This document shows positions 1 to 64,000 of a stretch of 64,000 nucleotides of DNA, piece after piece. Numbering within the stretch: position 1 is the stretch's first letter; the number at the start of each line of letters is the position of its first letter. The translations under genes and the position numbers were made by a program. Below the pieces are notes generated by a model. The model searched no databases, had not been told where the DNA came from, and saw nothing but the letters and a program-made list of their open reading frames with translations. The stretch is from the NCBI RefSeq assembly GCF_027214025.1, contig NZ_JAPWHB010000008.1, forward strand, positions 1-64,000, in the 5' to 3' direction. Origin of the DNA: Parahoeflea alexandrii (GTDB lineage Bacteria > Pseudomonadota > Alphaproteobacteria > Rhizobiales > Rhizobiaceae).

Positions 1-28
1 CCCCTGCCGGGCCACGCCTTGGCAGGGG
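1..28. other. Perfect 8-bp inverted repeat at window edge
   Basis: CCCCTGCC at 1-8 is perfectly complementary to GGCAGGGG at 21-28, with a 12-nt loop. It lies within the reading frame of the truncated LuxR-type gene, and no U-tract follows. It may be chance, a leftover terminator, or a junction. Upstream sequence is needed to decide. Confidence 0.35.
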
Positions 29-193
29 CTCATGGCACCTGCGCAAAAGCAATTTCCAGACGTCAAGTTACAGTACCTTGCAAGGATGCTCGGGATTGCT
101 CCGTCGACTGTCCGCAATCAAACCCAGTCGATCTACGACAAGCTTGGCGTCAATTCCCGGGCGGGACTCGCGTCGATGTTTGCGCGTCCGTAG
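2..193 (+). CDS. LuxR-type HTH regulator, C-terminal fragment
   Basis: The gene is cut by the window edge; only the last 63 residues are present, ending in TAG at 191-193. The visible part reads as the second half of a LuxR/GerE helix-turn-helix: the segment LGIAPSTVRNQTQSIYDKLG is the recognition helix plus the conserved turn into the last helix, followed by GVNSRAGLA, typical of LuxR C-termini. The residues before it (about 1-25) do not match the usual first HTH helix well and overlie a strong hairpin at 1-28, so the upstream part may be divergent or damaged. It converges with the liv operon, whose last gene ends 39 bp away. The regulated genes cannot be told from this fragment. Confidence 0.6.
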   Translation, partial: PCRATPWQGLMAPAQKQFPDVKLQYLARMLGIAPSTVRNQTQSIYDKLGVNSRAGLASMFARP

Positions 194-232
194 ACCGGTT
201 ACCTCCGGTGGACAGATTTGGCATGCTGGGCA

Positions 233-937
233 TCAGTGACCGAAATAGGCCTTCGTCAGCTCCGGATCCGAGCGCAGTTGCTCGGGCGTGCCGCTGACGC
301 GCAGTGACCCCGTCTCCAGAACGTGAATTTCCTGAGCAAGGCTCAGGGCGAAATTGACGTTCTGCTCGGCGATCACCACCGTCAGGCCCATCTCCTGATT
401 GAGCCGCTTGAGCGCCCTGGCGATGCCGTCACAGATTTTTGGCGCGAGGCCGATCGTCGGTTCATCGACCAGCAGGATTTTCGGGTCGCTCATCAGTGCC
501 CTGCCAAGGGACACCATCTGCCGTTCGCCGCCACTCTGGGTCGCGGTTTCCTGAGCCCAGCGATCCTTGAGCACCGGAAACAGGTCATGCACCTGTTCGA
601 GCTTCTCCTCGATGGTCTCGCGCGCCGTGAAGGCGCCGACAAGCAGGTTCTCGCGTACGCTCATATAGGGAAACAGATGCGCGCGTTCCGGCGCATAGCC
701 AACCCCCAGGCGCACGATGTCGGAAGTGTCGAGCCTGGTTGTTTCCTGGCCGGCAACCTTGATCGAGCCGGTGTTTTCCACCAGTCCCATGATGGAATCC
801 ATCAAGGTCGATTTGCCGGCGCCATTCGGTCCGATAATGCCGACGATAGAGCCTTCCTCCACCGAAAGGCTGATGCCGTGCAGCGATTTCGCCATGCCGT
901 ACCGGGCGTGCAGGTCGGTGATTTCGAGAAGCGCCAT
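233..937 (-). CDS. livF: Branched-chain-amino-acid-type ABC transporter ATPase (LivF family)
   Basis: 234 residues, the normal length for LivF. Walker A GPNGAGKST is at residues 36-44, an ABC signature (QSGGERQ) lies near residue 136, and Walker B ILLVDEP follows. It is a cytoplasmic ATPase that would pair with the LivG-type ATPase encoded just upstream and power the LivH/LivM permease. It is the last gene of the leftward operon, 11 bp after livG. The family transports amino acids, short amides, urea and other small ligands. Because the operon also carries a microcompartment and glutamylation genes, the ligand here is probably an amine or amine derivative (inference), not necessarily a branched-chain amino acid. 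Confidence 0.93.
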   Translation of the reverse strand: MALLEITDLHARYGMAKSLHGISLSVEEGSIVGIIGPNGAGKSTLMDSIMGLVENTGSIKVAGQETTRLDTSDIVRLGVGYAPERAHLFPYMSVRENLLVGAFTARETIEEKLEQVHDLFPVLKDRWAQETATQSGGERQMVSLGRALMSDPKILLVDEPTIGLAPKICDGIARALKRLNQEMGLTVVIAEQNVNFALSLAQEIHVLETGSLRVSGTPEQLRSDPELTKAYFGH

Positions 938-948
938 TGTGTCCTGCC

Positions 949-1677
949 CTACTGTCCGAGATAGGCGGAGCGGACCGCCTCGTCATCCATCACCTCGATG
1001 AAGCTGCCTTCCGCGATTGCCCTGCCGAACGTCATCGCCACAGCGCGGTCGACCAGCGGCTCGAGCGCGCGAAGATCATGGCTGACGATGATGTAGGTCA
1101 GGCCTTCCTTGCGCTTCTGCGCAAGCAGATCCGAAATCTGCTCGATCTCGCCAACCGTCAGTCCGGCAAAGACTTCGTCCAGCAGCATGATTTCGGGTTT
1201 GGCGGCCAGCGTTCTTGCCAGTTCCAGTTTCCGCAGGTCACCCATCGAGAGTTCGCTGGGTTTGCGCAACAGGTCCTCGTCGCGGAAACCGACGCTGCGG
1301 GCAATGGTCAGTTCTGCGTCGGGGTCGGCGCTTTGCGTGATCATCTTCCACAGATTGTCGGGCATCATGCCGACGCGAATGTTGCCCGCCACATCCATTT
1401 CCGAGAAAGGCCGCGGCACCTGATAGGTCCGGGCGACGCCCTTCTGGATGCGCTTGTGGGTCGGCAGGTGCGAGATTTCCTCGCCATTCAATTTGATCGT
1501 ACCGGAGTTTTGCCGGTGTTCGCCCATGATCAGGCTGAAGATGGTGGTCTTGCCGGCGCCGTTGGGTCCGATCAGCGCCAGCGATTCCCCCCGATCGACG
1601 TGGAAGCTCAACCCGTTGGTGGCGACGATGCCGCCGAACCGCTTGACCACCTTGTCGAGGACCAGAAGACTAGACAT
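949..1677 (-). CDS. livG: Branched-chain-amino-acid-type ABC transporter ATPase (LivG family)
   Basis: 242 residues with Walker A GPNGAGKTT near residue 38, a slightly altered signature (LSMGDLRKLELARTL) and Walker B IMLLDEVFAGL. LivG proteins usually have about 250 residues, so it is full length. Its start codon overlaps the end of the livM-type permease gene by 8 bp, indicating translational coupling. It would form the ATPase pair with the LivF-type protein at the inner face of the membrane. Nothing looks broken. Confidence 0.93.
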   Translation of the reverse strand: MSSLLVLDKVVKRFGGIVATNGLSFHVDRGESLALIGPNGAGKTTIFSLIMGEHRQNSGTIKLNGEEISHLPTHKRIQKGVARTYQVPRPFSEMDVAGNIRVGMMPDNLWKMITQSADPDAELTIARSVGFRDEDLLRKPSELSMGDLRKLELARTLAAKPEIMLLDEVFAGLTVGEIEQISDLLAQKRKEGLTYIIVSHDLRALEPLVDRAVAMTFGRAIAEGSFIEVMDDEAVRSAYLGQ

Positions 1678-2623
1678 TTCCGGACCTCCCGGTTTGCGGG
1701 CCGCGGGTGCGCAGGCTGAGGTTTTTGAGGATCTGCATGATGCCTTTGGGCTGGTAGACGTAAAGCACCAGGGCGATCATTCCGTAGACGAGGTAGCGCT
1801 CGCTTCCCGGCAGCAGGGGCCGGAGATATTCGAGCAGGAACGTCATGAAGAAGGCGCCCATGATTGGCCCGATTATGGTTGCGGAGCCGCCAATCAGAAC
1901 GGATACGATGATCGTGAAGACGAAATTGATGTCGAACAACGCCCTTGGCGCGATCGAGCCGAGATAGTGGACATAAAAAGCGCCGCCGAGACCCGCCACC
2001 AAGGCGCTGACCATGAATGCGAACAGCTTGAGCCTGGTGGTGTTGAGCCCACTGCCGCTGACCGCCTCCTCGTTCATCGAGATGGCGTCGAGTGCAGTGC
2101 CGAGCCGTGTGCGCGATAAAAGCCACAGGGCAAGCCCGATCGCGAACATCAGGCCGAAGGACAGATAGAAATTGGGCGCGGCCCCCGACAGGATGGTCTT
2201 GATGCCGGAAATGCCCCTTGTTCCGCCGGTCAGGTCCGGCCGGATCACCTGAACGAGCTGGTACATGAGCTCCATGAAGGCGAGCGTTACCAGTGCGAAA
2301 TAGGTACCCTTGATCCTCAGTGCCGGAAGGAAGAACAGAGTTCCGCCAACCATGGTCGCCAGCACCGCGAGCGGGATCGACAGCGACACCGGCATTCCGA
2401 AACGATAGGACAGGATCGCCGATGTGTAGGCGCCGATGCCGATGAGGAAGGGATGGCCGAAACTGATGTAGCCGGTTTTTCCGGAGATGAAGTCCCAGCT
2501 CATCGCAAAGATGGCGAGGAAATTGGCGAAGATGATGATGCGCAATGTTCCATTGCTGACGAACTGCGGCAGCAGCAGCATTGCGACGGCAAAAATTGCC
2601 CAGCCGAGAAGTGGACGCGCCAT
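1670..2623 (-). CDS. livM: Branched-chain-amino-acid-type ABC transporter permease (LivM family)
   Basis: 317 residues, hydrophobic, with about 8-9 predicted membrane segments. It carries the LivM hallmark GHPFLIGIGAYTSA region and the later SALVAGLGGAFYVHYLGSI segment. I chose the ATG at 2623: it overlaps the stop of the preceding livH-type gene as TAATG, and the protein then starts MARPLLGWAIF directly with the first membrane helix. The longer in-frame extension upstream is arginine/histidine-rich shadow sequence of livH. It forms the translocation pore with the LivH-type permease. Confidence 0.92.
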   Translation of the reverse strand: MARPLLGWAIFAVAMLLLPQFVSNGTLRIIIFANFLAIFAMSWDFISGKTGYISFGHPFLIGIGAYTSAILSYRFGMPVSLSIPLAVLATMVGGTLFFLPALRIKGTYFALVTLAFMELMYQLVQVIRPDLTGGTRGISGIKTILSGAAPNFYLSFGLMFAIGLALWLLSRTRLGTALDAISMNEEAVSGSGLNTTRLKLFAFMVSALVAGLGGAFYVHYLGSIAPRALFDINFVFTIIVSVLIGGSATIIGPIMGAFFMTFLLEYLRPLLPGSERYLVYGMIALVLYVYQPKGIMQILKNLSLRTRGPQTGRSGNV

Positions 2624-3474
2624 TACAGATCTCCCCGACCGAAGAGGCCCTGCGGCCGGATCACCAGAACGCCGATGATCAGAAGCATGGTGAACACGCC
2701 GCGCAGCTCGGCGGCGATGAAGGTGGTGGTGATGATTTCCATGAAACCGATGATGTGCGCCACGATCAGCGTGCCGACGATGCTGCCGATCCCGCCGACA
2801 ATGACCACGGCCACCGCGATGATCAGCGGTGCCACCCACATCGACGGATTGAGCTGGGTGTAGGAGGCAAAGAACACTCCGGCCACGGATCCGAGCGCGC
2901 CGGAGATTGCCCAGGTCATCATGTTGACCCGATCGGTGTTAATGCCGGAAATCCGTGCGCCCTTGGCATCCATCGAGACCGCCTGCATCGCCCGGCCGAC
3001 ATGGGTCTTCTTGACGAACAGCAGCAGTCCGCCAAGGATGATCCAGCTTGCAACCATGGCGACCAGGATGTTGTTGGTGATGGTGGTGCTGCCGATGCGC
3101 CAGACGCCGCCGACAATCGGATGGAGGATCTTGGAGCTGTCGTTGAACACCAGAACGACACCCGCCTGAATGACGACGGCGAGAATGAGTGTCGAGATCT
3201 CGACGGCGACCTGATCGCCCTTCAGCCGCTTGACCAGCAGCCGGTACATCAGAACACCGGCGAGCGCGCCCATGCCGGTGGCAAACAGGAACCCCGGCAG
3301 TTTCGGCATGCCGAGCGTCTGGACACTGTAGAAATAGGCGTAGCCGCCAAGCATCAGATACGCGCCGTAGGCAAGATTGAGGACCCGGCCGACACTGAAG
3401 ATCAGGGTGAAGCCAACCGCGATCAGGGCGTACAAACCGCTCAGGAGAAAGCCTTGGATAAGGACTTGCAGCAT
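2623..3474 (-). CDS. livH: Branched-chain-amino-acid-type ABC transporter permease (LivH family)
   Basis: 283 residues starting MLQVLIQGFLLSGLYALIAV, the usual LivH opening helix, with about 8 membrane segments and the conserved RVLNLAYGAYLMLGGY and FGRGDL tail. It is separated from the upstream substrate-binding-protein gene by a strong hairpin at 3508-3543, a common arrangement that gives more binding protein than permease. The Shine-Dalgarno sequence before the ATG is weak. It pairs with the LivM-type permease. Confidence 0.92.
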   Translation of the reverse strand: MLQVLIQGFLLSGLYALIAVGFTLIFSVGRVLNLAYGAYLMLGGYAYFYSVQTLGMPKLPGFLFATGMGALAGVLMYRLLVKRLKGDQVAVEISTLILAVVIQAGVVLVFNDSSKILHPIVGGVWRIGSTTITNNILVAMVASWIILGGLLLFVKKTHVGRAMQAVSMDAKGARISGINTDRVNMMTWAISGALGSVAGVFFASYTQLNPSMWVAPLIIAVAVVIVGGIGSIVGTLIVAHIIGFMEIITTTFIAAELRGVFTMLLIIGVLVIRPQGLFGRGDL

Positions 3475-3507
3475 AAATCAACCGACCCGGTGTTTGAAGG
3501 AACCGTC

Positions 3508-3543
3508 GGAGATCCGGGCGCAGCAGCCTGCGCCCGGATCTCC
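3508..3543 (-). terminator. Perfect 16-bp-stem hairpin between livK-type and livH-type genes
   Basis: Two perfectly complementary 16-nt arms flank a 4-nt CAGC loop. The hairpin begins 14 bp after the stop codon of the binding-protein gene and precedes livH. No clear U-run follows in the direction of transcription, so it is more likely an mRNA-stabilising or attenuating element than a full terminator. The perfect stem is seen; the role is inferred from similar transporter operons. Confidence 0.7.
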
Positions 3544-3556
3544 ATCGAAGACGTGA

Positions 3557-4864
3557 TTACTTCTTGACCCAGGAGGGGACCTGGAACTCGCCGTTGGCAT
3601 ATTTCGGCGGATAGACCACTTTCGAGCTGCCGTCCTCGTACCATTGCACCACCACCATTGACGGCGCGCCGTCATCATAGGGAGGGGTGATGTCGAAGCG
3701 CAGGTTGTGCGGGTATGTCCGTCCTGTGCGTTCCTCGGTCTCTCCTGGCTTCCAGAAGCCGTAGCGCATCCACAACTCGCCGTCCTTTTCGAGGATCAGG
3801 TCCTGGTTCTCCATTGCCGGAACCCATTTGTCGAGGCCGAAGCCACCGGCTTCCTCGGCGGCGGCGAATGCCTGCTTGACGCCGAAATAGGCGTTGAAGC
3901 CGTTGAAATGCGGGTATTTCGGCCGTTCTGAACCGTATTTTGCGACATATTTGTCGGCGAATGCCTGCGAGACCGGATCAAGCGAGAAGCCGACCGACGG
4001 CACAGGGCTGAGCGTCGAGATACCACCGCCAGACCCGCCCGTGTCTTCCCAGTATTCCTGGCCCAGGGCTGCGACATTGACCCCGGTCATGGCCAGCGGA
4101 ACCTGCTGCTTGACATATTGCGAGGAGACGACTTGGCTGTTGACCGAGGAGATGATGTAGATGAAGTCCGCGCCGCTTTCGACCGCTCGGCTGAAGATCG
4201 GCGAGAAATCGACAGTCGCGGGATCGTAGACGATGGTGTCGACCACTTCGATGCCTGCTTCCGGCGCCAGCAGCCCAGTGACGAGCCCGTTGATGGCGCC
4301 GCCGAAAGCCGTGTCCTCCTGCAGGATGACGGTCTTCTTCCATCCCATCTTCCCGGCCAGAATGTCCTTGCCGAAATCGACATAAAGCGTGGCCAGCGCC
4401 TCGTCGGAGGCGACGTTCATGAAATACATCTTGTAGGAGTCGTAATCCTCGACAATCTTGTCGATGATCGTGATCGAGGAGGTCCAGGTGTCCAGCGTCG
4501 GGATCTTGTACTCGACCATCCGGGGCAGCCAGCCGAGCGAGACGTCGTCGACGTCGCCCGAAACGATGAATTCCACCTCCTCGGTTTCGGCGAGATACTC
4601 GTAAGCCTTGATGCCTTCGGTCACATCTTCGCCGGTATCGGCCTTGACCAGTTCGATGGTCTTGCCGCCGAGCACGCCGCCTGCAGAGTTGAGTTCTTCA
4701 ACGGCAATTTCGGCGCCGCGCAATGTGCTGCGTCCTGCATCCGAGGCGAAGGAGCCAATAAAGCCGATCTTCACGGTATCTGCTGCAAAGGCCAATGTGC
4801 TCATTGACATGCTCAGCGACAACGTAAGCGCTGCCAGTCCGGTTTTTACTGCTGACGTTTTCAT
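3557..4864 (-). CDS. Periplasmic substrate-binding protein of Liv-type ABC transporter
   Basis: 435 residues with a clear Sec signal peptide (Lys-rich start, hydrophobic Leu/Met/Ser core, cleavage after about residue 28 at AFA-A). The mature part begins DTVKIGFIGSFASDAGRSTL, the usual type I periplasmic-binding-protein opening. It is somewhat longer than classical LivK (about 370), as is common for amide/amine-binding relatives. The start ATG is preceded by GGGAG. It is the first transporter gene after RidA in the operon and is followed by the hairpin at 3508-3543. The ligand cannot be read from the sequence; context suggests a small amine or amino compound. Confidence 0.88.
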   Translation of the reverse strand: MKTSAVKTGLAALTLSLSMSMSTLAFAADTVKIGFIGSFASDAGRSTLRGAEIAVEELNSAGGVLGGKTIELVKADTGEDVTEGIKAYEYLAETEEVEFIVSGDVDDVSLGWLPRMVEYKIPTLDTWTSSITIIDKIVEDYDSYKMYFMNVASDEALATLYVDFGKDILAGKMGWKKTVILQEDTAFGGAINGLVTGLLAPEAGIEVVDTIVYDPATVDFSPIFSRAVESGADFIYIISSVNSQVVSSQYVKQQVPLAMTGVNVAALGQEYWEDTGGSGGGISTLSPVPSVGFSLDPVSQAFADKYVAKYGSERPKYPHFNGFNAYFGVKQAFAAAEEAGGFGLDKWVPAMENQDLILEKDGELWMRYGFWKPGETEERTGRTYPHNLRFDITPPYDDGAPSMVVVQWYEDGSSKVVYPPKYANGEFQVPSWVKK

Positions 4865-4949
4865 TGCGTACTCCCTTGTTGATCAGTGCTGTTCCGTTTT
4901 TCCATTTTTTCTCGACCCGATGTTCCCCCGGGCTAGATCAGAAATCTGT

Positions 4950-5348
4950 TCATTCCTCCCCGTCGAAAATGATTGCGTCGGCCTCGATCTCGATCATCAT
5001 GCCAGGTGTCGTCAGGCCGGCCTGGACACCGCTTGTCACCGGGTCTATGCCCTTGAAAATTTCGCCGTGGGCCTTGACGAAGCCACCGCCGCCTGCCGCC
5101 ATATCGGTCAGGAACGCGCGTGTGCGCACCACATGTCTCATTGATGCACCGACTTCCCTGAGAGCTTCCTCGATGCGTTTGAAGATGAAGATCGATTGCG
5201 CATAGGTGTCGCCCGGCGCGTGCAGCAATCCACTGGGCTCGATTGCGGTTGTGCCGGCCACGTACACAAACTGACCAACCCGTTTGACGCGCGCATAAGA
5301 GCCGATCTCTTCGAAACGTCCGCCGGATTTGATCGTTTGCACCCGCAT
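4950..5348 (-). CDS. RidA/YjgF/YER057c-family imine/enamine deaminase
   Basis: 132 residues. The order VGQFVYVAGTTAI, the VVRTRAFLTD segment with the conserved ligand-binding Arg, and the C-terminal EIEADAIIFD strand match the RidA family. I chose the ATG at 5348, giving the usual RidA length; the longer in-frame form is shadow sequence of the dehydrogenase gene upstream. RidA proteins hydrolyse reactive imines and enamines released by amine-oxidising or PLP enzymes. Its position 2 bp after the MDH-like gene, in an operon with an opine-dehydrogenase-like gene, fits hydrolysis of an imine intermediate to aldehyde or ketone plus amine (inference). There is no N-terminal extension that would suggest encapsulation. 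Confidence 0.88.
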   Translation of the reverse strand: MRVQTIKSGGRFEEIGSYARVKRVGQFVYVAGTTAIEPSGLLHAPGDTYAQSIFIFKRIEEALREVGASMRHVVRTRAFLTDMAAGGGGFVKAHGEIFKGIDPVTSGVQAGLTTPGMMIEIEADAIIFDGEE

Positions 5349-5350
5349 GA

Positions 5351-6541
5351 TCAGACCCCGAGCCGTTTCTTGATCGCGTCCGCCGCGGCCTTCAATGCCG
5401 CCAGCTCGTCCGGCGACAGCGTCAATTCCTCGACCGAGACAATGCCGTTGATGCCGAGATGGCATGGCACGCCGAGCACCACACCTTCGATCCCGTACTC
5501 GCCGTCGAGCATCACCGAGACTGGAACTGCGCCGGCTTTCGCGCCCCGGATGTGTTCCACCAGTTCGATGGATGCATGGGCTGGCGCCAGTGTTGCCGAG
5601 CCAGTCTTGCGCAGGGCGACGACCTGTCCGCCGCCGGTGACCGCATCGCGCACGCACGCGTCGATCTGGTCCTTGGAGAGGTAGAGGGAAACCGGGCGGC
5701 CCTTGATCTTCGCCTTTGAAACGATGGGAGCCATTTCATCGCCGTGCGAGCCCAGCGTGATGGCTTCCACATCCGACGGATTCACATTTGCAGTGCGCGC
5801 GAGCGCGTTGCGAAAGCGGCTCGAGTCCAGGGTGCCGGCCATGCCGAGAACCTTTTCTCGCGGTAGCCCCGTCGCCTTGAGCATCTCGAAGGTCATTTCA
5901 TCAAGTGGGTTTGTGACCACGATGACAATGGCGTTTGGGGCGTGGGACCTGATGGCTTCGGCGGCGGACCGGATCACGCGTGCATTGATGTTTATGAGAT
6001 CGGACCGGCTCATTCCCGGAGAGCGTGCGCGTCCCGCCGTGACGATGACGACATCGCTTCCTGCAATGGCCGACAGCTCCATTCCACCGCTGGCTCTTGC
6101 CTTCGAGCCGTTGATTCCGCTGGCGTGGTTGAGGTCCATGGCGACCGACTCCGCCAGGCCCGGCACGATGTCGACGAGCGCGATCTCGTCGACCATGTCG
6201 CCATTGGCGGCGAGATGGGCGATGTTTGCACCGACGCCGCCAGCGCCGATCAACCCAAGCTTCTTCAGGCGTGTCGCCTTGCCGATGACCTTGCCTTTTC
6301 TCGGATCGATCCAGTGCGGTGACCGCCGGTAGAGGCCGCGCATCATTTGCTTGGATCCGTCGGTCCTGGCTATGGCGGGACGCTCCAGCGGACCATTGAG
6401 CAAGTTGATGCCAAGCCGGTGGGCAGTCTCCCGTGCCAGATCGGTGACGATATCTCCCGCCATGATCTCAAGTGCCTGCTTGCCGGCCCGTTGGGCCATG
6501 CTCACATGTTCGGCACCTATGACGCGGGACTGTCTGTTCAT
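5351..6541 (-). CDS. Malate/lactate-dehydrogenase-family protein with ~90-residue N-terminal extension
   Basis: 396 residues against the usual 310-320. The C-terminal 300 residues are an apparently intact NAD-dependent MDH/LDH fold: Rossmann GAGGVGANIA from about residue 99, substrate loop RSPGMSRSDL near 173-182, VTNPLDEMTF near 209-218, and the catalytic His in LGSHGDEM (His266). The extra residues 1-93 contain an amphipathic helix and the segment IVTDLARETAHRLGI (31-45), which resembles short helix motifs seen on BMC-associated enzymes. The start ATG overlaps the stop of the BMC-T gene as ATGA. I infer a lumen enzyme that may recycle NADH by reducing a 2-oxoacid. The substrate is not determined by the sequence. 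Confidence 0.83.
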   Translation of the reverse strand: MNRQSRVIGAEHVSMAQRAGKQALEIMAGDIVTDLARETAHRLGINLLNGPLERPAIARTDGSKQMMRGLYRRSPHWIDPRKGKVIGKATRLKKLGLIGAGGVGANIAHLAANGDMVDEIALVDIVPGLAESVAMDLNHASGINGSKARASGGMELSAIAGSDVVIVTAGRARSPGMSRSDLININARVIRSAAEAIRSHAPNAIVIVVTNPLDEMTFEMLKATGLPREKVLGMAGTLDSSRFRNALARTANVNPSDVEAITLGSHGDEMAPIVSKAKIKGRPVSLYLSKDQIDACVRDAVTGGGQVVALRKTGSATLAPAHASIELVEHIRGAKAGAVPVSVMLDGEYGIEGVVLGVPCHLGINGIVSVEELTLSPDELAALKAAADAIKKRLGV

Positions 6542-7167
6542 TTGGCGGCGACTCCGTCCACCGCTTCGATGGCCTTGACGGCGGCTTCCATGGCGGTGGC
6601 TACTGAATCTTCCGTGCCGGAGATGAACAGGCGGCCGAACTTGCCGACCGCGCGCACCTCCACGATATCTATTTCCGCGGATTTTTCGGCCTCGTTGGCC
6701 GCGATCGAAATGTAGGCCGCCGGCTCGCATTCCAGGATGCCCAGCGTCTGGCCGGGAACCAGCAGGGAGCCCTTGCGCCACTTGTTGAGCAGCTGCGCCT
6801 GGTAAGGCTCAACCGACGTGATGATCTGGGTTGTCGCGACCTTTGGCTTGACGCGATCGAGCATGGTCGCGCCGAGTTCAGCCAGGATCGCATCGCGGGC
6901 GGCGCTGACTTCAGCATTGGATGGCGAGCGCAGGATGAAGAAGCCGAACTCGCGCTCGACGAGCTGCGATGTCGCTTCCACCGACGATGCCTTCAGCGCC
7001 CGGTCGATCAGCCGGAAGACGCCGTTGCCCGGGGCGAATTCCCCGATCAGCACGGTGTCGCCTGACAGGGGCACCGAGCCTTGCACCGTGGCGCCGTTAT
7101 AGGCGGCGAATTTGGGCTGCAAATTGTCGATCTGCATAAGCGCGCGAATGGTAATTCCTGATGACAC
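6538..7167 (-). CDS. BMC-T: tandem-domain bacterial microcompartment shell protein
   Basis: 209 residues, the size of a fused two-BMC-domain shell trimer. The first half carries ITIRALMQIDNLQPKFAAYN, VPLSGDTVLIGEFAPG and a later VEREFGFFILRS; the second carries ALLNKWRKGSLLVPGQTLG, ECEPAAYISIAANEAEKSA and GTEDSVATAMEAA. The arrangement resembles the permuted single-layer trimer type. I chose GTG at 7167, two bases after the ALDH stop, because it has a GGAG seven bases upstream and includes the conserved strand before MQIDN. BMC-T trimers sit in the shell facets and often have larger pores for cofactors. It is the only BMC-T gene in the window. Confidence 0.85.
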   Translation of the reverse strand: MSSGITIRALMQIDNLQPKFAAYNGATVQGSVPLSGDTVLIGEFAPGNGVFRLIDRALKASSVEATSQLVEREFGFFILRSPSNAEVSAARDAILAELGATMLDRVKPKVATTQIITSVEPYQAQLLNKWRKGSLLVPGQTLGILECEPAAYISIAANEAEKSAEIDIVEVRAVGKFGRLFISGTEDSVATAMEAAVKAIEAVDGVAAK

Positions 7168-7169
7168 AA

Positions 7170-8549
7170 TCACTCTCCATATTCTTCGTAGATGTCGCGC
7201 CAGGGCCTGTTTTCGTAGGCAACACGCTTGATGTTGATGAGATGCAGTGCCGTCACATTGTCCGATGTAATCGAACCCGACCATGTGCCCGTGCCCAGCA
7301 TGAAGCTTGGCTCCAGCGCCGTCGAATACCCCATGCCGCCCATGATCGCCGGCGTGTTGACCAGGACGCGGCCGACAGGAATGGCCGAGTATTTCGACAC
7401 GACTTGCGGGTCGTCAGAGTGAATCACCGCAGAATGCCCCCAGCCTTCGAACCTGGCGATGCCGAAGGACAACTCCATGCCGTGGGCTTCATCGCGCGCT
7501 TCATAGAAAGCCAGAACGGGATTGAGTTTCTCGGCCGACAATGGACGGTGCCAGCCAATCTCGCTCTCGTCAGAGACAAGGCAACGGGTCCTGGGAGGAA
7601 TGGAGAACCCGGCTTTTGCCGCCAGGACGTGAGGAGATTGGCCGACATTTTCCGGATTCATGGCCTGCTTGCCGGTGAAGATCACCTTGGCAAGGCTGGC
7701 GGCTTCCTGCGGGGTCATGAAATAGGCCCCGCGCATTTTCAGCTCGTGACGCAATTCGCGGGCGATCTGCTTGTCCGCGATCACGGCCTGTTCGGACACG
7801 CAGGCCGTGCCGTAGTCAAAGCTCTTGGATGTGACGATCTGCTCGGCCACTTCGCCAATCTGTCCGGCCTTTGACTTGTGCACGTAACACGGCACGTTGC
7901 CTGCGCCGACGGCCAGCGTCGGCTTGCCGGAGGAATAGGCGGCCTTGACCATGCCGGGGCCGCCGGTTGCCATGACGACCGAGGTCCGGCGGTGCTTCAT
8001 CAGTTCGGCGGTGCCCAGAATGGTAACGTGCTCAAGGCACTGGATCAGTCCCTTCGGTGCGCCCATCTGTTCGGCGCATTCGGCCATGATGCGGACCGTT
8101 TCCAGGCCGGATTTCACGCCGCGCGGGTGGGGCGCACAGACAATCGCATTGCCTGCCTTCACCGCGGAAAGAACCTTGTAGATGATGGTCGATGTCGGGT
8201 TGGTCACCGGAATGAGCGCTGCGACCACGCCCATCGGTTCGCCGATCGCCAGAACCTTTGCAGCATCGTCGCGCCAAAGCACGCCGAGGGTTGTAACCTC
8301 TCGCAAATAGTCGGCGACCGACAGGGCGTTGAACAGGTTCTTGACGCGTTTGTCGGGCACGTTGCCATAGCCTGTCTCAGCAACAGCGATCTCGCCAAGA
8401 CGTTTGGCTTCGGGTTCGATTGCCCGTGCCATCGCGTCGACGATTTCATCGACCTTGGCGGGGTCGGTCCCGAGAAAAGCCTGGTAGGCGGCAAAGGCGC
8501 TTTCGGCACAACGGCGCGCGGCGGCGATTGACTTGAGATCGTCATCCAT
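7170..8549 (-). CDS. CoA-acylating-type aldehyde dehydrogenase, BMC signature-enzyme candidate
   Basis: 459 residues, the length of stand-alone acylating ALDHs (EutE/PduP, AdhE N-domain and SauS relatives). The catalytic Cys250 lies in SFDYGTACVSEQ, matching the acylating subgroup pattern (FDNGxxCASEQ), and the C-terminus (SDNVTALHLINIKRVAYE) is also characteristic. Such enzymes convert aldehyde + NAD + CoA to acyl-CoA + NADH. The N-terminal 25 residues form an Ala-rich amphipathic helix that could double as a shell-targeting segment. The gene overlaps the opine-DH-like gene by TGATG and lies 2 bp before the BMC-T gene. No phosphotransacylase or alcohol dehydrogenase, the other usual metabolosome core enzymes, is encoded in the locus. 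Confidence 0.85.
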   Translation of the reverse strand: MDDDLKSIAAARRCAESAFAAYQAFLGTDPAKVDEIVDAMARAIEPEAKRLGEIAVAETGYGNVPDKRVKNLFNALSVADYLREVTTLGVLWRDDAAKVLAIGEPMGVVAALIPVTNPTSTIIYKVLSAVKAGNAIVCAPHPRGVKSGLETVRIMAECAEQMGAPKGLIQCLEHVTILGTAELMKHRRTSVVMATGGPGMVKAAYSSGKPTLAVGAGNVPCYVHKSKAGQIGEVAEQIVTSKSFDYGTACVSEQAVIADKQIARELRHELKMRGAYFMTPQEAASLAKVIFTGKQAMNPENVGQSPHVLAAKAGFSIPPRTRCLVSDESEIGWHRPLSAEKLNPVLAFYEARDEAHGMELSFGIARFEGWGHSAVIHSDDPQVVSKYSAIPVGRVLVNTPAIMGGMGYSTALEPSFMLGTGTWSGSITSDNVTALHLINIKRVAYENRPWRDIYEEYGE

Positions 8550-9739
8550 CAGCGAGATCCTCCGGCAATAGAATCGAGAATGCGGCGTGCATCATCGATG
8601 TTGCTGGCATTGATTCCGATGGAGGAAAGCCTCCGGCCGGCACTTTCGATGTCGGCTTCAAGCACTGTGGAGGCAAGCGTGATCATCGCCGATGTGGCGG
8701 GCGTGGCAATGCCGGCGATCTGTGCCGCCGATTGCAGCGGCGCGAGCGAGCCGATCGTTCCGCACCGCACGATGCCGAGCGCTTCCGCTTCGCCGGGAAT
8801 CCTGCGGGCGCCATGTCCGCGCGCAGCGCCTGCATATGTTTCGATCCAGCCCGCGGTTTCAGGCAGGTCACGCACGCCAAAGCGCGAAGCCACCATCCGG
8901 CGTTCGTCGGCCATCCGTTCGATGATCTTCAGATGCTTCTCTCCGATCAGCGACCGGAATGTCGCATTCTCTTCCAGCGGCTTTGCTTCGGCGGGAACCA
9001 CAGGGCGGGAGTCTGGAAGGGCAGGCCCTCCCATCAGCAGCGCCGGCAGTTCAACCAGTGCGGAGGCGTCGTGGAAGCCGGCGTGAACCGTACTGGCGAC
9101 AGGAGCGAGGTTGGGGAAAAACCGTGACAGACCATCGAGCGCATCCTTACGCCCGGCAGGAAGCGTGGCCGCGGCGACATCGCCCGACTTTGCAAGATTG
9201 AGCGTTCCGCCGGCTTCGGTTGCCCAGTAGGGAAGGCCCTGGACTTCGATGATCGTACAGTCGGCCTTGCATCCGCCGACCCTGAGCAACCAGGCTGTCT
9301 CGGCGGCTCCCAGCGAACGGCCCGGTGCGAGCACCAGAACCTGACCACTGCTGAGATGATCGGCCAGAACCATCGCATAGGTGCGTTGCTTGTGAACCGG
9401 CCCGGTCAGGAAGATCAGATCCGCATCGCTGATTGCATTATCAAGTTCCGCCGTGGTCCTGATCGATGGCACGCTGTCGCGGTCCACCTGAAAGGTTCCT
9501 ATCGGACCTTCGCCCCTCAGCGTGATGCCGCCGTTCCTGCGCAACGCACCCAGTTCGCCGCCATAGGCCGAGAACAGGCTCACGCTTGCGCCGCCTGCCA
9601 GGCAGAGCGCGGCAATCAGCCGGGCGTCCTTGCCCCCGCCAAGCACGGCGACCCGCTCGAACCGCCTTGCGGTTTCAAGCGCTGCTCTGGGCGAGGATGC
9701 CATCGCATCCGCAAACTCTTCAAACGGTGATCCGCTCAT
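8549..9739 (-). CDS. Opine (octopine/nopaline) dehydrogenase-like protein with N-terminal helix extension
   Basis: 396 residues. After about 28 residues a Rossmann fold starts (RVAVLGGGKDARLIAALCLA, 29-48), followed by the family pattern LIFLTGPVHKQ, an APGRSLGAAE segment and a C-terminal helical domain containing VHAGFHDASALVELP, where the catalytic His of opine dehydrogenases would lie. Opine dehydrogenases interconvert an N-(alkyl/carboxyalkyl) amino acid with an amine and an oxo compound via an imine, using NAD(P)H. Residues 1-28 (SPFEEFADAMASSPRAAL and following) precede the fold and look like an amphipathic, possibly shell-targeting helix. The start has AAGGAAA eight bases upstream. The real substrate is unknown; see the pathway finding. 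Confidence 0.72.
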   Translation of the reverse strand: MSGSPFEEFADAMASSPRAALETARRFERVAVLGGGKDARLIAALCLAGGASVSLFSAYGGELGALRRNGGITLRGEGPIGTFQVDRDSVPSIRTTAELDNAISDADLIFLTGPVHKQRTYAMVLADHLSSGQVLVLAPGRSLGAAETAWLLRVGGCKADCTIIEVQGLPYWATEAGGTLNLAKSGDVAAATLPAGRKDALDGLSRFFPNLAPVASTVHAGFHDASALVELPALLMGGPALPDSRPVVPAEAKPLEENATFRSLIGEKHLKIIERMADERRMVASRFGVRDLPETAGWIETYAGAARGHGARRIPGEAEALGIVRCGTIGSLAPLQSAAQIAGIATPATSAMITLASTVLEADIESAGRRLSSIGINASNIDDARRILDSIAGGSR

Positions 9740-9791
9740 GAAGACGATTTCCTTTAACCGGGCGTTCTAGGCATTGCTCGGTGGTGGCGAC

Positions 9792-10100
9792 TTAATTCGC
9801 GGAACCGGCGCCAAGTGTCGCGATGATGGCCTCGAGTTCATCGTGGGGTCGCGGGATCACATGGACCGAAACCACTTCGCCGACCTTGTTCGCCGCCACT
9901 GCGCCTGCATCGGTCGCAGCCTTGACGGCGCCGACTTCGCCGCGGACCAGGATCGATACGAGACCACCGCCTGCCTTGGTCTGGCCGACTATGGTGACGC
10001 TGGCCGCCTTGACCATCGCGTCGGCGGCTTCGATCGCCGCCACCAGGCCGCGGGTTTCAATCATTCCCAAGGCCATCTGGCCACTCACAGGTTTTGCCAT
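9792..10100 (-). CDS. BMC-H: hexameric bacterial microcompartment shell protein
   Basis: 102 residues, a single BMC (Pfam00936-type) domain. The core reads [20 protein letters not shown], then [20 protein letters not shown] with the pore loop around AGGG, and [15 protein letters not shown], very close to PduA/CcmK/EutM hexamers. A short C-terminal tail follows [11 protein letters not shown]. It is translated immediately after the BMC-P gene (TGAGATG junction). As the only BMC-H in the window it would form most of the shell facets. The open Gly-rich pore is compatible with small polar metabolites. Confidence 0.95.
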
Positions 10101-10101
10101 C

Positions 10102-10389
10102 TCAGTTTTTCCCTTTGCTGGAAGTTTTCAGGTCTATGTGATCGACGATCGCTATCGCGGCCATGTCCACGGGCAAGCCGCTGTTCTTGGCCGCCAGGCG
10201 GGCAGCGGAGCCTGAAACGAGCAGGACAAGATCGCCCGGCCCCGCCGAACAGGTGTCGGCGACAATCACCGCCTCTTCCTGGATGTTGCCCTCGGCATCC
10301 TCGATATTGGCCACGAGCAGGACCGCGCCGGATAGCTTTGGATCTTTCACGGTGGCGGTGACGGTTCCGGTGATGCGTCCGATTTTCAT
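10102..10389 (-). CDS. BMC-P: pentameric vertex shell protein (EutN/CcmL family)
   Basis: 95 residues, the typical EutN/CcmL length. The start [19 protein letters not shown], the middle [22 protein letters not shown] and the final AIVDHID strand match vertex pentamers. It follows the GS-like gene by 3 bp. With one BMC-H, one BMC-T and one BMC-P, the operon has exactly the minimum set needed to close an icosahedral shell. Confidence 0.95.
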
Positions 10390-10392
10390 GGC

Positions 10393-11688
10393 TTAGAAAT
10401 TACCCATGTAGCGGTCGATCTCGACCTGGGTGACCTGGTTCCTGCGGAAGGCCAGTTCGCGTTCGGACTGCTGAATGTAGAGTTCGCACATGTCATCCCC
10501 CAAGACCGCTTTCATGAACTCGGACCCTCGTGCCAGCTCGATTGCGGCTCCGAGGTCGGTTGGAATCGGATCATGGCGCTCTTCCGAATAGGCATCGCCG
10601 GTGGTCATTTCGGTTGGCTCTATTTTCTGCTCGATGCCGTCGAGGCCGGCGGCGATGTCTGTGGCCAGAAGCAGGTACGGATTGCAGTCGGCGCCAGCAT
10701 CGCGCTTTTCGGTGCGCACCGCATTGTCGCTGCCTTCGATGATCCGGATCCCGACCGTCCGGTTGTCCGGGCCCCAGGAGGTGTTGATCGGGCAGAAGGT
10801 GTAGGGCTGGCGCCGCAGGAAGCCGTTCGGCGTCGCCGATCCGCACAAGGCGGTTTCGGCCATTCGCTTCTGCAGGCCGCCGACGAAATGGCGTCCCAGC
10901 TGGTTCAGCTTGCCGTCACTGGCGAAGGCGTTCCTGCCGTCGGCCCACAGCGAGTAGTGGGTGTGAAAGCCACTGCCGGACATCTCGAAGAACGGCTTGG
11001 GCATGAAGGTCGCAAGGTATCCGTGCGCGCTCGCCAGCTGCTTGACGAGGGAGCGGAACATGATCACGCGGTCGGCAGCCAGCAGCGCCTCGCCGTAGCG
11101 GATGTTCACCTCCACCTGTCCCGGCGCGTATTCCGGGTTGGACTGCTCGATCGGGATGCCGGCCTCGTTGATCTGCTGGCGGATCGGACCCAGCACATGC
11201 TCCATCTCGGCGGCGCGGGCCAGCGAGTAGACCTGAATGTCGTTGTCCTTGGGGCGGCGTGTCACCGGGTCAAGCAGGTAGAACTCCAGTTCGGTTCCGG
11301 CCTTGACCTCGTAGCCCATCCGTTTGGCGCGCTCGAGTTGCCTGATCAGCACGTTGCGTGGATCGATCGGAACGGGCTTGTGGTCCATTCCTTCGGCGCG
11401 GGCCATGCAGAATGCCACTCCGGGCTCCCAAGGCAGGGAAACCGGCTCGGAAACCGGAAACATGTGCATGTCCGGATAACCGTTGCCCATGTTCACATAA
11501 GGAGTGTCCCATATGTCGCATGTCATATCCAGCGCCAGCAAGGCGATGGAGAGGGCGTTGCCGCCCTCGCAAACCGCATCCCAGTGGGTTGCGGGAATGC
11601 GCTTGCCGCGCATTATGCCATTGAGATCGCCCATGCCCATGCAGACAGTGTGCGTGTCTTTTGGCAGCTTGAATTTTGTGCCGGCCAT
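10393..11688 (-). CDS. Glutamine-synthetase-family ligase (gamma-glutamylamide synthetase / GlnT type)
   Basis: 431 residues. It has the GS catalytic-domain elements: GTELEFYLLDP with the metal-binding Glu, FEMSGSGFHTHYSLW (equivalent to the GSGMHxHxS loop), the RTEKRDAGADCNPYLLLA segment, and the N-terminal beta-grasp part. Relatives include gamma-glutamylmethylamide synthetase and rhizobial GlnT. The adjacent N-methylglutamate-synthase-like operon makes ATP-dependent glutamylation of an alkylamine the most likely role (inference). I chose ATG 11688 (GGGGAAC upstream) over an in-frame extension that would run through the operator at 11728-11749. It is the first gene of the leftward BMC/liv operon. 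Confidence 0.85.
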   Translation of the reverse strand: MAGTKFKLPKDTHTVCMGMGDLNGIMRGKRIPATHWDAVCEGGNALSIALLALDMTCDIWDTPYVNMGNGYPDMHMFPVSEPVSLPWEPGVAFCMARAEGMDHKPVPIDPRNVLIRQLERAKRMGYEVKAGTELEFYLLDPVTRRPKDNDIQVYSLARAAEMEHVLGPIRQQINEAGIPIEQSNPEYAPGQVEVNIRYGEALLAADRVIMFRSLVKQLASAHGYLATFMPKPFFEMSGSGFHTHYSLWADGRNAFASDGKLNQLGRHFVGGLQKRMAETALCGSATPNGFLRRQPYTFCPINTSWGPDNRTVGIRIIEGSDNAVRTEKRDAGADCNPYLLLATDIAAGLDGIEQKIEPTEMTTGDAYSEERHDPIPTDLGAAIELARGSEFMKAVLGDDMCELYIQQSERELAFRRNQVTQVEIDRYMGNF

Positions 11689-11727
11689 TTTTTGTTCCCC
11701 GCAGAGCAGCCCTTGAAGATAGGCTGT

Positions 11728-11749
11728 ATACAGAATACAGTATGCAGAT
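11728..11749. promoter_or_regulatory. Candidate GntR operator between GS-like ligase and FAD oxidase genes
   Basis: The 22-bp site matches, in 20 positions, the reverse complement of a site at 17126-17147. The shared form starts ATACWGAATACAGTATRCAG. It contains the inverted motif CTGTATAC/GAATACAG typical of FCD-GntR operators. It sits 40 bp upstream of the GS-like start and 32 bp upstream of the divergent oxidase start, so it could control both. Confidence 0.7.
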
Positions 11750-11780
11750 AGTGAGGGCGAGTTCAAGGGGATTCTTCGTT

Positions 11781-12917
11781 ATGAGTGGCAACGCAATTGT
11801 AGTCGGCGGGGGTATCGCCGGAACCATGACCGCCCTCTCGCTCGCCAGACGGGGGATAAGAACCAGATTGATCGATCGCTGGGAGCCCGGACACTCGCGC
11901 GCTTCTTCAACCGATTACAACCGGGTCATCCGGTCCATCCATGGACGCGACGAATTCTATACCCGCTGGGCGCGGGAAGCACGGCTGCAATGGATGGAGC
12001 TTCAAGCTGAAACCGGTCAGAAGCTCTATTATGAGTGCGGCGCGCTGATCCTGGCGACGAAAGGCCATTGCGACTGGGAGGATGCGACTGCGGAAACGTT
12101 CACGAAACTGGGCGTTCCGTTCTACAAGTTTTCTCAAAATGAAGTGGCGGTACGGTTTCCGCAATTCGATGTGTCGAGCATTTCCTATGCTCTCTATGAA
12201 CCGGAGGCCGGGATGATCATGGCCCATCGCGGTGTGCTGGCCGGTATTGACCTGTTCCGGAAAGCCGGTGGTCGGGTCGAGCGCGGCCACGTGACGACCG
12301 ACAGCGACGAACGTCTGCTGCTCGACGGAAAGCCGCTCGAGGCGGATCTCATCGTCGTTGCAACCGGCGCCTGGATGGGCGAGATGTATCCCCGGACCAT
12401 CAAGCCCATCCTGAAGACGGTCGGCGTCAATGTGCTCTACACCTCGACGCCGGATGGAAGCACGGCCTTCGACCAAGAGGAAATGCCCTGCTGGATCGAC
12501 CACGGAGAGGGATCGTTCGGCCTGCCGTCGTGTGAAGGGTCGGGCGTCAAGGCGGCGGTCGTCATTCCGGACACGATCGATCTCGACAAGGATGAGCGGC
12601 TGGTCAGACGGGAAACACTCAACCGGACCCGCAGCTACATTCGCAAGCGCTTTCCTGGCCTCGTTGGACAGGCAGTGGTCGATTCGAAATTCAACCAGAT
12701 CAGCCTGACGCCGGACACCCATTTCATTGTCGACTGGCACCCCAAGCACAAGAATGTGCTGTTTGCCGGCGGATGCTCCGGCCACCTCTACAAGCATGGT
12801 CCGGTATTCGGTGACTTTGTCGCGGGCGTGGGCGTGAAGGATTATGACACCGCCGACCGGTTCAAGATTGCCGGCCGCCGCAAGCTGTCGCCAAAGGAAA
12901 GCCCGTCGGGCCGTTGA
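11781..12917 (+). CDS. FAD-dependent amine oxidase (SolA/sarcosine-oxidase/DAO family)
   Basis: 378 residues. An N-terminal dinucleotide-binding motif (VVGGGIAGTMTALSLARRG, about residues 7-25) is followed by the family's R-x-R-x-IDRWEPGHSRASSTDYNRVIRS stretch that holds the flavin, and a C-terminal FAGGCSGHLYKHGPVFGDF segment. Members of this family oxidise N-methyl amino acids, gamma-glutamylputrescine and related secondary amines. I chose ATG 11781 with AAGGGG upstream. It is divergent from the GS-like ligase across a shared operator. In the inferred pathway it could oxidise a gamma-glutamyl-amine or an N-alkylglutamate in place of the four-subunit NMG dehydrogenase, which is absent here. 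Confidence 0.82.
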   Translation: MSGNAIVVGGGIAGTMTALSLARRGIRTRLIDRWEPGHSRASSTDYNRVIRSIHGRDEFYTRWAREARLQWMELQAETGQKLYYECGALILATKGHCDWEDATAETFTKLGVPFYKFSQNEVAVRFPQFDVSSISYALYEPEAGMIMAHRGVLAGIDLFRKAGGRVERGHVTTDSDERLLLDGKPLEADLIVVATGAWMGEMYPRTIKPILKTVGVNVLYTSTPDGSTAFDQEEMPCWIDHGEGSFGLPSCEGSGVKAAVVIPDTIDLDKDERLVRRETLNRTRSYIRKRFPGLVGQAVVDSKFNQISLTPDTHFIVDWHPKHKNVLFAGGCSGHLYKHGPVFGDFVAGVGVKDYDTADRFKIAGRRKLSPKESPSGR

Positions 12918-12921
12918 CCGG

Positions 12922-13611
12922 TCAGCTGTCCGGCGCGTGGCTCTTGAAAAACGCGGCGACCCGGTCGGCAAAAAGGTCCGATTTCACGTTTGCCTGCTGC
13001 ATCGATTGGCGCGCTCTCGCGCCATCGGCGCCCGGGAGCTCATCGTCAATAAGGTCGATGACGTCTCCGACGAAGCTTGATCCATATTCTGGATGGAACT
13101 GCGTCGACATGGCAGGAAAGTCATAGGTCAGCGCGGCAATCGGACAATAGTCGGACGAGCCAGCCACTTTGCTGCCTGGCGGTACCCGCGTTACCTGATC
13201 TCCATGTAAAACGTATGCATCGAAGGTTTCGCCATCGACGCGGAATTGCCTGACGCCTGCGGCCCACATCTCCGCTTTCTCGGCCTTGCCGCCATAGGTA
13301 TCCGCCATCAACTGGTGACCGAAGCAGATGCCGTAGACCGGTTTGCCGGCAGCCCGTATGTCGAGCAACAGCGCGCGCATGGGCGCCATCCAGGCCGGTG
13401 AATCGTAAACGCCCAGTTCCGAGCCGGAAACGATGAACCCGTCAAAATCATGGACCGAGACCGTCGGCGCCCCATCCCCGATCGCGACGCGGATCAGCTC
13501 ATCGCCGATCAAATGCGGGGCGAGCCATTTGGTTATCATCGCAGCGATGGAATCATATTTCTCCAGAGCGGGCGACACCCAGGTGGCGCAGTCGAGAATG
13601 GCAATTCGCAT
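12922..13611 (-). CDS. Class I glutamine amidotransferase-like hydrolase
   Basis: 229 residues with an intact triad: nucleophile Cys96 in GICFGHQ, His173 and Glu175 in FHPEYG. It is a stand-alone GATase domain like the N-domain of GMP synthetase, with no synthetase domain. Enzymes of this fold include PuuD-like hydrolases that release glutamate from gamma-glutamyl compounds. Being last in the mgs-like operon (transcribed leftward) and next to a GS-like ligase and an amine oxidase, it is a candidate gamma-glutamyl hydrolase or ammonia donor (inference). It converges with the oxidase gene with only 4 bp between stops. Confidence 0.78.
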   Translation of the reverse strand: MRIAILDCATWVSPALEKYDSIAAMITKWLAPHLIGDELIRVAIGDGAPTVSVHDFDGFIVSGSELGVYDSPAWMAPMRALLLDIRAAGKPVYGICFGHQLMADTYGGKAEKAEMWAAGVRQFRVDGETFDAYVLHGDQVTRVPPGSKVAGSSDYCPIAALTYDFPAMSTQFHPEYGSSFVGDVIDLIDDELPGADGARARQSMQQANVKSDLFADRVAAFFKSHAPDS

Positions 13612-13658
13612 GGCAACTTTCTGCCGTTAGGGGGCAGGCAGCCCGGCAGGGCGCCCGT

Positions 13659-14024
13659 TCATTTTCCGTCTTTGGCCATTTCGTGGAACGTCCCTGCATT
13701 CGGGCAGAACTTGTCAGCCTCCGTGACCGGTCCGTCGCCGTGCAAGAAGCGCTGGCAGACCCTGGTTTCCGAGCAATGTCCGCAGGCCTTGGTCAGTTCC
13801 AGCGCTCGCCAGCGTTTTTCGTCGATTTCATCTTCCGTGATACCGAACCTGGCCGCCATTTCAACCAGCTGGGCCCGTGTTTCGGGGCGGTTTGACATGA
13901 ACGTCATCATTTCGTCGCGAGCCAGGCCGAGATCGCTCTCGGCGAGCGAATTCATGTTGCTCACGAAGTCACGGTCGCGCTGGTTCTCCAGCCATTGCTC
14001 GAAAATCCTCCTGAGTCTGTTCAC
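13659..14024 (-). CDS. DUF6455-family small Cys-containing protein
   Basis: 121 residues starting from GTG at 14024, which has GGGAGG seven bases upstream. The N-terminal half is a short helical region rich in Arg/Asp/Glu (LRRIFEQWLENQRDRDF), followed by a DUF6455-like domain with GITEDEIDEKRW, conserved Cys in CGHCSETRVCQRFL and a final FCPNAGTF. The Cys pattern could bind metal or a cluster. Function is unknown. It lies between the mgsC-like gene and the class I GATase, suggesting an accessory role for the Fe-S/flavin glutamate-synthase-like enzyme. Confidence 0.7.
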   Translation of the reverse strand: MNRLRRIFEQWLENQRDRDFVSNMNSLAESDLGLARDEMMTFMSNRPETRAQLVEMAARFGITEDEIDEKRWRALELTKACGHCSETRVCQRFLHGDGPVTEADKFCPNAGTFHEMAKDGK

Positions 14025-14064
14025 TTTGGTTCCTCCCGGCGTCCGGCGTCAATTCCTGTAAAAC

Positions 14065-15486
14065 TTACCAGTCAAATGCCCGGTCGATGCCTGCCATCTT
14101 CACACCGGTGAAGGCTGAGGCCTGGAACGACAGCGCACGCAGGTCCTCCACCTCGAGATTGTGGACGGAAGACTTGCCGCAGGCCTTGGCCAATGCGGTG
14201 ATTTCCATGGTCATGGCAGTCAGATATCGCGCCACCCGCTCCGCGCCGGCATGAGGGTTCATGCGTTTTTCGAGCTCGGGATCCTGTGTCGCCACGCCCA
14301 CCGGGCAGCGGCCTGTGTGGCAGTGGTGGCATGCGCCCGGAGCCGTGCCAAGTGCTTCATAGTCCGCGAGATAGCGCGGCGAATTGCAGCCCAGTGCCAT
14401 CATGGCGGCATTGCCGATCATGACCGCGTCGGCACCGAGCGCCAGACATTTGGCTGCGTCGACCCCGGACCGGATGCCGCCTGCGGCAACCAGCGAGACC
14501 TTGCCGGTCATGCCGCATTCATCCAGCGCTTCCCTTGCCGCGCGGATGGCGCTCATGGTGGGAATTCCCGTGTGGTTCAGAAGCATTTCCGGGGATGCTC
14601 CTGTGCCGCCCTCGGCACCGTCGACAACGATCACGTCGGCCCCTGCCTTGGCGGCGATGGCCACATCGTAGCGCGGCCGCGTGGCACCCATCTTGATGAA
14701 GATCGGGACCTTGTAATTTGTCGCGATCCGGAGTTCCTCGATCTTGACCGCCATGTCGTCGGCGCCAAGAAAGTCCGGGTGACGAATGGTGGAGCGCTGG
14801 TCAACGCCCTGCGGAAGAGTGCGCATCCTGGAAACGCGTTCGCTGACTTTCATGCCAAGCAACAGGCCGCCCGTGCCGGGTTTGGCGCCCTGGCCGACAA
14901 CAATCTCGAGTGCATCCGCACGACGCAAATGGTCAAGATCGACGCCATAGCGGGCAGGGGACATCTGATAGAGCAGACGCTGGGATGCTTCGCGCTCTTC
15001 TTCGAGCATGCCGCCTTCGCCGGTGCAGGTCATGGTGCCGACCTTGGACGCGCCGAAGCCGAGTGCCGCCTTCGCGGAGGCGGAAAGGGCACCGAATGAC
15101 ATCGATGCAATGTATATCGGAATCTTGAGTTCCATCGGCTTTTCGACCAGGCCGCGGCCTCCGCCCAAAATGGTGGTGGTGTCACAACTCTCGCGATAGC
15201 CTTCGAGAGGCAGACGGGTCATCGTTGCCGGGACGAAGGTCAGATCGTCGAAGGTCGGCAATTGCTTGTTGAACGAATTGTAGCCGCGGACCTGATAGCG
15301 CCCGAGCTGTGCCAGGGCATGAACTTCGGCAATGGCATCGGGAGACCAGCGCGCCGACCCGCCTTCTTCGTAGGAAGATGGGACACCGGCGGGGCGTCCT
15401 TCGATGGCGCCGTCACCGAACTTGATCTCGGCTTCGCTCGCAGCCTCGAACGGGTATTCGTATGGAGTGTTCAGATCATGAGCCAT
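14065..15486 (-). CDS. mgsC: N-methylglutamate-synthase-type subunit C (glutamate synthase FMN/Fe-S domain; GlxD-like)
   Basis: 473 residues equivalent to the central FMN barrel of glutamate synthase: IYIASMSFGALSASAKAAL, KPGTGGLLLGMKVSERV, DVIVVDGAEGGTGASP, VAAGGIRSGVDAAKCLALGA. A cysteine set for a 3Fe-4S cluster is present (Cys386, Cys389, Cys394 in CHHCHTGRCPVGVATQ). In N-methylglutamate synthase this subunit transfers the amine onto a glutamate skeleton. The N-terminal amidotransferase and GXGXG domains are encoded separately just upstream, as in mgsABC/glxBCD. It overlaps mgsB by 16 bp. The amine specificity cannot be read from the sequence. Confidence 0.85.
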   Translation of the reverse strand: MAHDLNTPYEYPFEAASEAEIKFGDGAIEGRPAGVPSSYEEGGSARWSPDAIAEVHALAQLGRYQVRGYNSFNKQLPTFDDLTFVPATMTRLPLEGYRESCDTTTILGGGRGLVEKPMELKIPIYIASMSFGALSASAKAALGFGASKVGTMTCTGEGGMLEEEREASQRLLYQMSPARYGVDLDHLRRADALEIVVGQGAKPGTGGLLLGMKVSERVSRMRTLPQGVDQRSTIRHPDFLGADDMAVKIEELRIATNYKVPIFIKMGATRPRYDVAIAAKAGADVIVVDGAEGGTGASPEMLLNHTGIPTMSAIRAAREALDECGMTGKVSLVAAGGIRSGVDAAKCLALGADAVMIGNAAMMALGCNSPRYLADYEALGTAPGACHHCHTGRCPVGVATQDPELEKRMNPHAGAERVARYLTAMTMEITALAKACGKSSVHNLEVEDLRALSFQASAFTGVKMAGIDRAFDW

Positions 15487-16163
15487 GCGCTTGCATCCCT
15501 GCTTTCAAAATACCAAAGACGCTGACCCGAGATCATCTTGCGCCAGTTCCGCGACGAATCCACCAGGCCGAGGGGCTCGAGAATGGCGTCGACTTCGGCA
15601 ACCTCCTCCGCCGTCGGCTCGACAATGTTGACGTCGACGCCGAAGCTTGAGACCTCGCCCGCCACCCAGACCTCGCCCTGCCAGAGCGCGTCGGCGCAGC
15701 TGTCGCCGGCGCCGCCAAGGGCGATGATCTTTCCGGAATGGGCCATGAAGCCGGATTGGTACCCGATCTTGCCCTCGACGACGATATTGCCGCCCTTCAT
15801 GGCGACGCCGCAGCGCGGACCGGTGTCGCCCTTCACATGAATGGTGCCGCCGATCATGGCTGCGCCCACCGACATGCCTGCATAGCCTTCCACAGTGATC
15901 ATGCCCTTGGCCATGCCTTCGCCGAGCGCCCAGCCGGCATTGCGTTCGATGTGCAAGGTGGAACCGGTATTCAGGCCGCCGCAGAAATAGCCGACGCTGC
16001 CTTCGAACGTGATGTCGGCGCCATCAGGCAGGCCGACGCCAAGATTGTGCCGGGAAAGGGTGTTGACGACCCGTATCCTGTCGCCCTTCTTGCAGGCCTC
16101 CTGGATCTCCTCGTTGATTTCCCTGATGTGCCGTTTGCCGACTTCGATAACCGTCTCGCTCAT
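15471..16163 (-). CDS. mgsB: N-methylglutamate-synthase-type subunit B (GXGXG domain; GlxC-like)
   Basis: 230 residues consisting of the right-handed beta-helix found at the C-terminus of glutamate synthase. Repeats with Gly-x-x-x-Gly turns are visible (GYFCGGLNTGSTLHIERNAG, GYAGMSVGAAMIGGTIHVKG, GKIGYQSGFMAHSGKII). It is structural, positioning the amidotransferase and FMN subunits. The start ATG overlaps the stop of the mgsA-like gene (ATGA). Length fits the stand-alone subunit. Confidence 0.85.
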   Translation of the reverse strand: MSETVIEVGKRHIREINEEIQEACKKGDRIRVVNTLSRHNLGVGLPDGADITFEGSVGYFCGGLNTGSTLHIERNAGWALGEGMAKGMITVEGYAGMSVGAAMIGGTIHVKGDTGPRCGVAMKGGNIVVEGKIGYQSGFMAHSGKIIALGGAGDSCADALWQGEVWVAGEVSSFGVDVNIVEPTAEEVAEVDAILEPLGLVDSSRNWRKMISGQRLWYFESRDASAWLMI

Positions 16164-17104
16164 GCTGCAAGGCTCCGGTTTCCAACGCCCCAGATACCGG
16201 TGAGGGAAGGGCCGTCATAATTGATGACATCGCATTCATTCGGGAAAATCCGCCGCACGGCCTGCTCTTCGGTTGCCGCGGCAAGGTCGCCGTTCTGGTC
16301 GATCACGACCAGCGGCTTCATGGCAAAACGGTCCTTGGCAAAGCCAATTCCGTCGGGTCTTGCGATCATGAAGGTGAAGACGCCGTCGATGGAGGACACA
16401 GACTTTGTCAGTGCCTGTTGCACCGTCATTCCGGCCTTGATCTGGTCGGATACCCAGACCGCAATCAGCTCGCTGTCGTTTTCAGTGAGGAAGCGGTAGC
16501 CTTGGCGTTCCAGGTGCTTCTTCTGCGTGTAGTAGTCGGTGATCTGGCCATTGTGCACGATCGCCACGTCCGAAAACGGGCGCGCCCAGAAAGGGTGGCT
16601 GGCGTTTGGGAGCACCGAACTTTCGGTTGCCAGACGGGCATGACCAAGGCCATGCGTGCCGATCATGTCCCGCACCTTGTGCTTTTCGGCCACTTCGGCG
16701 GCGCCTCCGGTATCCTTGATAATCTCCAGGGTGCGGCCGCAGGACTGGATCTCGATCCGGTGCGATATCGCGTCGGCATCACGCACCCAGGCAACCAGAT
16801 CCTTCGGATCCCTGATTTCCATCCGGAAGCAGTAATGCTGTTCATGAGAGGTAACGATGTGCATATCGTCCATGAAGTCGGACCCGTGGTCGTGCAGGAT
16901 GTTCTTGAAATCATCCAGGTCAGCACTCATCGCCGACTTGTCGAAGCCCATCCCCCGGAGCACGTACCCTTCGTCGCGGGGCAGGCCATAGATCGCGAAG
17001 CCGGTGCTGTCGGCGCCTCGATGTTCCTGGGCATCCATCAATTCGACGAGATCGTTTCCAACTTTTCCCGGCGAAGTCAAAATCCGTCCTGCAATTCCGC
17101 ACAT
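16160..17104 (-). CDS. mgsA: N-methylglutamate-synthase-type subunit A (class II glutamine amidotransferase; GlxB-like)
   Basis: 314 residues beginning MCGIAGRIL, so Cys2 would be the N-terminal nucleophile after Met removal. Further class II GATase elements are HNGQITDYY, LTENDSELIAVWV and GVFTFMIARPDGIGFAKDR. It would release the amine or ammonia from a gamma-glutamyl amide and feed it to the FMN subunit. It is the first gene of the leftward operon; the 22-bp operator candidate lies 22 bp upstream of the ATG. The same order (amidotransferase, GXGXG, FMN domain) is known from mgsABC and rhizobial glx genes. Confidence 0.85.
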   Translation of the reverse strand: MCGIAGRILTSPGKVGNDLVELMDAQEHRGADSTGFAIYGLPRDEGYVLRGMGFDKSAMSADLDDFKNILHDHGSDFMDDMHIVTSHEQHYCFRMEIRDPKDLVAWVRDADAISHRIEIQSCGRTLEIIKDTGGAAEVAEKHKVRDMIGTHGLGHARLATESSVLPNASHPFWARPFSDVAIVHNGQITDYYTQKKHLERQGYRFLTENDSELIAVWVSDQIKAGMTVQQALTKSVSSIDGVFTFMIARPDGIGFAKDRFAMKPLVVIDQNGDLAAATEEQAVRRIFPNECDVINYDGPSLTGIWGVGNRSLAA

Positions 17105-17125
17105 GTCGAGTGTCTCCCGCGCTTA

Positions 17126-17147
17126 ATCTGTATACTGTATTCAGTAT
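17126..17147. promoter_or_regulatory. Candidate GntR operator upstream of mgsA-type gene
   Basis: This is the reverse-complement partner of the site at 11728-11749 (20 of 22 positions identical). It contains CTGTATAC followed by TATTCAG. It is placed just upstream of the leftward mgs-like operon and about 115 bp upstream of the divergent GntR gene. Confidence 0.7.
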
Positions 17148-17206
17148 CCACATTATCCGCAAGAGCCCATATGCGACGAATTTGCACTCCACATTGTTTT
17201 TTGCAT

Positions 17207-17216
17207 CCTGTATACG
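17207..17216. promoter_or_regulatory. Half-site of the GntR operator near the regulator gene
   Basis: CCTGTATACG repeats the CTGTATAC arm of the two full sites. It lies 44 bp upstream of the GntR start codon and could mediate autoregulation. Being only a half-site, it may be chance. Confidence 0.4.
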
Positions 17217-17260
17217 CGGTGCATCGGGACTTCAGAATTCAGGCAGCAAGGGAATGCCTT

Positions 17261-17926
17261 ATGGCATTGAAAAGCATTAAGCAGGATCGTCCGCGTCTGG
17301 CCGACATTGTTTACAACCAACTGCTCGAGGCTATCCGCAGCGGCGCCATTTCAGACGACGAGAGGCTCGTCCAGGAAAAGTTGGCCGAGGAAATGCAAAT
17401 CAGCCGTACACCGGTGCGTGAAGCATTGCTGAGGCTGGAACAGGAAGGCATTCTGGTTGTCGCTCAGCGCGGCGGGTTCAGGGTATACCGCATGTCGCGC
17501 GACGAGGTGCATGAGCTCTATCAGGCCCGCGCCGCGATTGAGGGGCAGGCCATGCGTGTCCTTGCAACCAATCCGGATGCGAAAAAAATTCAGGAATTGC
17601 GAAAGCTGATCGAGAAGGAGGAAAACATATCCTCTCCCTCGATCGATGCGTATTTCACGGCCAATCGCAATATTCACCGCAAGATCGTCGAGTTGTCGGA
17701 CAACCGTTATCTGCTCGAAATGTTCGACAACATCTGGAATCGCGGGGTTTCGTACAACCTGTTTGCCGCCATCGCCAAGATTGATCTGGCACAGTCCCTC
17801 GGCGATCACCTGAAACTGGTTGATGCAATTGAGACAGGGAACCCGATTGTTGCAATGGAAGCTATCGTGGACCACATCGCCCACGGCTTCGACCTGCAGA
17901 TCAAGGCGCTGGAAAGTAAGGGTTAG
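17261..17926 (+). CDS. GntR-family regulator, FadR/FCD subfamily
   Basis: 221 residues. The N-terminal winged helix-turn-helix (ADIVYNQLLEAIRSG, EKLAEEMQISRTPVREALLRL, GILVVAQRGGFRV; residues 12-75) is classic GntR. It is followed by an all-helical FCD ligand-binding domain with the DAYFTANRNIHRKIVEL metal-binding stretch. I chose ATG 17261 over an in-frame extension that would overlap the mgsA-type gene. It is divergent from the mgs-like operon, and sites matching its expected palindromic operator are found in front of both region A operons, so it is probably their ligand-released repressor (inference). Confidence 0.87.
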   Translation: MALKSIKQDRPRLADIVYNQLLEAIRSGAISDDERLVQEKLAEEMQISRTPVREALLRLEQEGILVVAQRGGFRVYRMSRDEVHELYQARAAIEGQAMRVLATNPDAKKIQELRKLIEKEENISSPSIDAYFTANRNIHRKIVELSDNRYLLEMFDNIWNRGVSYNLFAAIAKIDLAQSLGDHLKLVDAIETGNPIVAMEAIVDHIAHGFDLQIKALESKG

Positions 17927-17962
17927 GTGTTCAGTCCCGGCAATTGTTGGATCGGGTTGACG

Positions 17963-18649
17963 ATGAATCTGTTCCGCTGGTTTCTGGAGAACCCCTTGAC
18001 CATTTCGCCCACCCGCATCCGCGCCGCAAACGCCGTCGCTGCAGCCGGTTGCTTTGCGGCGGCCGCGCGACTGCTCGGCATATCCCAACCGGCGGTCTCG
18101 CAGCATATATAGGGGATCGAGGAACAGTTCTGCGTGCGACTGTTCCAGCGCCGCAACGGTGCGCTTCATCCGACCGTATCGATCACGGTGGAGACCGGTT
18201 CCTTCGAAGAGATCACCGCGGCGGTTATCACACGCCGCGTGGATGTCGGTGTGCTCCCGAACGTGCCGGACGACGGGCGCTTCCGGCGTGAGCTCCTGCT
18301 CTGTCAGCAGGTCGTGGCCATCGCCAACCGCGACAGCGTCTTGGCGGCCGAGGGTTGCTTGAGCTGCGAACAATTGATCACCGCACCCCTGATCTTCAGA
18401 ACGAGGGGATCCTCGACCCAACGCATCGTCGACAGAGCTTTCAATGCCGCCGGACTTTGCCCGGTCCCGCTGCTGACGCTCGACACTCATGATGGAGTTT
18501 ATGAAACGGTCGCAAACGGCATTGGGGTCGGCTTCATGTGGTGCGAGGGCACCGGTCGAACAGATACGATCCAGCGTATACCCGTCCGCGAAATGGACCG
18601 GCGCTATGACGAGGTGTCTTCACCCTGCGCGACGAGGCTGGCCAGGTGA
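17963..18649 (+). pseudogene. LysR-family regulator, decayed
   Basis: The frame from ATG 17963 encodes a LysR HTH (IRAANAVAAAGCFAAAARLL, GISQPAVSQHI) and hits an in-frame TAG at 18110-18112. The same frame continues with GIEEQFCVRLFQRRNGALHPT, the normal end of a LysR HTH. After that the protein jumps directly to the effector domain (VSITVETGSFEEITAAVITR, VDVGVLPNVPDDGRF, ETVANGIGVGFMW), so roughly 60 residues of linker and domain I are missing. The C-terminus is also ragged. It is therefore inactivated by a nonsense codon and an internal deletion. Its former target genes are unknown. Confidence 0.78.
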
Positions 18650-19169
18650 GTGACACCTTCTTCGCAGCAGCGAAGGTTTTCAGCGGTTCAGTTCTGGCGG
18701 TGGCCGGGACGAAAGAAACTGAGAACACCAAATTGTATTCCTGGCATGTGCGGCCCGCCAGACCATGCTGATCCAGCGGTTGCCATGCTCCCACCGGTAA
18801 GATCCCATTTTCTCGCAAGTGTCGCCGCAATCAGGGCCCCGCAACCGAATATCTTCCTGATATAAATGCAAAACCCTGATCCTCCGACAGGGGACTTTTG
18901 CTGTGAAACGGAATAGGAGGGGCATCTCCGGCCTGATTGTGCTCCGATCCCAAAAACCGGAACGATGTTGGGCCGTCCTGTTGAATAGATCCCAACTTCA
19001 ACCGCTTTCGCGTGGGTCACTTTCCCACAACATCGGCGACGGCCGGGCGGAAACGGCTGTCACCCAAGACCTTGGACAGCCTTGGCCCTGCCGGCATCTA
19101 TTCGCACTCTCAGCACAATGGTGTTCTTGATGATGCACCGAATCCAAAAGACAACCTCAATCGTGACGA
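18650..19169. other. Non-coding stretch, no recognisable gene
   Basis: Small open frames here have no recognisable domain and atypical composition. The stretch contains one copy of a 35-bp repeat (18828-18862) shared with position 40855. It is probably debris between the LysR pseudogene and the aromatic cluster. Confidence 0.5.
18828..18862. repeat. 35-bp dispersed repeat, copy 1
   Basis: 31 of 35 positions match the copy at 40855-40889. The ends carry the inverted hexamer ATCAGG/CCTGAT. Both copies lie in decayed, gene-poor DNA, suggesting a remnant of a small mobile or recombining element. Confidence 0.6.
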
Positions 19170-20021
19170 TCAGCCTTCATCCTCGATGCTGTTGGACAGG
19201 GTGCCGATCCCGGAAATCTCGACTTCGATCCTGTCGCCCTGCTTCATGAACAGTTTCGGTTCTCGGAACAATCCAACGCCGCTTGGCGTGCCCGTGGCGA
19301 TGATGTCGCCTGGCAGAAGTTCGGTCATGATCGAGAGGTAGGCGATGAGTTCGCCGATATTGAAAGCAAGATCTGCAATCGGTGTCGACTGCACCACCTC
19401 TCCGTTCAATCGGGTGACCAAGAATTGCGCCGCTGGATCGGTCAGTTCGTCTGCCGTCACCAGCCATGGCCCCATGGATCCGCTCCGGTCGAAGTTCTTG
19501 CCGGCCCAGAATTGCGAGGTGTGGCGTTGGTAATCGCGGATCGAGCCATCGTTGAAACAGCTGTAGCCGGCAACATGATCCATCGCTCTGTCTTCCGAAA
19601 TATTGCGACCGGGCTTGCCGATAATGACGGCAAGTTCCCCTTCAAAGTCAAACCAGTCGGATGCATTGGGGCGGATCATCGGAACCCGGTGGCCGACAAG
19701 CGAGGATGGGTAGCGGGTGAAGATTGCCGGCTTTTCAGGCTTGTCGCGCCCGGTCTCCTTGATATGCGTCATGTAGTTGAGGCCGATGCAGATGATCTTG
19801 TCGGGGTTTTGCACCGGCGGCAGCAGCGTTACATCCGTCAGGTTCAGCACAGGCCCGGCTTCCGACGCAAGCTTCACTTCATGCAATGCATCGGCTGCCA
19901 GCACGGCGCGCAAGCTGGTGTGTTTGGCGCGCAGATCCGGACCAACATCGTGCAATTTGTCGTCCGTGGCGACGCCATAGGATGTCGTTCCATCAGCGGT
20001 GATGTAGGATGAGATGCGCAT
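19170..20021 (-). CDS. Fumarylacetoacetate hydrolase (FAH)-family protein
   Basis: 283 residues. The C-terminal FAH domain shows ICIGLNYMTHIKETG, the metal-binding FDFEGELAVIIGK, GYSCFNDGSIRDYQ, WAGKNFDRSGSMGPWLV and GDIIATGTPSGVG. Members hydrolyse C-C bonds of acylpyruvates or decarboxylate/hydrate ring-cleavage products. I chose ATG 20021, which has GGAG eight bases upstream. It is last in a three-gene set with an extradiol dioxygenase, so it probably acts on a ring-cleavage product (inference). Confidence 0.88.
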   Translation of the reverse strand: MRISSYITADGTTSYGVATDDKLHDVGPDLRAKHTSLRAVLAADALHEVKLASEAGPVLNLTDVTLLPPVQNPDKIICIGLNYMTHIKETGRDKPEKPAIFTRYPSSLVGHRVPMIRPNASDWFDFEGELAVIIGKPGRNISEDRAMDHVAGYSCFNDGSIRDYQRHTSQFWAGKNFDRSGSMGPWLVTADELTDPAAQFLVTRLNGEVVQSTPIADLAFNIGELIAYLSIMTELLPGDIIATGTPSGVGLFREPKLFMKQGDRIEVEISGIGTLSNSIEDEG

Positions 20022-20133
20022 GTCTTGGCTCCGGTTCATTATATGTGAGTGCCGTCGATACACCGGCACCGTTCGGGTCGCGCGCTAAGCCTTGCAAATG
20101 TCCGCCCTGTGAACACCGGCAAGCACCGGCGTG

Positions 20134-21135
20134 CTAGCTGGTTGAGACATGCAGGAGGATCTTGCCGATATGGCTGCCCTTTTCCATCTCGCGATGCGCT
20201 GCTGCCGCATCTTCAAGCGGAAATCGCGAGGCAATTGTCGGCCGCATCCTGCCGTCAAACAACGGCAGGACGTCGCGTCTGATCAGTTCCGCGATTTCGG
20301 CCTTGCAGCTCAAGGCCAAGGGCCTGAGCAGCGAGCCGGTGATCGAAATCCGTTTCGCCATCAGTGGCTTCAACGGCACTTGGAGCATCCCGCCACCTCC
20401 GGCGGAGAGATGGGCAATGCGGCCGTCCGGCGCCATCATCTCGAGATCGGCAGCGATATGGGCGCCGGCCGACATATCCAGCAGGGCGCTGATACCCGCC
20501 CCGCCGGTCGCATCCCTGACCTTGGCCGCCAGGTCCGCGTCCTTGTAGCTGAAGGCGGCATAGGCCCCAAAACCCGTTGCGGCCTTGACCTTCTCGTCGC
20601 TACCGGCGGTCGCCAGCACCCGGTAACCGAGAGCCGACAAGGCCTGCAGAGCAAGGTGGCCGACGCCACTGGTTCCACCATGGATCAGGGCGAACTCTCC
20701 CCGCTTGAGGTGCATCAGGCCAAAGAAATTCCACCAGGCCGTAAACAGCGCCTCGGGAATGCAAGCCGCCTCGTCCATGTTGAGGCTCTGAGGGATCTTC
20801 ATCACAAGGGCAGTGTCCGCCAGCGCGAATTGTGCATACCCGCCGCCCTGAAGCAGGGCCATGACCTGATCGCCAACGGCAACATCGGTGACGTCGTCCC
20901 CCAGCTGCACCACAACACCCGAAGCCTCCAGTCCGGGGATCGGGTTGCCGTCATGATGGACCCCAGCTGCCCGCTGATTGCAATCATGGCGGTTCACACC
21001 AGCAGCAGTGACCTTGATCAACACCTGGTGCTGGCCTGGACGCGGCAATGGCATGTGTGCGACCTGCAATACTTCGGGGCCGCCGGCAGCCGTGATGATC
21101 ATTGCTGTTTGCTGCATTGGCATGCCCATGTTCAT
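20134..21135 (-). CDS. MDR-family NAD(P)H:quinone oxidoreductase-like protein
   Basis: 333 residues from the ATG at 21135 (an upstream in-frame extension overlaps the dioxygenase gene). The Rossmann motif HGGTSGVGHLALQALSALGY and the GroES-like N-domain (VLIKVTAAGVNRHDCNQRAA, GLEASGVVVQLGDDV) identify the zinc-less quinone oxidoreductase/enoyl reductase branch. It likely reduces a quinone or an enone intermediate with NADPH. It lies between the dioxygenase and FAH genes in the same leftward unit. The exact substrate is unknown. Confidence 0.83.
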   Translation of the reverse strand: MNMGMPMQQTAMIITAAGGPEVLQVAHMPLPRPGQHQVLIKVTAAGVNRHDCNQRAAGVHHDGNPIPGLEASGVVVQLGDDVTDVAVGDQVMALLQGGGYAQFALADTALVMKIPQSLNMDEAACIPEALFTAWWNFFGLMHLKRGEFALIHGGTSGVGHLALQALSALGYRVLATAGSDEKVKAATGFGAYAAFSYKDADLAAKVRDATGGAGISALLDMSAGAHIAADLEMMAPDGRIAHLSAGGGGMLQVPLKPLMAKRISITGSLLRPLALSCKAEIAELIRRDVLPLFDGRMRPTIASRFPLEDAAAAHREMEKGSHIGKILLHVSTS

Positions 21136-21191
21136 TTCTCTATCTTGAGGCTTTCTGGTTTGCTTTCCAAAGCCTGGCTCGGGATCAGAAA

Positions 21192-22172
21192 TCATTTCTT
21201 GTCAGCAAGACTGTCGAGCCATGCGCAGTTTGGAACCGGATCAGGCGCGCGCATTCCTCGTGCCGCCGCATCCAGACGCATCTCGCGCATTTTGATCCGA
21301 ACCGGCGAGTCCTCGGGCAGATGCACACGCTCATGCCCCCAGTAGCTGGGTCCGTCAAAGGTCTCATGCGGCTCCCATGTGTCGGGATCGACTTCGCGTG
21401 CGCCCCAACCATACTCGATAAAAAATCCTGAAGGTGAGTTCGCATAAAAGCTCATCATGTGGTCATTGGAGTGGCGCCCCAGCGTATAGGCCAGACGATC
21501 CTTCTCCTGCTGGGCCAGATCATAACCCTGGCCGACGTCGTCCAAGGACTGCAACTCGACCATGAAATGGTGCATGCCCCTGCGCCCGGACCCGACCATC
21601 GCAAAGCTGTGATGCCGTCCGTTGATATGGAAGAAATAAAGCTTGTAGGGCGTCATGCCGTAATCGCTGACCTTGAACCCCAGCAGGTCGCGGTAGAAGG
21701 GCAGCAGAGCGTCAATATTCTCGACATGCAGCACGGCGTGCCCCATGCCCAGTGAGCCGGTCTTGAACCCCGATATCGGCCTGCCGGGAACGAACGGATC
21801 GCTGGCAATTTCCGGTTTGCAGAACACTTCCAGATGATTGCCGTCAGGATCCTTGAACGAGATCAGTTGGCTGACCAGGCGTTGATTCGCCAATCCGGCC
21901 GCTTCGAGCCTGACGGCGACGCCGGCGTTTTCGAGGCGACCGGCCAATGCGTCGAGCGCCTCCGGGGAGCTGACTTCCCATCCCATGAAGTCCAGCCCCT
22001 CCGTGCCATCATCGGTGACCAGCAGGCGCTGCTTCCTGTCGTCCATGCGAAACGCGCGGGATCCGGCGCCCCGGTCTATTTGCTGCATCCCCAGGAGCTT
22101 GGTCGCGAAGGTGCTCCACTCGTCCGTTCTCGAAGACCGGATGCCGATGTAGCCGAGTGAACTGAGCGTCAT
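21192..22172 (-). CDS. Type I extradiol ring-cleavage dioxygenase (BphC-like)
   Basis: 326 residues made of two glyoxalase-fold halves. The C-terminal half carries the expected iron ligands: His145 in GMGHAVLHV, His202 in HHFMVEL and Glu253 in GFFIEYGW. The second-shell His in LGRHSNDHM is also present. It would cleave a catechol-type ring next to the diol. It is the first gene of the set dioxygenase-MDR-FAH, divergent from an IclR regulator. The bicyclic or propionate-substituted nature of the substrate is not fixed by the sequence. Confidence 0.87.
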   Translation of the reverse strand: MTLSSLGYIGIRSSRTDEWSTFATKLLGMQQIDRGAGSRAFRMDDRKQRLLVTDDGTEGLDFMGWEVSSPEALDALAGRLENAGVAVRLEAAGLANQRLVSQLISFKDPDGNHLEVFCKPEIASDPFVPGRPISGFKTGSLGMGHAVLHVENIDALLPFYRDLLGFKVSDYGMTPYKLYFFHINGRHHSFAMVGSGRRGMHHFMVELQSLDDVGQGYDLAQQEKDRLAYTLGRHSNDHMMSFYANSPSGFFIEYGWGAREVDPDTWEPHETFDGPSYWGHERVHLPEDSPVRIKMREMRLDAAARGMRAPDPVPNCAWLDSLADKK

Positions 22173-22423
22173 GTTTCGATCTCCCTACCCATGGTTGCCT
22201 TCCGACGCTAGCCGACCGGCAGGCATGTCGCCTCTGCGCGATAGGCGTTGTCCATCAAGCGGACACGGTTGGGACGGCTTCGCGTCATGCCGTCAGCGGG
22301 TGATAGGGCATTTCTCCGCTTCCCGGCTTTCGGCTGCACGGGTGTCAGAAAATCTGGTGGCTTGCGCCATTGATCAAAACTTCGGAAGATGTCCGCCAGT
22401 CGGACGAATTGGAAGAGGGCGTC

Positions 22424-23212
22424 ATGTCTGGGTTTGGGTCGGTGCGGTCCCTGGAACGGGGCCTGGAAGTGCTGCAATGCGTCAATCAGAAGAACGGCCT
22501 CAAGGCGGGCGACATCGCCAAGGAAACCGGTATTCCGCGACCAACGGTCTATCGTCTGCTGGAAACGCTCGAGGGCATGAATTTTCTCGTGCGCGACCAT
22601 TCGTCGGACAAGTGGCGGCCAACGCTGAACACCAAATCACTCAGCTCCGGGTTTCGAGACGAGGACTGGGTGTGTCAGCAGGCGGTTCCCGAAATGGTGC
22701 GGTTGGGACGCGAGATCCTGTGGCCGCTGGATCTGGTCACCTTCAAGGATTACCGGATGGAGGTTCGGGAATCGACCCACAACATCAGCCCCTATTCGGT
22801 GGATCATGGGATGGTCGGGCTCAAACTGCCTGTGCTCGATACTGCCGGTGGGCGGGCATACCTGGCGTTCTCACCCGAGGAAGAGCGCGCCCACACGATA
22901 GCCGGTCTCCAGGCAGAATTCAGCCTGGAAAAGCCGATCTATCTCAGCGATGGTCCACTCGACTACATTTTGGAAGAAACCTGCAAGCTTGGCCTGGGCT
23001 ACCGCCAAAAAGGATACCGCGCAGCGACGATGAGTCTATCCGCACCGATCTATCACGAGAGCCGGATCCTGGCTTGCCTGACCATGGTCTGGATAGGCAG
23101 TGCATTGCCCTTCGCCAAGGCCGTGGAACTCTACGCCGACAAGCTGCTTGCATGCGCCCGGACAATTTCGAGCAGGCTGGATGAACAATTCAAGGTGCCC
23201 GACAACACCTGA
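22424..23212 (+). CDS. IclR-family regulator, MhpR-like
   Basis: 262 residues. N-terminal winged HTH: SVRSLERGLEVLQCVNQ, LKAGDIAKETGIPRPTVYRLLETL (about 6-50); the C-terminal part is the IclR effector domain with GGRAYLAFSPEEERA and GYRQKGYRAATMSLSAPI. It resembles activators of hydroxyphenylpropionate-type pathways. ATG 22424 has GGAAGAGGGCG upstream. It lies between the dioxygenase set and the TRAP/hydroxylase operon and probably controls both (inference). Confidence 0.85.
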   Translation: MSGFGSVRSLERGLEVLQCVNQKNGLKAGDIAKETGIPRPTVYRLLETLEGMNFLVRDHSSDKWRPTLNTKSLSSGFRDEDWVCQQAVPEMVRLGREILWPLDLVTFKDYRMEVRESTHNISPYSVDHGMVGLKLPVLDTAGGRAYLAFSPEEERAHTIAGLQAEFSLEKPIYLSDGPLDYILEETCKLGLGYRQKGYRAATMSLSAPIYHESRILACLTMVWIGSALPFAKAVELYADKLLACARTISSRLDEQFKVPDNT

Positions 23213-23228
23213 AGGTGAAGCTCTCCGA

Positions 23229-23834
23229 TTATCCTTCTGCCAACCACAGATCAGCATCCGCCAGCAATCTGTCTGCTTCGGCCGACCCGTCGCAGATAAT
23301 GCCTGAATGAAGCGTCCGCCCGGATGTGATCAGCCTGTAGCCAAGATAGCGATAGGGCTCCGGAATGGCGGAAAAATCGGTTTCGGCCATGAACCGGTCG
23401 AACGCGGTTCCCGGCGCAACCGGATCCATCCGGTCCTTTTCATACACCGCGTCACGGCGCGCGATGCGCCATCCGTCCTTCGTCCGGATCAGGCGATCGG
23501 CAAAGCGAGCGTAGCTGGTCACATCCACCGTCACATCTGAAGCTTCAAACCGGCCAAGTATCTGGATGTTGGTTTCCGCGATCGCGCGAACGCCGAGAAC
23601 CTTGGCAACCGGAACGCCGATAAGATGTTTGGTCCGTGGCGAAACAGCTTTGTACTGCTTTTGGGAAGCGGCGACGAAATCGTCGATGACCCCGGTAAAC
23701 CAGGTGACCGAGATTGTTCCGCCGGGAACGAATGTCCGGGCCAGTTCCGCCCATCGGCCCTGGTCCCGAAAGAATCCCCAGCTCTGGATCAGCTGGCTGA
23801 TCTCTAGGATGTCTGCCGCTTCTGAAGTGTTCAC
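23229..23834 (-). CDS. SnoaL/NTF2-like protein
   Basis: 201 residues from GTG 23834, which has GGAAGG seven bases upstream; an ATG 60 bp further upstream is possible. The cone-shaped NTF2 fold signature is visible: ADILEISQLIQSWGFFRDQG, RWAELARTFVPGGTISVTWF, YARFADRLIRTKDGWRIARR. Related proteins are dehydratases, isomerases or small subunits of ring hydroxylases. It is the last gene of the leftward operon containing the TRAP importer and the MhpA-like hydroxylase. Its reaction is not known. Confidence 0.72.
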   Translation of the reverse strand: MNTSEAADILEISQLIQSWGFFRDQGRWAELARTFVPGGTISVTWFTGVIDDFVAASQKQYKAVSPRTKHLIGVPVAKVLGVRAIAETNIQILGRFEASDVTVDVTSYARFADRLIRTKDGWRIARRDAVYEKDRMDPVAPGTAFDRFMAETDFSAIPEPYRYLGYRLITSGRTLHSGIICDGSAEADRLLADADLWLAEG

Positions 23835-23938
23835 GAAACAACCTTCCCTGATAAGATGGGACAATCGCGGAAACTGCTGGCAACCCGGACGCAATACGGC
23901 GCTGCCCGATCAAAGGCAGCGCCGTACGCATGGAATGT

Positions 23939-24940
23939 TCAGTTGGAGGCGTCAGCGATGGCCTTGGTCATAGCATCATGGATGGCCTGTCCATTTTCAT
24001 TCTGGGCGATCCAATCCGTCGTCGAAACGGCCAAGGCGTCACGCCACTCTTTGGCCAGCGCTTCATCAGGAACGAGTTCCTTGATGCTGTGCGCCGCAAG
24101 ATTTCGTTTGCGTGCTTCCGCGACATTGGCATCAAAAGATTTGCCAAAACGTTCGGAAAATGCCGCGCCGGAAAATGTGTCGAGCGCAGCCTTGGCCGCA
24201 TCCGATAGGCCATCATACTTGGCCTTGTTCATGATGATCAGCATCGGTGTCGCACCCAGCGGCAGGTCAATATAGTGCTTCACCACCTCGCCCATGCGGA
24301 ATGTCTCGATCGCACCCCATTGGGTGAAGGTCCCATCAATCAAACCGCGGCTCATGCTCTCGGCCATGGTCGGCCCGGTGATGCCGCCGACGGGTACCGC
24401 GCCCAGGGCGTCAATGGCGGACAGCATGGTCGGGCCGGGCGCCCGCAGATTCAAGCCTTTGAGATCTCCAGGCGCCTTGATTTCCGCGATTGTCGCCAGC
24501 CCATTGGGAGCGGATACCATGATCCCGATGAGTTTGAACTTGTCGTAATCGCCGGTGAAAAGTCCTTGCTCATACATGCTCCACATTGCTGCCGACCCGG
24601 CGGCTGAGTTTGGAATCATGAAAGGCAATTCGCTGACTGTGCCCTGATCGAACCGACCCGGCGTATATCCGGGGATCACCCAGGCAATGTCGGCCACGCC
24701 GTCTTCTACCAGCTTGAGCTGTTGGGCCGGGCTGCGGCCAAGCGTGCCACCGGGAAACATCTGGATTTCCAGTTCGCCGTTTGACGCCGCCGCCACGTCT
24801 GCGGCCCACGGAGTAAGGATATTCTTGGTAACGTGTGCGACGGGCGGCTCGAAACTCGAGAACCGCAAAGTCTCTGCCGCCGCCGAACAGCTCAAACCGA
24901 CGGCAATTGCGCCCGCAAGCGCCAGTATCCTGATATTCAT
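23939..24940 (-). CDS. TRAP transporter substrate-binding protein (DctP family)
   Basis: 333 residues with a Sec signal peptide (cleavage near residue 22, SAAAE). The mature part shows the DctP pattern PWAADVAAASNGELEIQMFPGG, LGRSPAQQLKLVEDGVADIAW, and the carboxylate-binding Arg in LKGLNLRAPGPTM. It delivers an organic acid to the DctQM permease encoded just upstream. Its location beside hydroxylase and dioxygenase genes suggests an aromatic carboxylate (inference). Confidence 0.9.
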   Translation of the reverse strand: MNIRILALAGAIAVGLSCSAAAETLRFSSFEPPVAHVTKNILTPWAADVAAASNGELEIQMFPGGTLGRSPAQQLKLVEDGVADIAWVIPGYTPGRFDQGTVSELPFMIPNSAAGSAAMWSMYEQGLFTGDYDKFKLIGIMVSAPNGLATIAEIKAPGDLKGLNLRAPGPTMLSAIDALGAVPVGGITGPTMAESMSRGLIDGTFTQWGAIETFRMGEVVKHYIDLPLGATPMLIIMNKAKYDGLSDAAKAALDTFSGAAFSERFGKSFDANVAEARKRNLAAHSIKELVPDEALAKEWRDALAVSTTDWIAQNENGQAIHDAMTKAIADASN

Positions 24941-25041
24941 GTGATCCTCCCAGTTTGGTTTTTGTTCGTTGAAGAATTAGATCAATCACTAAAGGCAAGC
25001 TTTCGCTAACCGTGAACCGTCCACCTATCGGACACTCCACG

Positions 25042-26343
25042 TCAGCCGAGAACGCTCGGCAACCACAAGGTCAATGACGGGAAAAGTACCAGCAAGGTCA
25101 GGCGGACCAGGTCGGCGCACAAGAACGGGACGATGCCGCGATAGATCGTGGTCAGGCGGATGGACGTGTGCATGGAGTTCAGCAGCATGACATTGATGCC
25201 GATCGGCGGCGTGATCATGCCTATTCCAATTACCACGACATTGACGATACCCCACCAGACAAGATCATAGCCCAATCCCTGAATCACCGGAATGACGAAG
25301 GGCAAGGTGATCACCATGGCGGCGACCTCATCAAAGAAAGCGCCCAGAAAGATGTAGAGCAACAACAGTCCGAAGATGATGAGGAGCGGTTCGACCGACA
25401 ATGCGGCGATGGTATCGACCAGATACTGGGCGCCGCCCGTGACTGAAACGAAGTAGGAGAATATCGTCGCCCCGAACACCATGATGTAGATCATGGCTGT
25501 CGCAGCGCTTGCCTCAGCCATAACCCTCAGAAAGGTTTTCCGATTGATCTTTCGACGCACGATTCCGAACAGAAAGGCAACGACAACGCCAACCGCGGCG
25601 GCCTCGTTGACGGTAAAGACACCCGAATAGATGCCGCCTAGCACTACCACCGCCAGAACAATCACGCTCCAGCCATGACCCAGCGCCACCATCCTTTCGT
25701 TCAGGGGCATTTTTTCGGCTATCGGGGCAGCTTCGGGATTTCGTGCCACCGCATATTGAACCGCGACCGCATAAAAAATGACGGCTAATGCCGCGGGAAT
25801 GATGGCGGCGGTGAAGAGGTCAAGCACCGACTGTTCGGTAAGGACGGCATACAGGATCATCATGCTTGAGGGTGGAACGATGATACCCAGCGTTCCGCCG
25901 GCCGCGATCGAACCCGCCGCGAGGCCAGGCTGATAGCCCCGGGACAGCATTTCGGGCATTGCGACCCGCCCGAAAGTGGCCGTCGTTGCGACGCCTGATC
26001 CGCAAATGGCGCCAAATCCCGCGCTTGCCACAACCGTTGTCGTCGCCAGACCGCCTCTCCTGTGCCCGAACAGTGCGTTGGCCATATCGTAGACGTCGGA
26101 CGCTAGCCCTCCGGCGGCGGCGAGGCTACCCATCAGCATGAAGAGCGGGATGACTGCGAGATCGAGATTGCCCATGGCCGAAGCGGGTTCGCTTGCCATA
26201 AGCGACAAGGCAGGGCCCCAGCCGGTGATTTGAGCAAATCCCGTGACGCCGACAAGCGCCATGGCAATGCCGATCGGCACGTGCAGCGCGATCAGCAGCA
26301 TCATCACGCAGAACCCGAGCAGGGCGAGCAGGAGGGGATCCAT
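25042..26343 (-). CDS. TRAP transporter large permease (DctM family)
   Basis: 433 residues, about 12 hydrophobic segments, with the DctM landmarks HVPIGIAMALVGVTGF, AAGGTLGIIVPPSSMMILYA and the final ITPPIGINVMLLNSM. I prefer ATG 26343 to the ATG nine bases upstream because the AAGGAG lies at proper distance from it. It moves the substrate using a sodium or proton gradient together with the small subunit. It sits between the dctQ- and dctP-type genes. Confidence 0.9.
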   Translation of the reverse strand: MDPLLLALLGFCVMMLLIALHVPIGIAMALVGVTGFAQITGWGPALSLMASEPASAMGNLDLAVIPLFMLMGSLAAAGGLASDVYDMANALFGHRRGGLATTTVVASAGFGAICGSGVATTATFGRVAMPEMLSRGYQPGLAAGSIAAGGTLGIIVPPSSMMILYAVLTEQSVLDLFTAAIIPAALAVIFYAVAVQYAVARNPEAAPIAEKMPLNERMVALGHGWSVIVLAVVVLGGIYSGVFTVNEAAAVGVVVAFLFGIVRRKINRKTFLRVMAEASAATAMIYIMVFGATIFSYFVSVTGGAQYLVDTIAALSVEPLLIIFGLLLLYIFLGAFFDEVAAMVITLPFVIPVIQGLGYDLVWWGIVNVVVIGIGMITPPIGINVMLLNSMHTSIRLTTIYRGIVPFLCADLVRLTLLVLFPSLTLWLPSVLG

Positions 26344-26386
26344 TAGAGGCATTCTCCTTCAATTTTCGGCTGGGATTTACTTGATT

Positions 26387-26917
26387 TCACAGAAGCTGAT
26401 CGAGGGTGTGCGCGGGCGCTTCGGAATTCCCGCCCAGAACGACATTGCAGAAGTCGCCTATGAGAACGACAATCTGGATCAGGACCGCAAACCACATCAT
26501 GACGGCGGCCAAGCTCCACCATGGCCAGATTGGCCAACCAAGAACCCAGGTTTTGTCGCCGTTTTCGTAAAGACCACGGGCGTAGGGCACGAATTGCCAG
26601 GCGATGGCAACGATGAAAACGAGCGTCAGCAGGCTGGCGAACAGCTCAAGCAGGGCGTTGAGTCGCTTGCCCGCGATTGCCCCGAAAACTTCGACCTTGA
26701 TATTCTGCTTCATCGCCAGATTGGCGGGTACGCAAACTGCAATGACCACGGCCATGACAACCGAGCTCACATCGTTGACACCCTGGATCGGGGTTTGAAA
26801 GAGCCACCGCAAAAGCACGTCCAGCGTCGTCATCAGCGCCAGCAGCAGCAGGCCAGTGAACCCGACCAGCGCAAATGCACGGGCCATGGCTTTCGCATCG
26901 CGAACGATCTTGTGCAT
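26387..26917 (-). CDS. TRAP transporter small permease (DctQ family)
   Basis: 176 residues with four membrane segments and the DctQ motifs LRWLFQTPIQGVNDVSSVVM and ANLAMKQNIKVEVF. Length is normal. It is encoded between the hydroxylase and the large permease in the same orientation. Confidence 0.87.
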   Translation of the reverse strand: MHKIVRDAKAMARAFALVGFTGLLLLALMTTLDVLLRWLFQTPIQGVNDVSSVVMAVVIAVCVPANLAMKQNIKVEVFGAIAGKRLNALLELFASLLTLVFIVAIAWQFVPYARGLYENGDKTWVLGWPIWPWWSLAAVMMWFAVLIQIVVLIGDFCNVVLGGNSEAPAHTLDQLL

Positions 26918-27068
26918 TCAATACCCTCCCAACGAGCGCTTTGGCTCGACCAGCGCTTTGGCTGGTATTTTTTCTACGGCAGAGGTTTGATTGCCAGACG
27001 TGGCATTTCAATCTCGTACAAAGAATTGTCCGCATGCCGGACGCCGCGCCAACGGATCTGTATCCGAT

Positions 27069-28670
27069 TCAGGCGACCTTTCGAGTGAAACCCGCGCCTG
27101 ACAGCAGGCTTTCGTAGCGTGCAATCGTGCTTTCCAGTTCATCGGGAAACATCGCCGCCGCGCAATACCTGTCAGGCCGGATCAGAAGGATCTGATCCCG
27201 ATGGGTTAGCAACGGTCGGGCGATATCGGTATCTGAGGAATGCAATGCCGTCGGTGTATCGCGACCCATTGTATTGAGATCGATTACCGTGAGCGGCAGG
27301 CCCATGAGTGATGTCCTGCCGAGCTTCGACAACGCGGCTTTTGCACTATCGCTCTGCCCGATCAGCGCAAAGCCCACGCCAAGTATTTCGTCCAGCAAGA
27401 TTTCCTTCTCGCCTGCGATGACCGCAGGCTGTGGGATCATCTCCCCAACCAGCGAAGCCTCGAAGACAGGGGTTTCGATATCCAGAAACAGACCGGCACC
27501 ATAACGCGGCTTGGGCTTGAAACGCATCTGGATCAAATAGTCTCGAACATTTGGAAACGGTTCCAGCGCTTTGACCAGCAGATCCCGGAACATGATCTGC
27601 TCGGCGCCAGCGGGCATGATGAAATTGCCCATGGTCACCGCCAACTGGATCATGTGCCATGCGGGCTTGCGCCGCTCTTCTTCATAACTGTCGAGAATTG
27701 CCGGGCTGGCGCCGCCATTCAGCACACTGGCAATTTTCCAGCCAACATTATGCGTGTCGCGGAATCCGGCGTTCATCCCTTGCCCCGCAAAGGGCGGCGT
27801 CAGATGTGCCGCATCACCCAACAGCAAAATGCGGCCGTCGCGAAAGCTCTCGGCCATCCGGGCGTGAAAGGTGTAAACGGTCTTGCGAACCACATCGCGG
27901 ACGTCGAGCCCTCGGTAGGGCTTGACAAGCTCGGCCAGAAACGCGTCATCCAACACCTGCTCCCGGGTTTCTCCGTCCAGCACCATGAACTCATAGCGCC
28001 GCCCTCCGCGCGGAGCCGGCACGCTGACGGCCGGGCGCGTCGAGCTGCACATGAACTTGGAGAAGTTGGAACTGTCGGGATCGTTGAGCATATCGAGGAC
28101 GATCCAGTCCTGCTTGTAGGTGCTGCCGGACATGGCAATACCAAGCCGTTCGCGAATGGGGCTGCGCCCACCGTCGCAGGCCAGCACCCAGTCTGTCCTG
28201 ATCTCATGCGTTGCGCCGGAGGCGTCGCGGATCAACACAACGGCATGATCGCGCTCCTGCCTGATATCCAGAACGTCAGAAGAGAACCGCAAGGCACCGG
28301 GGGATTGTTGCTCCAGGCGATCGCGTAACTCGGTCTCCAGCTCTGGCTGATTGATAAAATACCGCTTGCGGAATCCGTAGGTCGTGAGCCCGGCCCCTGT
28401 CTGGGCAAAACAGTTCCCAGTATCGTCATAATACCGCGATCCGTCACTGATGGCGGCCTTTTCGACATAGGTCTTGTCGATCCCGAAGACCTGAAATGTT
28501 CTCAATCCCTCATCATCAAGAACGATGGCGCGCGGCAGGTTCAGTGGTTCGCCTTCCCGTTCAAGAACGATGCATTCGACACCGTAGGCAGCCAACAGAT
28601 TGGCTGTTGTCAAACCTGCCGGACCGCCTCCGACAATCACGACCGGGATTTCTGCGGGATATGAAACCAT
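27069..28670 (-). CDS. FAD-dependent aromatic hydroxylase (MhpA/PHBH-like monooxygenase)
   Basis: 533 residues. FAD-binding GGGPAGLTTANLLAAYGVE is at about 13-31, the second flavin motif GDAAHLTPPFAGQGMNAGFRD lies mid-protein, and the NAD(P)H/FAD motif DWVLACDGGRSPIRE is between them. The C-terminal thioredoxin-like domain of the group is present. Such enzymes use NAD(P)H and O2 to hydroxylate a phenolic ring ortho to the OH, giving a catechol for an extradiol dioxygenase, as found at 21192-22172. It resembles 3-(3-hydroxyphenyl)propionate hydroxylase. Confidence 0.86.
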   Translation of the reverse strand: MVSYPAEIPVVIVGGGPAGLTTANLLAAYGVECIVLEREGEPLNLPRAIVLDDEGLRTFQVFGIDKTYVEKAAISDGSRYYDDTGNCFAQTGAGLTTYGFRKRYFINQPELETELRDRLEQQSPGALRFSSDVLDIRQERDHAVVLIRDASGATHEIRTDWVLACDGGRSPIRERLGIAMSGSTYKQDWIVLDMLNDPDSSNFSKFMCSSTRPAVSVPAPRGGRRYEFMVLDGETREQVLDDAFLAELVKPYRGLDVRDVVRKTVYTFHARMAESFRDGRILLLGDAAHLTPPFAGQGMNAGFRDTHNVGWKIASVLNGGASPAILDSYEEERRKPAWHMIQLAVTMGNFIMPAGAEQIMFRDLLVKALEPFPNVRDYLIQMRFKPKPRYGAGLFLDIETPVFEASLVGEMIPQPAVIAGEKEILLDEILGVGFALIGQSDSAKAALSKLGRTSLMGLPLTVIDLNTMGRDTPTALHSSDTDIARPLLTHRDQILLIRPDRYCAAAMFPDELESTIARYESLLSGAGFTRKVA

Positions 28671-28851
28671 TGCTTATGCCCTTCCCAAACTGCGAACGCC
28701 ATTTCCAACTGTCACCGTTACAGCCTCACAAAGACGCGGCTGTCTATTTGAAGCCTGGGGGCGTTCACGTGGTGGACATGCTGGCAGGCTGGCGCACATG
28801 CTCACCGGCCTGGCCAAGCCGATTTCGACCTTTGATGGGGATGGACGGATG

Positions 28852-30516
28852 CTACTGGTCGTATTGCTTGCGAATTTTCGCCTTGCGATCGCGGTAGTGG
28901 ATTGTCAGATCGAGGGGGACGTCGTTTTCATCGTAAACACCCAGCACAACGCCGCGCCGGCGAAGGGTCTTGCGCAATGCAACCAGCTGTTCATCGCTAC
29001 GGGTGGTGCGCTGCGATGTACGTCGCGACCAGCGGAACAGTTTGTCATACATCGCGGCTATGACCGCTTCATGGGCACTGCTGTCGCCCAGGTCGGTCAA
29101 TTCACCCGGGTCCGTCTCAAGATCAAACAGGATCGGGCGAAAACCGCCTTCGCAATGGATCAGCTTCCATCGCTTGTCGGCAACCATGAACAACACGGAC
29201 TCGCGCACCGCCAAGTTCAACCGCTGGGAAATCGGAGTCGCAGCGAAGTCATATTCCGAGATTACCGCGTCGCGGTCCCAGCCATCCCGGCCATGAAGAA
29301 GCGGCAACAGCGAACGGCCTTCCAGTATATGACCGGGCACCTTGCCGCCCGCCACCTCGACAAATGTCGGCGCTAAGTCAATGGCTTCAACCAGTTCATC
29401 GCAGACCGTGCCGCGCGTGCCGTCCGCGTCCTCCGAGGGATCAAAGATGATCAAGGGAACCTTGACCGAAGCGTCATGGAAAAAGGTCTTTTCCCCCATC
29501 CAGTGATCGCCGAGAAAATCGCCATGATCGGAGGTCAGGACAATCATCGTCTCCTGCATGCGTCCGGATTTTTCCAGCCACTCCAGCAGCGCGCCCAGCT
29601 GATCGTCGCATTGCTTGATCAGCCCCATATAGGCCGGGATAACCGCATTGCGCACCTCGTCCCGGCTGAAGGCCTGCCCGATCGGCGAGGTCATGAACGC
29701 CTTGAGCACGGGATGGGCGTTGTCGAATTCCGCCTGGCTGCGCACCGGCGGTACCACATGCTCGGGCCCGAACATGTCATTGTAGGGAGCTGGGGCGATG
29801 TAGGGCCAGTGCGGCTTGATGTAGCTCAGATGGCAAAGCCACTGGTCGTCTCCGGACCCGTCAATAAACTCCATGCCGCGGCGGGTCAGGTAGGGGGTCT
29901 CGCTGTCAGGCTCCTCGATGTTGGCCGCTTCCTGCGCATTCCGCATGAACCAGCCTGAAAGCACATTGCCATCGCCATCCACGCCGGAATTCGCGTGGTC
30001 GTGCCAGGGATTGTTACCCTCATAGCCATGTTCACTGAGATAGGTGTCATAGGCCTCACCACCGGGCTCAACCAAACGCCCATCAGGACCCACCGCCCTC
30101 ATTCCATCATCGCGCTCGAACACGTCAAACCCGCATTCGGCGACCCGCGCGCCAATGATGCTGTCGGGTTCCAGGCCAAGCCGCCGCATGCCTTCTGCGT
30201 CGGCATGCATGTGGGTCTTGCCCACCAACCAGCACGCCATGCCCGCGTCCCGCAAATGATCACCCATGGTCAACTCGCCCACCTTGAGCGGCGTGCCGTT
30301 CCAGCTGGCGCCGTGGCTGTGAACATAACGACCGGTATAGGTCGACATCCGCGATGGACCGCAAAGCGGAGCCTGGACATAGGCACGGGTGAACCGGACC
30401 CCCATTCCGGCCAGCCTGTCGATGTGTGGCGTTTTCAGATGAGGGTGTCCGTAACAGCTAAGATAATCCCAGCGAAGCTGGTCGAACATAATGAACAGGA
30501 TGTTCCTGGATTTCAC
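28852..30516 (-). CDS. Type I sulfatase / phosphonate-monoester-hydrolase-like enzyme
   Basis: 554 residues. The formylglycine-forming motif is C-x-P-S-R type: Cys52 in LCGPSRMSTYTGR. The N-terminal metal-site Asp (ILFIMFDQLRWDY, about 7-19), LTSDHGDFLGDH and a family C-terminal region are present. I chose GTG 30516 (GGAG six bases upstream); upstream in-frame sequence overlaps the GST gene. Activity requires Cys-to-formylglycine conversion by an FGE encoded elsewhere. It has no signal peptide, so it acts in the cytoplasm, presumably on an imported sulfate or phosphonate ester. Substrate class cannot be decided from sequence alone. Confidence 0.84.
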   Translation of the reverse strand: MKSRNILFIMFDQLRWDYLSCYGHPHLKTPHIDRLAGMGVRFTRAYVQAPLCGPSRMSTYTGRYVHSHGASWNGTPLKVGELTMGDHLRDAGMACWLVGKTHMHADAEGMRRLGLEPDSIIGARVAECGFDVFERDDGMRAVGPDGRLVEPGGEAYDTYLSEHGYEGNNPWHDHANSGVDGDGNVLSGWFMRNAQEAANIEEPDSETPYLTRRGMEFIDGSGDDQWLCHLSYIKPHWPYIAPAPYNDMFGPEHVVPPVRSQAEFDNAHPVLKAFMTSPIGQAFSRDEVRNAVIPAYMGLIKQCDDQLGALLEWLEKSGRMQETMIVLTSDHGDFLGDHWMGEKTFFHDASVKVPLIIFDPSEDADGTRGTVCDELVEAIDLAPTFVEVAGGKVPGHILEGRSLLPLLHGRDGWDRDAVISEYDFAATPISQRLNLAVRESVLFMVADKRWKLIHCEGGFRPILFDLETDPGELTDLGDSSAHEAVIAAMYDKLFRWSRRTSQRTTRSDEQLVALRKTLRRRGVVLGVYDENDVPLDLTIHYRDRKAKIRKQYDQ

Positions 30517-30538
30517 GACCGGCTCCGATCCATGGTGG

Positions 30539-31153
30539 TCACCGCATCCATAGAGTTTTGGATTTTCTGAAGGATGGCCGCTGCCGTAACCGCTGATGAC
30601 ATGCGGAGAGATTCTCCGGTAACGTAAACCCTTCCTGCTTCGCCCAATCCAGCACATAGAACAACGCAGCATCGGCAAGGCCGAAATCACCCAGCAGATA
30701 GTCGCGCTCTCCCATCATCTCTGACAGGATCGACAACCCCTTCCCAACTTCGGTGCGGCCGTGTGCCTGCAATGCTGACTTGCCGGCGGCGTCACTGAGA
30801 AATTTCTGCGGAACCTTGACGAAGGTGAAGCCGCGCATGTGCACAGACCCAACGATGAAATCGAGCGCTTCAAGCGTTCGCGACCGGGCCAAAAGGCCAT
30901 CGGGCCACAAGCCTGCATCCGGATAGGCATTGGCCAGCCAGTAAGCGATGGCTTGAAACTCTGTCAGGATGGTTTCGTCGTCAATTTTCAGCGCCGGCAC
31001 CTTGCCCTTGGGATTTTGCGCCAGATAGGCATGAGACCGCTGATCCCCGCGCACGACGTCGACAATCCGGGTGTCGAAGTCCGCGCCTGTCTCGTGCAAC
31101 AGCAACAGGATCCCATTCGAGCAACTGCCGGGTGAATGAAAGAAAGTGAGCAT
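30539..31153 (-). CDS. Glutathione S-transferase family protein
   Basis: 204 residues. The N-terminal thioredoxin-fold domain starts MLTFFHSPGSCSNGILLLLH, where Ser/Cys near residues 10-12 occupies the catalytic position, followed by NPKGKVPALKIDD and the helical C-domain. In aromatic operons GSTs act as maleylpyruvate-type isomerases, dechlorinases or ether-cleaving enzymes. It lies between the BKACE and sulfatase genes in the same orientation, and the spacing suggests cotranscription. Confidence 0.82.
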   Translation of the reverse strand: MLTFFHSPGSCSNGILLLLHETGADFDTRIVDVVRGDQRSHAYLAQNPKGKVPALKIDDETILTEFQAIAYWLANAYPDAGLWPDGLLARSRTLEALDFIVGSVHMRGFTFVKVPQKFLSDAAGKSALQAHGRTEVGKGLSILSEMMGERDYLLGDFGLADAALFYVLDWAKQEGFTLPENLSACHQRLRQRPSFRKSKTLWMR

Positions 31154-31169
31154 GTTTTATCCTTGAAAT

Positions 31170-32039
31170 TCACAGGCCAAGTTGCTCGCGCACCCGTTTC
31201 GGCCCCAACAGATCGACGCCGAGCTCATTCAGGATACGGCAGGCTTTTTCGACCATGGCGGCGTTCGAAGGCGCCTTGACGCCCTTGGAAAGCCAGACTG
31301 CATCTTCCATTCCGATCCGCACGTTACCGCCTGCCAGCACCGATTGCGCCACCATCGGAAAAGCCAAGGCGCCGGTGCCAAAGGCTGTCCAGATAGCACT
31401 TTTAGGCAACATGTTGCGGGCATAGAGAACGGTTTCGGGCGACGGCATAAAGCCGTATTTGACACCCATCACGATGGAGCAGAGCGGCGGCTTTTCAAAG
31501 CAGTTCTCGTCCATCAGTGTGTTCAGGATGGAAATGTCCCCGCTATCGAACAGCTCAATTTCAGGCCGCACACCCGCGCCCTGGATCAGTTCGGCCATGC
31601 GACGGATGGAGGGCAAGGTGTTGATGACGACCTCCTCGCCAAAAACCATCGTATTAAGATCAAGCGTCGCAATATCAGGTTTGATCTCGAGAACATGCTG
31701 CACCCGCGCGTCGGGGAGAAGCAGGTTTGTCTTCGGCCCTGCGACCGCCGGATTGTCCCGGGAAGGGTCGTAGCGTCCGCCATTGCCTGTGGTCAGATTT
31801 ATGATCAGCTCGCTGTTCTTGTCTCGTATCCGATCCACCACCTCGGCATAAAGCGCTGTGTCCATCGATGGCTGCTCGGTCTCCGGGTCGCGCACATGGA
31901 CATGGACAATCGACGCCCCCGCATCTGCGGCAGCCAGACAATCGGCTGCAATCTGCGCAGGCGTGATCGGCAGATTCTCATTTTGTGCACGTGTCGAGAA
32001 ATTGCCGAGAACCGCACAGGTCAGGAAAGCAGATGGCAC
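31170..32039 (-). CDS. Beta-keto acid cleavage enzyme (BKACE, DUF849)
   Basis: 289 residues, a TIM barrel with the zinc-binding VHVHVRDPETEQP near residues 44-56 and LIINLTTGNGGRYDPSRD. BKACE enzymes condense a 3-oxoacid with acetyl-CoA and cleave it to acetoacetate and a new acyl-CoA. Catalytic Glu and Arg in the family context (EIELFDSGDI, GGNVRIGMEDAVWL) are present. It is the first gene of the leftward aromatic operon and presumably processes a 3-oxo acid produced after ring cleavage (inference). Confidence 0.86.
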   Translation of the reverse strand: MPSAFLTCAVLGNFSTRAQNENLPITPAQIAADCLAAADAGASIVHVHVRDPETEQPSMDTALYAEVVDRIRDKNSELIINLTTGNGGRYDPSRDNPAVAGPKTNLLLPDARVQHVLEIKPDIATLDLNTMVFGEEVVINTLPSIRRMAELIQGAGVRPEIELFDSGDISILNTLMDENCFEKPPLCSIVMGVKYGFMPSPETVLYARNMLPKSAIWTAFGTGALAFPMVAQSVLAGGNVRIGMEDAVWLSKGVKAPSNAAMVEKACRILNELGVDLLGPKRVREQLGL

Positions 32040-32166
32040 CAGGGTGTTTTCCTTGTGGTTGCACTGATGGCTGGGCTCCTGACGTTAGCAGCCGGCGCAA
32101 TTCACCTGAAACCGTATATGCGCATGTGTCCGGCATGCGGACGACTTGTTCATGGAGGGATCGCTC

Positions 32167-32592
32167 TTAATACCCTTCTGGCAGGCGCGTTTGCGGAAGG
32201 CACAGTCTTCCGGCGAGGTCCGTCGCGCCAGCCAATGTGTTGAAGATGGTGCCCTATCTTTGGAGATCGCGGTGCAATGGATCGAGCCGCGCGTCGCTTT
32301 CGTCTGTGTCCACCACGATCTGATAGTCGATGCGGAGCATCTTTGGAGGTCTGTCCTGCCGCACCCCGTGCAGGCTGACCTTGATGCCGGGCAGATCAAA
32401 GGTGAGCATCGGCATCACCAGTTCGGCGCCGTTCAGAATGCAGGCTGCGAGGCTGACCAACAGCATCACTGCCAGGATGAAGGCATCGATCCGACCCGCC
32501 ATGTCGGTATCCAGGACAATCCTCGCATTCTTCGCCGTGGCTTCCGATCCATGGCTGTCGATACGGCCGGCGGAGACGTGGTATTCCGGCAT
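32167..32592 (-). pseudogene. OsmC-family protein, interrupted by a stop codon
   Basis: The frame from ATG 32592 shows an OsmC-like sequence (GSEATAKNARIVLDTD, LVSLAACILNG, LTFDLPGIKVSLHGVRQD, IDYQIVVDTDESDARLDPLH). It stops at TAG 32254-32256 where the family has a Tyr codon. The same frame then continues with GTIFNTLAGATDLAGRL to a TAA at 32167-32169. A single nonsense change therefore separates the last quarter, which normally carries part of the fold. OsmC proteins reduce organic hydroperoxides. Confidence 0.75.
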
Positions 32593-32695
32593 GGTCCGAC
32601 CTTTCAGAGGTCAGACTATATGCCGGAAACAAGGCAGTCTGGTGCTTCAAGCGAAATTCTGCCCTCGGCCCGAACGGGTGTCTGCGCCAATCACG

Positions 32696-32830
32696 TCAGA
32701 GGCGACCGGTGAGAACCGGAATGAGAAGTATGATCTCCAGTACGCCGATCGCACCGACCCCGCCATGGCCGAAGCCGTAGCCGCTGAAGCGTCCGAGCAG
32801 GAAGATGATTCCACTAGGCTCATGCAAGCG
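32696..32830 (-). pseudogene. Remnant of a DUF3309-type small membrane protein
   Basis: One frame reads FLLGRFSGYGFGHGGVGAIG followed by a hydrophobic LEIILLIPVLTGRL and a stop. This resembles the tail of DUF3309 proteins (Gly/Tyr-rich turn, hydrophobic helix, GRx end). No start codon or first helix can be recognised. It is a decayed fragment of a roughly 50-residue stress-associated membrane protein. Confidence 0.45.
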
Positions 32831-32834
32831 GGCA

Positions 32835-33046
32835 TCAACCGGTGTTGTCCAATTCCGTCAGCAGGGCTGCCAAGCGTGGCGCCTGCTGCAGTCCAGCCGG
32901 TCCGTCGAGGATGCCGATCTTCCCAGCCTTGTCCTTGGCGACAACCGCTGATGCATACAGCGTGATGTCGCCGTCCCTGTGCAGATCCTTCAGGGCGCCA
33001 GCGCTTCGAATGGCGCGGTTTCTGCATCAAAAACTGCAAACAGCAT
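32835..33046 (-). pseudogene. DUF1269-type protein, frameshifted remnant
   Basis: From ATG 33046 the frame MLFAVFDAETAPFEALAP ends at TGA 32990. One base off, the sequence continues ALKDLHRDGDITLYASAVVA, then KDKAGKIGILDGP, the well-conserved DUF1269 beginning. A 1-nt deletion near 32995 explains this. The Gly-rich membrane half of the family is missing and the second frame stops at 32835-32837. Decayed. Confidence 0.6.
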
Positions 33047-33216
33047 CTTCTTGTAATAGCTCTCCTGTTGGGTTTCCTCCTTTTCGTCCCGTTGCAGGTA
33101 ACTTGTATCCGGCGCCTGCTCTGTTTGATTTCGAACAATGGCGGTTGCTTTTGCGCGCTCTCGGATTGTTTCCGAACGCCTGCGATCATTTTCCAGATCG
33201 AAAATGCAACAATCTG

Positions 33217-34065
33217 CTAAACCGACGCCACCGTAGCCTTCATCGTCGGTGCACCGTGTTGATCGGCGACCCACAAGTTGATGCCACCCGCCCCGCCTGT
33301 CGCATGGATCGATACCTGGCCGCCGGCAAAGAGCGGCGCCACCGACCGATAGCCAAAGCTCTGCAGGGGCGCATCAGAGATTTCCGCTGCAAGCCGAAGC
33401 AGGAACGTGGCTTGCAGCGGTCCGTGAAAGACAAGTCCCGGGTAATCTTCCTCGTTGATCGCGTAGGGCAGATCGTAATGAATTCGGTGTCCGTTGAACG
33501 TCAGCGCCGAGTATCGGAACAGCAGGGTCGCTGTTGCGTCGATTGATTGAGAATGGTCGGCTGCGACGCTTGTCGGAGGCTGCATTCCCGGCCGAGCGGC
33601 AGCTTTGATTTCCTGATCGCGGTAGACGATATCCTGGCGCTCACTCAATGCGGTGCCGTGCGGCGTGAGATAGTCGTGCCTTACGGTGACGAACACGAGG
33701 GGTCCGCTGCGGCCGAGTTTCTCGGTCACGTCTTCGATGCGCGAGCGGCGGGTGATGATGTCGCCAACCCGCAAGCCGCCGGAATAATCCACCTGGCCAC
33801 CGGCCCACATGCGCCGCGGCAACGCTACAGGTGGAAGGAAGCCGCCGCGCGCAGGGTGACCGTCCGGGCCGAGCCCGCTCATTGGAGCGATATCGGGCGC
33901 AAGACACCAATGGATGCCGAGCGGCGCCGGATCGCCCAGTGCCAGCCCTGAGCTGGCATTGAAGATCGCGTTGAAGCTCTCGACGAGCCGCGGCTGAATG
34001 CTGTCGCTTTTTTCCTGGGCGCGGCCGATCCAGGTGCGCAAGTGGTCAATGTCGAATATTGGCAC
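33217..34065 (-). CDS. ich: Itaconyl-CoA hydratase-like MaoC/HTD2-family enzyme
   Basis: 282 residues with an N-terminal FAS1-like dehydratase half (WIGRAQEKSDSIQPRLVESF, GLGPDGHPARGGFLPPVALP, RMWAGGQVDYSGGLRVGD) and a C-terminal hot-dog half (HRIHYDLPYAINEEDYPGLV, FHGPLQATFLLRL) containing the catalytic Asp/His of hydratase 2. This architecture is that of mesaconyl-C4-CoA and itaconyl-CoA hydratases. With a CoA-transferase and a CitE-type lyase in the same cluster, hydration of itaconyl-CoA to citramalyl-CoA is most likely. It is last in a leftward pair with the acyl-CoA dehydrogenase. Confidence 0.82.
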   Translation of the reverse strand: MPIFDIDHLRTWIGRAQEKSDSIQPRLVESFNAIFNASSGLALGDPAPLGIHWCLAPDIAPMSGLGPDGHPARGGFLPPVALPRRMWAGGQVDYSGGLRVGDIITRRSRIEDVTEKLGRSGPLVFVTVRHDYLTPHGTALSERQDIVYRDQEIKAAARPGMQPPTSVAADHSQSIDATATLLFRYSALTFNGHRIHYDLPYAINEEDYPGLVFHGPLQATFLLRLAAEISDAPLQSFGYRSVAPLFAGGQVSIHATGGAGGINLWVADQHGAPTMKATVASV

Positions 34066-34089
34066 AGCCGGGCTCCCTGGCGAATTGGG

Positions 34090-35253
34090 TCAATAGGACC
34101 GCGGCATGCCAAGCACGTGCTCGGCAATGTAGCTCAAGATCAGATTGGTCGATATCGGCGCGACCTGATAGAGCCGTGTCTCGCGGAACTTGCGCTCGAC
34201 ATCGTATTCCTCGGCGAAGGCAAAGCCGCCATGGGTCTGTACGCAGGCTTCGGCAGCGGCCCAGGAGGCGTCGGCGGCCATGAGTTTGGCGATGTTGGCT
34301 TCCTCCCCGCAGTTCTCGCCCTCCTCATAGCGCCGGCACGCGTCGCGGACCAGTAGGTCGGCTGCCTTCATTTGGGCATAAGCGCGGGCGATCGGGAACT
34401 GGACACCCTGATTTTGGCCGATCGGCCGGCCGAAGACCACCCGTTCCCTGGCATAGGCGCTCGACTTCTTGATGAACCACTTGGCGTCGCCAACGCACTC
34501 GGCTGCAATCAGGATGCGCTCTGCATTCATGCCCGAAAGGATGTAGCGGAACCCCTTGCCCTCTTCGCCAATGAGGTTTTCGGCGGGAATGCGGACATTG
34601 TCGAAGAACACTTCGGTGGTGGAGTGGTTCATCATGGTCCGGATCGGGCGAATGGTCATGCCAGCTTTTCTGGCTTCCTGCATGTCAACGATGAAAACCG
34701 AGAGCCCGTCTGTTCGCTTGGCAACCTCATCCTTCGAAGTCGTGCGCGCCAGAAGCAGCATGAGATCGGAGTGCTCGGCGCGAGAGGTCCAGATTTTCTG
34801 GCCGTTGATTACGTAGTGATCGCCGTCGCGGATGGCGAAGGTCTTGATCGAGGTGGTGTCGGTGCCGCTACCGGGTTCGGTGACGCCGAAGGCCTGCAGA
34901 CGCAGACGCCCGGCGGCGATTTCCGGCAGGTATTTCTGCTTCTGGGCTTCGCTGCCGTGCCTGAGGATTGTGCCCATGATGTACATCTGCGCATGGCAGG
35001 CACCGCCATTACAGCCGGCACACTGAATTTCCTCAAGGATCGCCGCTGCCGCGGAGAGCGGCAGGCCTGATCCGCCATATTCCTCGGGGATCAGGGCGGC
35101 CAGATATCCGGCTTCGGTCAGCGCGGCGACAAATTCCGCCGGATAAGTGTTTTCGCGCTCAAGCTTCTGCCAGTACTCACCGGGAAAGGTCGCGCACAGC
35201 TTGGCGACTTCTTCGCGAATTTCAGCATAATCCTCAGCAGACCCGGACATCAT
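34090..35253 (-). CDS. Acyl-CoA dehydrogenase
   Basis: 387 residues with the full ACAD layout: N-terminal helical domain (LIPEEYGGSGLPLSAAAAIL), the flavin loop LQAFGVTEPGSGTDTTSIKT, IWTSRAEHSDLMLLLART and the C-terminal HGGFAFAEEYDVERKFRE. ATG at 35253 or the next codon. Its counterpart also sits in the P. aeruginosa itaconate cluster, where its role beyond the three core enzymes is unclear; it may handle methylsuccinyl-CoA or another branched C5 acyl-CoA. A perfect palindrome (35329-35343) lies in its promoter region. Confidence 0.85.
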   Translation of the reverse strand: MMSGSAEDYAEIREEVAKLCATFPGEYWQKLERENTYPAEFVAALTEAGYLAALIPEEYGGSGLPLSAAAAILEEIQCAGCNGGACHAQMYIMGTILRHGSEAQKQKYLPEIAAGRLRLQAFGVTEPGSGTDTTSIKTFAIRDGDHYVINGQKIWTSRAEHSDLMLLLARTTSKDEVAKRTDGLSVFIVDMQEARKAGMTIRPIRTMMNHSTTEVFFDNVRIPAENLIGEEGKGFRYILSGMNAERILIAAECVGDAKWFIKKSSAYARERVVFGRPIGQNQGVQFPIARAYAQMKAADLLVRDACRRYEEGENCGEEANIAKLMAADASWAAAEACVQTHGGFAFAEEYDVERKFRETRLYQVAPISTNLILSYIAEHVLGMPRSY

Positions 35254-35328
35254 CTTTCCTCAATTGAATTTCGTGGGAAACTAGGGCTAGCATGCCATAA
35301 CATCAAATAGCATAAGATGAGAGCGTCC

Positions 35329-35343
35329 ATACATTGAATGTAT
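35329..35343. promoter_or_regulatory. Perfect 7+1+7 palindrome upstream of acyl-CoA dehydrogenase gene
   Basis: ATACATT-G-AATGTAT is a perfect inverted repeat in the 102-bp gap between the MmgE/PrpD and acyl-CoA dehydrogenase genes. The location suggests a regulator binding site, perhaps for the LysR protein at 39071, and hints that the acyl-CoA dehydrogenase and hydratase genes have their own promoter. Confidence 0.5.
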
Positions 35344-35355
35344 AGGTCAGGCGGA

Positions 35356-36717
35356 TCACTGATCCAGAAGCCCGCGCATGTCCTGGATGCCCTCAACTGC
35401 GGCAAGCCGCGCGTAAAGGGCGGAAGCCTCGTTGCCCAGAACCGGGCGGGCGAGTGTCATGAACTTCTCCTCCACCCGATCGAGCGGTGGAAAGCTGTCC
35501 GGCTCGCCTGACGGGTCGGGGATCATCAGCGAGTACGTGCCATCAACGGCGCGGACTGCAATATGGGCGCCGAACGGATGACGCAGGCCTTCAAGGCGTT
35601 CATCCTGGCGCACATCGATCCGCGCCGTGATGGCTTCGATGCCAGCATCGCCGATGAGAGCGTAATCGTCCCAGCCGAAATGGCCCTGATGCAGGGCCAC
35701 CGCCGCGGTGAACGGCATGGAGAACTGGCCGTCGACCACGCTTCTGGGACGCTGTTTTTCCGCGAGCGGCGCGCCGGTCAGAACGATGCCGTTGCGGTGT
35801 AGGCCGATGGTCACGGCGATGATGTCATCGGCGGACCAGCCGTGTTCTTTGCGCAAAGCAATCAATCCGTCGATGGCGGCGTGGGTGTAGCGGCAACTCG
35901 GATAGGGTTTCATGCCGATCTTCCTGGTCTCAAAGATGGAGCCGAGACCGGCGACTGCCATGTCGGGGCGGGCATTGTCGGTGTGGCCGTGCAGGAACCC
36001 ATGCTTGCCTTCGATCGCTTCCGCAGCACCAATGAAACCCTCGCTGGCCAGAGTTGCGGCGATCAGACCGTTCATGGCTGCCGCACCAACCTGATAACGC
36101 TTGTTCCAGCCACCATTGACGAGGAACTGCAGCGAGCCGGCCGCCTGGCTGGCCGCCACACCGAAGGCGGAAGCAATGCCGGCGGCGTCGAGGCCCAGCA
36201 GTTTTCCTGCCGCAGCGGCGGCGCCGAAGGTGCCGGCAGTCGCGGTTGGATGAAAACCGCGCGCATAATGGGAGGTCGGATCAAGCGCATTGCCAAGCCG
36301 GCAGCAGACTTCGAACCCGGCGACGATTGCCACAAGCAGATCCCGTCCTGATGCACCCGCCATTTCCGCTGCCGCAAGGGCTGCCGGGACAACGGGCGCA
36401 CTCGGGTGCAGGGAACTGTCGGCATGGGTGTCATCGAAATCGAGCGAATGGCCGAGCACGCCATTGAGCAGGGCCGCTGTCGCGGGACTGTAGCGGCGGT
36501 CCTGTCCAAAAACGCGGGCCTCGCCCGGCGCGCCGAGACCGAGCCGCTCGATCATCCGCATGATCGAGGGGGTGGAATCGGATTCACGGCCGGCCCGCAC
36601 GATGCTGCCGACCAGATCGATCATCAGGTGCTTGGCTCTTTCGGGCACCTCTGCAGGCATGTCATCGTAGCGGAGATTAGCGACATAGGTGCTCAGCGTT
36701 TTGGTAATCTCTGTCAT
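35356..36717 (-). CDS. MmgE/PrpD-family protein
   Basis: 453 residues. Helical MmgE/PrpD landmarks: LNGVLGHSLDFDDTHADSSL near residue 90, GCRLGNALDP-like VCCRLGNALDPTSHYARGFH, and MKPYPSCRYTHAAIDGLIAL. The family includes 2-methylcitrate dehydratase and cis-aconitate decarboxylase, the enzyme that makes itaconate. In an itaconate-use cluster the plausible roles are dehydration or isomerisation of a related acid (inference). Its start overlaps the lyase gene by 4 bp (ATGA). Confidence 0.82.
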   Translation of the reverse strand: MTEITKTLSTYVANLRYDDMPAEVPERAKHLMIDLVGSIVRAGRESDSTPSIMRMIERLGLGAPGEARVFGQDRRYSPATAALLNGVLGHSLDFDDTHADSSLHPSAPVVPAALAAAEMAGASGRDLLVAIVAGFEVCCRLGNALDPTSHYARGFHPTATAGTFGAAAAAGKLLGLDAAGIASAFGVAASQAAGSLQFLVNGGWNKRYQVGAAAMNGLIAATLASEGFIGAAEAIEGKHGFLHGHTDNARPDMAVAGLGSIFETRKIGMKPYPSCRYTHAAIDGLIALRKEHGWSADDIIAVTIGLHRNGIVLTGAPLAEKQRPRSVVDGQFSMPFTAAVALHQGHFGWDDYALIGDAGIEAITARIDVRQDERLEGLRHPFGAHIAVRAVDGTYSLMIPDPSGEPDSFPPLDRVEEKFMTLARPVLGNEASALYARLAAVEGIQDMRGLLDQ

Positions 36718-37562
36718 CGTGTCTGCCTGTTCGATTGCCGGTCTTGATCATTGCGAATCTGGCGGGCGCGGGCAATGACCGGTGCATCGACCATCTGCCC
36801 GTCGACGGAGACTGCGCCGCGGTCACCGCTGCCGGCGAGGATCCGTTCCGCCCAGGCGAGGTCCGCAGGGGTAGGCGAGAGACCCCGGCGCGCGGGCGCG
36901 ATCTGGGCGGGGTGGATCAGTAATTTGGCTTTCAGGCCAAGGCTTGCCCCATAGCGGGCGTCGTGTTCGATCTCGTCCTCGTCGCGGATTGACCGCGTGA
37001 CGCCATCGATAGGCACATCCCGCTGCGCCACACGGGCGGCAATGACCAGACGCGTGCGGGCAAACAACAGGGCGTCGCTTGTATGATCACATCCGATGTC
37101 GGCGGCAAAATCGATGGAGCCGAAAGCAATCCGATCGGCCGCGCACGCGATTTCCTCGGCGTGAGCAAGCCCGGCGGCGCTTTCAACAAGTGCAATGATC
37201 ATCGCGCCTGGACCGAGGGTCAGGCGAATGGTTTCGATATCATCGGCCGCTTCGGCTTTCGGTAGCATGATGCCGGCGAGCCGACCGGAGCGCAGCAAGC
37301 TGGAGACCGCGACCAGATCATCCGCGTGCCATGGCGTGCCGATGCCGTTGATGCGGAGCAGAACGGGTGTGGCAGTGGCAGGCGCGGATTGCAGTTCTTC
37401 GCACAGCATTGCGCGTGCCGCGCTCTTTCTGTCCGGCGCCACGGCGTCCTCAAGGTCGATGATCACCCTATCCGCTCCCGATGCCGCCGCTCCGGCATAG
37501 CGTTCGGGCCGATCTGCCGGCACGAAAAGGAACAGCGACGGGGTATCTGGCATGGGTATCAC
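36714..37562 (-). CDS. ccl: (S)-Citramalyl-CoA lyase-like CitE/HpcH-family enzyme
   Basis: 282 residues, a TIM barrel with RVIIDLEDAVAPDRKSAARA (the Mg-binding Glu/Asp region), LLRINGIGTPWHADDL, MLPKAE and IALVESAAGLAHAEEIA. These match CitE-type lyases of malyl-, citramalyl- and related CoA esters. With hydratase and CoA-transferase neighbours, cleavage of citramalyl-CoA to pyruvate and acetyl-CoA is predicted. It is first in a leftward pair with the MmgE/PrpD gene and divergent from the CoA-transferase. Confidence 0.82.
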   Translation of the reverse strand: MIPMPDTPSLFLFVPADRPERYAGAAASGADRVIIDLEDAVAPDRKSAARAMLCEELQSAPATATPVLLRINGIGTPWHADDLVAVSSLLRSGRLAGIMLPKAEAADDIETIRLTLGPGAMIIALVESAAGLAHAEEIACAADRIAFGSIDFAADIGCDHTSDALLFARTRLVIAARVAQRDVPIDGVTRSIRDEDEIEHDARYGASLGLKAKLLIHPAQIAPARRGLSPTPADLAWAERILAGSGDRGAVSVDGQMVDAPVIARARQIRNDQDRQSNRQTR

Positions 37563-37821
37563 GGTCTGTCGCTACTCAAGAAGGGTATGATTCCTTGACG
37601 ATAGGCCGTTCAGGCTGCCTCCTGCCAATAGCATTTTGATACTTCACCTATCGTGTTCCCTTATGCTGCGCGGCGAGTTGCGGCAGACCTCCCTATAGCG
37701 TCTTGTTATCGCCTCCCCATTACAGTGTTATTTGTAGTGATATCCGAAATCGGTAATGATCGCGCCTGGAAACAGCCGGGAGGACGGCTGTGCAGATACA
37801 ACTCAGGCACGGGCATTGGCG

Positions 37822-38961
37822 ATGAAAAAGGATCTCGACGGCTTGCTCGTCGTTTCAATCGAACAGGCTGTCGCGGCGCCTTATCTTTCCGGCAAGCTGG
37901 CTGATGCGGGCGCGCGCGTGATCAAGATCGAGCGGCCAGAAGGCGACTTCGCACGCGAGTACGATCATCTGGTTCATGGCGAGAGTGCCTATTTCGTCTG
38001 GCTCAATCGCGGCAAGGAATCGCTTTGCCTGGATCTCAAGCTTGATGACGACAAACGGGTGCTCTCGGCCATCATCGCGAAAGCCGACATCTTCATCCAG
38101 AACCTCGCTCCGGGCGTCATTGACCGGCTGGGATTCGGGGTTGATGAACTCAGGCGGCGTTACCCGCGGCTGATTACCTGCTCCATCTCCGGCTATGGCG
38201 ATGAGGGGCCGCTGCGCGACCTCAAGGCCTATGACTTGCTGGTGCAGGCCGAAAGCGGCCTGTCGGCCATCACCGGCAACGAGCACGGCTCGGCGAGGGT
38301 CGGTGTTTCGGTTTGCGACATCGCCGCTGGCATGACCGCAACCCAGGCGGTGATGCAGGCTCTTTATGCCCGCACCATCACGGGCGAGGGCCGCCATATC
38401 GCGGTCTCGCTGTATCACGCGCTGTCGGACTGGATGAATGTCCCCTATATGCAATATGTCTATGGCGGCAAGGTTCCCGAACGCAGCGGCCTCAAGCATC
38501 CGACGATTGCGCCCTATGGCGCCTATGACTGCAGCGACGGCAAGGCGATCCTGTTTTCGATCCAGAACGAACGCGAATGGCAGATGCTGTGCAGGGAGGC
38601 GCTGGGGCGTCCGGATCTTGCCACCGACGAACGATTCAGGAGCAACAGCCTGCGGGTGGCCAACCGGGCGGCGCTCGATGCCGAAATAACTCCGCTCATG
38701 GCGGCGCTGCCGCGCGAGGAAATGGCGGCCCGGCTTCAGGCGGCACGTATTGCCTACGGGCGGATCAGTACGCTTGAAGATGTCGCCAACCATCCGCAGA
38801 ACCGATACTCGATGATCGAGACTCCAAGCGGTCCGGTGCGGATGCTGGCGCCTGGTTTCCTGGTTGACGGCAATCAACCTGAGCTCGGCAAGGTGCCCGG
38901 GCTGGGCGAAGACACCGATCGGCTTCGGGCCGAGTTTATGGTTCCTTCCAGCGCGAAGTAG
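37822..38961 (+). CDS. ict: Itaconate CoA-transferase-like, class III (CaiB/BaiF)
   Basis: 379 residues from ATG 37822. Class III features: VVSIEQAVAAPYLSGKLADA, GARVIKIERPEGDFARE, LNRGKESLCLDLK, and LKAYDLLVQAESGLSAITG, whose Asp is the catalytic carboxylate. Itaconate CoA-transferases belong here and transfer CoA from succinyl-CoA. It is divergent from the lyase operon, with a LysR gene following in the same direction. Function rests on the cluster composition; the fold itself accepts many acids. Confidence 0.82.
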   Translation: MKKDLDGLLVVSIEQAVAAPYLSGKLADAGARVIKIERPEGDFAREYDHLVHGESAYFVWLNRGKESLCLDLKLDDDKRVLSAIIAKADIFIQNLAPGVIDRLGFGVDELRRRYPRLITCSISGYGDEGPLRDLKAYDLLVQAESGLSAITGNEHGSARVGVSVCDIAAGMTATQAVMQALYARTITGEGRHIAVSLYHALSDWMNVPYMQYVYGGKVPERSGLKHPTIAPYGAYDCSDGKAILFSIQNEREWQMLCREALGRPDLATDERFRSNSLRVANRAALDAEITPLMAALPREEMAARLQAARIAYGRISTLEDVANHPQNRYSMIETPSGPVRMLAPGFLVDGNQPELGKVPGLGEDTDRLRAEFMVPSSAK

Positions 38962-39070
38962 AGCAAGGCGGCTACGGGTAACCGCCTTGGCTTGACATTC
39001 ATGGACCTCCTCTCGGTATAATAAAAATGCTTGCCAGTCCGGCTTGCTATACAAAAACGTGGGTGGTCAC

Positions 39071-40039
39071 TTGGATCTTCGGCAACTCCGCTATTTCGTG
39101 GCGATCGTTGAAAATGGTTCTTTTTCAAAGGCTGCGGCGATGCTCAACGTCGCGCAGCCGGCGCTGAGCCTGCACGTCCGGAACATGGAGGCCGATCTGG
39201 GCACGCAACTGCTTTTCCGCAGCCCGCATGGCGTTCTGCCGACGGAAGCCGGTGAAATCCTGTTGCGCAATGCCCGCGTCATCATCGAGCAGTTCGCTTT
39301 CGCCGCCGAGGAAATCCGCGGACATGAAGCCGAACCCAGCGGCGAGGTGCGGCTGGGCCTGCCCGGAACAATCAGCCAGATCCTGTCCGTTCCGCTGATC
39401 ATTGCCGCCCGCAAACGCTATCCCCGCATCAAGCTCAGGATTGCCGAGGCGATGAGCGGGTTCATCACCGAATGGATCCGCGAGAACAAGATCGATCTTG
39501 CCGTTCTCTACATCCCGGTGCAGGACCGGACGCTCGCATCCCATCCGGTGCTGACGGAAGAATTATGCCTGCTCGGCCCTGTCGGTGCGATGCAGGGCAT
39601 CCAGCCTCCCGCCGACGGACCGATCGCCTATAGGCAGGTTGCGGAATTGCCGTTGATCCTGCCCAGTGTCAATCACGGGCTGCGTGAACTGCTTGAAGGG
39701 GTGGCCGGCAAGAGCCGCTTGCCGCTCAACACCGTCATCGATGTCGATTCCTACGGCAACATCAAGGAGCTGGTGGAGGAAGGCATGGGCTATTCGGTCC
39801 TGCCTTTCAATGCGATTGCGCGAGAAGTGCAGGACGGTCGGCTCAAGCACTGGCCAATCCGCAAACCCGAGCTTCAACGCGATGTCTATCTGGTGCATGC
39901 CTCGGACCGGCCGATGCCGAATGCGGTCACCGTCATCGAGGCGCTGTGCCGCGAAACGCTACTGGGTCTGGTGGATACCGGCCGCTGGAAGGGCGCGCGA
40001 TCGTTGCAGGAGGCCGTACCCGATAACGCCGCTCTATAA
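39071..40039 (+). CDS. LysR-family regulator of the itaconate-type cluster
   Basis: 322 residues if started at TTG 39071 (GGGTGG just upstream), giving the standard opening LDLRQLRYFVAIVENGSFSK with HTH AAMLNVAQPALSLHVRNMEA. GTG 39059 and TTG 39044 are alternatives without a good ribosome site. The effector domain is complete. A LysR gene also accompanies the known itaconate cluster of Pseudomonas, supporting a pathway-specific role. Confidence 0.85.
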   Translation: MDLRQLRYFVAIVENGSFSKAAAMLNVAQPALSLHVRNMEADLGTQLLFRSPHGVLPTEAGEILLRNARVIIEQFAFAAEEIRGHEAEPSGEVRLGLPGTISQILSVPLIIAARKRYPRIKLRIAEAMSGFITEWIRENKIDLAVLYIPVQDRTLASHPVLTEELCLLGPVGAMQGIQPPADGPIAYRQVAELPLILPSVNHGLRELLEGVAGKSRLPLNTVIDVDSYGNIKELVEEGMGYSVLPFNAIAREVQDGRLKHWPIRKPELQRDVYLVHASDRPMPNAVTVIEALCRETLLGLVDTGRWKGARSLQEAVPDNAAL

Positions 40040-40120
40040 AGGCAAGCCCTAAACGGTCTTTGCGTGCACATGCTGGGCTTCTCTATGTTCTTCCGACCTG
40101 AACCAGGAGGAAGACCCGAC

Positions 40121-40652
40121 ATGACACTGCCACACATCGAATATTCGCAGGAAGACACGCTCGCCGGCAAGGTGGCGATTGTCACCGGCGCGGGCGGCGG
40201 CTTCGGCGAAGCCATTGCCCGCCTTTTCGCCAGCCGCGGCGCGCGTGCTGCCGTACTCGATATCCGCCTCGACGCTGCCGAGCGTGTTCGCGGGCGTCCG
40301 CAACGAAATGCAGATCGCCCAGCAGGAAGTGTTCGGCCCGCTGTTGTCGGTCATTCGCTTCACGGACGATGACGAGGCCTACTCCATTGCCAATGACACG
40401 CCCTATAGGCTTGCCGCAGGCGTTTGGACAACCGACATGGCGCACGCCTTCACGGCCGTCAGGCGGTTGCGCGCGGGCACGGTGTGGACCAACACCTATC
40501 GAGCGGTCAGCTACATGGTGCCGTTCGGCCGTTTCAAGAATTCCGGCCAGGGCCGCGAGAGCGGGCAGGACGCCATCTATGACTATCTCGAGACCAAGAG
40601 AGTCTGGATGGCCTTCAGCAAGGATGTCCCCAATCCGTTTGTCATGCGCTGA
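40121..40652 (+). pseudogene. SDR/aldehyde dehydrogenase deletion chimera
   Basis: From ATG 40121 the frame is the beginning of an SDR (LAGKVAIVTGAGGGFGEAIA, RLFASRGARAAVLDIRLDAA), then it degenerates. In another frame, from about 40280, the sequence becomes the C-terminal third of an aldehyde dehydrogenase: FAGVRNEMQIAQQEVFGPLL, the NDTPYRLAAGVWT, AGTVWTNTYRA and FGRFKNSGQGRE motifs, ending FVMR at 40652. The two halves are joined out of frame near 40275-40290. This is a scar of a deletion that fused the 5' end of one gene to the 3' end of another; both are inactive. Confidence 0.85.
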
Positions 40653-40854
40653 GCCCGCTTCAAAGTGATGGAAGACCAGAGCCTGTGTGCTCGGCGGTGT
40701 GTCGATTTTGGTTAAGGTAGCAGGTTCGTCAGTGTGCGAACGGCTGTTTATCCGCTGATTTGGATGCGAGCATTTTGACAGGCTGTTGCCGTCGCGGGTC
40801 GTTCAACGCGATGCGAGCGTCTTCGGTTGCGCGCGGGCCCGGCCAGACTCTGTG

Positions 40855-40889
40855 CAATCAGGACCCCGCAACAAAATATCTGCCTGATA
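40855..40889. repeat. 35-bp dispersed repeat, copy 2
   Basis: Matches the copy at 18828-18862 in 31 of 35 positions, same orientation, again in decayed DNA. The ends form ATCAGG/CCTGAT. Confidence 0.6.
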
Positions 40890-40992
40890 GCACAGCAAAA
40901 AAAACAAAGAACCTAACCCCGAAGAATTCGGCTTCCGCTGGTCCGGAATCGCGGGGCACTCCAGGATGATGTCCGCCTCCATCACCAGAGGT

Positions 40993-41202
40993 TCACTCGG
41001 GTATCAGATCGGTTTCCATGCAAATCAAACAGACAGTCTCTTCGCTTCGAAGTCCGAAGAGAGGGGGTCTGCGAATCCACCGGCTAGAGCGGTCCCCAAC
41101 GATCAGGACAATGACGAGCCAGCCAACGCCAGTGCACGCCATCAAAAGCCTGGCGCGCACTGGCTTATTCTTCGCACAAGAGCCGGGATCAGCATTTGAC
41201 AA
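40993..41202 (-). mobile_element. Possible IS110-family transposase fragment
   Basis: The frame contains RLLMACTGVGWLVIVLIVGD followed by RSSRWIRRPPLFGLRSEE. This is reminiscent of the IS110 C-terminal domain pattern (LMxxPGVGxLxALxxxxxxDDxxRF...GLxPxxxxSGE) with substitutions and small deletions. Only this short stretch is visible. The match is weak. Confidence 0.3.
41128..41164. other. Long imperfect hairpin (13 of 14 bp)
   Basis: GCCAGTGCACGCCA at 41128-41141 pairs with the arm at 41151-41164 with one mismatch and a 9-nt loop. TTATTCTT follows on the plus strand. It could be a terminator or a palindromic repeat unit left in the scar zone. Confidence 0.45.
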
Positions 41203-41337
41203 GCCTGATTCGAGAGTTATTGAGTGATATCAGTGGGATGTGATGCCGTCGGATTGTCGAAGATTCGATGGACGTTGCCTTGTCCTAGGCTGAAATCATC
41301 CGAGTTGAGCATAGCCGTAAATCGGAGCGCTAGCCGA

Positions 41338-41520
41338 CCGACTTGACGGACGTCGAGTGGGATGCGGCGTCACCGCGGGTTCCGCTTTCGGAGGCAGGCG
41401 ACCGGACTCGTACGAGCGACATGCGCGAGGTGATGAACGCAATTCTCTACATCGCTTGCAGCAGCATCCCATGGTGAATGCTACTAAAGGATTCCCCCAC
41501 CGTCTCCACAGCTCTGGGTC
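41338..41520 (+). mobile_element. IS5-family transposase N-terminal remnant
   Basis: One frame reads PTDLTDVEWDAASPRVP, then RTSDMREVMNAILYIACSS, a TGA at 41475-41477, then LLKDSPTVSTALG. This follows the IS5-family start (SDLTDxEW...TDLREVxNAILYI...WRLLPKDFPPxSTV) closely. The rest of the transposase is missing, so only the first ~60 codons survive. No terminal inverted repeat was recognised. Confidence 0.65.
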
Positions 41521-41645
41521 AGGGCCGATCCAAACCAAACGTCCAGTCAACCGACGAGGTTTCTTCTGGCGTTCCGGATAGACCGGCTGCTGTCGGCTTG
41601 ACCGGCGCCGTCCGGGCACGCGCCAGATACTCCGGACGCCGGCAG

Positions 41646-43001
41646 TCACGCCTGTGCGGCAAAGCCGTGATCAAGTGCGGCGATGATCGCCTCGACGTGT
41701 TTTGCCGTGAGGATCAGAGGCGGGGAGAGGATGATGTTGGGACCCGATACCCTGACCATGACGCCGGCTTCCATGGTCTTGCGATAAATTCTGCCAATCA
41801 CCGTCTTGTCGACCGGTGTCTTCGACTTCCGATCCGACACGAGTTCCAGCGCGCACATCAGCCCATGTCCGCCGCGCACGTCGCCGATCACCTCGTGCCT
41901 TTGCTTCAGTGCCTCGAGCCCCTGGAACAGCTGCGTGCCGCGTGCGGCGGCGTTGTCGTTGATTTCCAGCCGCAGCGTCTCCTTCAGGCAGGCGATGGCG
42001 GCGGCCGCGCCGACAGGATGGCCGGAATAGGTGTAGCCCGAGCCGATTGCGGCCTTGCCGGATTTGTCGCTTTCGAACGCTTCCGCCACCGCATCGGAGA
42101 TCATAACGGCGCCGAAGGGGAAGTAGCCGTTGGTGATGGCCTTGGCGGTGCACATGAGATCCGGTTTCACCCCCCAATGACGCGAGCCGCTCCAGCTTCC
42201 GGTACGGCCGAAGGCGGTGATGACCTCGTCTGCGATCAGCAGGATTCCGTGTTTGGTGCAGAGATCCCGGACGCCTGGCATGAAGCTCTCGTGCGGCGGG
42301 ATTACGCCACCGGCGCCGAGTACGGGCTCCATGATGAAGGCGGCGATGGTGGACGGGTCCTGGAACTTGATCTCGTCTTCAAGGGCCGCGAGGCAGAGTT
42401 GCGCCAGCTTCGCAGGATCGGATTCGTTGAACGGGTTGCGATAGGTGTAGGGTGCGGGAATATGATAGCAGCCGGGCATCAGTGGCTCGTACTGGGTGCG
42501 GAAATTGGCGTTGCCGTTTACCGACGCACCGAGCGTATGGGTGCCGTGGTATCCCTTCTTGAGACTGAGAAACTTGATGCGGCCTGCCTCGCCGCGCAGC
42601 TTGTGGTACTGACGCGCCAGCCGCAACGCCACCTCGACGCTGTCGGATCCGCCGGAGGTGAAGAAGGCGCGGCTCAGGCCGTCAGGGGCGAAAAAGTCGC
42701 GCAGCATGAAGCTCAGTTCGATCACCGCATCGTTGCTGGTTCCGCGGAACGTGGAGTAGTAGGGCAGGGCGTCAAGCTGGCGCGAGATCGCTTGCTTTAC
42801 CGGCGTGCAGGAATAGCCCAGATTGACGTTCCAGAGCCCGCCGACGGCGTCGATCATGCGGTTGCCATCGACATCGGTGATTTCGACGCCTTCACCGCCG
42901 GTGATGATCTCGGGCGGATTGGCGAGGCTGTCAGCAGGATGCGCCATCGGATGCCACATGTGGCGGGCGTTGTTTTCCTTGAGGAAATTGCTGTCCTTCA
43001 T
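41646..43001 (-). CDS. Class III omega-aminotransferase
   Basis: 451 residues, fold type I PLP enzyme: FFTSGGSDSVEVALRLARQY, YHGTHTLGASVNGN, LIADEVITAFGRTGSW and the PLP-Lys segment CTAKAITNGYFPFGAVM. It resembles omega-amino acid:pyruvate aminotransferases (beta-alanine, taurine, putrescine type). It follows HAD and ALDH genes in one leftward operon. An aminotransferase-ALDH pair suggests conversion of an omega-amine to an aldehyde and then an acid (inference). Confidence 0.88.
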   Translation of the reverse strand: MKDSNFLKENNARHMWHPMAHPADSLANPPEIITGGEGVEITDVDGNRMIDAVGGLWNVNLGYSCTPVKQAISRQLDALPYYSTFRGTSNDAVIELSFMLRDFFAPDGLSRAFFTSGGSDSVEVALRLARQYHKLRGEAGRIKFLSLKKGYHGTHTLGASVNGNANFRTQYEPLMPGCYHIPAPYTYRNPFNESDPAKLAQLCLAALEDEIKFQDPSTIAAFIMEPVLGAGGVIPPHESFMPGVRDLCTKHGILLIADEVITAFGRTGSWSGSRHWGVKPDLMCTAKAITNGYFPFGAVMISDAVAEAFESDKSGKAAIGSGYTYSGHPVGAAAAIACLKETLRLEINDNAAARGTQLFQGLEALKQRHEVIGDVRGGHGLMCALELVSDRKSKTPVDKTVIGRIYRKTMEAGVMVRVSGPNIILSPPLILTAKHVEAIIAALDHGFAAQA

Positions 43002-43004
43002 CGC

Positions 43005-43667
43005 TTATGCCTTTATCTTGAGGAGGTCGAGAGCCCGGTCGTAGCCTTCGCCGGGTCGGGTCACGTCGAATGCCACGGTCTGCATGCCCGCAGCCGCGGC
43101 TCCGCGGATGTTCTTCATCTGATCGTCGACGAAGACGCACTCCGCCGCCTGGATCCCCAGGCCATCGGTGATGAAGCCGTAGGCGCGAGGGTCGGGCTTG
43201 AGGATGCCGGTATAGGTGGCGTCTACAATCAGTTCGAAAGCGGCGAGAAACGGCAGCCGGTCGCGGAAATCAGCGCCGTAGAACAGGTCGAGCTCATTGG
43301 ACAGAATTGCCAGCCTGCACCCGGCATCGCGTGCCTTGCCGATTGCCGCCAGCGCTTCCGGCCTTATCACCGCAGCCGGATCGGCTCCGCGCACCCGGCC
43401 GACGAATTCGGCGAACTCGGTCCACTCTTCGCCGATCAACGCGCCGGTCTCGCGCATTCTGAGTGCCCAGTAGTCGCGCTCGCTCATCTCGCCCGCCTGC
43501 ATCGCCCGCCAGGCCGCGTCGCCATTGGGGTCGAAGGGGCCGCGCCATTCGAGTGTGCCTGGCGCAAGGCCGAGGGCCTTTTCGGACAGATCATGCGTCT
43601 CGAACAGGGTTTTCGAGATAACGCCGCCGAAATCGAGAACCAGCGCCCGGCTCACAGTTTGATCCAT
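43005..43667 (-). CDS. HAD-superfamily hydrolase (subfamily IA)
   Basis: 220 residues. Motif I is LVLDFGGVI, with a single nucleophile Asp (the usual second Asp is Gly in DFGGV, as in several HAD-IA members); motif II LAILSNE, motif III Lys in GILKPDPRAYGF, motif IV CVFVDDQMKNI. It likely dephosphorylates or dehalogenates a small metabolite. It overlaps the ALDH gene by 16 bp and precedes the aminotransferase by 3 bp, so all three are cotranslated. Substrate unknown. Confidence 0.8.
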   Translation of the reverse strand: MDQTVSRALVLDFGGVISKTLFETHDLSEKALGLAPGTLEWRGPFDPNGDAAWRAMQAGEMSERDYWALRMRETGALIGEEWTEFAEFVGRVRGADPAAVIRPEALAAIGKARDAGCRLAILSNELDLFYGADFRDRLPFLAAFELIVDATYTGILKPDPRAYGFITDGLGIQAAECVFVDDQMKNIRGAAAAGMQTVAFDVTRPGEGYDRALDLLKIKA

Positions 43668-45136
43668 GCGGTCTTGAGGTCGAGATACTTGTCAAAGGCG
43701 TGCAGCGATTTGTCGTGGCCGTTTCCCGATTGCTTGACGCCGCCGAGCGGTACGGTCATGTCGGAGCCGCCATAGGTGTTGACGTGGACGATCCCGGCCT
43801 TGATCCGCCGGATCATCCGGTGGGCGCGCGACAGGTTGGCCGTCCAGACGGCGGCCGCCAGTCCGTAATCGGTGCCGTTGGCGAGGGCTATGGCCTCGTC
43901 CTCGGTATCGAAAGGCATGACCGCAAGCACAGGTCCGAAGACCTCGTCCCGGGCCAGCCGGTCTTCCGGGCGGACACCGGCAACAATTGTGGGCGCCATG
44001 TAGAAGCCGCCGGTGTCCTCGAGAATACGGGTACCTCCGGTGACGATCCGGCGTCCGGCCTGGCGCGCTTCAGCGACGAAGTTCAGGTTCTTTTCGAGCT
44101 GGGCGTGCGAGTTGATCGCTCCGGCGGCGGTCGCCGGATCGAGCGGATCGCCGACCGTCATCGCGTTCGCGACCGCTGCGAGCTTGTCGACAAAGGCATC
44201 ATGAATCGTCCGCTCCACCAGGATGCGCGATCCTGCGATGCAGACCTGTCCGGAATTGCGGAAGATGCCGTGGGCGGAGACCTTGGCAGCCTCATCAAGA
44301 TCGGGCGCGTCGGCAAAGACGATGTTCGGCGACTTGCCGCCAAGCTCCAGATAGACGCGCTTGAGATTGGACCGCGCCGACGCTTCCAGCAACCGCCGGC
44401 CCGTTGCGCCCGATCCGGTGAAGACCAGAACATCGACATCGCTGGATTCGGCTATTGCCGCGCCGACGACGGAACCTTCTCCGGTCACCACATTGAGCAC
44501 ACCAGCCGGTATTCCGGCGTCGAGCGCCAGTTCCGCGATGCGTAGCAGCGTCAGCGAGGCGGTTTCCGCCGGCTTGAGCACCACCGTGCAGCCGGTCGCC
44601 AGCGCCGGGCCCAGCTTCCAGGCGCCGATCATCAGCGGAAAATTCCAGGGCACGATCGCTCCCACCACGCCCGCGGGCTCGCGGTGGACAAGGCCGAGTG
44701 TGCCAGGTCCGGTCGGGGCGATCTCGCCATGCAGCTTGTCTGCCGCCTCGGCATAGTAGCGGATCGTGGCGGCGGCCGACAGTGGTTCGGCCTTCAGGGC
44801 CATCCCGATCTCGGTTCCATTGTTGCGGACGCCGAGAACGGCGAGTTCCATGGCATGAGCCTCGATCAGACCTGCCCACCGCAGCAGCACCGCCTTGCGC
44901 GCGGCGGGCGCCAGATCGGACCAGCGGCCGTCGTCAAAGGCTCGCCGGGCAGCTGAAATGGCGGCTTGCGCATCATCGCCGGTTCCGCGCGGCATCGTCG
45001 TCAGCCTGCGGCCGTCGGCCGGCGAGATCACGTCCATGGTGGCGCCATCGGACGCCGCCCGTCGTTCCCCGTCTATGACGTGCGCGGCGGGGGGCACGGG
45101 CGCTGACCGGAGGGACGCAAGTTCAGTGAGATCCAT
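43652..45136 (-). CDS. NAD(P)-dependent aldehyde dehydrogenase
   Basis: 494 residues, the canonical ALDH length. Catalytic elements: VPWNFPLMIGAWKLGPALAT, FTGSGATGRRLLEAS, general-base Glu in YLELGGKSPN and nucleophile Cys in NSGQVCIAGSRILVE; the C-terminal VPLGGVKQSGNGHDKSLHAF follows. It is a hydrolytic (acid-forming) type, unlike the BMC-locus enzyme. It is the first gene of the operon with HAD and aminotransferase genes, probably oxidising an omega-amino- or semialdehyde. Confidence 0.9.
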   Translation of the reverse strand: MDLTELASLRSAPVPPAAHVIDGERRAASDGATMDVISPADGRRLTTMPRGTGDDAQAAISAARRAFDDGRWSDLAPAARKAVLLRWAGLIEAHAMELAVLGVRNNGTEIGMALKAEPLSAAATIRYYAEAADKLHGEIAPTGPGTLGLVHREPAGVVGAIVPWNFPLMIGAWKLGPALATGCTVVLKPAETASLTLLRIAELALDAGIPAGVLNVVTGEGSVVGAAIAESSDVDVLVFTGSGATGRRLLEASARSNLKRVYLELGGKSPNIVFADAPDLDEAAKVSAHGIFRNSGQVCIAGSRILVERTIHDAFVDKLAAVANAMTVGDPLDPATAAGAINSHAQLEKNLNFVAEARQAGRRIVTGGTRILEDTGGFYMAPTIVAGVRPEDRLARDEVFGPVLAVMPFDTEDEAIALANGTDYGLAAAVWTANLSRAHRMIRRIKAGIVHVNTYGGSDMTVPLGGVKQSGNGHDKSLHAFDKYLDLKTAWIKL

Positions 45137-45327
45137 TTCGGAACAATCCGTATCGGTTTATTATATACACCAGCGTTTCAAATATTCTGTCCCGCTTCGC
45201 CCTTGATGTCAATCGGGCAGGTCAGGCTCTGCCGGCGGACAACCCAGCGCCGCCCGAAAAGTGGCGCGCCAACCAGTTCCCGGGTCCGCCATGTGCGACT
45301 GCGATCGTCAGACCGCCGCCGACAGGC

Positions 45328-46137
45328 TCAAGCCGATCCGTCCGGCAGCGATGACAGGGTCTTTCTGACGGTTTCGGGATAGCCGGCCGGTTGCGTTCCT
45401 CCGGTGCCGGACGTGATCACCTGCGCCGTGCGGAGCACCGCGTCGACGATCTTGTCGCGCAAGGCTTCGGTCATGCGGTGCGAGGGCGTCGCCACGGCGA
45501 CGGCTCCGCAAGCGAACCCGGTCTTGTCGAAATAGGGAGCGGCGATGCCATAGACGTCGATTTCGTTGGTCTGGTCGGTTTCCCCGAACCCGGTCCGCCG
45601 CGCGGTCTCGATGAGTGCATTGAGCCTGCCGGGATCGGTCAGTGTGAAAGATGTCTTGCCGTCAAGGGGGCCTGTAAGCACGCGGGCGGACAGCTCTTCG
45701 GTCCCGAAGGCGAGCGTGGCGATGCCCGAGGCCGTGGCATGGAACGGCAGGACCTCGCCGACAACCAGGGAAACACGGTTCGCCTTGCTGCTCTCGCAGA
45801 TTCCGACCGTGGCCAGCGCCCGGCCCGAAATCAGCGAAGCGTGGGCGGTTTCGCCGGTTTCCTGCGCCAGGAGATCGAGTTCGGGCTGCAGCACCGAGGC
45901 AAAGGGAAAGGCCTTCTCCCTGATTCGCGCCAGACGCAGGATGCCGGCGCCGAGACGATAGAGTTTCGTGTCATGACGCTGCTCCACCAGGCCTGCATCA
46001 GCCATCACGCTCAGCATCCGGTGCACGGTCGCCTTGTCGAGTCCGGACCTGCGGGCAAGGTCCGACAGGCCGATTTCGGGCTCGTTTTCAGAGAAATGAT
46101 CGAGCAGGGTCAGAGCCTTGGCGACTGTCGAAGACAT
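45328..46137 (-). CDS. IclR-family regulator
   Basis: 269 residues from ATG 46137, which has GGAAGGAAAC upstream. HTH: SSTVAKALTLLDHFSENEPE, GLSDLARRSGLDKATVHRML; effector domain with GIATLAFGTEELSARVL, EIDVYGIAAPYFD and GAVAVATPSHRM. It is divergent from the tct operon and flanks the ALDH operon on its other side, so it may control one or both. Palindromic and repeated elements lie in the intergenic gap. Confidence 0.87.
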   Translation of the reverse strand: MSSTVAKALTLLDHFSENEPEIGLSDLARRSGLDKATVHRMLSVMADAGLVEQRHDTKLYRLGAGILRLARIREKAFPFASVLQPELDLLAQETGETAHASLISGRALATVGICESSKANRVSLVVGEVLPFHATASGIATLAFGTEELSARVLTGPLDGKTSFTLTDPGRLNALIETARRTGFGETDQTNEIDVYGIAAPYFDKTGFACGAVAVATPSHRMTEALRDKIVDAVLRTAQVITSGTGGTQPAGYPETVRKTLSSLPDGSA

Positions 46138-46185
46138 GCGGTTTCCTTCCGGGTCCGGGCATATGTGCGCAACGCGGCAACGTTT

Positions 46186-46234
46186 TGTTGACAACCTCAA
46201 GGCGCCTTGCCAAGATATGAACTACTGTTGACAA
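46186..46234. promoter_or_regulatory. Control region between IclR and tctC-type genes
   Basis: TGTTGACAA occurs twice as a direct repeat (46186-46194 and 46226-46234), 40 bp apart, about four helical turns. Between them is the perfect palindrome CAAGGCGCCTTG (46198-46209). The first TTGACA could also serve as a -35 element. The arrangement suggests regulator binding over a promoter; which regulator binds is inferred. Confidence 0.45.
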
Positions 46235-46257
46235 TAATGAACCAGAGGGAAACGTCA

Positions 46258-47205
46258 ATGAAGTATGCAACTTTATTCGCGGGCACTGCGCTCTTGGCTG
46301 CAGCATTCGCCCTGCCGGTCGCACCGGCCCTGGCCGAGTATCCCGATCGTCCGGTCAGTTTCGTGGTGCCGTTCCCGCCAGGCGACCTTGAGGACGTGCT
46401 GACCAGGATGATCGCCGAAGACTTCGAGGCCGAATACGGCGTTGCCGCGGCCGTGGTGAACCGCCCGTCCGACGGCGGTCCGTTTCCGGGTGCGGCAACG
46501 GTCGCTGCGGCGCCTGCGGATGGCTACACCATCGGCTCCTTCGTGGTCGACATCCCCGTGGTCGGTCCAGAGGTCGGCGTGCCGGGTCTCAATCCGGACC
46601 CGTTCGAGCCTCTCGGGATTTTCCTGACCTATCCTTTCGTGATCGCCGCCAGCAGCGACAAGCCGTATTCGACCATGCAGGAGCTTGCAGACTATTCAAA
46701 GGAAAACGGCCAGGTGCTGGGCCATTTCGGCGCCTTCCTTCTGCCGACGCAAGCGACCTTTGCCGCGGCAAAGGAGCTGGGATTTGAATGGAAGGCGGAA
46801 GCATCGGCGGATGCGCTTGACTGCAATTCGCTGGCTTCGGGTGACTTCGACGTCGTCAACACGACCATTCAGCAGGTTCTGCCCTGCCTCGACAAGGTGA
46901 ACATCCTCGCCACCATCACTGAAAGTCCGATTTCCGTCGTTCCGGATGCACCAACGCTGGCCTCCATCGCTCCGGCTCTGAACATCTCGCTGTGGAACGG
47001 TCTGTTCGTGCACAAGGACACGCCCCAGGACGTGCGCGAAAAGATCATTGCCTCGGCCGAAAAGACCATGGCCTCGGAGCGCGCCCTGGATCTTGCCAAG
47101 CAGACCGGCGCCATCGTCTACTGGATGAATTCGGCCGATTCCGCGGCGCGAATCAAATCCGACATCGAGGTGTCGGGGCGCATCAACGCGATGATCGCCC
47201 AGTAG
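46258..47205 (+). CDS. TTT-family substrate-binding protein (TctC type)
   Basis: 315 residues with a signal peptide (KYATLFAGTALLAAAFALPV, cleavage near residue 26 at ALA-E). The mature start EYPDRPVSFVVPFPPGD and later GYTIGSFVVDIPV belong to the TctC/Bug family. The binding protein captures a carboxylate in the periplasm for the TctAB permease encoded downstream. Two mature Cys residues (LDCNSL and VLPCLD, about 31 apart) may form a disulfide. ATG 46258 has AGAGGGAAAC upstream. Confidence 0.87.
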   Translation: MKYATLFAGTALLAAAFALPVAPALAEYPDRPVSFVVPFPPGDLEDVLTRMIAEDFEAEYGVAAAVVNRPSDGGPFPGAATVAAAPADGYTIGSFVVDIPVVGPEVGVPGLNPDPFEPLGIFLTYPFVIAASSDKPYSTMQELADYSKENGQVLGHFGAFLLPTQATFAAAKELGFEWKAEASADALDCNSLASGDFDVVNTTIQQVLPCLDKVNILATITESPISVVPDAPTLASIAPALNISLWNGLFVHKDTPQDVREKIIASAEKTMASERALDLAKQTGAIVYWMNSADSAARIKSDIEVSGRINAMIAQ

Positions 47206-47329
47206 GGCAGTACCTGTCAGACCGGCTGCCATGGATGCAGCCGGTCACATCCCTGTTCCTGTTCGTCTCATTGCGTGGTTTTTGCGTTCTGTCATGACGC
47301 CGGCCACCTCAATCGCGGGGCACACCTGA

Positions 47330-47869
47330 ATGGCTGACGATGTCAGAGAAGAGCCTCACGTCTTTCCGCTCGGCCGCAAGCCCGGCGAGATGCTGTTTTG
47401 CACCCTCATGCTCGTCCTCGGCGGTCTTCTGATTGCGGCCATCGGATGGGAGACGACCTGGCTCGAAGGCAAGCGTCTTTCGGCTCAGCCGCGATTCTGG
47501 CCGACGATCTCGTTGGTCGGTGTCGTGCTCTTTGCCGGGCTCAACTGGCTGTCGCGAAGCAAGGTCGAGCGCACGCCGGGCCGCTGGGCGGAAGCCGGAA
47601 TCTGGCTGCGCTCGCTCGAATATGTCGGCTGGTACCTTCTGTATGTCTGGGCAATTCCGCTCATCGGCTATCTTCCGGCGACCGTGATCTTCTGCGCCGG
47701 CCTGACATTGCGGCTCGGCTACAGGGGCAGGGCAGTATGGGCGGCAATCGGCTTCGCGCTCTTCGTCGTTCTGTTCTTCAAAAGCGCGATGAATGTAAAG
47801 ATCCCGGGCGGCGCGCTGTATCAACTGGCGCCCGAAGGGCTCCGCTACATCCTCCTCCGTTACTTCTGA
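47330..47869 (+). CDS. TTT-family small permease (TctB type)
   Basis: 179 residues with about four membrane segments (EMLFCTLMLVLGGLLIAAIG, LVGVVLFAGLNWL, LLYVWAIPLIGYLPATVIF, AAIGFALFVVLFF). Size and topology fit TctB. It lies between the binding protein and the large permease, with 6 bp to the latter. Confidence 0.82.
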   Translation: MADDVREEPHVFPLGRKPGEMLFCTLMLVLGGLLIAAIGWETTWLEGKRLSAQPRFWPTISLVGVVLFAGLNWLSRSKVERTPGRWAEAGIWLRSLEYVGWYLLYVWAIPLIGYLPATVIFCAGLTLRLGYRGRAVWAAIGFALFVVLFFKSAMNVKIPGGALYQLAPEGLRYILLRYF

Positions 47870-47875
47870 GGCGTC

Positions 47876-49375
47876 ATGGAACTGCTTTCATCGAGTATCG
47901 ACCTCATTGCCCGCTGGGACGTCATGGCGGCGCTGCTGATCGGCTCGATCGGCGGGGTGATCGTTGGCGGACTTCCGGGTGTCGGCGCCGCGGTGGCCAT
48001 CGCCATCGTCCTGCCGGTAACCTTCTCGCTCGAACCGATCGTCGGACTGACTGCGCTGCTTGGCATCTACGGCTCGTCGATGTTCGGTGGAGCGATCCCG
48101 GCGATCCTGGTCAACACGCCCGGCACGCCGGTCAACGCGCTGACCACCTATGACGGGTATCCGATGACGCTCAGGGGCGAGGGGCAGCGGGCGTTGAGCC
48201 TTGCCTATTCGGCCTCGTTCTACGGTGCGATCTTTTCCATCGTGGCGCTGATGTTCCTGGCGCCGGTGCTCGCGAGCATCGCGCCGATGTTCGGGTCACG
48301 CGAGATCTTCCTGGCGGCGTTGCTGGGGATCACCCTTGTCATCATCACCCATCGCGGACAGGTATTGGCCGCAGGGATGCTGGCGTCCGTCGGCATCTTC
48401 CTGCAGACCATCGGCATCGAGCCAAGCGCTTACACCCAGCGTTTTACCTTCGGGCTCGGCTGGCTGCAGTCCGGCATCAATCTGATTGTCGTGGTCCTGG
48501 GGCTGTTTGCGGTCAGTCAGGCGCTGGTCCTGTTCATGGACAAGGACAAGCCGATCAAACTGCCGGATGTGGGAAGACCAAAGGTCCTGGAGCAGGTCCG
48601 TGACTTCTGGGTTTTCAAGCGGGTTGCCACCGTCGGATCGGGCTTCGGTGTCATATGCGGCATGATCCCCGGCGTCGGCGAGTTCATGTCGCAGTTCATG
48701 TCCTATGCCTACGCGCAGCGCACGTCGAAGACCCCGGAACTTTTCGGCAAGGGCAATCCGGAGGGGATCGTGGCATCGGAAGCCGCCAACAATTCGGTGC
48801 CGGCGGCGGCCATGATCCCGCTTCTGGCGCTGGGCATACCCGGCGAAGAGCTGACCGCGATGATGCTCGCCGTGTTCTACGTGCACAATGTCGTGCCGGG
48901 ACCGCAGCTGTTCGCCAACCAGATGGACTTCGTTCTGGCGCTCTATCTCTGCCTGCTGCTGCTTAACATCATCGTCGTCGTCTTCCTGTTCTTCGCCACC
49001 AGCACCTTGATGAAGGCGATGACGATCCCGAACCGTTTCCTCGGGATGATGATCCTGACCTTCAGCCTGATCGGGGTCTATTCGCTGCGCAACTCGCTGA
49101 CGGACGTGGCCATCGCTTCGGGCTTCGGAGTGTTCGGCTTCATTCTCAAGCGGCTCGATTATCCGACATCGCCGATCATTCTCGGCATCGTGCTCGGCAA
49201 GCTGATGGAGGACAAGCTGCGTACGGCGATGGCGCGGGTAACGACACCGTGGGAATTCATCGACCGGCCGATTGCCTTCATCCTGTTTACGATGATCGTT
49301 ATCGCCGTCCTGTTCCAGGGCTGGACCATCATCCAGGCCCGGCGTGAGCGCGCAAGCAAGGTATCAGATGTCTGA
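47876..49375 (+). CDS. TTT-family large permease (TctA type)
   Basis: 499 residues, about 12 membrane helices. The TctA signature IGGVIVGGLPGVGAAVAIAI is near residues 21-40, and its repeat-half counterpart GFGVICGMIPGVGEFMSQFM lies mid-protein. PGTPVNALTTYDGYPM is also conserved. It ends 8 bp inside the next gene, tying transport to the PLP enzyme. The substrate should be the compound handled by the kinase/lyase genes downstream (inference). Confidence 0.9.
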   Translation: MELLSSSIDLIARWDVMAALLIGSIGGVIVGGLPGVGAAVAIAIVLPVTFSLEPIVGLTALLGIYGSSMFGGAIPAILVNTPGTPVNALTTYDGYPMTLRGEGQRALSLAYSASFYGAIFSIVALMFLAPVLASIAPMFGSREIFLAALLGITLVIITHRGQVLAAGMLASVGIFLQTIGIEPSAYTQRFTFGLGWLQSGINLIVVVLGLFAVSQALVLFMDKDKPIKLPDVGRPKVLEQVRDFWVFKRVATVGSGFGVICGMIPGVGEFMSQFMSYAYAQRTSKTPELFGKGNPEGIVASEAANNSVPAAAMIPLLALGIPGEELTAMMLAVFYVHNVVPGPQLFANQMDFVLALYLCLLLLNIIVVVFLFFATSTLMKAMTIPNRFLGMMILTFSLIGVYSLRNSLTDVAIASGFGVFGFILKRLDYPTSPIILGIVLGKLMEDKLRTAMARVTTPWEFIDRPIAFILFTMIVIAVLFQGWTIIQARRERASKVSDV

Positions 49376-50648
49376 TCTCATGGAGCGCCGCCGGGAGCTT
49401 CTCGGACCCAACGTCTCGACCTTCTACGAGGAGCCGGTGCACATTGTTCGGGGCGATGGTGTGTGGCTGTGGGACGAGGACGGACGCCGCTATCTCGACT
49501 GCTACAACAATGTCGCCCATGTCGGGCACTGCAATCCGCGCGTTGTCGACGCGCTCTGCGCACAGGCGCGGACGCTCAACACCCATACCCGCTATCTGCA
49601 CGAAGGCATCCTCGATTATGTCGAGCGGCTCACCGCGACCTTCGACGACCCGCTGTCGACCGCAATCATGACCTGCACGGGATCCGAGGCCAACGACATC
49701 GCATTGCGCATGGCGGAGGCGATGACCGGCAACCGCGGGATCATTGCCACGGACGCGACCTATCACGGCAACACGACGCTGGTCAGCCACCTGTCGAGAA
49801 GCAACGTTCCGGCGGTGGGATTCGGCCTCGGCGAGTATCTGCGCCACGTCGAGGCGCCGGACAGTTACCGGATTGACGACCCTGACGGAAGCCGGTTTGC
49901 AGCCCATGTGGCGCGCGCGGTCGAAAACCTGCAATCGTCCGGCATCGGCGTGGCGGCGCTGATCGTCTGCCCGATCTTCCTCAACGAAGGTTTTCCGGCA
50001 CAGGCAGAAGGCTGGCTGCGACCGGCGGCCGAGGTGGTGCGCAAGGCTGGCGGGTTGCTGATCTGCGACGAGGTGCAATCCGGTTTCGGCCGCTGCGGCA
50101 GCCATTTCTGGGGTCACCAGAAACAGGGTGTGGTTCCGGATATTGTCACCATGGGCAAGCCGATGGGCAACGGCCATCCTGTCGCCGGCGTCGTCACCAC
50201 GCCCGACATCATGGCGCGGTTCAGGACATCCTTCCGCTATTTCAATACTTTTGGCGGCAATCCGGTGTCCTGCGCCGCCGCCATGGCGGTGCTCGACGAG
50301 TTGTGGGAAAAGGACCTGCAGGCCAATGCCCTGGCGATCGGGACGATGGCGCACGAGCGCCTGTCGGCGCTGGCCGAGAAGTATGAAGTCATCGGCGATG
50401 TGCGGCAGACCGGAATGGTCTTCGGCGCGGAGTTCGTCACCGACCGCGAGACGAAGCAGCCCGCATCGGATTACGCCGACCGCGTGGTCAACGCGATGCG
50501 CGCCCGCGGCATCCTGCTGTCGAAACTCGGGCGGCACAAGAACACGCTGAAGATCCGTCCACCGATGCCCTTTGCAGCCGAGCATCTGGATCTGCTGATC
50601 GAAACGCTGGACGACGTGATGTCGCAGACCTCGTTGGTGGCGCGATGA
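49368..50648 (+). CDS. Class III PLP enzyme of the AGXT2L phospho-lyase type
   Basis: 426 residues. Sequence features match ethanolamine-phosphate and phosphohydroxylysine phospho-lyases more than ordinary transaminases: [54 protein letters not shown] with the PLP Lys, [19 protein letters not shown], and LKIRPPM near the end. These lyases split a phosphorylated amino alcohol into aldehyde (or semialdehyde), ammonia and phosphate. The next gene encodes an APH-type kinase that could make that phosphate ester. Plain aminotransferase activity cannot be excluded. Confidence 0.8.
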
Positions 50649-51592
50649 GCGACGATGTCGAGCGGGCACTGGCGCTTTGGGGACTTGCGGCAATGCCGGT
50701 GCGCTTCATTGCCGGACGCGAGAACCGCGTCTACCGGGTTTCGGCCGCGCAAGGCGATTTCGCGCTTCGCCTGAAGCGACCCGGGTACCGCTCGGACGCC
50801 GAGCTTCTGTCAGAACTTCAGTGGCTTGAGGCGATGCATGCGGCAGGCGTTCACGTCCCGCGCCCGCAGCCAGCGCTATCGGGCAAGCTGCTGGAAACGA
50901 TGGGCGCGCAGCGCGTGGATGTGATCGGATGGTTGCCGGGCACACCCCTCGGTCAAAGCCGGGCACCGCTGGCGCTGGCCGATGCACCGGGCGTATTCCG
51001 CAGGCTTGGCGCGGCGATGGCAGAGCTGCACGAGGCGTGTGACAGCTGGATCAAGCCCGCCGGCTTCGAGCGAGGCGCCTGGGATATCGAGGGTTTGTTG
51101 GGCGATGCGCCGCTATGGGGCGCATTTTGGAGGAACCCGACACTCGACGCGGAGACCCGGGCGCTGTTCGAAACCTTCCGTGACATTGCCCGCAAGGATC
51201 TGGACCGTCTGGCGGAAAGCCTCGACTACGGGCTCATTCATGCCGACCTGGTGCGCGAGAACGTGCTCGTTGACGGCCAGGAGCTGCGGATGATCGATTT
51301 CGATGATGGCGGCTGGGGTTTTCGCTTGTTCGATGTGGCGACCGCGCTGTTCAAGAACAGGCATGAAGCGGGCTATGACGCACTGAAGACCGCACTGCTT
51401 GCGGGCTACCGCTCCCGCCGCTCGCTCGACACGACGGCACTGGATCTTTTCATGGCCTTGCGGGCGGTCAGCTATGTCGGCTGGATCGTGCCCCGGATCG
51501 ACGAGGATGGTTCAGGCGATCGCAACCTGCGTTACATCGAAGACGCAAGGGACCTTTGTTCAGACTATCTTCGGCAAACTCACCCAGCCTGA
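50645..51592 (+). CDS. APH-family small-molecule kinase (hydroxylysine/amino-alcohol kinase type)
   Basis: 315 residues of the aminoglycoside-phosphotransferase fold. Nucleotide-binding Lys region FALRLKRPGYRSDAELLSEL; catalytic loop GLIHADLVRENVLVDG with Asp and Asn; metal-binding IDFDDGGWGFRLFDVATAL. Relatives phosphorylate hydroxylysine, homoserine or amino-propanol. It overlaps the PLP enzyme gene by 4 bp (ATGA), so a kinase/phospho-lyase pair is likely. Antibiotic resistance is not suggested by the context. Confidence 0.82.
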   Translation: MSDDVERALALWGLAAMPVRFIAGRENRVYRVSAAQGDFALRLKRPGYRSDAELLSELQWLEAMHAAGVHVPRPQPALSGKLLETMGAQRVDVIGWLPGTPLGQSRAPLALADAPGVFRRLGAAMAELHEACDSWIKPAGFERGAWDIEGLLGDAPLWGAFWRNPTLDAETRALFETFRDIARKDLDRLAESLDYGLIHADLVRENVLVDGQELRMIDFDDGGWGFRLFDVATALFKNRHEAGYDALKTALLAGYRSRRSLDTTALDLFMALRAVSYVGWIVPRIDEDGSGDRNLRYIEDARDLCSDYLRQTHPA

Positions 51593-51610
51593 CGCAATGG
51601 AGGAGAGAGA

Positions 51611-52855
51611 ATGACAAAGACGATACTGGTGGTGGGTACCTTTGACACAAAGGCGGACGAGCTCGGCTATCTGATCGAAAAGATCAGGAGCCAGGGCGGA
51701 AACGTGCTTGCCATGGATGTCAGCGTGCTGGGTGACCCGCGCGTTCCGGTCGACGTGACAAAGCATGAGGTTGCCGGAGCCGTCGGCGAGACGATCGACG
51801 GCTTGATCGCGCTCGGCGAGGAAGGCGAAGCGTTCGAGAAGATGAGCGCCGGCGCAGCCCTGCTGACACGGAAACTGCATCGCGAAGGCCGGTTCGACGG
51901 CATGATCGCGCTTGGCGGCACGATGGGCACCGACCTGGCGCTCGATTGCGCGCAGGCCCTGCCGATCGGCGTTCCTAAATACATCGTGTCCACCGTTGCC
52001 GGATCGCCGCTGATCGCTGCGGAGCGGATGGCCGCGGACGTCCAGTTCATTCTCTGGGCCGGCGGGCTTTACGGGCTGAATCCGCTCTGCAAATCCTCGC
52101 TCAGCCAGGCTGCCGGCGCGGTTCTGGGCGCGGCGCGCGCGGCGGAACCGCCGCAATTCGACCGGCCCGTCATCGGCATGACATCGCTCGGATCGAGTTG
52201 CCTGAAATACATGAAGCGGCTGCATCCCGAGTTGACCGCACGCGGCTACGACGTCGCGGTCTTTCACACAACCGGCATGGGCGGGATGGCCTTCGAGCGG
52301 CTGGCCGCAGAAGGGGCATTCGCCTGCGTGATGGATTTCTCCCTGCAGGAACTGGTCAACATGCTGCATGGCTCGCTGGTCAGCGCCGGGGCCGACCGGC
52401 TGACCGGGGCAGGGCGCAGCGGCACACCCCAACTGGTTGCTCCCGGCGCGATGGACATCCTCGACCTCGCCGGTTGGCAGGAGATACCCGCTCGCTTCTC
52501 CGACCGGCCGTTCCACGAGCACAACCGCCTGATCAAGAGCGTCGCTTTCGATGCGGAGGAGCGACGCGCGCTGGCCCGCGAAATGGCCGATCGGCTGGCT
52601 GCTGCGAGCGGACCGACACACTTCCTTCTGCCGCTCGGCGGGATAGAAGAGTGGGACCGTGCAGGCGAGCCGGCGTACAACCCCGAGGGGCTTGCGGCTT
52701 TCACGGAAGCCGCGGAAAAGTCGCTCGACGGACGGGTTTCCTACCAGGCGCTGGATTGCCACATCAATGACGAGGCGTTTTGCCTTGCCGCGCTGGCACA
52801 TCTCGACCGCTGGGTTGCTGAAGGCCTCGTGCCGGCCGGAAAGACGGCGGCATGA
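51611..52855 (+). CDS. Tm-1-like/UPF0261 protein
   Basis: 414 residues. N-terminal domain: ILVVGTFDTKADELGYLIEK, ALGGTMGTDLAL and STVAGSPLIAAERMAADVQF; C-terminal TIM-like part: CVMDFSLQELVNMLHGSLVS and FLLPLGGIEEWDRAGEPAYN. The N-terminal half is related to the ATP-binding part of plant Tm-1. In bacteria this family often accompanies catabolic operons, and its reaction here is unknown. AGGAGAGAG precedes the ATG; the following SDR gene overlaps by 4 bp. Confidence 0.8.
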   Translation: MTKTILVVGTFDTKADELGYLIEKIRSQGGNVLAMDVSVLGDPRVPVDVTKHEVAGAVGETIDGLIALGEEGEAFEKMSAGAALLTRKLHREGRFDGMIALGGTMGTDLALDCAQALPIGVPKYIVSTVAGSPLIAAERMAADVQFILWAGGLYGLNPLCKSSLSQAAGAVLGAARAAEPPQFDRPVIGMTSLGSSCLKYMKRLHPELTARGYDVAVFHTTGMGGMAFERLAAEGAFACVMDFSLQELVNMLHGSLVSAGADRLTGAGRSGTPQLVAPGAMDILDLAGWQEIPARFSDRPFHEHNRLIKSVAFDAEERRALAREMADRLAAASGPTHFLLPLGGIEEWDRAGEPAYNPEGLAAFTEAAEKSLDGRVSYQALDCHINDEAFCLAALAHLDRWVAEGLVPAGKTAA

Positions 52856-53643
52856 ACGGGCGTTTTGTCGGAAAGTCCGTTCTGATCACCGGCGCCGGGA
52901 CCGGCATCGGCGCGGCTGCCGCGCGTCGGTTCTCGCAAGAAGGTGCAAGTGTCCTGCTGATGGGCCGACGCAGGGAACCGCTTGAGGCGCTCGTAGCCGA
53001 CATCGATGCTGTGGTGTTTGCCGGTGACGCTGCCGACCCCGCGCAGGCCGAGGAAGCGGTGGCGCTGGCACGGCAGCGGTTTGGCGGGCTCGACATGGTT
53101 GTCGCCAATGCCGGCGGTCACGGCTTCGGCTCGATCGTGGAAACCACCGACGCAGAATGGTCGGCCTCGGGGCGCGCCAATCTCGACACCTCGATGGTGA
53201 TCCTGCGCGCCGCGATGCCGGAGCTGATCGCGCGCAAGGGCGCCATCTGCGTCACCGCCTCGATCGCCAGCCTGGCGGCTGCGGCAGGCACGTTTGGTTA
53301 CACGGTGATGAAACATGCCCAGATCGGTCTCGTTCGCTCCATCGCCCGGGATTTCGGGGCGCAGGGCGTGCGCTGCAATGCTGTCTGCCCGGGATGGGTG
53401 ACGACGGAAATGGCCGATGCCGAGATGGATGAACTGATGGCGCGAAAGGGTCTCGGTTCCCGCGCCGCGGCCTATGGGCTTGTCACAAAGGACGTTCCCC
53501 TGGGGCGGCCTGCCACGCCAGAGGAGGTGGCTGCCGCCATCGCGTTTCTCTGTGCGCCGGAAGCTGCGATCATCACCGGAGCGGTCCTCACCGTCGATGG
53601 AGGTTCGACCATTGTCGATGTGCCTACACTGGCTTTTGCTTGA
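52852..53643 (+). CDS. Short-chain dehydrogenase/reductase
   Basis: 263 residues. Cofactor motif ITGAGTGIGAAAARRF at about residues 12-27, NAG in VVANAGGHGFGS, catalytic Ser in TASIASLAAAA, Tyr-x-x-x-Lys in FGYTVMKHAQIGL, and the PGWVTTEMA loop. It oxidises or reduces a hydroxyl/keto group with NAD(P). Last gene of the rightward TTT/kinase operon. The combination SDR, kinase and phospho-lyase recalls amino-alcohol routes (inference). Confidence 0.87.
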   Translation: MNGRFVGKSVLITGAGTGIGAAAARRFSQEGASVLLMGRRREPLEALVADIDAVVFAGDAADPAQAEEAVALARQRFGGLDMVVANAGGHGFGSIVETTDAEWSASGRANLDTSMVILRAAMPELIARKGAICVTASIASLAAAAGTFGYTVMKHAQIGLVRSIARDFGAQGVRCNAVCPGWVTTEMADAEMDELMARKGLGSRAAAYGLVTKDVPLGRPATPEEVAAAIAFLCAPEAAIITGAVLTVDGGSTIVDVPTLAFA

Positions 53644-53791
53644 GACCGGCTCCACGTCTTTCGATCCCGGTCAGCTTCCTTCTATTGGGCGATAACGCCG
53701 GACCGCAGAATGCTCCGGGAAGAGGTCAGACCACCTCTCGGGAACAAGGACCGGCTTTTGAAGGCAATGGTTTGCCACGGTCCCGGTCCAA

Positions 53792-54769
53792 TCAGAACGG
53801 AACGTGATGACCGCGGCTCTCCGCTCGCGCACGGGTCAAGACGTGGTGGGCTGCGGCGAGATCCTGGGCAGCGATGCCCAACGAGCGGTAGATGGTGATC
53901 TGTTCAGCACTGCTACGGCCGGGGATTTCGCCCGACAGATGGGCTCCGATCTCGCCCTGCAGCTGATCGGCGCTGAAGGTTCCGGCCTTGATCATGTCGA
54001 CGATCTCGCCGGCCTGAGCCAGCGTCGATTGCAGGTAATCGACCCAGATAGCGCCGCGGATGACCATCTCGTCGTCGACTTCGCGCATGGTCGGGATGGA
54101 GGATCCGACGATGTTGACGTGCGCGCCGTCGGAGACCCACCTTCCCTTGACGATGGGTGATGCCGAGGACGTCACGGTACAGATGATGTCGGCATCCTTG
54201 ATGGCTGCCTCAAAGTCGGCGCCATGGTCGATCCGGAGTGCCGGATAGAGACGGGCGACCCGCGCGGCGAAGGCTTCGGTCTTCTCGGCTGATCGCCCAG
54301 CCACCGACAAGCGGCGGATCTCGCGCACGCACATCATCGCGTCGAGATGATGCTCGGCCTGTTCGCCGGTGCCGATGATCGCCAGGTGGCTGGCTTCGGG
54401 GCGGGCGAGCGCTCGGGTGGCAACGGCGCTTGCCGCCGCCGTGCGGATTGCGGTCAGCAGGCTCGCATCCATCATGGCGACAGCGCCGCCGGTCTCGGCC
54501 TCGAACAGCACCATGGCGCCGCGATGCGAGGACAGGCCACGCGCCGGATTGCCGGGAAACAGGCTGATCATCTTGACGCCGAAACAGGCCGGTTCAGCAA
54601 TGGCGCCGGGCATCAGCCCCATCCTGTTGTTTCCGCCCACCGGTGTGACCGAGCGCAAGGGCAGCGATGCCTCACCGCGCGATACCTGCTTCATGACCGC
54701 TTCGACGACTTCAATAGCCTCCTGCATCGGCAGCAAGTTGGCGACATCGTCATGGCTGAGAATGATCAC
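53792..54769 (-). CDS. Ornithine cyclodeaminase/mu-crystallin-family protein
   Basis: 325 residues from GTG 54769, which has AGGAG eight bases upstream and overlaps the hydrolase stop. Features: SLPLRSVTPVGGNNRMGLMP, PGNPARGLSSHRGAMVLFEA, Rossmann HLAIIGTGEQAEHHLDAMM and VNIVGSSIPTMREVDDE. Members include ornithine cyclodeaminase, alanine dehydrogenase, and ketimine or delta1-pyrroline-2-carboxylate reductases. Next to an amine/amino-acid oxidase that would generate imines, a ketimine reductase role is reasonable (inference). Confidence 0.83.
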   Translation of the reverse strand: MIILSHDDVANLLPMQEAIEVVEAVMKQVSRGEASLPLRSVTPVGGNNRMGLMPGAIAEPACFGVKMISLFPGNPARGLSSHRGAMVLFEAETGGAVAMMDASLLTAIRTAAASAVATRALARPEASHLAIIGTGEQAEHHLDAMMCVREIRRLSVAGRSAEKTEAFAARVARLYPALRIDHGADFEAAIKDADIICTVTSSASPIVKGRWVSDGAHVNIVGSSIPTMREVDDEMVIRGAIWVDYLQSTLAQAGEIVDMIKAGTFSADQLQGEIGAHLSGEIPGRSSAEQITIYRSLGIAAQDLAAAHHVLTRARAESRGHHVPF

Positions 54770-55617
54770 AACGCACGCTCCTTTCCGGTGCCCCAGTCGG
54801 AGCCGGTGAGGGGCAATCCGAGCACCTGTTCGAGCAGCCCGGTATAGTCCTCCGGCCGCGCCACGTAGGGAAAATGCCCGCCTGACAGGAACCGGTAGGC
54901 GCAACCGGGATCGAGCCGTTCTCGTACCGCGGCCCGCATCGGCGGCGGGATCAGCGGATCGTCGTCGGCCTCGATGGTGCAGATGTCGGCCTTGGGTAAT
55001 GGGACAGCGGGCAGGTCGGGCGCGGTCTTGGTGGCGTTGAGACGGTTGCGCAGCTCGGCCTCGGGAATGCGCCCGTTGACCTCGGCCATCAGCAATGCGA
55101 CCAGGTCTGTCTGCTCCGGATGCGCTGCCGCCCAGGCGCTGAGACCCATGCCAAAGCCCGCGCGCAGGTCGGCGATCGGCGCGTTCATCAGGTCCAGTGC
55201 ATAGGGCATGCGCTGGTCGATTCCCGCCACCGAGCACAGCGTGTTGGCGCCGATCAACCTGGTCACCCGGGAAGGGGCGTCGGCCGCAAGGTATTGCGCC
55301 AGATAGCCACCCAGCGACGATCCCAGTACGGTTGCCTGCTCCACGCGGAGGCGATCCATCAGCGTGACCAGGTCTCCGCTCCAGTCTGCGACGCCGCCGG
55401 TGCTTGGATAGGTCACGGCGAGGACGCGTATCCGGTGCTTGAGTGCCGTGATCTGCTGCCAGAAGATATCGCCGCGTCCGAGCGTGCCGGGGATCAGCAG
55501 AAGAACCGGGCCGGAGCCCACGTCACACAGTCCCCATTCGCGGCCGTTGAGATCGATCCGCTGTTCGGGATGGCTGGCGGCGAAGGCGTCGCGGCTGTCT
55601 ATCAGGGGATTGCTCAT
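54766..55617 (-). CDS. Alpha/beta-fold hydrolase
   Basis: 283 residues. The oxyanion-hole strand LLLIPGTLGRGDIFW and nucleophile elbow VLGSSLGGYLAQYLA (Ser in G-x-S-x-G form) are seen, with the acid in the later ADDDPLIPPP and His in FLSGGHFPYVARPED. A cytoplasmic esterase or amidase is likely. It overlaps the M81 gene by 4 bp upstream and the cyclodeaminase gene downstream. The substrate is unknown. Confidence 0.82.
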   Translation of the reverse strand: MSNPLIDSRDAFAASHPEQRIDLNGREWGLCDVGSGPVLLLIPGTLGRGDIFWQQITALKHRIRVLAVTYPSTGGVADWSGDLVTLMDRLRVEQATVLGSSLGGYLAQYLAADAPSRVTRLIGANTLCSVAGIDQRMPYALDLMNAPIADLRAGFGMGLSAWAAAHPEQTDLVALLMAEVNGRIPEAELRNRLNATKTAPDLPAVPLPKADICTIEADDDPLIPPPMRAAVRERLDPGCAYRFLSGGHFPYVARPEDYTGLLEQVLGLPLTGSDWGTGKERAL

Positions 55618-57065
55618 GCGAAAGGATCCTCAACTGCGGGCCAGTAGGTGCGGGCGCGTTTGGTGTAGGGGATGTTGGCGAAATCGGGCGTGATCGCGCC
55701 TGGGGTTGCGACCGGGATGACCTGGGCGGCGATCGGGTTGAACCCGGCCTGGTAATGGTTGGAAGACTTGACGCAGACATAGCGGCGCTGCGACAGGTCG
55801 ATGCCCAGTTTCTCGAAAGCTTCGGGATGAAAGGTCTGGCTGCGATTGTCGTTGATGACGATGTCGATGCCATCGGCTTCGACCCAGACCGTCTGGCCCA
55901 TCGGCGAGGGCAGTTCGCCGAAGCGTTGGGTCATCCCATCGGCAATGTTGCGCACGGTCACGGTCAGATCCAGCGGGTTGCCCGACATCGGGCCGCACTT
56001 GCCGCCCAGGCGCAGTTTCAGCGTGGCGCCGATGCCGGCCTCCTTGCAGATGCGGACGGCGATCGGATCCCAGAAGATCCCGGTGGCGATGCTGCGCATA
56101 CCGCGGTCGATCATGGCGCGCAGCAGGAAGGTGGCGTCGGAAGGGGCGCCGCCACCGGCGTTGTCGGACATGTCGGCCAACACCACCGGGCCTTTTGGCG
56201 CGGCCTCGGCAAGGTCCAGGGCCGCCTCGATCCCCGGAATGTCGCGATGCAATTTAAAGCGCAGATCATAGAGCGCCTTGCCCAGCCGCTCGGCTTCGGC
56301 CTGGGCCTGATCGGCATCGCCGTCGCAAATGGCCAGCGCGCGCGTGCCGGTGCGGGGGTGGTCGCCCCAGGGGAAACCATGGGCCAGCGACAGCGAAAGA
56401 ACACCGGGTTCGGATTCGCGCGCGGACATGGCGTCGACAAAGCCGCGCATCGGTTGATGCGGTGTCGGCATGGCGATGATCATCCGGCAGTCCCAATCAC
56501 GCATCACCGGCCTGATTTCGCCGCTTGCGGTGCGGTCGGCCAGCACAAACATCTCACGGGCGCGTTCGGGCACGTCGACATGCGGATATTCTTTGAAGGC
56601 GATCAGCAGCGTGGCCGCCTCGAGCATCTGTTCGGTGAGGTGGCAATGCGGATCGAGCAAGCCGCCGATCACCGCATCAGGGGCGATGGCGCGGGCACCG
56701 GCGATCAGTTCGCCTTCGCAATCGTCATAGCCATCGGCAATCATGGCGCCGTGCAAGCCGAACAGGATGACGTCCACCGGTCCGGCGGCACGCAAGTCTC
56801 CGAGGATCTCGTCGCGAAAGGCTTCGAATTCGGGTTTGACTGTCGGCCCGCTTGGCTGCGCGGCCGCGCAGAGGGATTCGACCACCTCCCAACCCTTTGC
56901 TTCGGCCATTTCACGCCAGATGTGCAGCGCGGCGCTCCAGTACTGAAGCGGATGCCGGGTGGCGTCCCCGTGGAAGATGCCGCCTTCTTCAAAACTGGCC
57001 CGCCCGGTGGGCATCGGCGAAAAGGAATTGGTTTCGGTGGTCAGCCCGGCAATGAACAGCTTCAT
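55614..57065 (-). CDS. M81-family metallopeptidase (MlrC-like)
   Basis: 483 residues. The MlrC N-domain (GLTTETNSFSPMPTGRASFE, VDVILFGLHGAMIADGYDDC, GGLLDPHCHLTEQM) and C-domain (VLADMSDNAGGGAPSDATFL, VVRNIADGMTQRFG) are both present. Zinc ligands of the family lie in these Asp/His-rich stretches. MlrC cleaves linearised microcystin; most members sit in TRAP or ABC operons and probably hydrolyse small amide compounds. No signal peptide, so cytoplasmic. Confidence 0.85.
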   Translation of the reverse strand: MKLFIAGLTTETNSFSPMPTGRASFEEGGIFHGDATRHPLQYWSAALHIWREMAEAKGWEVVESLCAAAQPSGPTVKPEFEAFRDEILGDLRAAGPVDVILFGLHGAMIADGYDDCEGELIAGARAIAPDAVIGGLLDPHCHLTEQMLEAATLLIAFKEYPHVDVPERAREMFVLADRTASGEIRPVMRDWDCRMIIAMPTPHQPMRGFVDAMSARESEPGVLSLSLAHGFPWGDHPRTGTRALAICDGDADQAQAEAERLGKALYDLRFKLHRDIPGIEAALDLAEAAPKGPVVLADMSDNAGGGAPSDATFLLRAMIDRGMRSIATGIFWDPIAVRICKEAGIGATLKLRLGGKCGPMSGNPLDLTVTVRNIADGMTQRFGELPSPMGQTVWVEADGIDIVINDNRSQTFHPEAFEKLGIDLSQRRYVCVKSSNHYQAGFNPIAAQVIPVATPGAITPDFANIPYTKRARTYWPAVEDPFA

Positions 57066-57074
57066 GATCGTGTC

Positions 57075-57614
57075 CTATGAATTTGGGGTGGCAATATGGG
57101 GCATCTGCCCGGAAAACCGGAGCGCCAAACGGGCGATCAGATGAACGAGGATCAACAGGAAGGCGAGCGGCACGGCGGCCGTGAACCAGATCATCGACAC
57201 ATCGAGCATCTCCGCCTGGCGAGCCAGCGAACGGCCCAGAAAGCCGCGGACGGCATTCATCCGACCGTCGAAAACCGAGTACCAGAGAATAGGAAGTGCA
57301 AAGGCGAGCACGCCGAATGCACGGATCATGGCCAATGCCATCCCCAGCCCGCCGCGCCGGAGGCGCATGGCGGGAAACAGGGTCGGGTCGGTGCCGGCGT
57401 AGAAAGCGCAGGATGCGCCCAACATGCCGGTCCAGACCATGGCCCGGCGCGCCAGCTCCTCGGTCCAGATCGGTGGCGCCTCGAAGACATAGCGGGCGAC
57501 GACCTGCCAGCTGGCGGCGAAGACCATCACCAGAAGGGCCAGTACCGCCCCCCAGAGGGCGATACTGTTGAGACCGGCCGACAGCCGAGTGAGCTGGAGC
57601 GCGAAGCTTCGCAT
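57075..57614 (-). CDS. TRAP transporter small permease (DctQ family)
   Basis: 179 residues with four membrane segments and the family landmarks LMVFAASWQVVARYVFEAPP, WTEELARRAMVWTGMLGASC. Encoded 3 bp after the binding-protein gene. It completes the second TRAP system in the window. Confidence 0.87.
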   Translation of the reverse strand: MRSFALQLTRLSAGLNSIALWGAVLALLVMVFAASWQVVARYVFEAPPIWTEELARRAMVWTGMLGASCAFYAGTDPTLFPAMRLRRGGLGMALAMIRAFGVLAFALPILWYSVFDGRMNAVRGFLGRSLARQAEMLDVSMIWFTAAVPLAFLLILVHLIARLALRFSGQMPHIATPNS

Positions 57615-57617
57615 CTG

Positions 57618-58595
57618 CTACTTGCTCTTTGCGGCTTCCCATTCCGCAATCTGTTCCTGGGTCAGGAGGTCGGAGTTGTAGGCAGGCCCGGATGCTTCAC
57701 GGAAGCCGTCGCGCGCGGCCTGATCGAGCCGCTCGATAGCCACGCCGGCAGCTTCCAGTTTGCCAAGAACCGCATCCTGGGTCTTCAGCCATTCGCGGTT
57801 GGCTGCTGTCGCAGCGGCCGCTGCGGCGTCGACAGTGGCGCGATCGGCTTCACTCAGTCCCTGGTACCAGTCTTCCGAGACGATGGTGATGCGAAGCGAC
57901 GGCGAGACGGCGGCGTCTGTGTAGAACTTGAGGAAGTCGGTGTGCCCGAATAGGAGCGGCACGAAGGCGGGATTCATGTAGCCGTCGGCCACTCCGGTCT
58001 GCAGCGCGTTCGGCACTTCAGCCCAGCTGACGATGGTGCCCGAAGCGCCCCAGGCCTTGTAAAGTTCGATCTGGCTTTCATCGAGTGCGCGCATCCTGAG
58101 CCCGGCCATGTCGGCTACGGATTTCACAGGCTTCTTGGTGTTGAAGATACCGGTCGCCTGACCGACATGATTGAGCGAGAGAACACGCACGCCGCCCTTG
58201 GTGGTCGCCGCGTTGATCTTCTCCAGCATGCCGCCCTGATAGGTCGCACGGTCCACCTCTTCCGCATCGGCGAAGAAATAGGGCAGGCGCAGGCCGTAGA
58301 TCAGCTTGTCGAGCGAACCGACAATGTTGAGCGGCGACATCGAGACTTCCAGAAGGCCCTGGCTGACCTGGTCGAACAGCTCGTCATCGCCGCCGATGCT
58401 GCCGCGCGCGAACTCTTCGGCCGGCATGCCATGGTCGTTGAGATAGGTGCTGAAGGTGTGGGCCCAGACATAGCTGCCGGAGCCTTCCAGATCCGGCGGG
58501 CTGTCGAGCGCGATCTTGATCTGGGCATTGGCCGCCCCGGCCAGCGTCAAGGCTGCGGCGAACAGGGCGCCGCCCAGGATTTTCGAGTAAGTCAT
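57618..58595 (-). CDS. TRAP transporter substrate-binding protein (DctP family)
   Basis: 325 residues with a signal peptide (cleavage near residue 24, ANA-Q). DctP elements: FSTYLNDHGMPAEEFARGSI, DELFDQVSQGLLEVSM, and the substrate Arg in ADMAGLRMRALDESQIELYK. The ligand is probably an amino-acid-like compound or an amide, given the oxidase and hydrolases of the operon (inference). Confidence 0.88.
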   Translation of the reverse strand: MTYSKILGGALFAAALTLAGAANAQIKIALDSPPDLEGSGSYVWAHTFSTYLNDHGMPAEEFARGSIGGDDELFDQVSQGLLEVSMSPLNIVGSLDKLIYGLRLPYFFADAEEVDRATYQGGMLEKINAATTKGGVRVLSLNHVGQATGIFNTKKPVKSVADMAGLRMRALDESQIELYKAWGASGTIVSWAEVPNALQTGVADGYMNPAFVPLLFGHTDFLKFYTDAAVSPSLRITIVSEDWYQGLSEADRATVDAAAAAATAANREWLKTQDAVLGKLEAAGVAIERLDQAARDGFREASGPAYNSDLLTQEQIAEWEAAKSK

Positions 58596-58641
58596 GTCAG
58601 TTCCTCTCCTTTATGAATTTCTTCCAACTCTTCATGATGGC

Positions 58642-59928
58642 TCAGCCACCACCCAGGCCAAAGGCATGGGGCAAGGCCAGACTGAGGGCGGGTATCCGGA
58701 TCAGCAGCGCCAGCACCGCGATCTGGACCAGAACGAAGGGGATGACGGCACGGGCCAGCTTCCAGTAGTTTACACCCGTGACGGTGGAGACCACGAGCAG
58801 GCAGCCTCCCATTGGCGGCGACACCAGTCCGATGCACAGGTTGAAGCACAGAACGATGCCGAGATGCACGGGATCGGCTCCCTGTTCGAGGGCGACAGGG
58901 GCCAGCAGCGGCACCAGAAGCGCCAGTGCCACCGGGATGTCGAGCACCATGCCGGCCAGCAGGAAGATCACGTTCATCGCCAGCATGTAGTCAGTCGGAC
59001 CGAGGCCCCAGTCCATCACCATGCCCGAGATCATTTCGGGGATTCGCTGGAGCGCACCGAGGTGACCCAGGGCCGAAGCGGCGCAGATGATGACGAAGAT
59101 CGAACCCGAAAGCATGGCGGTCCGGCGCAGGCTGTCGAGCACATCGCTGGTCGACAGGCCGGCGTAGAACCATCCGGCGCCAAGGGCGGCAAAGACGGCG
59201 ACAGCGGCGGCTTCGGTCGGGGTCATCAGGCCGAAGACGATGCCGCCGAGAATGATCATCGGCAGGCTGAGCGCGGGCAGGGAATGCAAAAGGGTGGGCA
59301 GCAGCGGCGGCATGTCGGCCTTCTCGACCCGCGGGTGCTGCTCGCGCATCGCATAGAAAGCATTCAGCACGAGCAGTGCGGCGGCAAGGATCAGGCCGGG
59401 CACAATACCGGCCAGGAACAGCGCGGTGACGGATGTACCCATCAGCGCGCCATAAAAGATCAGGATGATCGAGGGTGGGACGATCGGGCCGATGATCGAA
59501 GAGGCCGCAGTGATGGCGCTGGCATAGGTCAGCGTGTAGCCGCGCCGGGTCATCTCCGGAACCAGCGTGTTGGACAGCGCCGCCGCGTCGGCCACGGCCG
59601 AGCCGGAGATTCCGGCAAAGAACACCGAGGTCAGGATGTTGACGTGTCCAAGGCCGCCGCGGATCCGGCCGACCAGCGCCATCGAGAGGTTGATCAGGGC
59701 GCCGGTAATGCCGCCCCGGTTCATTAACTCGCCTGCGAGAATGAACAAGGGCATTGCCATCAGGGCGAAGACGTCGATCTTGGAGAATATCTGCTGCGGC
59801 AGGATTGCCAGATAGCGGCCGTTGTCGGTGGCGATGAAGGCCAGTACCGCCGCGCCGCCGATCACATAGGCAATCGCCAGCCCTGAAAACAGCAGCGCCG
59901 CCGCAGCGATGATGACAAGTACCATCAT
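58642..59928 (-). CDS. TRAP transporter large permease (DctM family)
   Basis: 428 residues, about 12 membrane helices. DctM signatures: PLFILAGELMNRGGITGALI, IIGPIVPPSIILIFYGALMG and VSPPMGGCLLVVSTVTG. I chose the ATG at 59928, which overlaps the oxidase stop as ATGA; the following ATG at 59925 is also possible. Upstream in-frame sequence is shadow of the oxidase gene. Confidence 0.9.
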   Translation of the reverse strand: MMVLVIIAAAALLFSGLAIAYVIGGAAVLAFIATDNGRYLAILPQQIFSKIDVFALMAMPLFILAGELMNRGGITGALINLSMALVGRIRGGLGHVNILTSVFFAGISGSAVADAAALSNTLVPEMTRRGYTLTYASAITAASSIIGPIVPPSIILIFYGALMGTSVTALFLAGIVPGLILAAALLVLNAFYAMREQHPRVEKADMPPLLPTLLHSLPALSLPMIILGGIVFGLMTPTEAAAVAVFAALGAGWFYAGLSTSDVLDSLRRTAMLSGSIFVIICAASALGHLGALQRIPEMISGMVMDWGLGPTDYMLAMNVIFLLAGMVLDIPVALALLVPLLAPVALEQGADPVHLGIVLCFNLCIGLVSPPMGGCLLVVSTVTGVNYWKLARAVIPFVLVQIAVLALLIRIPALSLALPHAFGLGGG

Positions 59929-61058
59929 GCCGTCACCTGCAGGCGCGAAGGCGAGAGCGCCGCGGCGTTTACCCCAAGATCGGCTACGTCGCTGGGCAGA
60001 TCGAGACCCTGAACCAGAGCCGCGGCGCTGCGCGCCATCGCCGGCGCGCTCTGGATGCCGTATCCACCCTGACCGGCGAGCCAGAAAAAACCGGGCGCAT
60101 CGGGAGCGTAACCCGCCACCGGGTCGCCATCGGGCAGGAAGCTGCGCAGACCGGCCCATTTGTGATCGATACGGCGGACCTGCAGGTCAAAGGCAGTCTG
60201 AATGCGGTCGACGCAGATGGCGATATCGAGCTCTTCCGGCTGGGCGTCGCAGGGCTCGGAGAGGGTTTCATCCGCGGGCGAGATCAGCAGTTTGCCGGCG
60301 TCCGGCTTGAGGTAGAACTGCTCTTCGACATCGACGACCATCGGCCAGTCATCCGGAACCATCCCGGCAGGCGGGTCGACCAGCAGCGCGGTGCGGCGCA
60401 GCGGGCGCAGGCCCTTGGTGGCGACGCCGGCCATCTCCGCTATGACATCGGCCCAGGCACCGGCGGCATTGATGACGACGGGTGCGCGCATCGTCTGGCC
60501 GGGGACTTCGACCTGCCAGTCTGCGCCGATGCGGCTCAGGCTCGTGACCTCGGCGTTTGTGACCAGAGTTCCGCCTTCGGCGCGGAAGCGGCGCAGGTAA
60601 TGCTGGTGCAGCTCGTGCACCTCGATATCGGCGGCCGTCTTGTCGAAAAGTCCGGCGCTTGCATAGCCGTCGCGCAGCAGCGGGGAGCGTGCGCGCACCT
60701 GACCCGCATCCTGTGGCTCGACAACTGCCCCAAGGGCGATGCGCATCGCCTCGAGCCTGTCGACCTGGTCGGCGCGGGCAACGAACAGGGCGCCGCGCGG
60801 GCGCAGGAGGCCTGTGGGCGGATTGCCCGGCCCTTGTCCCAGAAAGAAGGCATGCGATGCGCGCGACAACGCCCGGATCACCGGCGGGCCATAGGCCTGC
60901 GTGTACAAGGCGGCAGAGCGTCCGGTGGTGTGGTAGCCGGGGTGGTTCTCGCGTTCGAGCAGCGCTATGCGCCCCGTGCTTGCCAACTCTGCGGCAACGG
61001 AGGCTCCCGCCATGCCTGCGCCGATGACAATCATGTCATAATGCTGGTGCCCGGCCAT
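59925..61058 (-). CDS. FAD-dependent D-amino acid/glycine-oxidase-family oxidoreductase
   Basis: 377 residues from ATG 61058, with GGGGAAGGC upstream. Dinucleotide motif YDMIVIGAGMAGASVAAEL, then RENHPGYHTTGRSAAL and the C-terminal WLAGQGGYGIQSAPAMARSA typical of DAO-fold oxidases. It would oxidise a D-amino acid or secondary amine to an imine. First gene of the leftward TRAP/M81 operon and divergent from the XRE-cupin regulator, with two palindromes between them. Confidence 0.85.
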   Translation of the reverse strand: MAGHQHYDMIVIGAGMAGASVAAELASTGRIALLERENHPGYHTTGRSAALYTQAYGPPVIRALSRASHAFFLGQGPGNPPTGLLRPRGALFVARADQVDRLEAMRIALGAVVEPQDAGQVRARSPLLRDGYASAGLFDKTAADIEVHELHQHYLRRFRAEGGTLVTNAEVTSLSRIGADWQVEVPGQTMRAPVVINAAGAWADVIAEMAGVATKGLRPLRRTALLVDPPAGMVPDDWPMVVDVEEQFYLKPDAGKLLISPADETLSEPCDAQPEELDIAICVDRIQTAFDLQVRRIDHKWAGLRSFLPDGDPVAGYAPDAPGFFWLAGQGGYGIQSAPAMARSAAALVQGLDLPSDVADLGVNAAALSPSRLQVTA

Positions 61059-61101
61059 GCCTTCCCCTTGAATGTCCTCGTGGAAAGAGGTTAACACTAA
61101 T

Positions 61102-61115
61102 TTTCCTTTTGGAAA
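61102..61115. promoter_or_regulatory. Palindromic operator candidate 1 (TTTCC-N4-GGAAA)
   Basis: TTTCC and GGAAA arms flank TTTT. It lies in the gap between the oxidase and XRE-cupin genes, 22 bp centre-to-centre from the second site. Confidence 0.65.
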
Positions 61116-61121
61116 GAAGAA

Positions 61122-61139
61122 TTTTTCCTATTGGAAAAA
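61122..61139. promoter_or_regulatory. Palindromic operator candidate 2 (TTTTTCC-N4-GGAAAAA)
   Basis: Perfect 7-bp arms around TATT. The 22-bp spacing to site 1 puts both on the same helix face, as expected for two regulator dimers, probably the divergent XRE-cupin protein. Confidence 0.7.
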
Positions 61140-61176
61140 CGAAGGGGCGATAGCGGTTATCCCGCATGGTGCAGGC

Positions 61177-61761
61177 ATGAGCAAACAGACTGAAAACGCC
61201 ATTCCGCGGGAGGACTTCGGTCGACGTCTGCGCAAACTGCGGCAGGACAAGGGCTGGACCCTGGCCGAACTGGCCGAGCGCTCAGGCCTGGTCATCTCGA
61301 CGATTTCCAAGGCCGAGCGGGGCATCATTTCGCTGACCTACGACCGGCTGGCGATGCTGGCGAAGGCGCTGGAGGTGGACCTGGCGGCTTTCTTCAACGC
61401 CGAGGGGGAGACCTTCGCGCCCGGCAGTTTCGCGGTTGCCCGCAAGGGCGAATTCAAGATGCAGGAGACCAGGAACTACGTCTACGAAATGCTGTTTCCC
61501 GATGTCTGGAACAAGGCGATGACCCCGATGATGGGGTCGCTCAAGGCGCGCGAACTGGTCGATTTCGAGGAATTCGTGCGCCATCCCGGGCAGGAATTCC
61601 TGATCGTGATGGCCGGGCAGGTCACGGTGTTTGTCGAAAACCGCGATCCGGTGGTCCTCAATCCCGGCGACAGCATCTATTTCGACAGCGCCATCGGGCA
61701 TCTCTATGCGTCGGGCGGCGAAGAAGACGCCCGCATCCTGGTGGTCTGTGCGCCGATCTGA
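61177..61761 (+). CDS. XRE-family regulator with C-terminal cupin domain
   Basis: 194 residues. The HTH is LRKLRQDKGWTLAELAERSG, then LVISTISKAERGIISLTYDRL (about 18-60); the cupin has VRHPGQEFLIVMAGQVTVFV and LNPGDSIYFDSAIGHLYA with a His for metal or ligand. Such regulators sense a pathway compound. I chose ATG 61177; the in-frame region upstream runs through the palindromes. It is divergent from the oxidase/TRAP operon and is its probable repressor. Confidence 0.88.
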   Translation: MSKQTENAIPREDFGRRLRKLRQDKGWTLAELAERSGLVISTISKAERGIISLTYDRLAMLAKALEVDLAAFFNAEGETFAPGSFAVARKGEFKMQETRNYVYEMLFPDVWNKAMTPMMGSLKARELVDFEEFVRHPGQEFLIVMAGQVTVFVENRDPVVLNPGDSIYFDSAIGHLYASGGEEDARILVVCAPI

Positions 61762-61963
61762 ACGGAGTGACGGATGGCATTGCCGCGCTCGGTCGAAGAG
61801 CCTAGCCCGGATTTTCGGCAGCTTTCACCGGTTTGCAACTATGGCACTGTGCCCGGTTTGCGCTCCGATCGTGATCAAGTCGGGTTGAGTTGAGGTGCGA
61901 CTGTGGCTAATTGGTTGTCTGCCGCAGGCGAGACTGCCGCGAACAACAAGGCGCCTTCCCATT

Positions 61964-62896
61964 ATGATCCCAGAATTTCTCGTTACCCATTCCGGCGGTT
62001 TCCATGCCGATGAGCTGCTGTCCAGCGCGGTGCTGACCCGGTTGTTTCCGCAGGCCGTGATCGTCCGCAGCCGGGCAGCGGAGTGGATCACACCCGGGGC
62101 GAACCGGATCATCTATGATGTCGGTGGCGCCTATGACGCCGAAGCCGGGATCTTCGATCACCACCAGCGCGGCGCGCCGCTGCGCGACGACGGGCAACCC
62201 TACAGCTCCTTCGGCCTGATCTGGAAGCATTTCGGCCATGCCTATCTTGCCGCGATCGGACTACCCGAAGCCCATATCGAACCCGTGTATGCGGGTCTTG
62301 ACGAAAGCTTCGTCCTGCCGATCGATCTGCTCGACAACGGGGCCATGAGCCCGGCTGTCGCCGGGCCGCTGGCCGTGCTGACCCTGCCGGTCCTGCTTGA
62401 AACCCTGAAACCGGTCTTCGACGAGACCGATCCGGAAGCGCTGGAACGGGCATTCGAGCAAGCGCTGGCCATTGCGCGCAGCTTTCTCGAAGCCCGGATC
62501 GCAGGAAGTGCGGCGAAGCTGCGGGCCGAGGACCTGGTGCTGAAGGCGATTTCGGCTGCGGGCGAGAACCGGATTCTCGAGCTTCCGATGGGCATGCCTT
62601 TCCGCCCGGCGATCATGAAGGCCGGGGCGGATCACCTGCTGTTCGTGGTTCACCCGCGCGAGAAGGATTGGTGCCTGACCGGCATTCGCCAGTCGGACGA
62701 GGGGTTCGAACAGCGCGCCGATCTGCCCGCAGCCTGGGCTGGCCTCACCAATGGCGATCTGGAGGCTGCCTGCGGCGTCGAGGGAGCGAGCTTCTGTCAC
62801 AATGGCCGCTTCATCGCCGCTGCAAGAACCCGAGATGCTGCCCTGGCCATGGCGCAAATTGCGGTAGAGGAAGCACTCTCGACCGGGCAAGCCTGA
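61964..62896 (+). CDS. MYG1-family metal-dependent hydrolase
   Basis: 310 residues. DHH-type motifs: VTHSGGFHADELLSSAVL at the N-terminus, IYDVGGAYDAEAGIFDHHQRG with the DHH, and a DNGAMSP segment. The family (UPF0160) includes mitochondrial/nuclear MYG1 exonuclease; bacterial function is unclear. A 200-bp gap separates it from the regulator, so it is likely an independent transcription unit and not part of the catabolic operons. Confidence 0.85.
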   Translation: MIPEFLVTHSGGFHADELLSSAVLTRLFPQAVIVRSRAAEWITPGANRIIYDVGGAYDAEAGIFDHHQRGAPLRDDGQPYSSFGLIWKHFGHAYLAAIGLPEAHIEPVYAGLDESFVLPIDLLDNGAMSPAVAGPLAVLTLPVLLETLKPVFDETDPEALERAFEQALAIARSFLEARIAGSAAKLRAEDLVLKAISAAGENRILELPMGMPFRPAIMKAGADHLLFVVHPREKDWCLTGIRQSDEGFEQRADLPAAWAGLTNGDLEAACGVEGASFCHNGRFIAAARTRDAALAMAQIAVEEALSTGQA

Positions 62897-62936
62897 ACGA
62901 AGCAAGAAGTCCGGACCCGTTGATCCGGCGGCCAGC

Positions 62937-63704
62937 CTACAGGTCCCTGAGGTAGGTGTTCTCGCTTCGCGAAAGGGCGTAGAGGTCAGGCTCGATATCC
63001 ACCGTCAGCAGCTGTTCCGACAGTCCCGCAGTCGCCAGAGCTGTGCCGTCGGGTGCTGCGATGACAGAACTGCCCGCATAGTCGAAATCGCCGTCCCTGC
63101 CGATGTTGTTGACATAGGCGATGAAGATCTGGTTCTCGAAGGCGCGCACCGGGATCATTTTCTCGGCGATGAACGTGCCCGAGGCGCCCATTGGTGTGGC
63201 CGTCGGCACAAGGATCATTTCGGCGCCGGCCTGCGCCAGGCGACGTACATTCTCCGGAAATTCAACATCATAGCAGATCAGCATTCCGAGCGTCATGCCG
63301 CGGTGGCTGAACAGGCAGGTTGACGGCTTCTCCGGCGTGAACAAGCCGCGCTCGTAATCGCCATAGAGATGCGACTTGCGATAGACGGATGGCTTGCCGC
63401 TGCCATCGGTGTAGACGGCTGAATTGTAGACCGCATCCTCGTCCTTTTCGGCGAAGCCGGCCACGACGGCGACGCCAGTGCTGCGGGCGATGTCGCTCAT
63501 TCTGGCCACGACCGCACCGTCGGCCGGTTCGGCCAGCGCCCGGATCTTCTCGCCACCGCCATAGCTGGTGATCCCCAGCTCCGGCGTGACCAGAAGTGCC
63601 GCGCCGGCTTGCGCGGCCTCATGGGCGGCGGCTTCGATACGGGCGAGATTGGCGGCGGTATCAGCACCTGCCGTCTGCATTTGCAGGGCCGAAAGGCGGA
63701 TCAT
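62937..63704 (-). CDS. Carbon-nitrogen hydrolase (nitrilase-superfamily amidase)
   Basis: 255 residues with the full catalytic set: Glu in LLVTPELGITS, Lys in YRKSHLYGDYERG, Cys in MLICYDVEFPENVRRL. It resembles omega-amidase/N-carbamoyl-putrescine-type amidases. It follows an ABC permease gene (4-bp overlap), so it probably hydrolyses an amide or amine derivative imported by that polyamine-type transporter (inference). Confidence 0.87.
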   Translation of the reverse strand: MIRLSALQMQTAGADTAANLARIEAAAHEAAQAGAALLVTPELGITSYGGGEKIRALAEPADGAVVARMSDIARSTGVAVVAGFAEKDEDAVYNSAVYTDGSGKPSVYRKSHLYGDYERGLFTPEKPSTCLFSHRGMTLGMLICYDVEFPENVRRLAQAGAEMILVPTATPMGASGTFIAEKMIPVRAFENQIFIAYVNNIGRDGDFDYAGSSVIAAPDGTALATAGLSEQLLTVDIEPDLYALSRSENTYLRDL

Positions 63705-64000
63705 GGCTTCTCCTCCGAATTGGCACCCAAAAGCTTTAAAAGATCGCCATAGCGGGCAATCAGCGAATAGATCACAGCCGCCAGCACCACGAACAGGACA
63801 GTGACTGAGGCCATGGTGGGCGTATAGCCGTAGCGCAGAGCGTTGAAGATCTTGATCGGCAGGGTTTCCATGGTGAAGCCGACCGTCATGTAGGCGACGA
63901 TGTACTCGTTGAGGGACAGCACGAAGGCGAAGGCATAGCCCGAGACCAGGTAGGGCGTGATCAGCGGCAGCACGACGGTGCGGAAGATAGTGCGGTCAGC
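63701..64000 (-). CDS. PotC-type ABC transporter permease, C-terminal part
   Basis: Cut by the window edge; the visible 99 residues begin ADRTIFRTVVLPLITPYLVS, the end of the EAA loop, followed by two membrane segments (GYAFAFVLSLNEYIVAYMTV and MASVTVLFVVLAAVIYSLIA) and a short hydrophilic tail. The LNEYIVAYM and ETLPIKIFNALRYGYTP patterns are typical of spermidine/putrescine-type permeases. The start lies beyond position 64000. Confidence 0.82.
   Translation of the reverse strand, partial: ADRTIFRTVVLPLITPYLVSGYAFAFVLSLNEYIVAYMTVGFTMETLPIKIFNALRYGYTPTMASVTVLFVVLAAVIYSLIARYGDLLKLLGANSEEKP

Follow-up and report, generated by a model that had tools for sequence, protein, structure and literature searches.

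The 64-kb window, i.e., the whole stretch of Parahoeflea alexandrii DNA analysed here, contains two operons that on balance probably specify an amide/amine-utilisation metabolosome with glutamate as the carrier. An earlier note on this DNA had described a minimal shell together with an acylating aldehyde dehydrogenase (ALDH), opine-dehydrogenase-like, MDH-like, RidA and glutamine-synthetase-like (GS-like) proteins and a Liv importer, and profile and structure-sequence matches established that this gene set is present. No Rfam family matched the window at gathering score and no tRNA was found in it. The features are as follows (position, strand, product, basis):

233..937, minus: LivF-type ABC ATPase (translation and relatives)
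949..1677, minus: LivG-type ABC ATPase (translation and relatives)
1670..2623, minus: LivM-type permease (ATG at 2623; relatives)
2623..3474, minus: LivH-type permease (translation and relatives)
3557..4864, minus: LivK-type substrate-binding protein (PF13458, 1.9e-36)
4950..5348, minus: RidA-family imine/enamine deaminase, ridA (PF01042, 2.5e-20)
5351..6541, minus: MDH-like NAD enzyme with EutQ-like N-terminal extension, mdh (PF00056/PF02866)
6538..7137, minus: BMC-T of CcmP/CsoS1D type, bmcT (PF00936; 5lsr, 2e-46)
7170..8549, minus: CoA-acylating aldehyde dehydrogenase of acetaldehyde type, aldh (TIGR02518, 485.8 bits; 5j78, 4.1e-126)
8549..9739, minus: opine-dehydrogenase-fold protein, usual catalytic His absent, odh (fold and residue comparison)
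9792..10100, minus: BMC-H shell hexamer, EutM-like, bmcH (PF00936, 8.6e-27)
10102..10389, minus: BMC-P shell pentamer, bmcP (PF03319, 1.9e-24)
10393..11688, minus: GS-like glutamate-amine ligase, gs (PF00120, 7.3e-91)
11715..11755, no strand: predicted operator copies, divergent gs/sol promoter (found in 58/59 loci)
11781..12917, plus: monomeric-sarcosine-oxidase-like FAD enzyme, sol (PF01266, 1.9e-40; 1l9c, 1.6e-32)
12922..13611, minus: class I glutamine-amidotransferase-like protein (GATase), accessory (PF00117, 8.5e-17; 28/62 loci)
13659..14024, minus: DUF6455 small Cys-containing protein, accessory (PF20056, 9e-6; 15/62 loci)
14065..15486, minus: MgsC/GlxD-type FMN subunit (PF01645, 2.4e-99; BMC-specific clade)
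15471..16163, minus: MgsB/GlxC-type GXGXG subunit (PF01493, 1.9e-17)
16160..17104, minus: MgsA/GlxB-type class II amidotransferase subunit (PF13522, 1.2e-15)
17123..17150, no strand: predicted operator, mgsA/gntR intergenic region (18/18 positions at 17130)
17261..17926, plus: GntR/FCD regulator (PF07729, 1.7e-23; PF00392, 2e-16)

The GS-like enzyme is likely an amine ligase, as had been suggested, because the Glu of the ammonia flap is lost and replaced by Phe298 in all 63 sequences; the protein is at most 38% identical to its paralogues in 14 carrier genomes. The assignment of MgsABC-type subunits was likewise borne out by their domains, with the N-terminal amidotransferase Cys of MgsA (Cys2) kept in 32/32 and the Fe-S cysteines of MgsC in 37/37. 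A GS-like ligase and MgsABC-type subunits also occur together in the N-methylglutamate pathway for methylamine (gmaS, mgsABC, mgdABCD), and in both systems a sarcosine-oxidase-family enzyme comes next, since the mgd dehydrogenase is presumably kin to that family. The locus differs, however, in having a monomeric DAO oxidase, with no heterotetrameric mgdABCD among the window ORFs examined, in the acylating ALDH and shell that come after, and in the ligase, where the Asp177-type base of GmaS is replaced. Based on motif spacing, Asn184 stands where RhGmaS has Asp177 (62/62); with a pocket that departs in this way from that of GmaS, the ligase may act on something other than a simple alkylamine. 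PMC7948447 describes the role of the ammonia-binding flap and reports that RhGmaS accepts ethylamine with a Km of 58 uM.

The identity of the amine also bears on the ALDH, whose catalytic Cys250 is kept in 62/62. It is quite conceivable that the same glutamate-carrier pathway and shell process another amine (ethanolamine, aminopropanol, a taurine-like compound or a diamine) to a different aldehyde and acyl-CoA. The ligase pocket fits this alternative, as does the ALDH score, which for TIGR02518 lies under the equivalog cut-off of that model, with the SauS sulfoacetaldehyde model reaching 308 bits. Nevertheless, TIGR02518, an acetaldehyde-type model, is the best NCBIfam model for the protein, and its nearest solved structure, 5j78, is an acetylating acetaldehyde dehydrogenase. 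Ethylamine or an N-ethyl amide is our tentative favourite as substrate. The LivK sequence pointed to no particular ligand (one livK alignment comprised the window plus 26 of 45 rows), and no clear hint of the substrate came from the genes inserted in or flanking the relatives' loci, which comprise SDRs, transposon-like ORFs and unrelated genes.

All three shell genes (bmcH, bmcP and bmcT) are present in 33/33 flanked loci. In common with the EUT microcompartment, the locus encodes an EutM-like BMC-H, an EutN-type BMC-P, an acetaldehyde-type ALDH and an EutQ-type N-terminus; in contrast to it, no EutBC, EutD, PduL or EutG was found among the window ORFs examined, and the EutQ-like segment is fused to the MDH-like enzyme. 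The latter keeps Asp124, Arg173, Arg179, Arg242 and His266 in 55/55, and residues about 6-48 of its N-terminal extension align with EutQ 2-45. When the segment was compared with ten Eut proteins, EutQ matched in its H1/H2 part with 18.4 bits (i-E 5.9e-7) and the next protein with 0.5 bits; the segment alignment comprised the window and 33 of 54 rows. The MDH-like enzyme thus carries an EutQ-like, putatively shell-binding N-terminus, which is a new observation. No encapsulation tail was seen on the ALDH when the termini were viewed in every fourth row. A profile search for the PduL-type PTAC (PF06130) gave a match in 0/8 genomes (control positive in 2/14), so the core appears incomplete, as the earlier note had held.

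For the enzyme that releases the aldehyde, an opine-DH-like protein or an FAD oxidase acting on an N-alkylglutamate had been put forward earlier. The odh protein has the opine dehydrogenase fold, with an N-terminal helix (residues 5-14) and a flexible linker. At the column of 1bg6 His202, which we take to be the catalytic His of opine dehydrogenase and which was placed by sequence alignment, it has Glu in 44 and Asp in two of 46 sequences. The region of 1bg6 Asp297, presumably the catalytic Asp, was read at a column one residue off register, where 25 of the 46 sequences show Asp and 19 show Cys; the window has Cys. One odh alignment held 60 rows after duplicates and partial sequences were dropped, and another the window plus 45 of 64 rows. 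Opine-DH chemistry as the main step was downgraded after this residue check, and the opine-DH half of the oxidation claim was not supported; odh more probably encodes a cargo protein whose chemistry has been altered.

The FAD half of that claim fared better. The sol product keeps Arg49, Arg52, Lys265 and Lys348 of monomeric sarcosine oxidase (60, 60, 61 and 61 of 61), residues that we assume serve amino-acid carboxylate binding and oxygen activation, while the position of Cys315, presumably the covalent-FAD residue, holds Asn in 55 and Cys in 4 of 61. Because the opine-DH-fold protein has lost the usual catalytic His, we propose this sarcosine-oxidase-like enzyme as the better candidate for the N-alkylglutamate dealkylase. 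No targeting extension was noticed on it, so the aldehyde would form outside the shell, contrary to the usual BMC logic. If instead the opine-DH-like protein were to cleave N-alkylglutamate with NAD(P) inside the shell, the aldehyde would arise in the lumen and the FAD enzyme would be secondary. We consider this unlikely given the 46/46 replacement of the His. The odh product also evolves comparatively fast for this locus, its mean pairwise identity being 0.57 as against 0.79 for the ALDH and 0.74 for the FAD enzyme (bmcP is lower, 0.54).

The FAD oxidase could also act one step earlier. The class I GATase has the FAD oxidase and the GS-like ligase as neighbours, the same trio that we understand puuABCD to contain, and in such a route the gamma-glutamyl-amine would be oxidised directly, the GATase would remove glutamate and MgsABC would serve another purpose. 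This is improbable: the GATase is found in 28/62 loci with a mean identity of 0.47, and the route was marked down on this weak conservation, whereas MgsC, with a mean identity of 0.89, ranks first in conservation among 13 proteins of the locus and its BMC type accompanies the shell in 28/29 carrier genomes, with some copies unlinked to the shell locus.

We examined the conservation of the locus in relatives collected via exact peptides of one protein, a search that distant relatives escape. Gene-presence counts per locus include all 62 scan loci; L026, L028, L034 and L041, which duplicate genome contigs, were excluded from the identity, promoter-operator and active-site residue counts. Nine genes (sol, gs, bmcP, bmcH, odh, aldh, bmcT, mdh and ridA) occur together in all 33 fully flanked loci, and mgsA is linked to the shell genes in 21 of the 33. 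The BMC-type MgsC forms a separate clade (79-100% identity to that of the window; others at most 59%). Among 297 genomes of the order, it scores at least 856 bits against 543.5 for the next best, and its nine-genome set is identical to that of odh. Carriers include Ruegeria, Sulfitobacter and Hoeflea, genera with isolates.

A shared operator-like site had been noted for both operons, and the same pattern was indeed found at the gs/sol promoter in 58 of 59 loci and upstream of mgsA in 31 of 32 (at least 15 of 18 positions). Upstream of livK it occurs in 29/43 loci (at least 14 positions matched), but not in the window. A whole-genome scan of eight carrier genomes detected sites with at most one mismatch in seven (none in G298) and no match to the reversed-pattern control; with the exception of G000:C6, all of these sites lie at promoters of the locus, even when these are 109 kb or a contig apart. 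The scan of the loci also returned 114 further matches outside the gs/sol and mgsA promoters, sorted in part. The GntR/FCD regulator is the probable reader of the predicted operator, and, judging from the sequence pattern, GntR with one operator would switch the parts jointly. Chance adjacency of the two operons, with the shell serving an unrelated aldehyde, is highly improbable in view of co-occurrence and the common operator, since, although linked mgs genes are absent in about a third of flanked loci, they were found elsewhere in the same genome in the carriers searched and the operator precedes unlinked mgs in four of the five upstream regions read (L180-L183, not L184). The two operons thus belong together, as had been claimed.

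The exceptional site, G000:C6, heads a second Liv importer operon that encodes a DMFA2_C protein (6.3e-101) with a 1.3e-180 match to 6lvb and the Fe ligands kept. Compared with Paracoccus N,N-dimethylformamidase (PMC7686228), it matches near full length (residues 4-758 of 769) and keeps the Fe ligands Y399, Y440 and E521 as well as H519 and E657, read off the sequence alignment by hand. In contrast to the Paracoccus system, its gene lies in a microcompartment regulon, and no small-subunit gene was recognised in its operon. PMC7686228 reports that dimethylformamidase itself hydrolyses N-ethylformamide, is inactive on acetamide and is barely active on a substituted carbonyl carbon. A DMFA2-type operon lies tail-to-tail with livF in G307, G299 and G300 and beside gntR-mgs in G303; no operator precedes it in G299, G300 and G303. 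Of 15 carrier genomes, seven lack a DMFA2 relative, two have a distant one and six a close copy, that of G304 showing no link to the shell locus. Amidase-signature genes 33-34 bp past livF in L047 and L065 are in agreement with amide use, though few.

Based on these homologies, the proposed pathway would start with uptake of an N-substituted amide or amine by the Liv-type importers. Where present, the dimethylformamidase-type iron amidohydrolase or an amidase-signature enzyme would free the amine, which the ligase would convert with ATP to a gamma-glutamyl-amine, in keeping with its lost ammonia flap, and MgsABC would then produce an N-alkylglutamate by shifting the amine to the alpha-nitrogen. 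The FAD enzyme, with its conserved active-site residues, would oxidise the N-alkyl carbon, and RidA would aid imine hydrolysis to glutamate and an aldehyde. The acylating ALDH, presumably located in the shell, would convert the aldehyde, most likely acetaldehyde, to acyl-CoA, and the MDH-like enzyme, held at the shell by its EutQ-like N-terminus, would re-oxidise NADH, perhaps with oxaloacetate. The earlier glutamylation-to-acyl-CoA scheme fits through its ligase, MgsABC and ALDH steps; its opine-DH oxidation step is not supported, given the missing His.

Catalogued incomplete loci, in the main texts of Axen and of Sutter (PMC8217296), share with this locus the shell genes, an AldDh and the absence of PTAC. 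Glutamine synthetase and opine are unmentioned in the main text of either, and glutam-, amine and ligase in that of Sutter; the catalogue was compared by main text, and the locus may possibly equal one of MIC2-7. In Axen, an LDH/MDH-type enzyme is the predicted NAD recycler in PVM and a candidate in MIC1. Among the literature matches listed, subscription papers being outside their scope, none concerned this locus. Whether it represents a microcompartment class absent from the papers searched appears evenly balanced to us. Such a class would draw its aldehyde from an N-substituted glutamate and not from a lyase or aldolase. Glutamate would be a reusable carrier that brings an amine from the environment, released from imported N-substituted amides, to an acyl-CoA-forming shell, and the rebuilt opine-DH-fold cargo and the EutQ-anchored MDH-like enzyme would complete it.

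According to section 8 of PMC8217296, many catalogued metabolosomes have an ALDH and no obvious aldehyde-making enzyme. The present locus suggests an N-alkylglutamate as a concrete and testable source of the aldehyde, and the compact regulon, with two to three promoters and an amide-hydrolase operon in some carriers, makes testing easy in genera with isolates. If the proposal is true, microcompartments would gain a connection to the turnover of amines and amides as well as the logic of a glutamate carrier, and it would become clear how loci of this kind manage without the usual signature enzyme.

The window opens contig C67 in a genome of 5.5 Mb (G000), and the locus within it consists of two minus-strand rows of genes, each facing a divergent gene. 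Beyond it lie an ORF of 178 aa with a LysR substrate-binding domain (5.9e-20) and no helix-turn-helix match, probably the remnant of a regulator, and a separate catabolic cluster.

Genes of the locus and of the neighbouring DNA
First row, minus strand, leftwards from 11.7 kb: GS-like ligase (gs), BMC-P, BMC-H, opine-DH-fold protein (odh), acylating ALDH (aldh), BMC-T, MDH-like enzyme (mdh), RidA, Liv importer
Divergent, facing the first row: FAD oxidase (sol)
Second row, minus strand: MgsA, MgsB, MgsC, DUF6455 protein, class I GATase
Divergent from the mgs row: GntR/FCD regulator
18113-18649: LysR-domain ORF
19170-36747: FAA hydrolase, zinc dehydrogenase, extradiol-dioxygenase-like protein, IclR regulator, TRAP transporter (DctP/DctM), FAD monooxygenase-type protein, sulfatase, BKACE beta-keto acid cleavage enzyme, acyl-CoA dehydrogenase, MmgE/PrpD

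A profile search of the genome gave no PF00936 match outside the locus. Its shell and ALDH place the locus among the incomplete-core metabolosomes, as Axen 2014 and Sutter 2021 use the term; an earlier note had claimed this incomplete core, and PduL was not found in any of the eight carriers (genomes with the locus) searched.

Using the opine-DH-like protein as query against 84,980 species, each represented by a single genome, we obtained 62 loci, from Alphaproteobacteria (Rhizobiaceae, Roseobacteraceae/Paracoccaceae, Geminicoccaceae and others) and Gammaproteobacteria (Granulosicoccaceae, Chromatiales, Arenicellales and Thiotrichaceae); many of them come from marine genera. The locus is a conserved unit: sol, gs, bmcP, bmcH, odh, aldh, bmcT, mdh and ridA were each present in all 33 loci with enough flank on both sides, which also held livK (28/33), mgsA (21/33) and mgsC (20/33). 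When all 62 loci are counted, those with cut ends among them, the numbers fall (for example gs 58, bmcT 57, mdh 54, mgsC 34). In the ALDH tree (54 rows) the two classes were intermixed with support, as in the pairing of Phaeobacter L065 with Thiotrichaceae L081 (98/93), and the locus was therefore probably transferred between lineages. In L049, transposase-like ORFs, judged by eye alone, lie between ridA and livK (14957-18004).

The Mgs module goes with the shell. The opine-DH-like protein occurred in 9 of 297 genomes of the window's order, and BMC-type MgsC (at least 856 bits, 79-100% identity) in exactly those nine, which were drawn from six genera and are not fully independent; the next best MgsC relative scored 543.5 bits. 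Among carrier genomes searched, 28 of 29 (14/14 and 14/15) encoded BMC-type MgsC, sometimes on another contig or ~109 kb from the shell locus, the sole exception being the MAG of L029. One BMC-type mgsC carries an in-frame TAG (G114:C653:699-2117, L146), in a genome that is 71% complete.

The operator-like site that the earlier note had described as common to both operons, GNATACTGTATWCAGNAT, was recovered at 15 or more of 18 positions in 58/59 gs/sol intergenic regions and upstream of 31/32 mgsA genes, the window among them in both cases. At 14 or more of 18 it preceded 29/43 livK genes in relatives, and no operator was found upstream of the window's own livK. Of eight mgs regions located at a distance from the shell operon or on a different contig, seven had the operator (at least 14) before mgsA, L184 being without it. 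A Markov background gave 4 matches in 0.67 Mb; a further 114 matches in 1.17 Mb of loci, not all sorted, include some at livK or unplaced-gene promoters. Genome-wide scans at up to one mismatch found sites in seven of eight carriers (none in G298), each at a locus promoter except G000:C6:23020, a site in the genome of the window itself; no match to the reversed pattern turned up in any of the eight. The shell and mgs operons form what these sites predict to be one regulon.

A gene for a second Liv-type binding protein begins 23 bp downstream of the extra site, and its operon extends to a DMFA2_C protein gene (PF20254, 6.3e-101). Its product resembles Paracoccus dimethylformamidase over near full length (6lvb, 1.3e-180) and, counted from that alignment, keeps the Fe ligands Tyr399, Tyr440 and Glu521 as well as His519 and Glu657, residues named in the excerpted text of PMC7686228. 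In G307 (the closest relative found), Hoeflea poritis and Nitratireductor XY-223 the DMFA2 operon lies tail-to-tail with livF, and in Phaeobacter marinintestinus it adjoins gntR-mgs. Because contig C6 ends 36 bp past the last ORF of this operon and C67 starts 232 bp past livF, we infer that the two contigs adjoin. The operator also precedes the DMFA2 operon in G307 and G181. Other results count against this tie: no operator was found before the operon in H. poritis, XY-223 or P. marinintestinus; among 15 carrier genomes, six had a DMFA2 copy of at least 64%, two distant copies alone and seven none; and in G304 a close copy showed no link to the locus. The three best copies (at least 67%) in the 297-genome sample all fell within the nine carriers, but 52 of the 297 encode a relative that reaches at least E 1e-100. 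Taken alone, the scan of eight may allow one chance operator per genome at up to one mismatch. The extra site points to amides, as read from sequence. A second kind of amide hydrolase, amidase-signature enzymes (PF01425), lies 33-34 bp past livF, at that end of the locus, in L047 (19539-20978) and L065 (19512-20936). Several carriers have a LuxR-type regulator gene after the DMFA2-like gene (L020:19514-20533, GerE 5e-14; L208:11559-12476); the copy in the window's genome is shorter, with no Pfam match.

In the GS-like protein, Glu133, Glu135, Glu186, Glu193, His242 and Glu327 were kept in all rows with a residue at the column, and the ammonia-flap Glu was replaced by Phe298 in 63/63. Since Asn184 (62/62) stands at the position of RhGmaS Asp177 (GmaS residues from the excerpted text of PMC7948447), the protein is not simply GmaS. 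MgsA Cys2 (32/32), the MgsC Fe-S Cys (37/37) and ALDH Cys250 (62/62) were kept. The nearest solved structure to the ALDH is 5j78, and no terminal extension was seen in 15 rows with ends inspected. In the FAD enzyme, the counterparts of MSOX Arg49 and Arg52 (60/61 each) and of Lys265 and Lys348 (61/61 each) were retained, with covalent Cys315 mostly Asn. Asp124, Arg173, Arg179, Arg242 and His266 of the MDH-like protein were kept in 55/55. The fold of the opine-DH-like protein is certain; the usual catalytic His is missing and the Asp column, as aligned, is variable.

The MDH-like protein has an N-terminal segment conserved among relatives and found in no other gene of the window's genome. About 43 of its residues match EutQ 2-45 (18.4 bits, i-E 5.9e-7, among ten Eut proteins, EutQ having been picked beforehand as candidate), against 0.5 bits for the next best. 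EutQ 1-99 is reported to join shell and cargo, helices H1/H2 contacting the shell (excerpt of PMC12487888). The opine-DH-like N-terminus, a short helix (5-14) followed by a floppy linker, is shaped like an encapsulation peptide, and no targeting signal was noticed in the FAD enzyme.

The main texts of Axen 2014 and Sutter 2021 contain neither 'glutamine synthetase' nor 'opine', and that of Sutter 2021 lacks 'glutam'. The locus diagrams sit in a supplement, and the 2020 data set may well have included Ruegeria or other carriers; the locus may therefore already have a MIC number there, with no function assigned. Our literature search gave, among the matches listed, no publication tying a microcompartment to this pathway; PMC12180729, in excerpt, mentions microcompartment and methylglutamate, but in separate places.

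The simplest account is that the locus applies to a larger amine the N-alkylglutamate route by which methylamine is known to be used. The GS-like ligase would first ligate the amine, which would then be shifted to the alpha-nitrogen to give an N-alkylglutamate; oxidation by the sarcosine-oxidase-like enzyme would follow, and the acylating ALDH in the shell would take the last step. Its weak points are the FAD enzyme without a noticed targeting signal, the altered GS pocket, the unproven NADH acceptor and CoA release, and PduL not being found in 8/8 carriers. Because of the ALDH type, acetaldehyde is the favoured aldehyde, and therefore ethylamine the amine. According to excerpts, RhGmaS takes ethylamine with a Km of 58 uM (PMC7948447) and dimethylformamidase cleaves N-ethylformamide, not acetamide (PMC7686228); by analogy, these substrate data make ethylamine / N-ethyl chemistry plausible at this locus.
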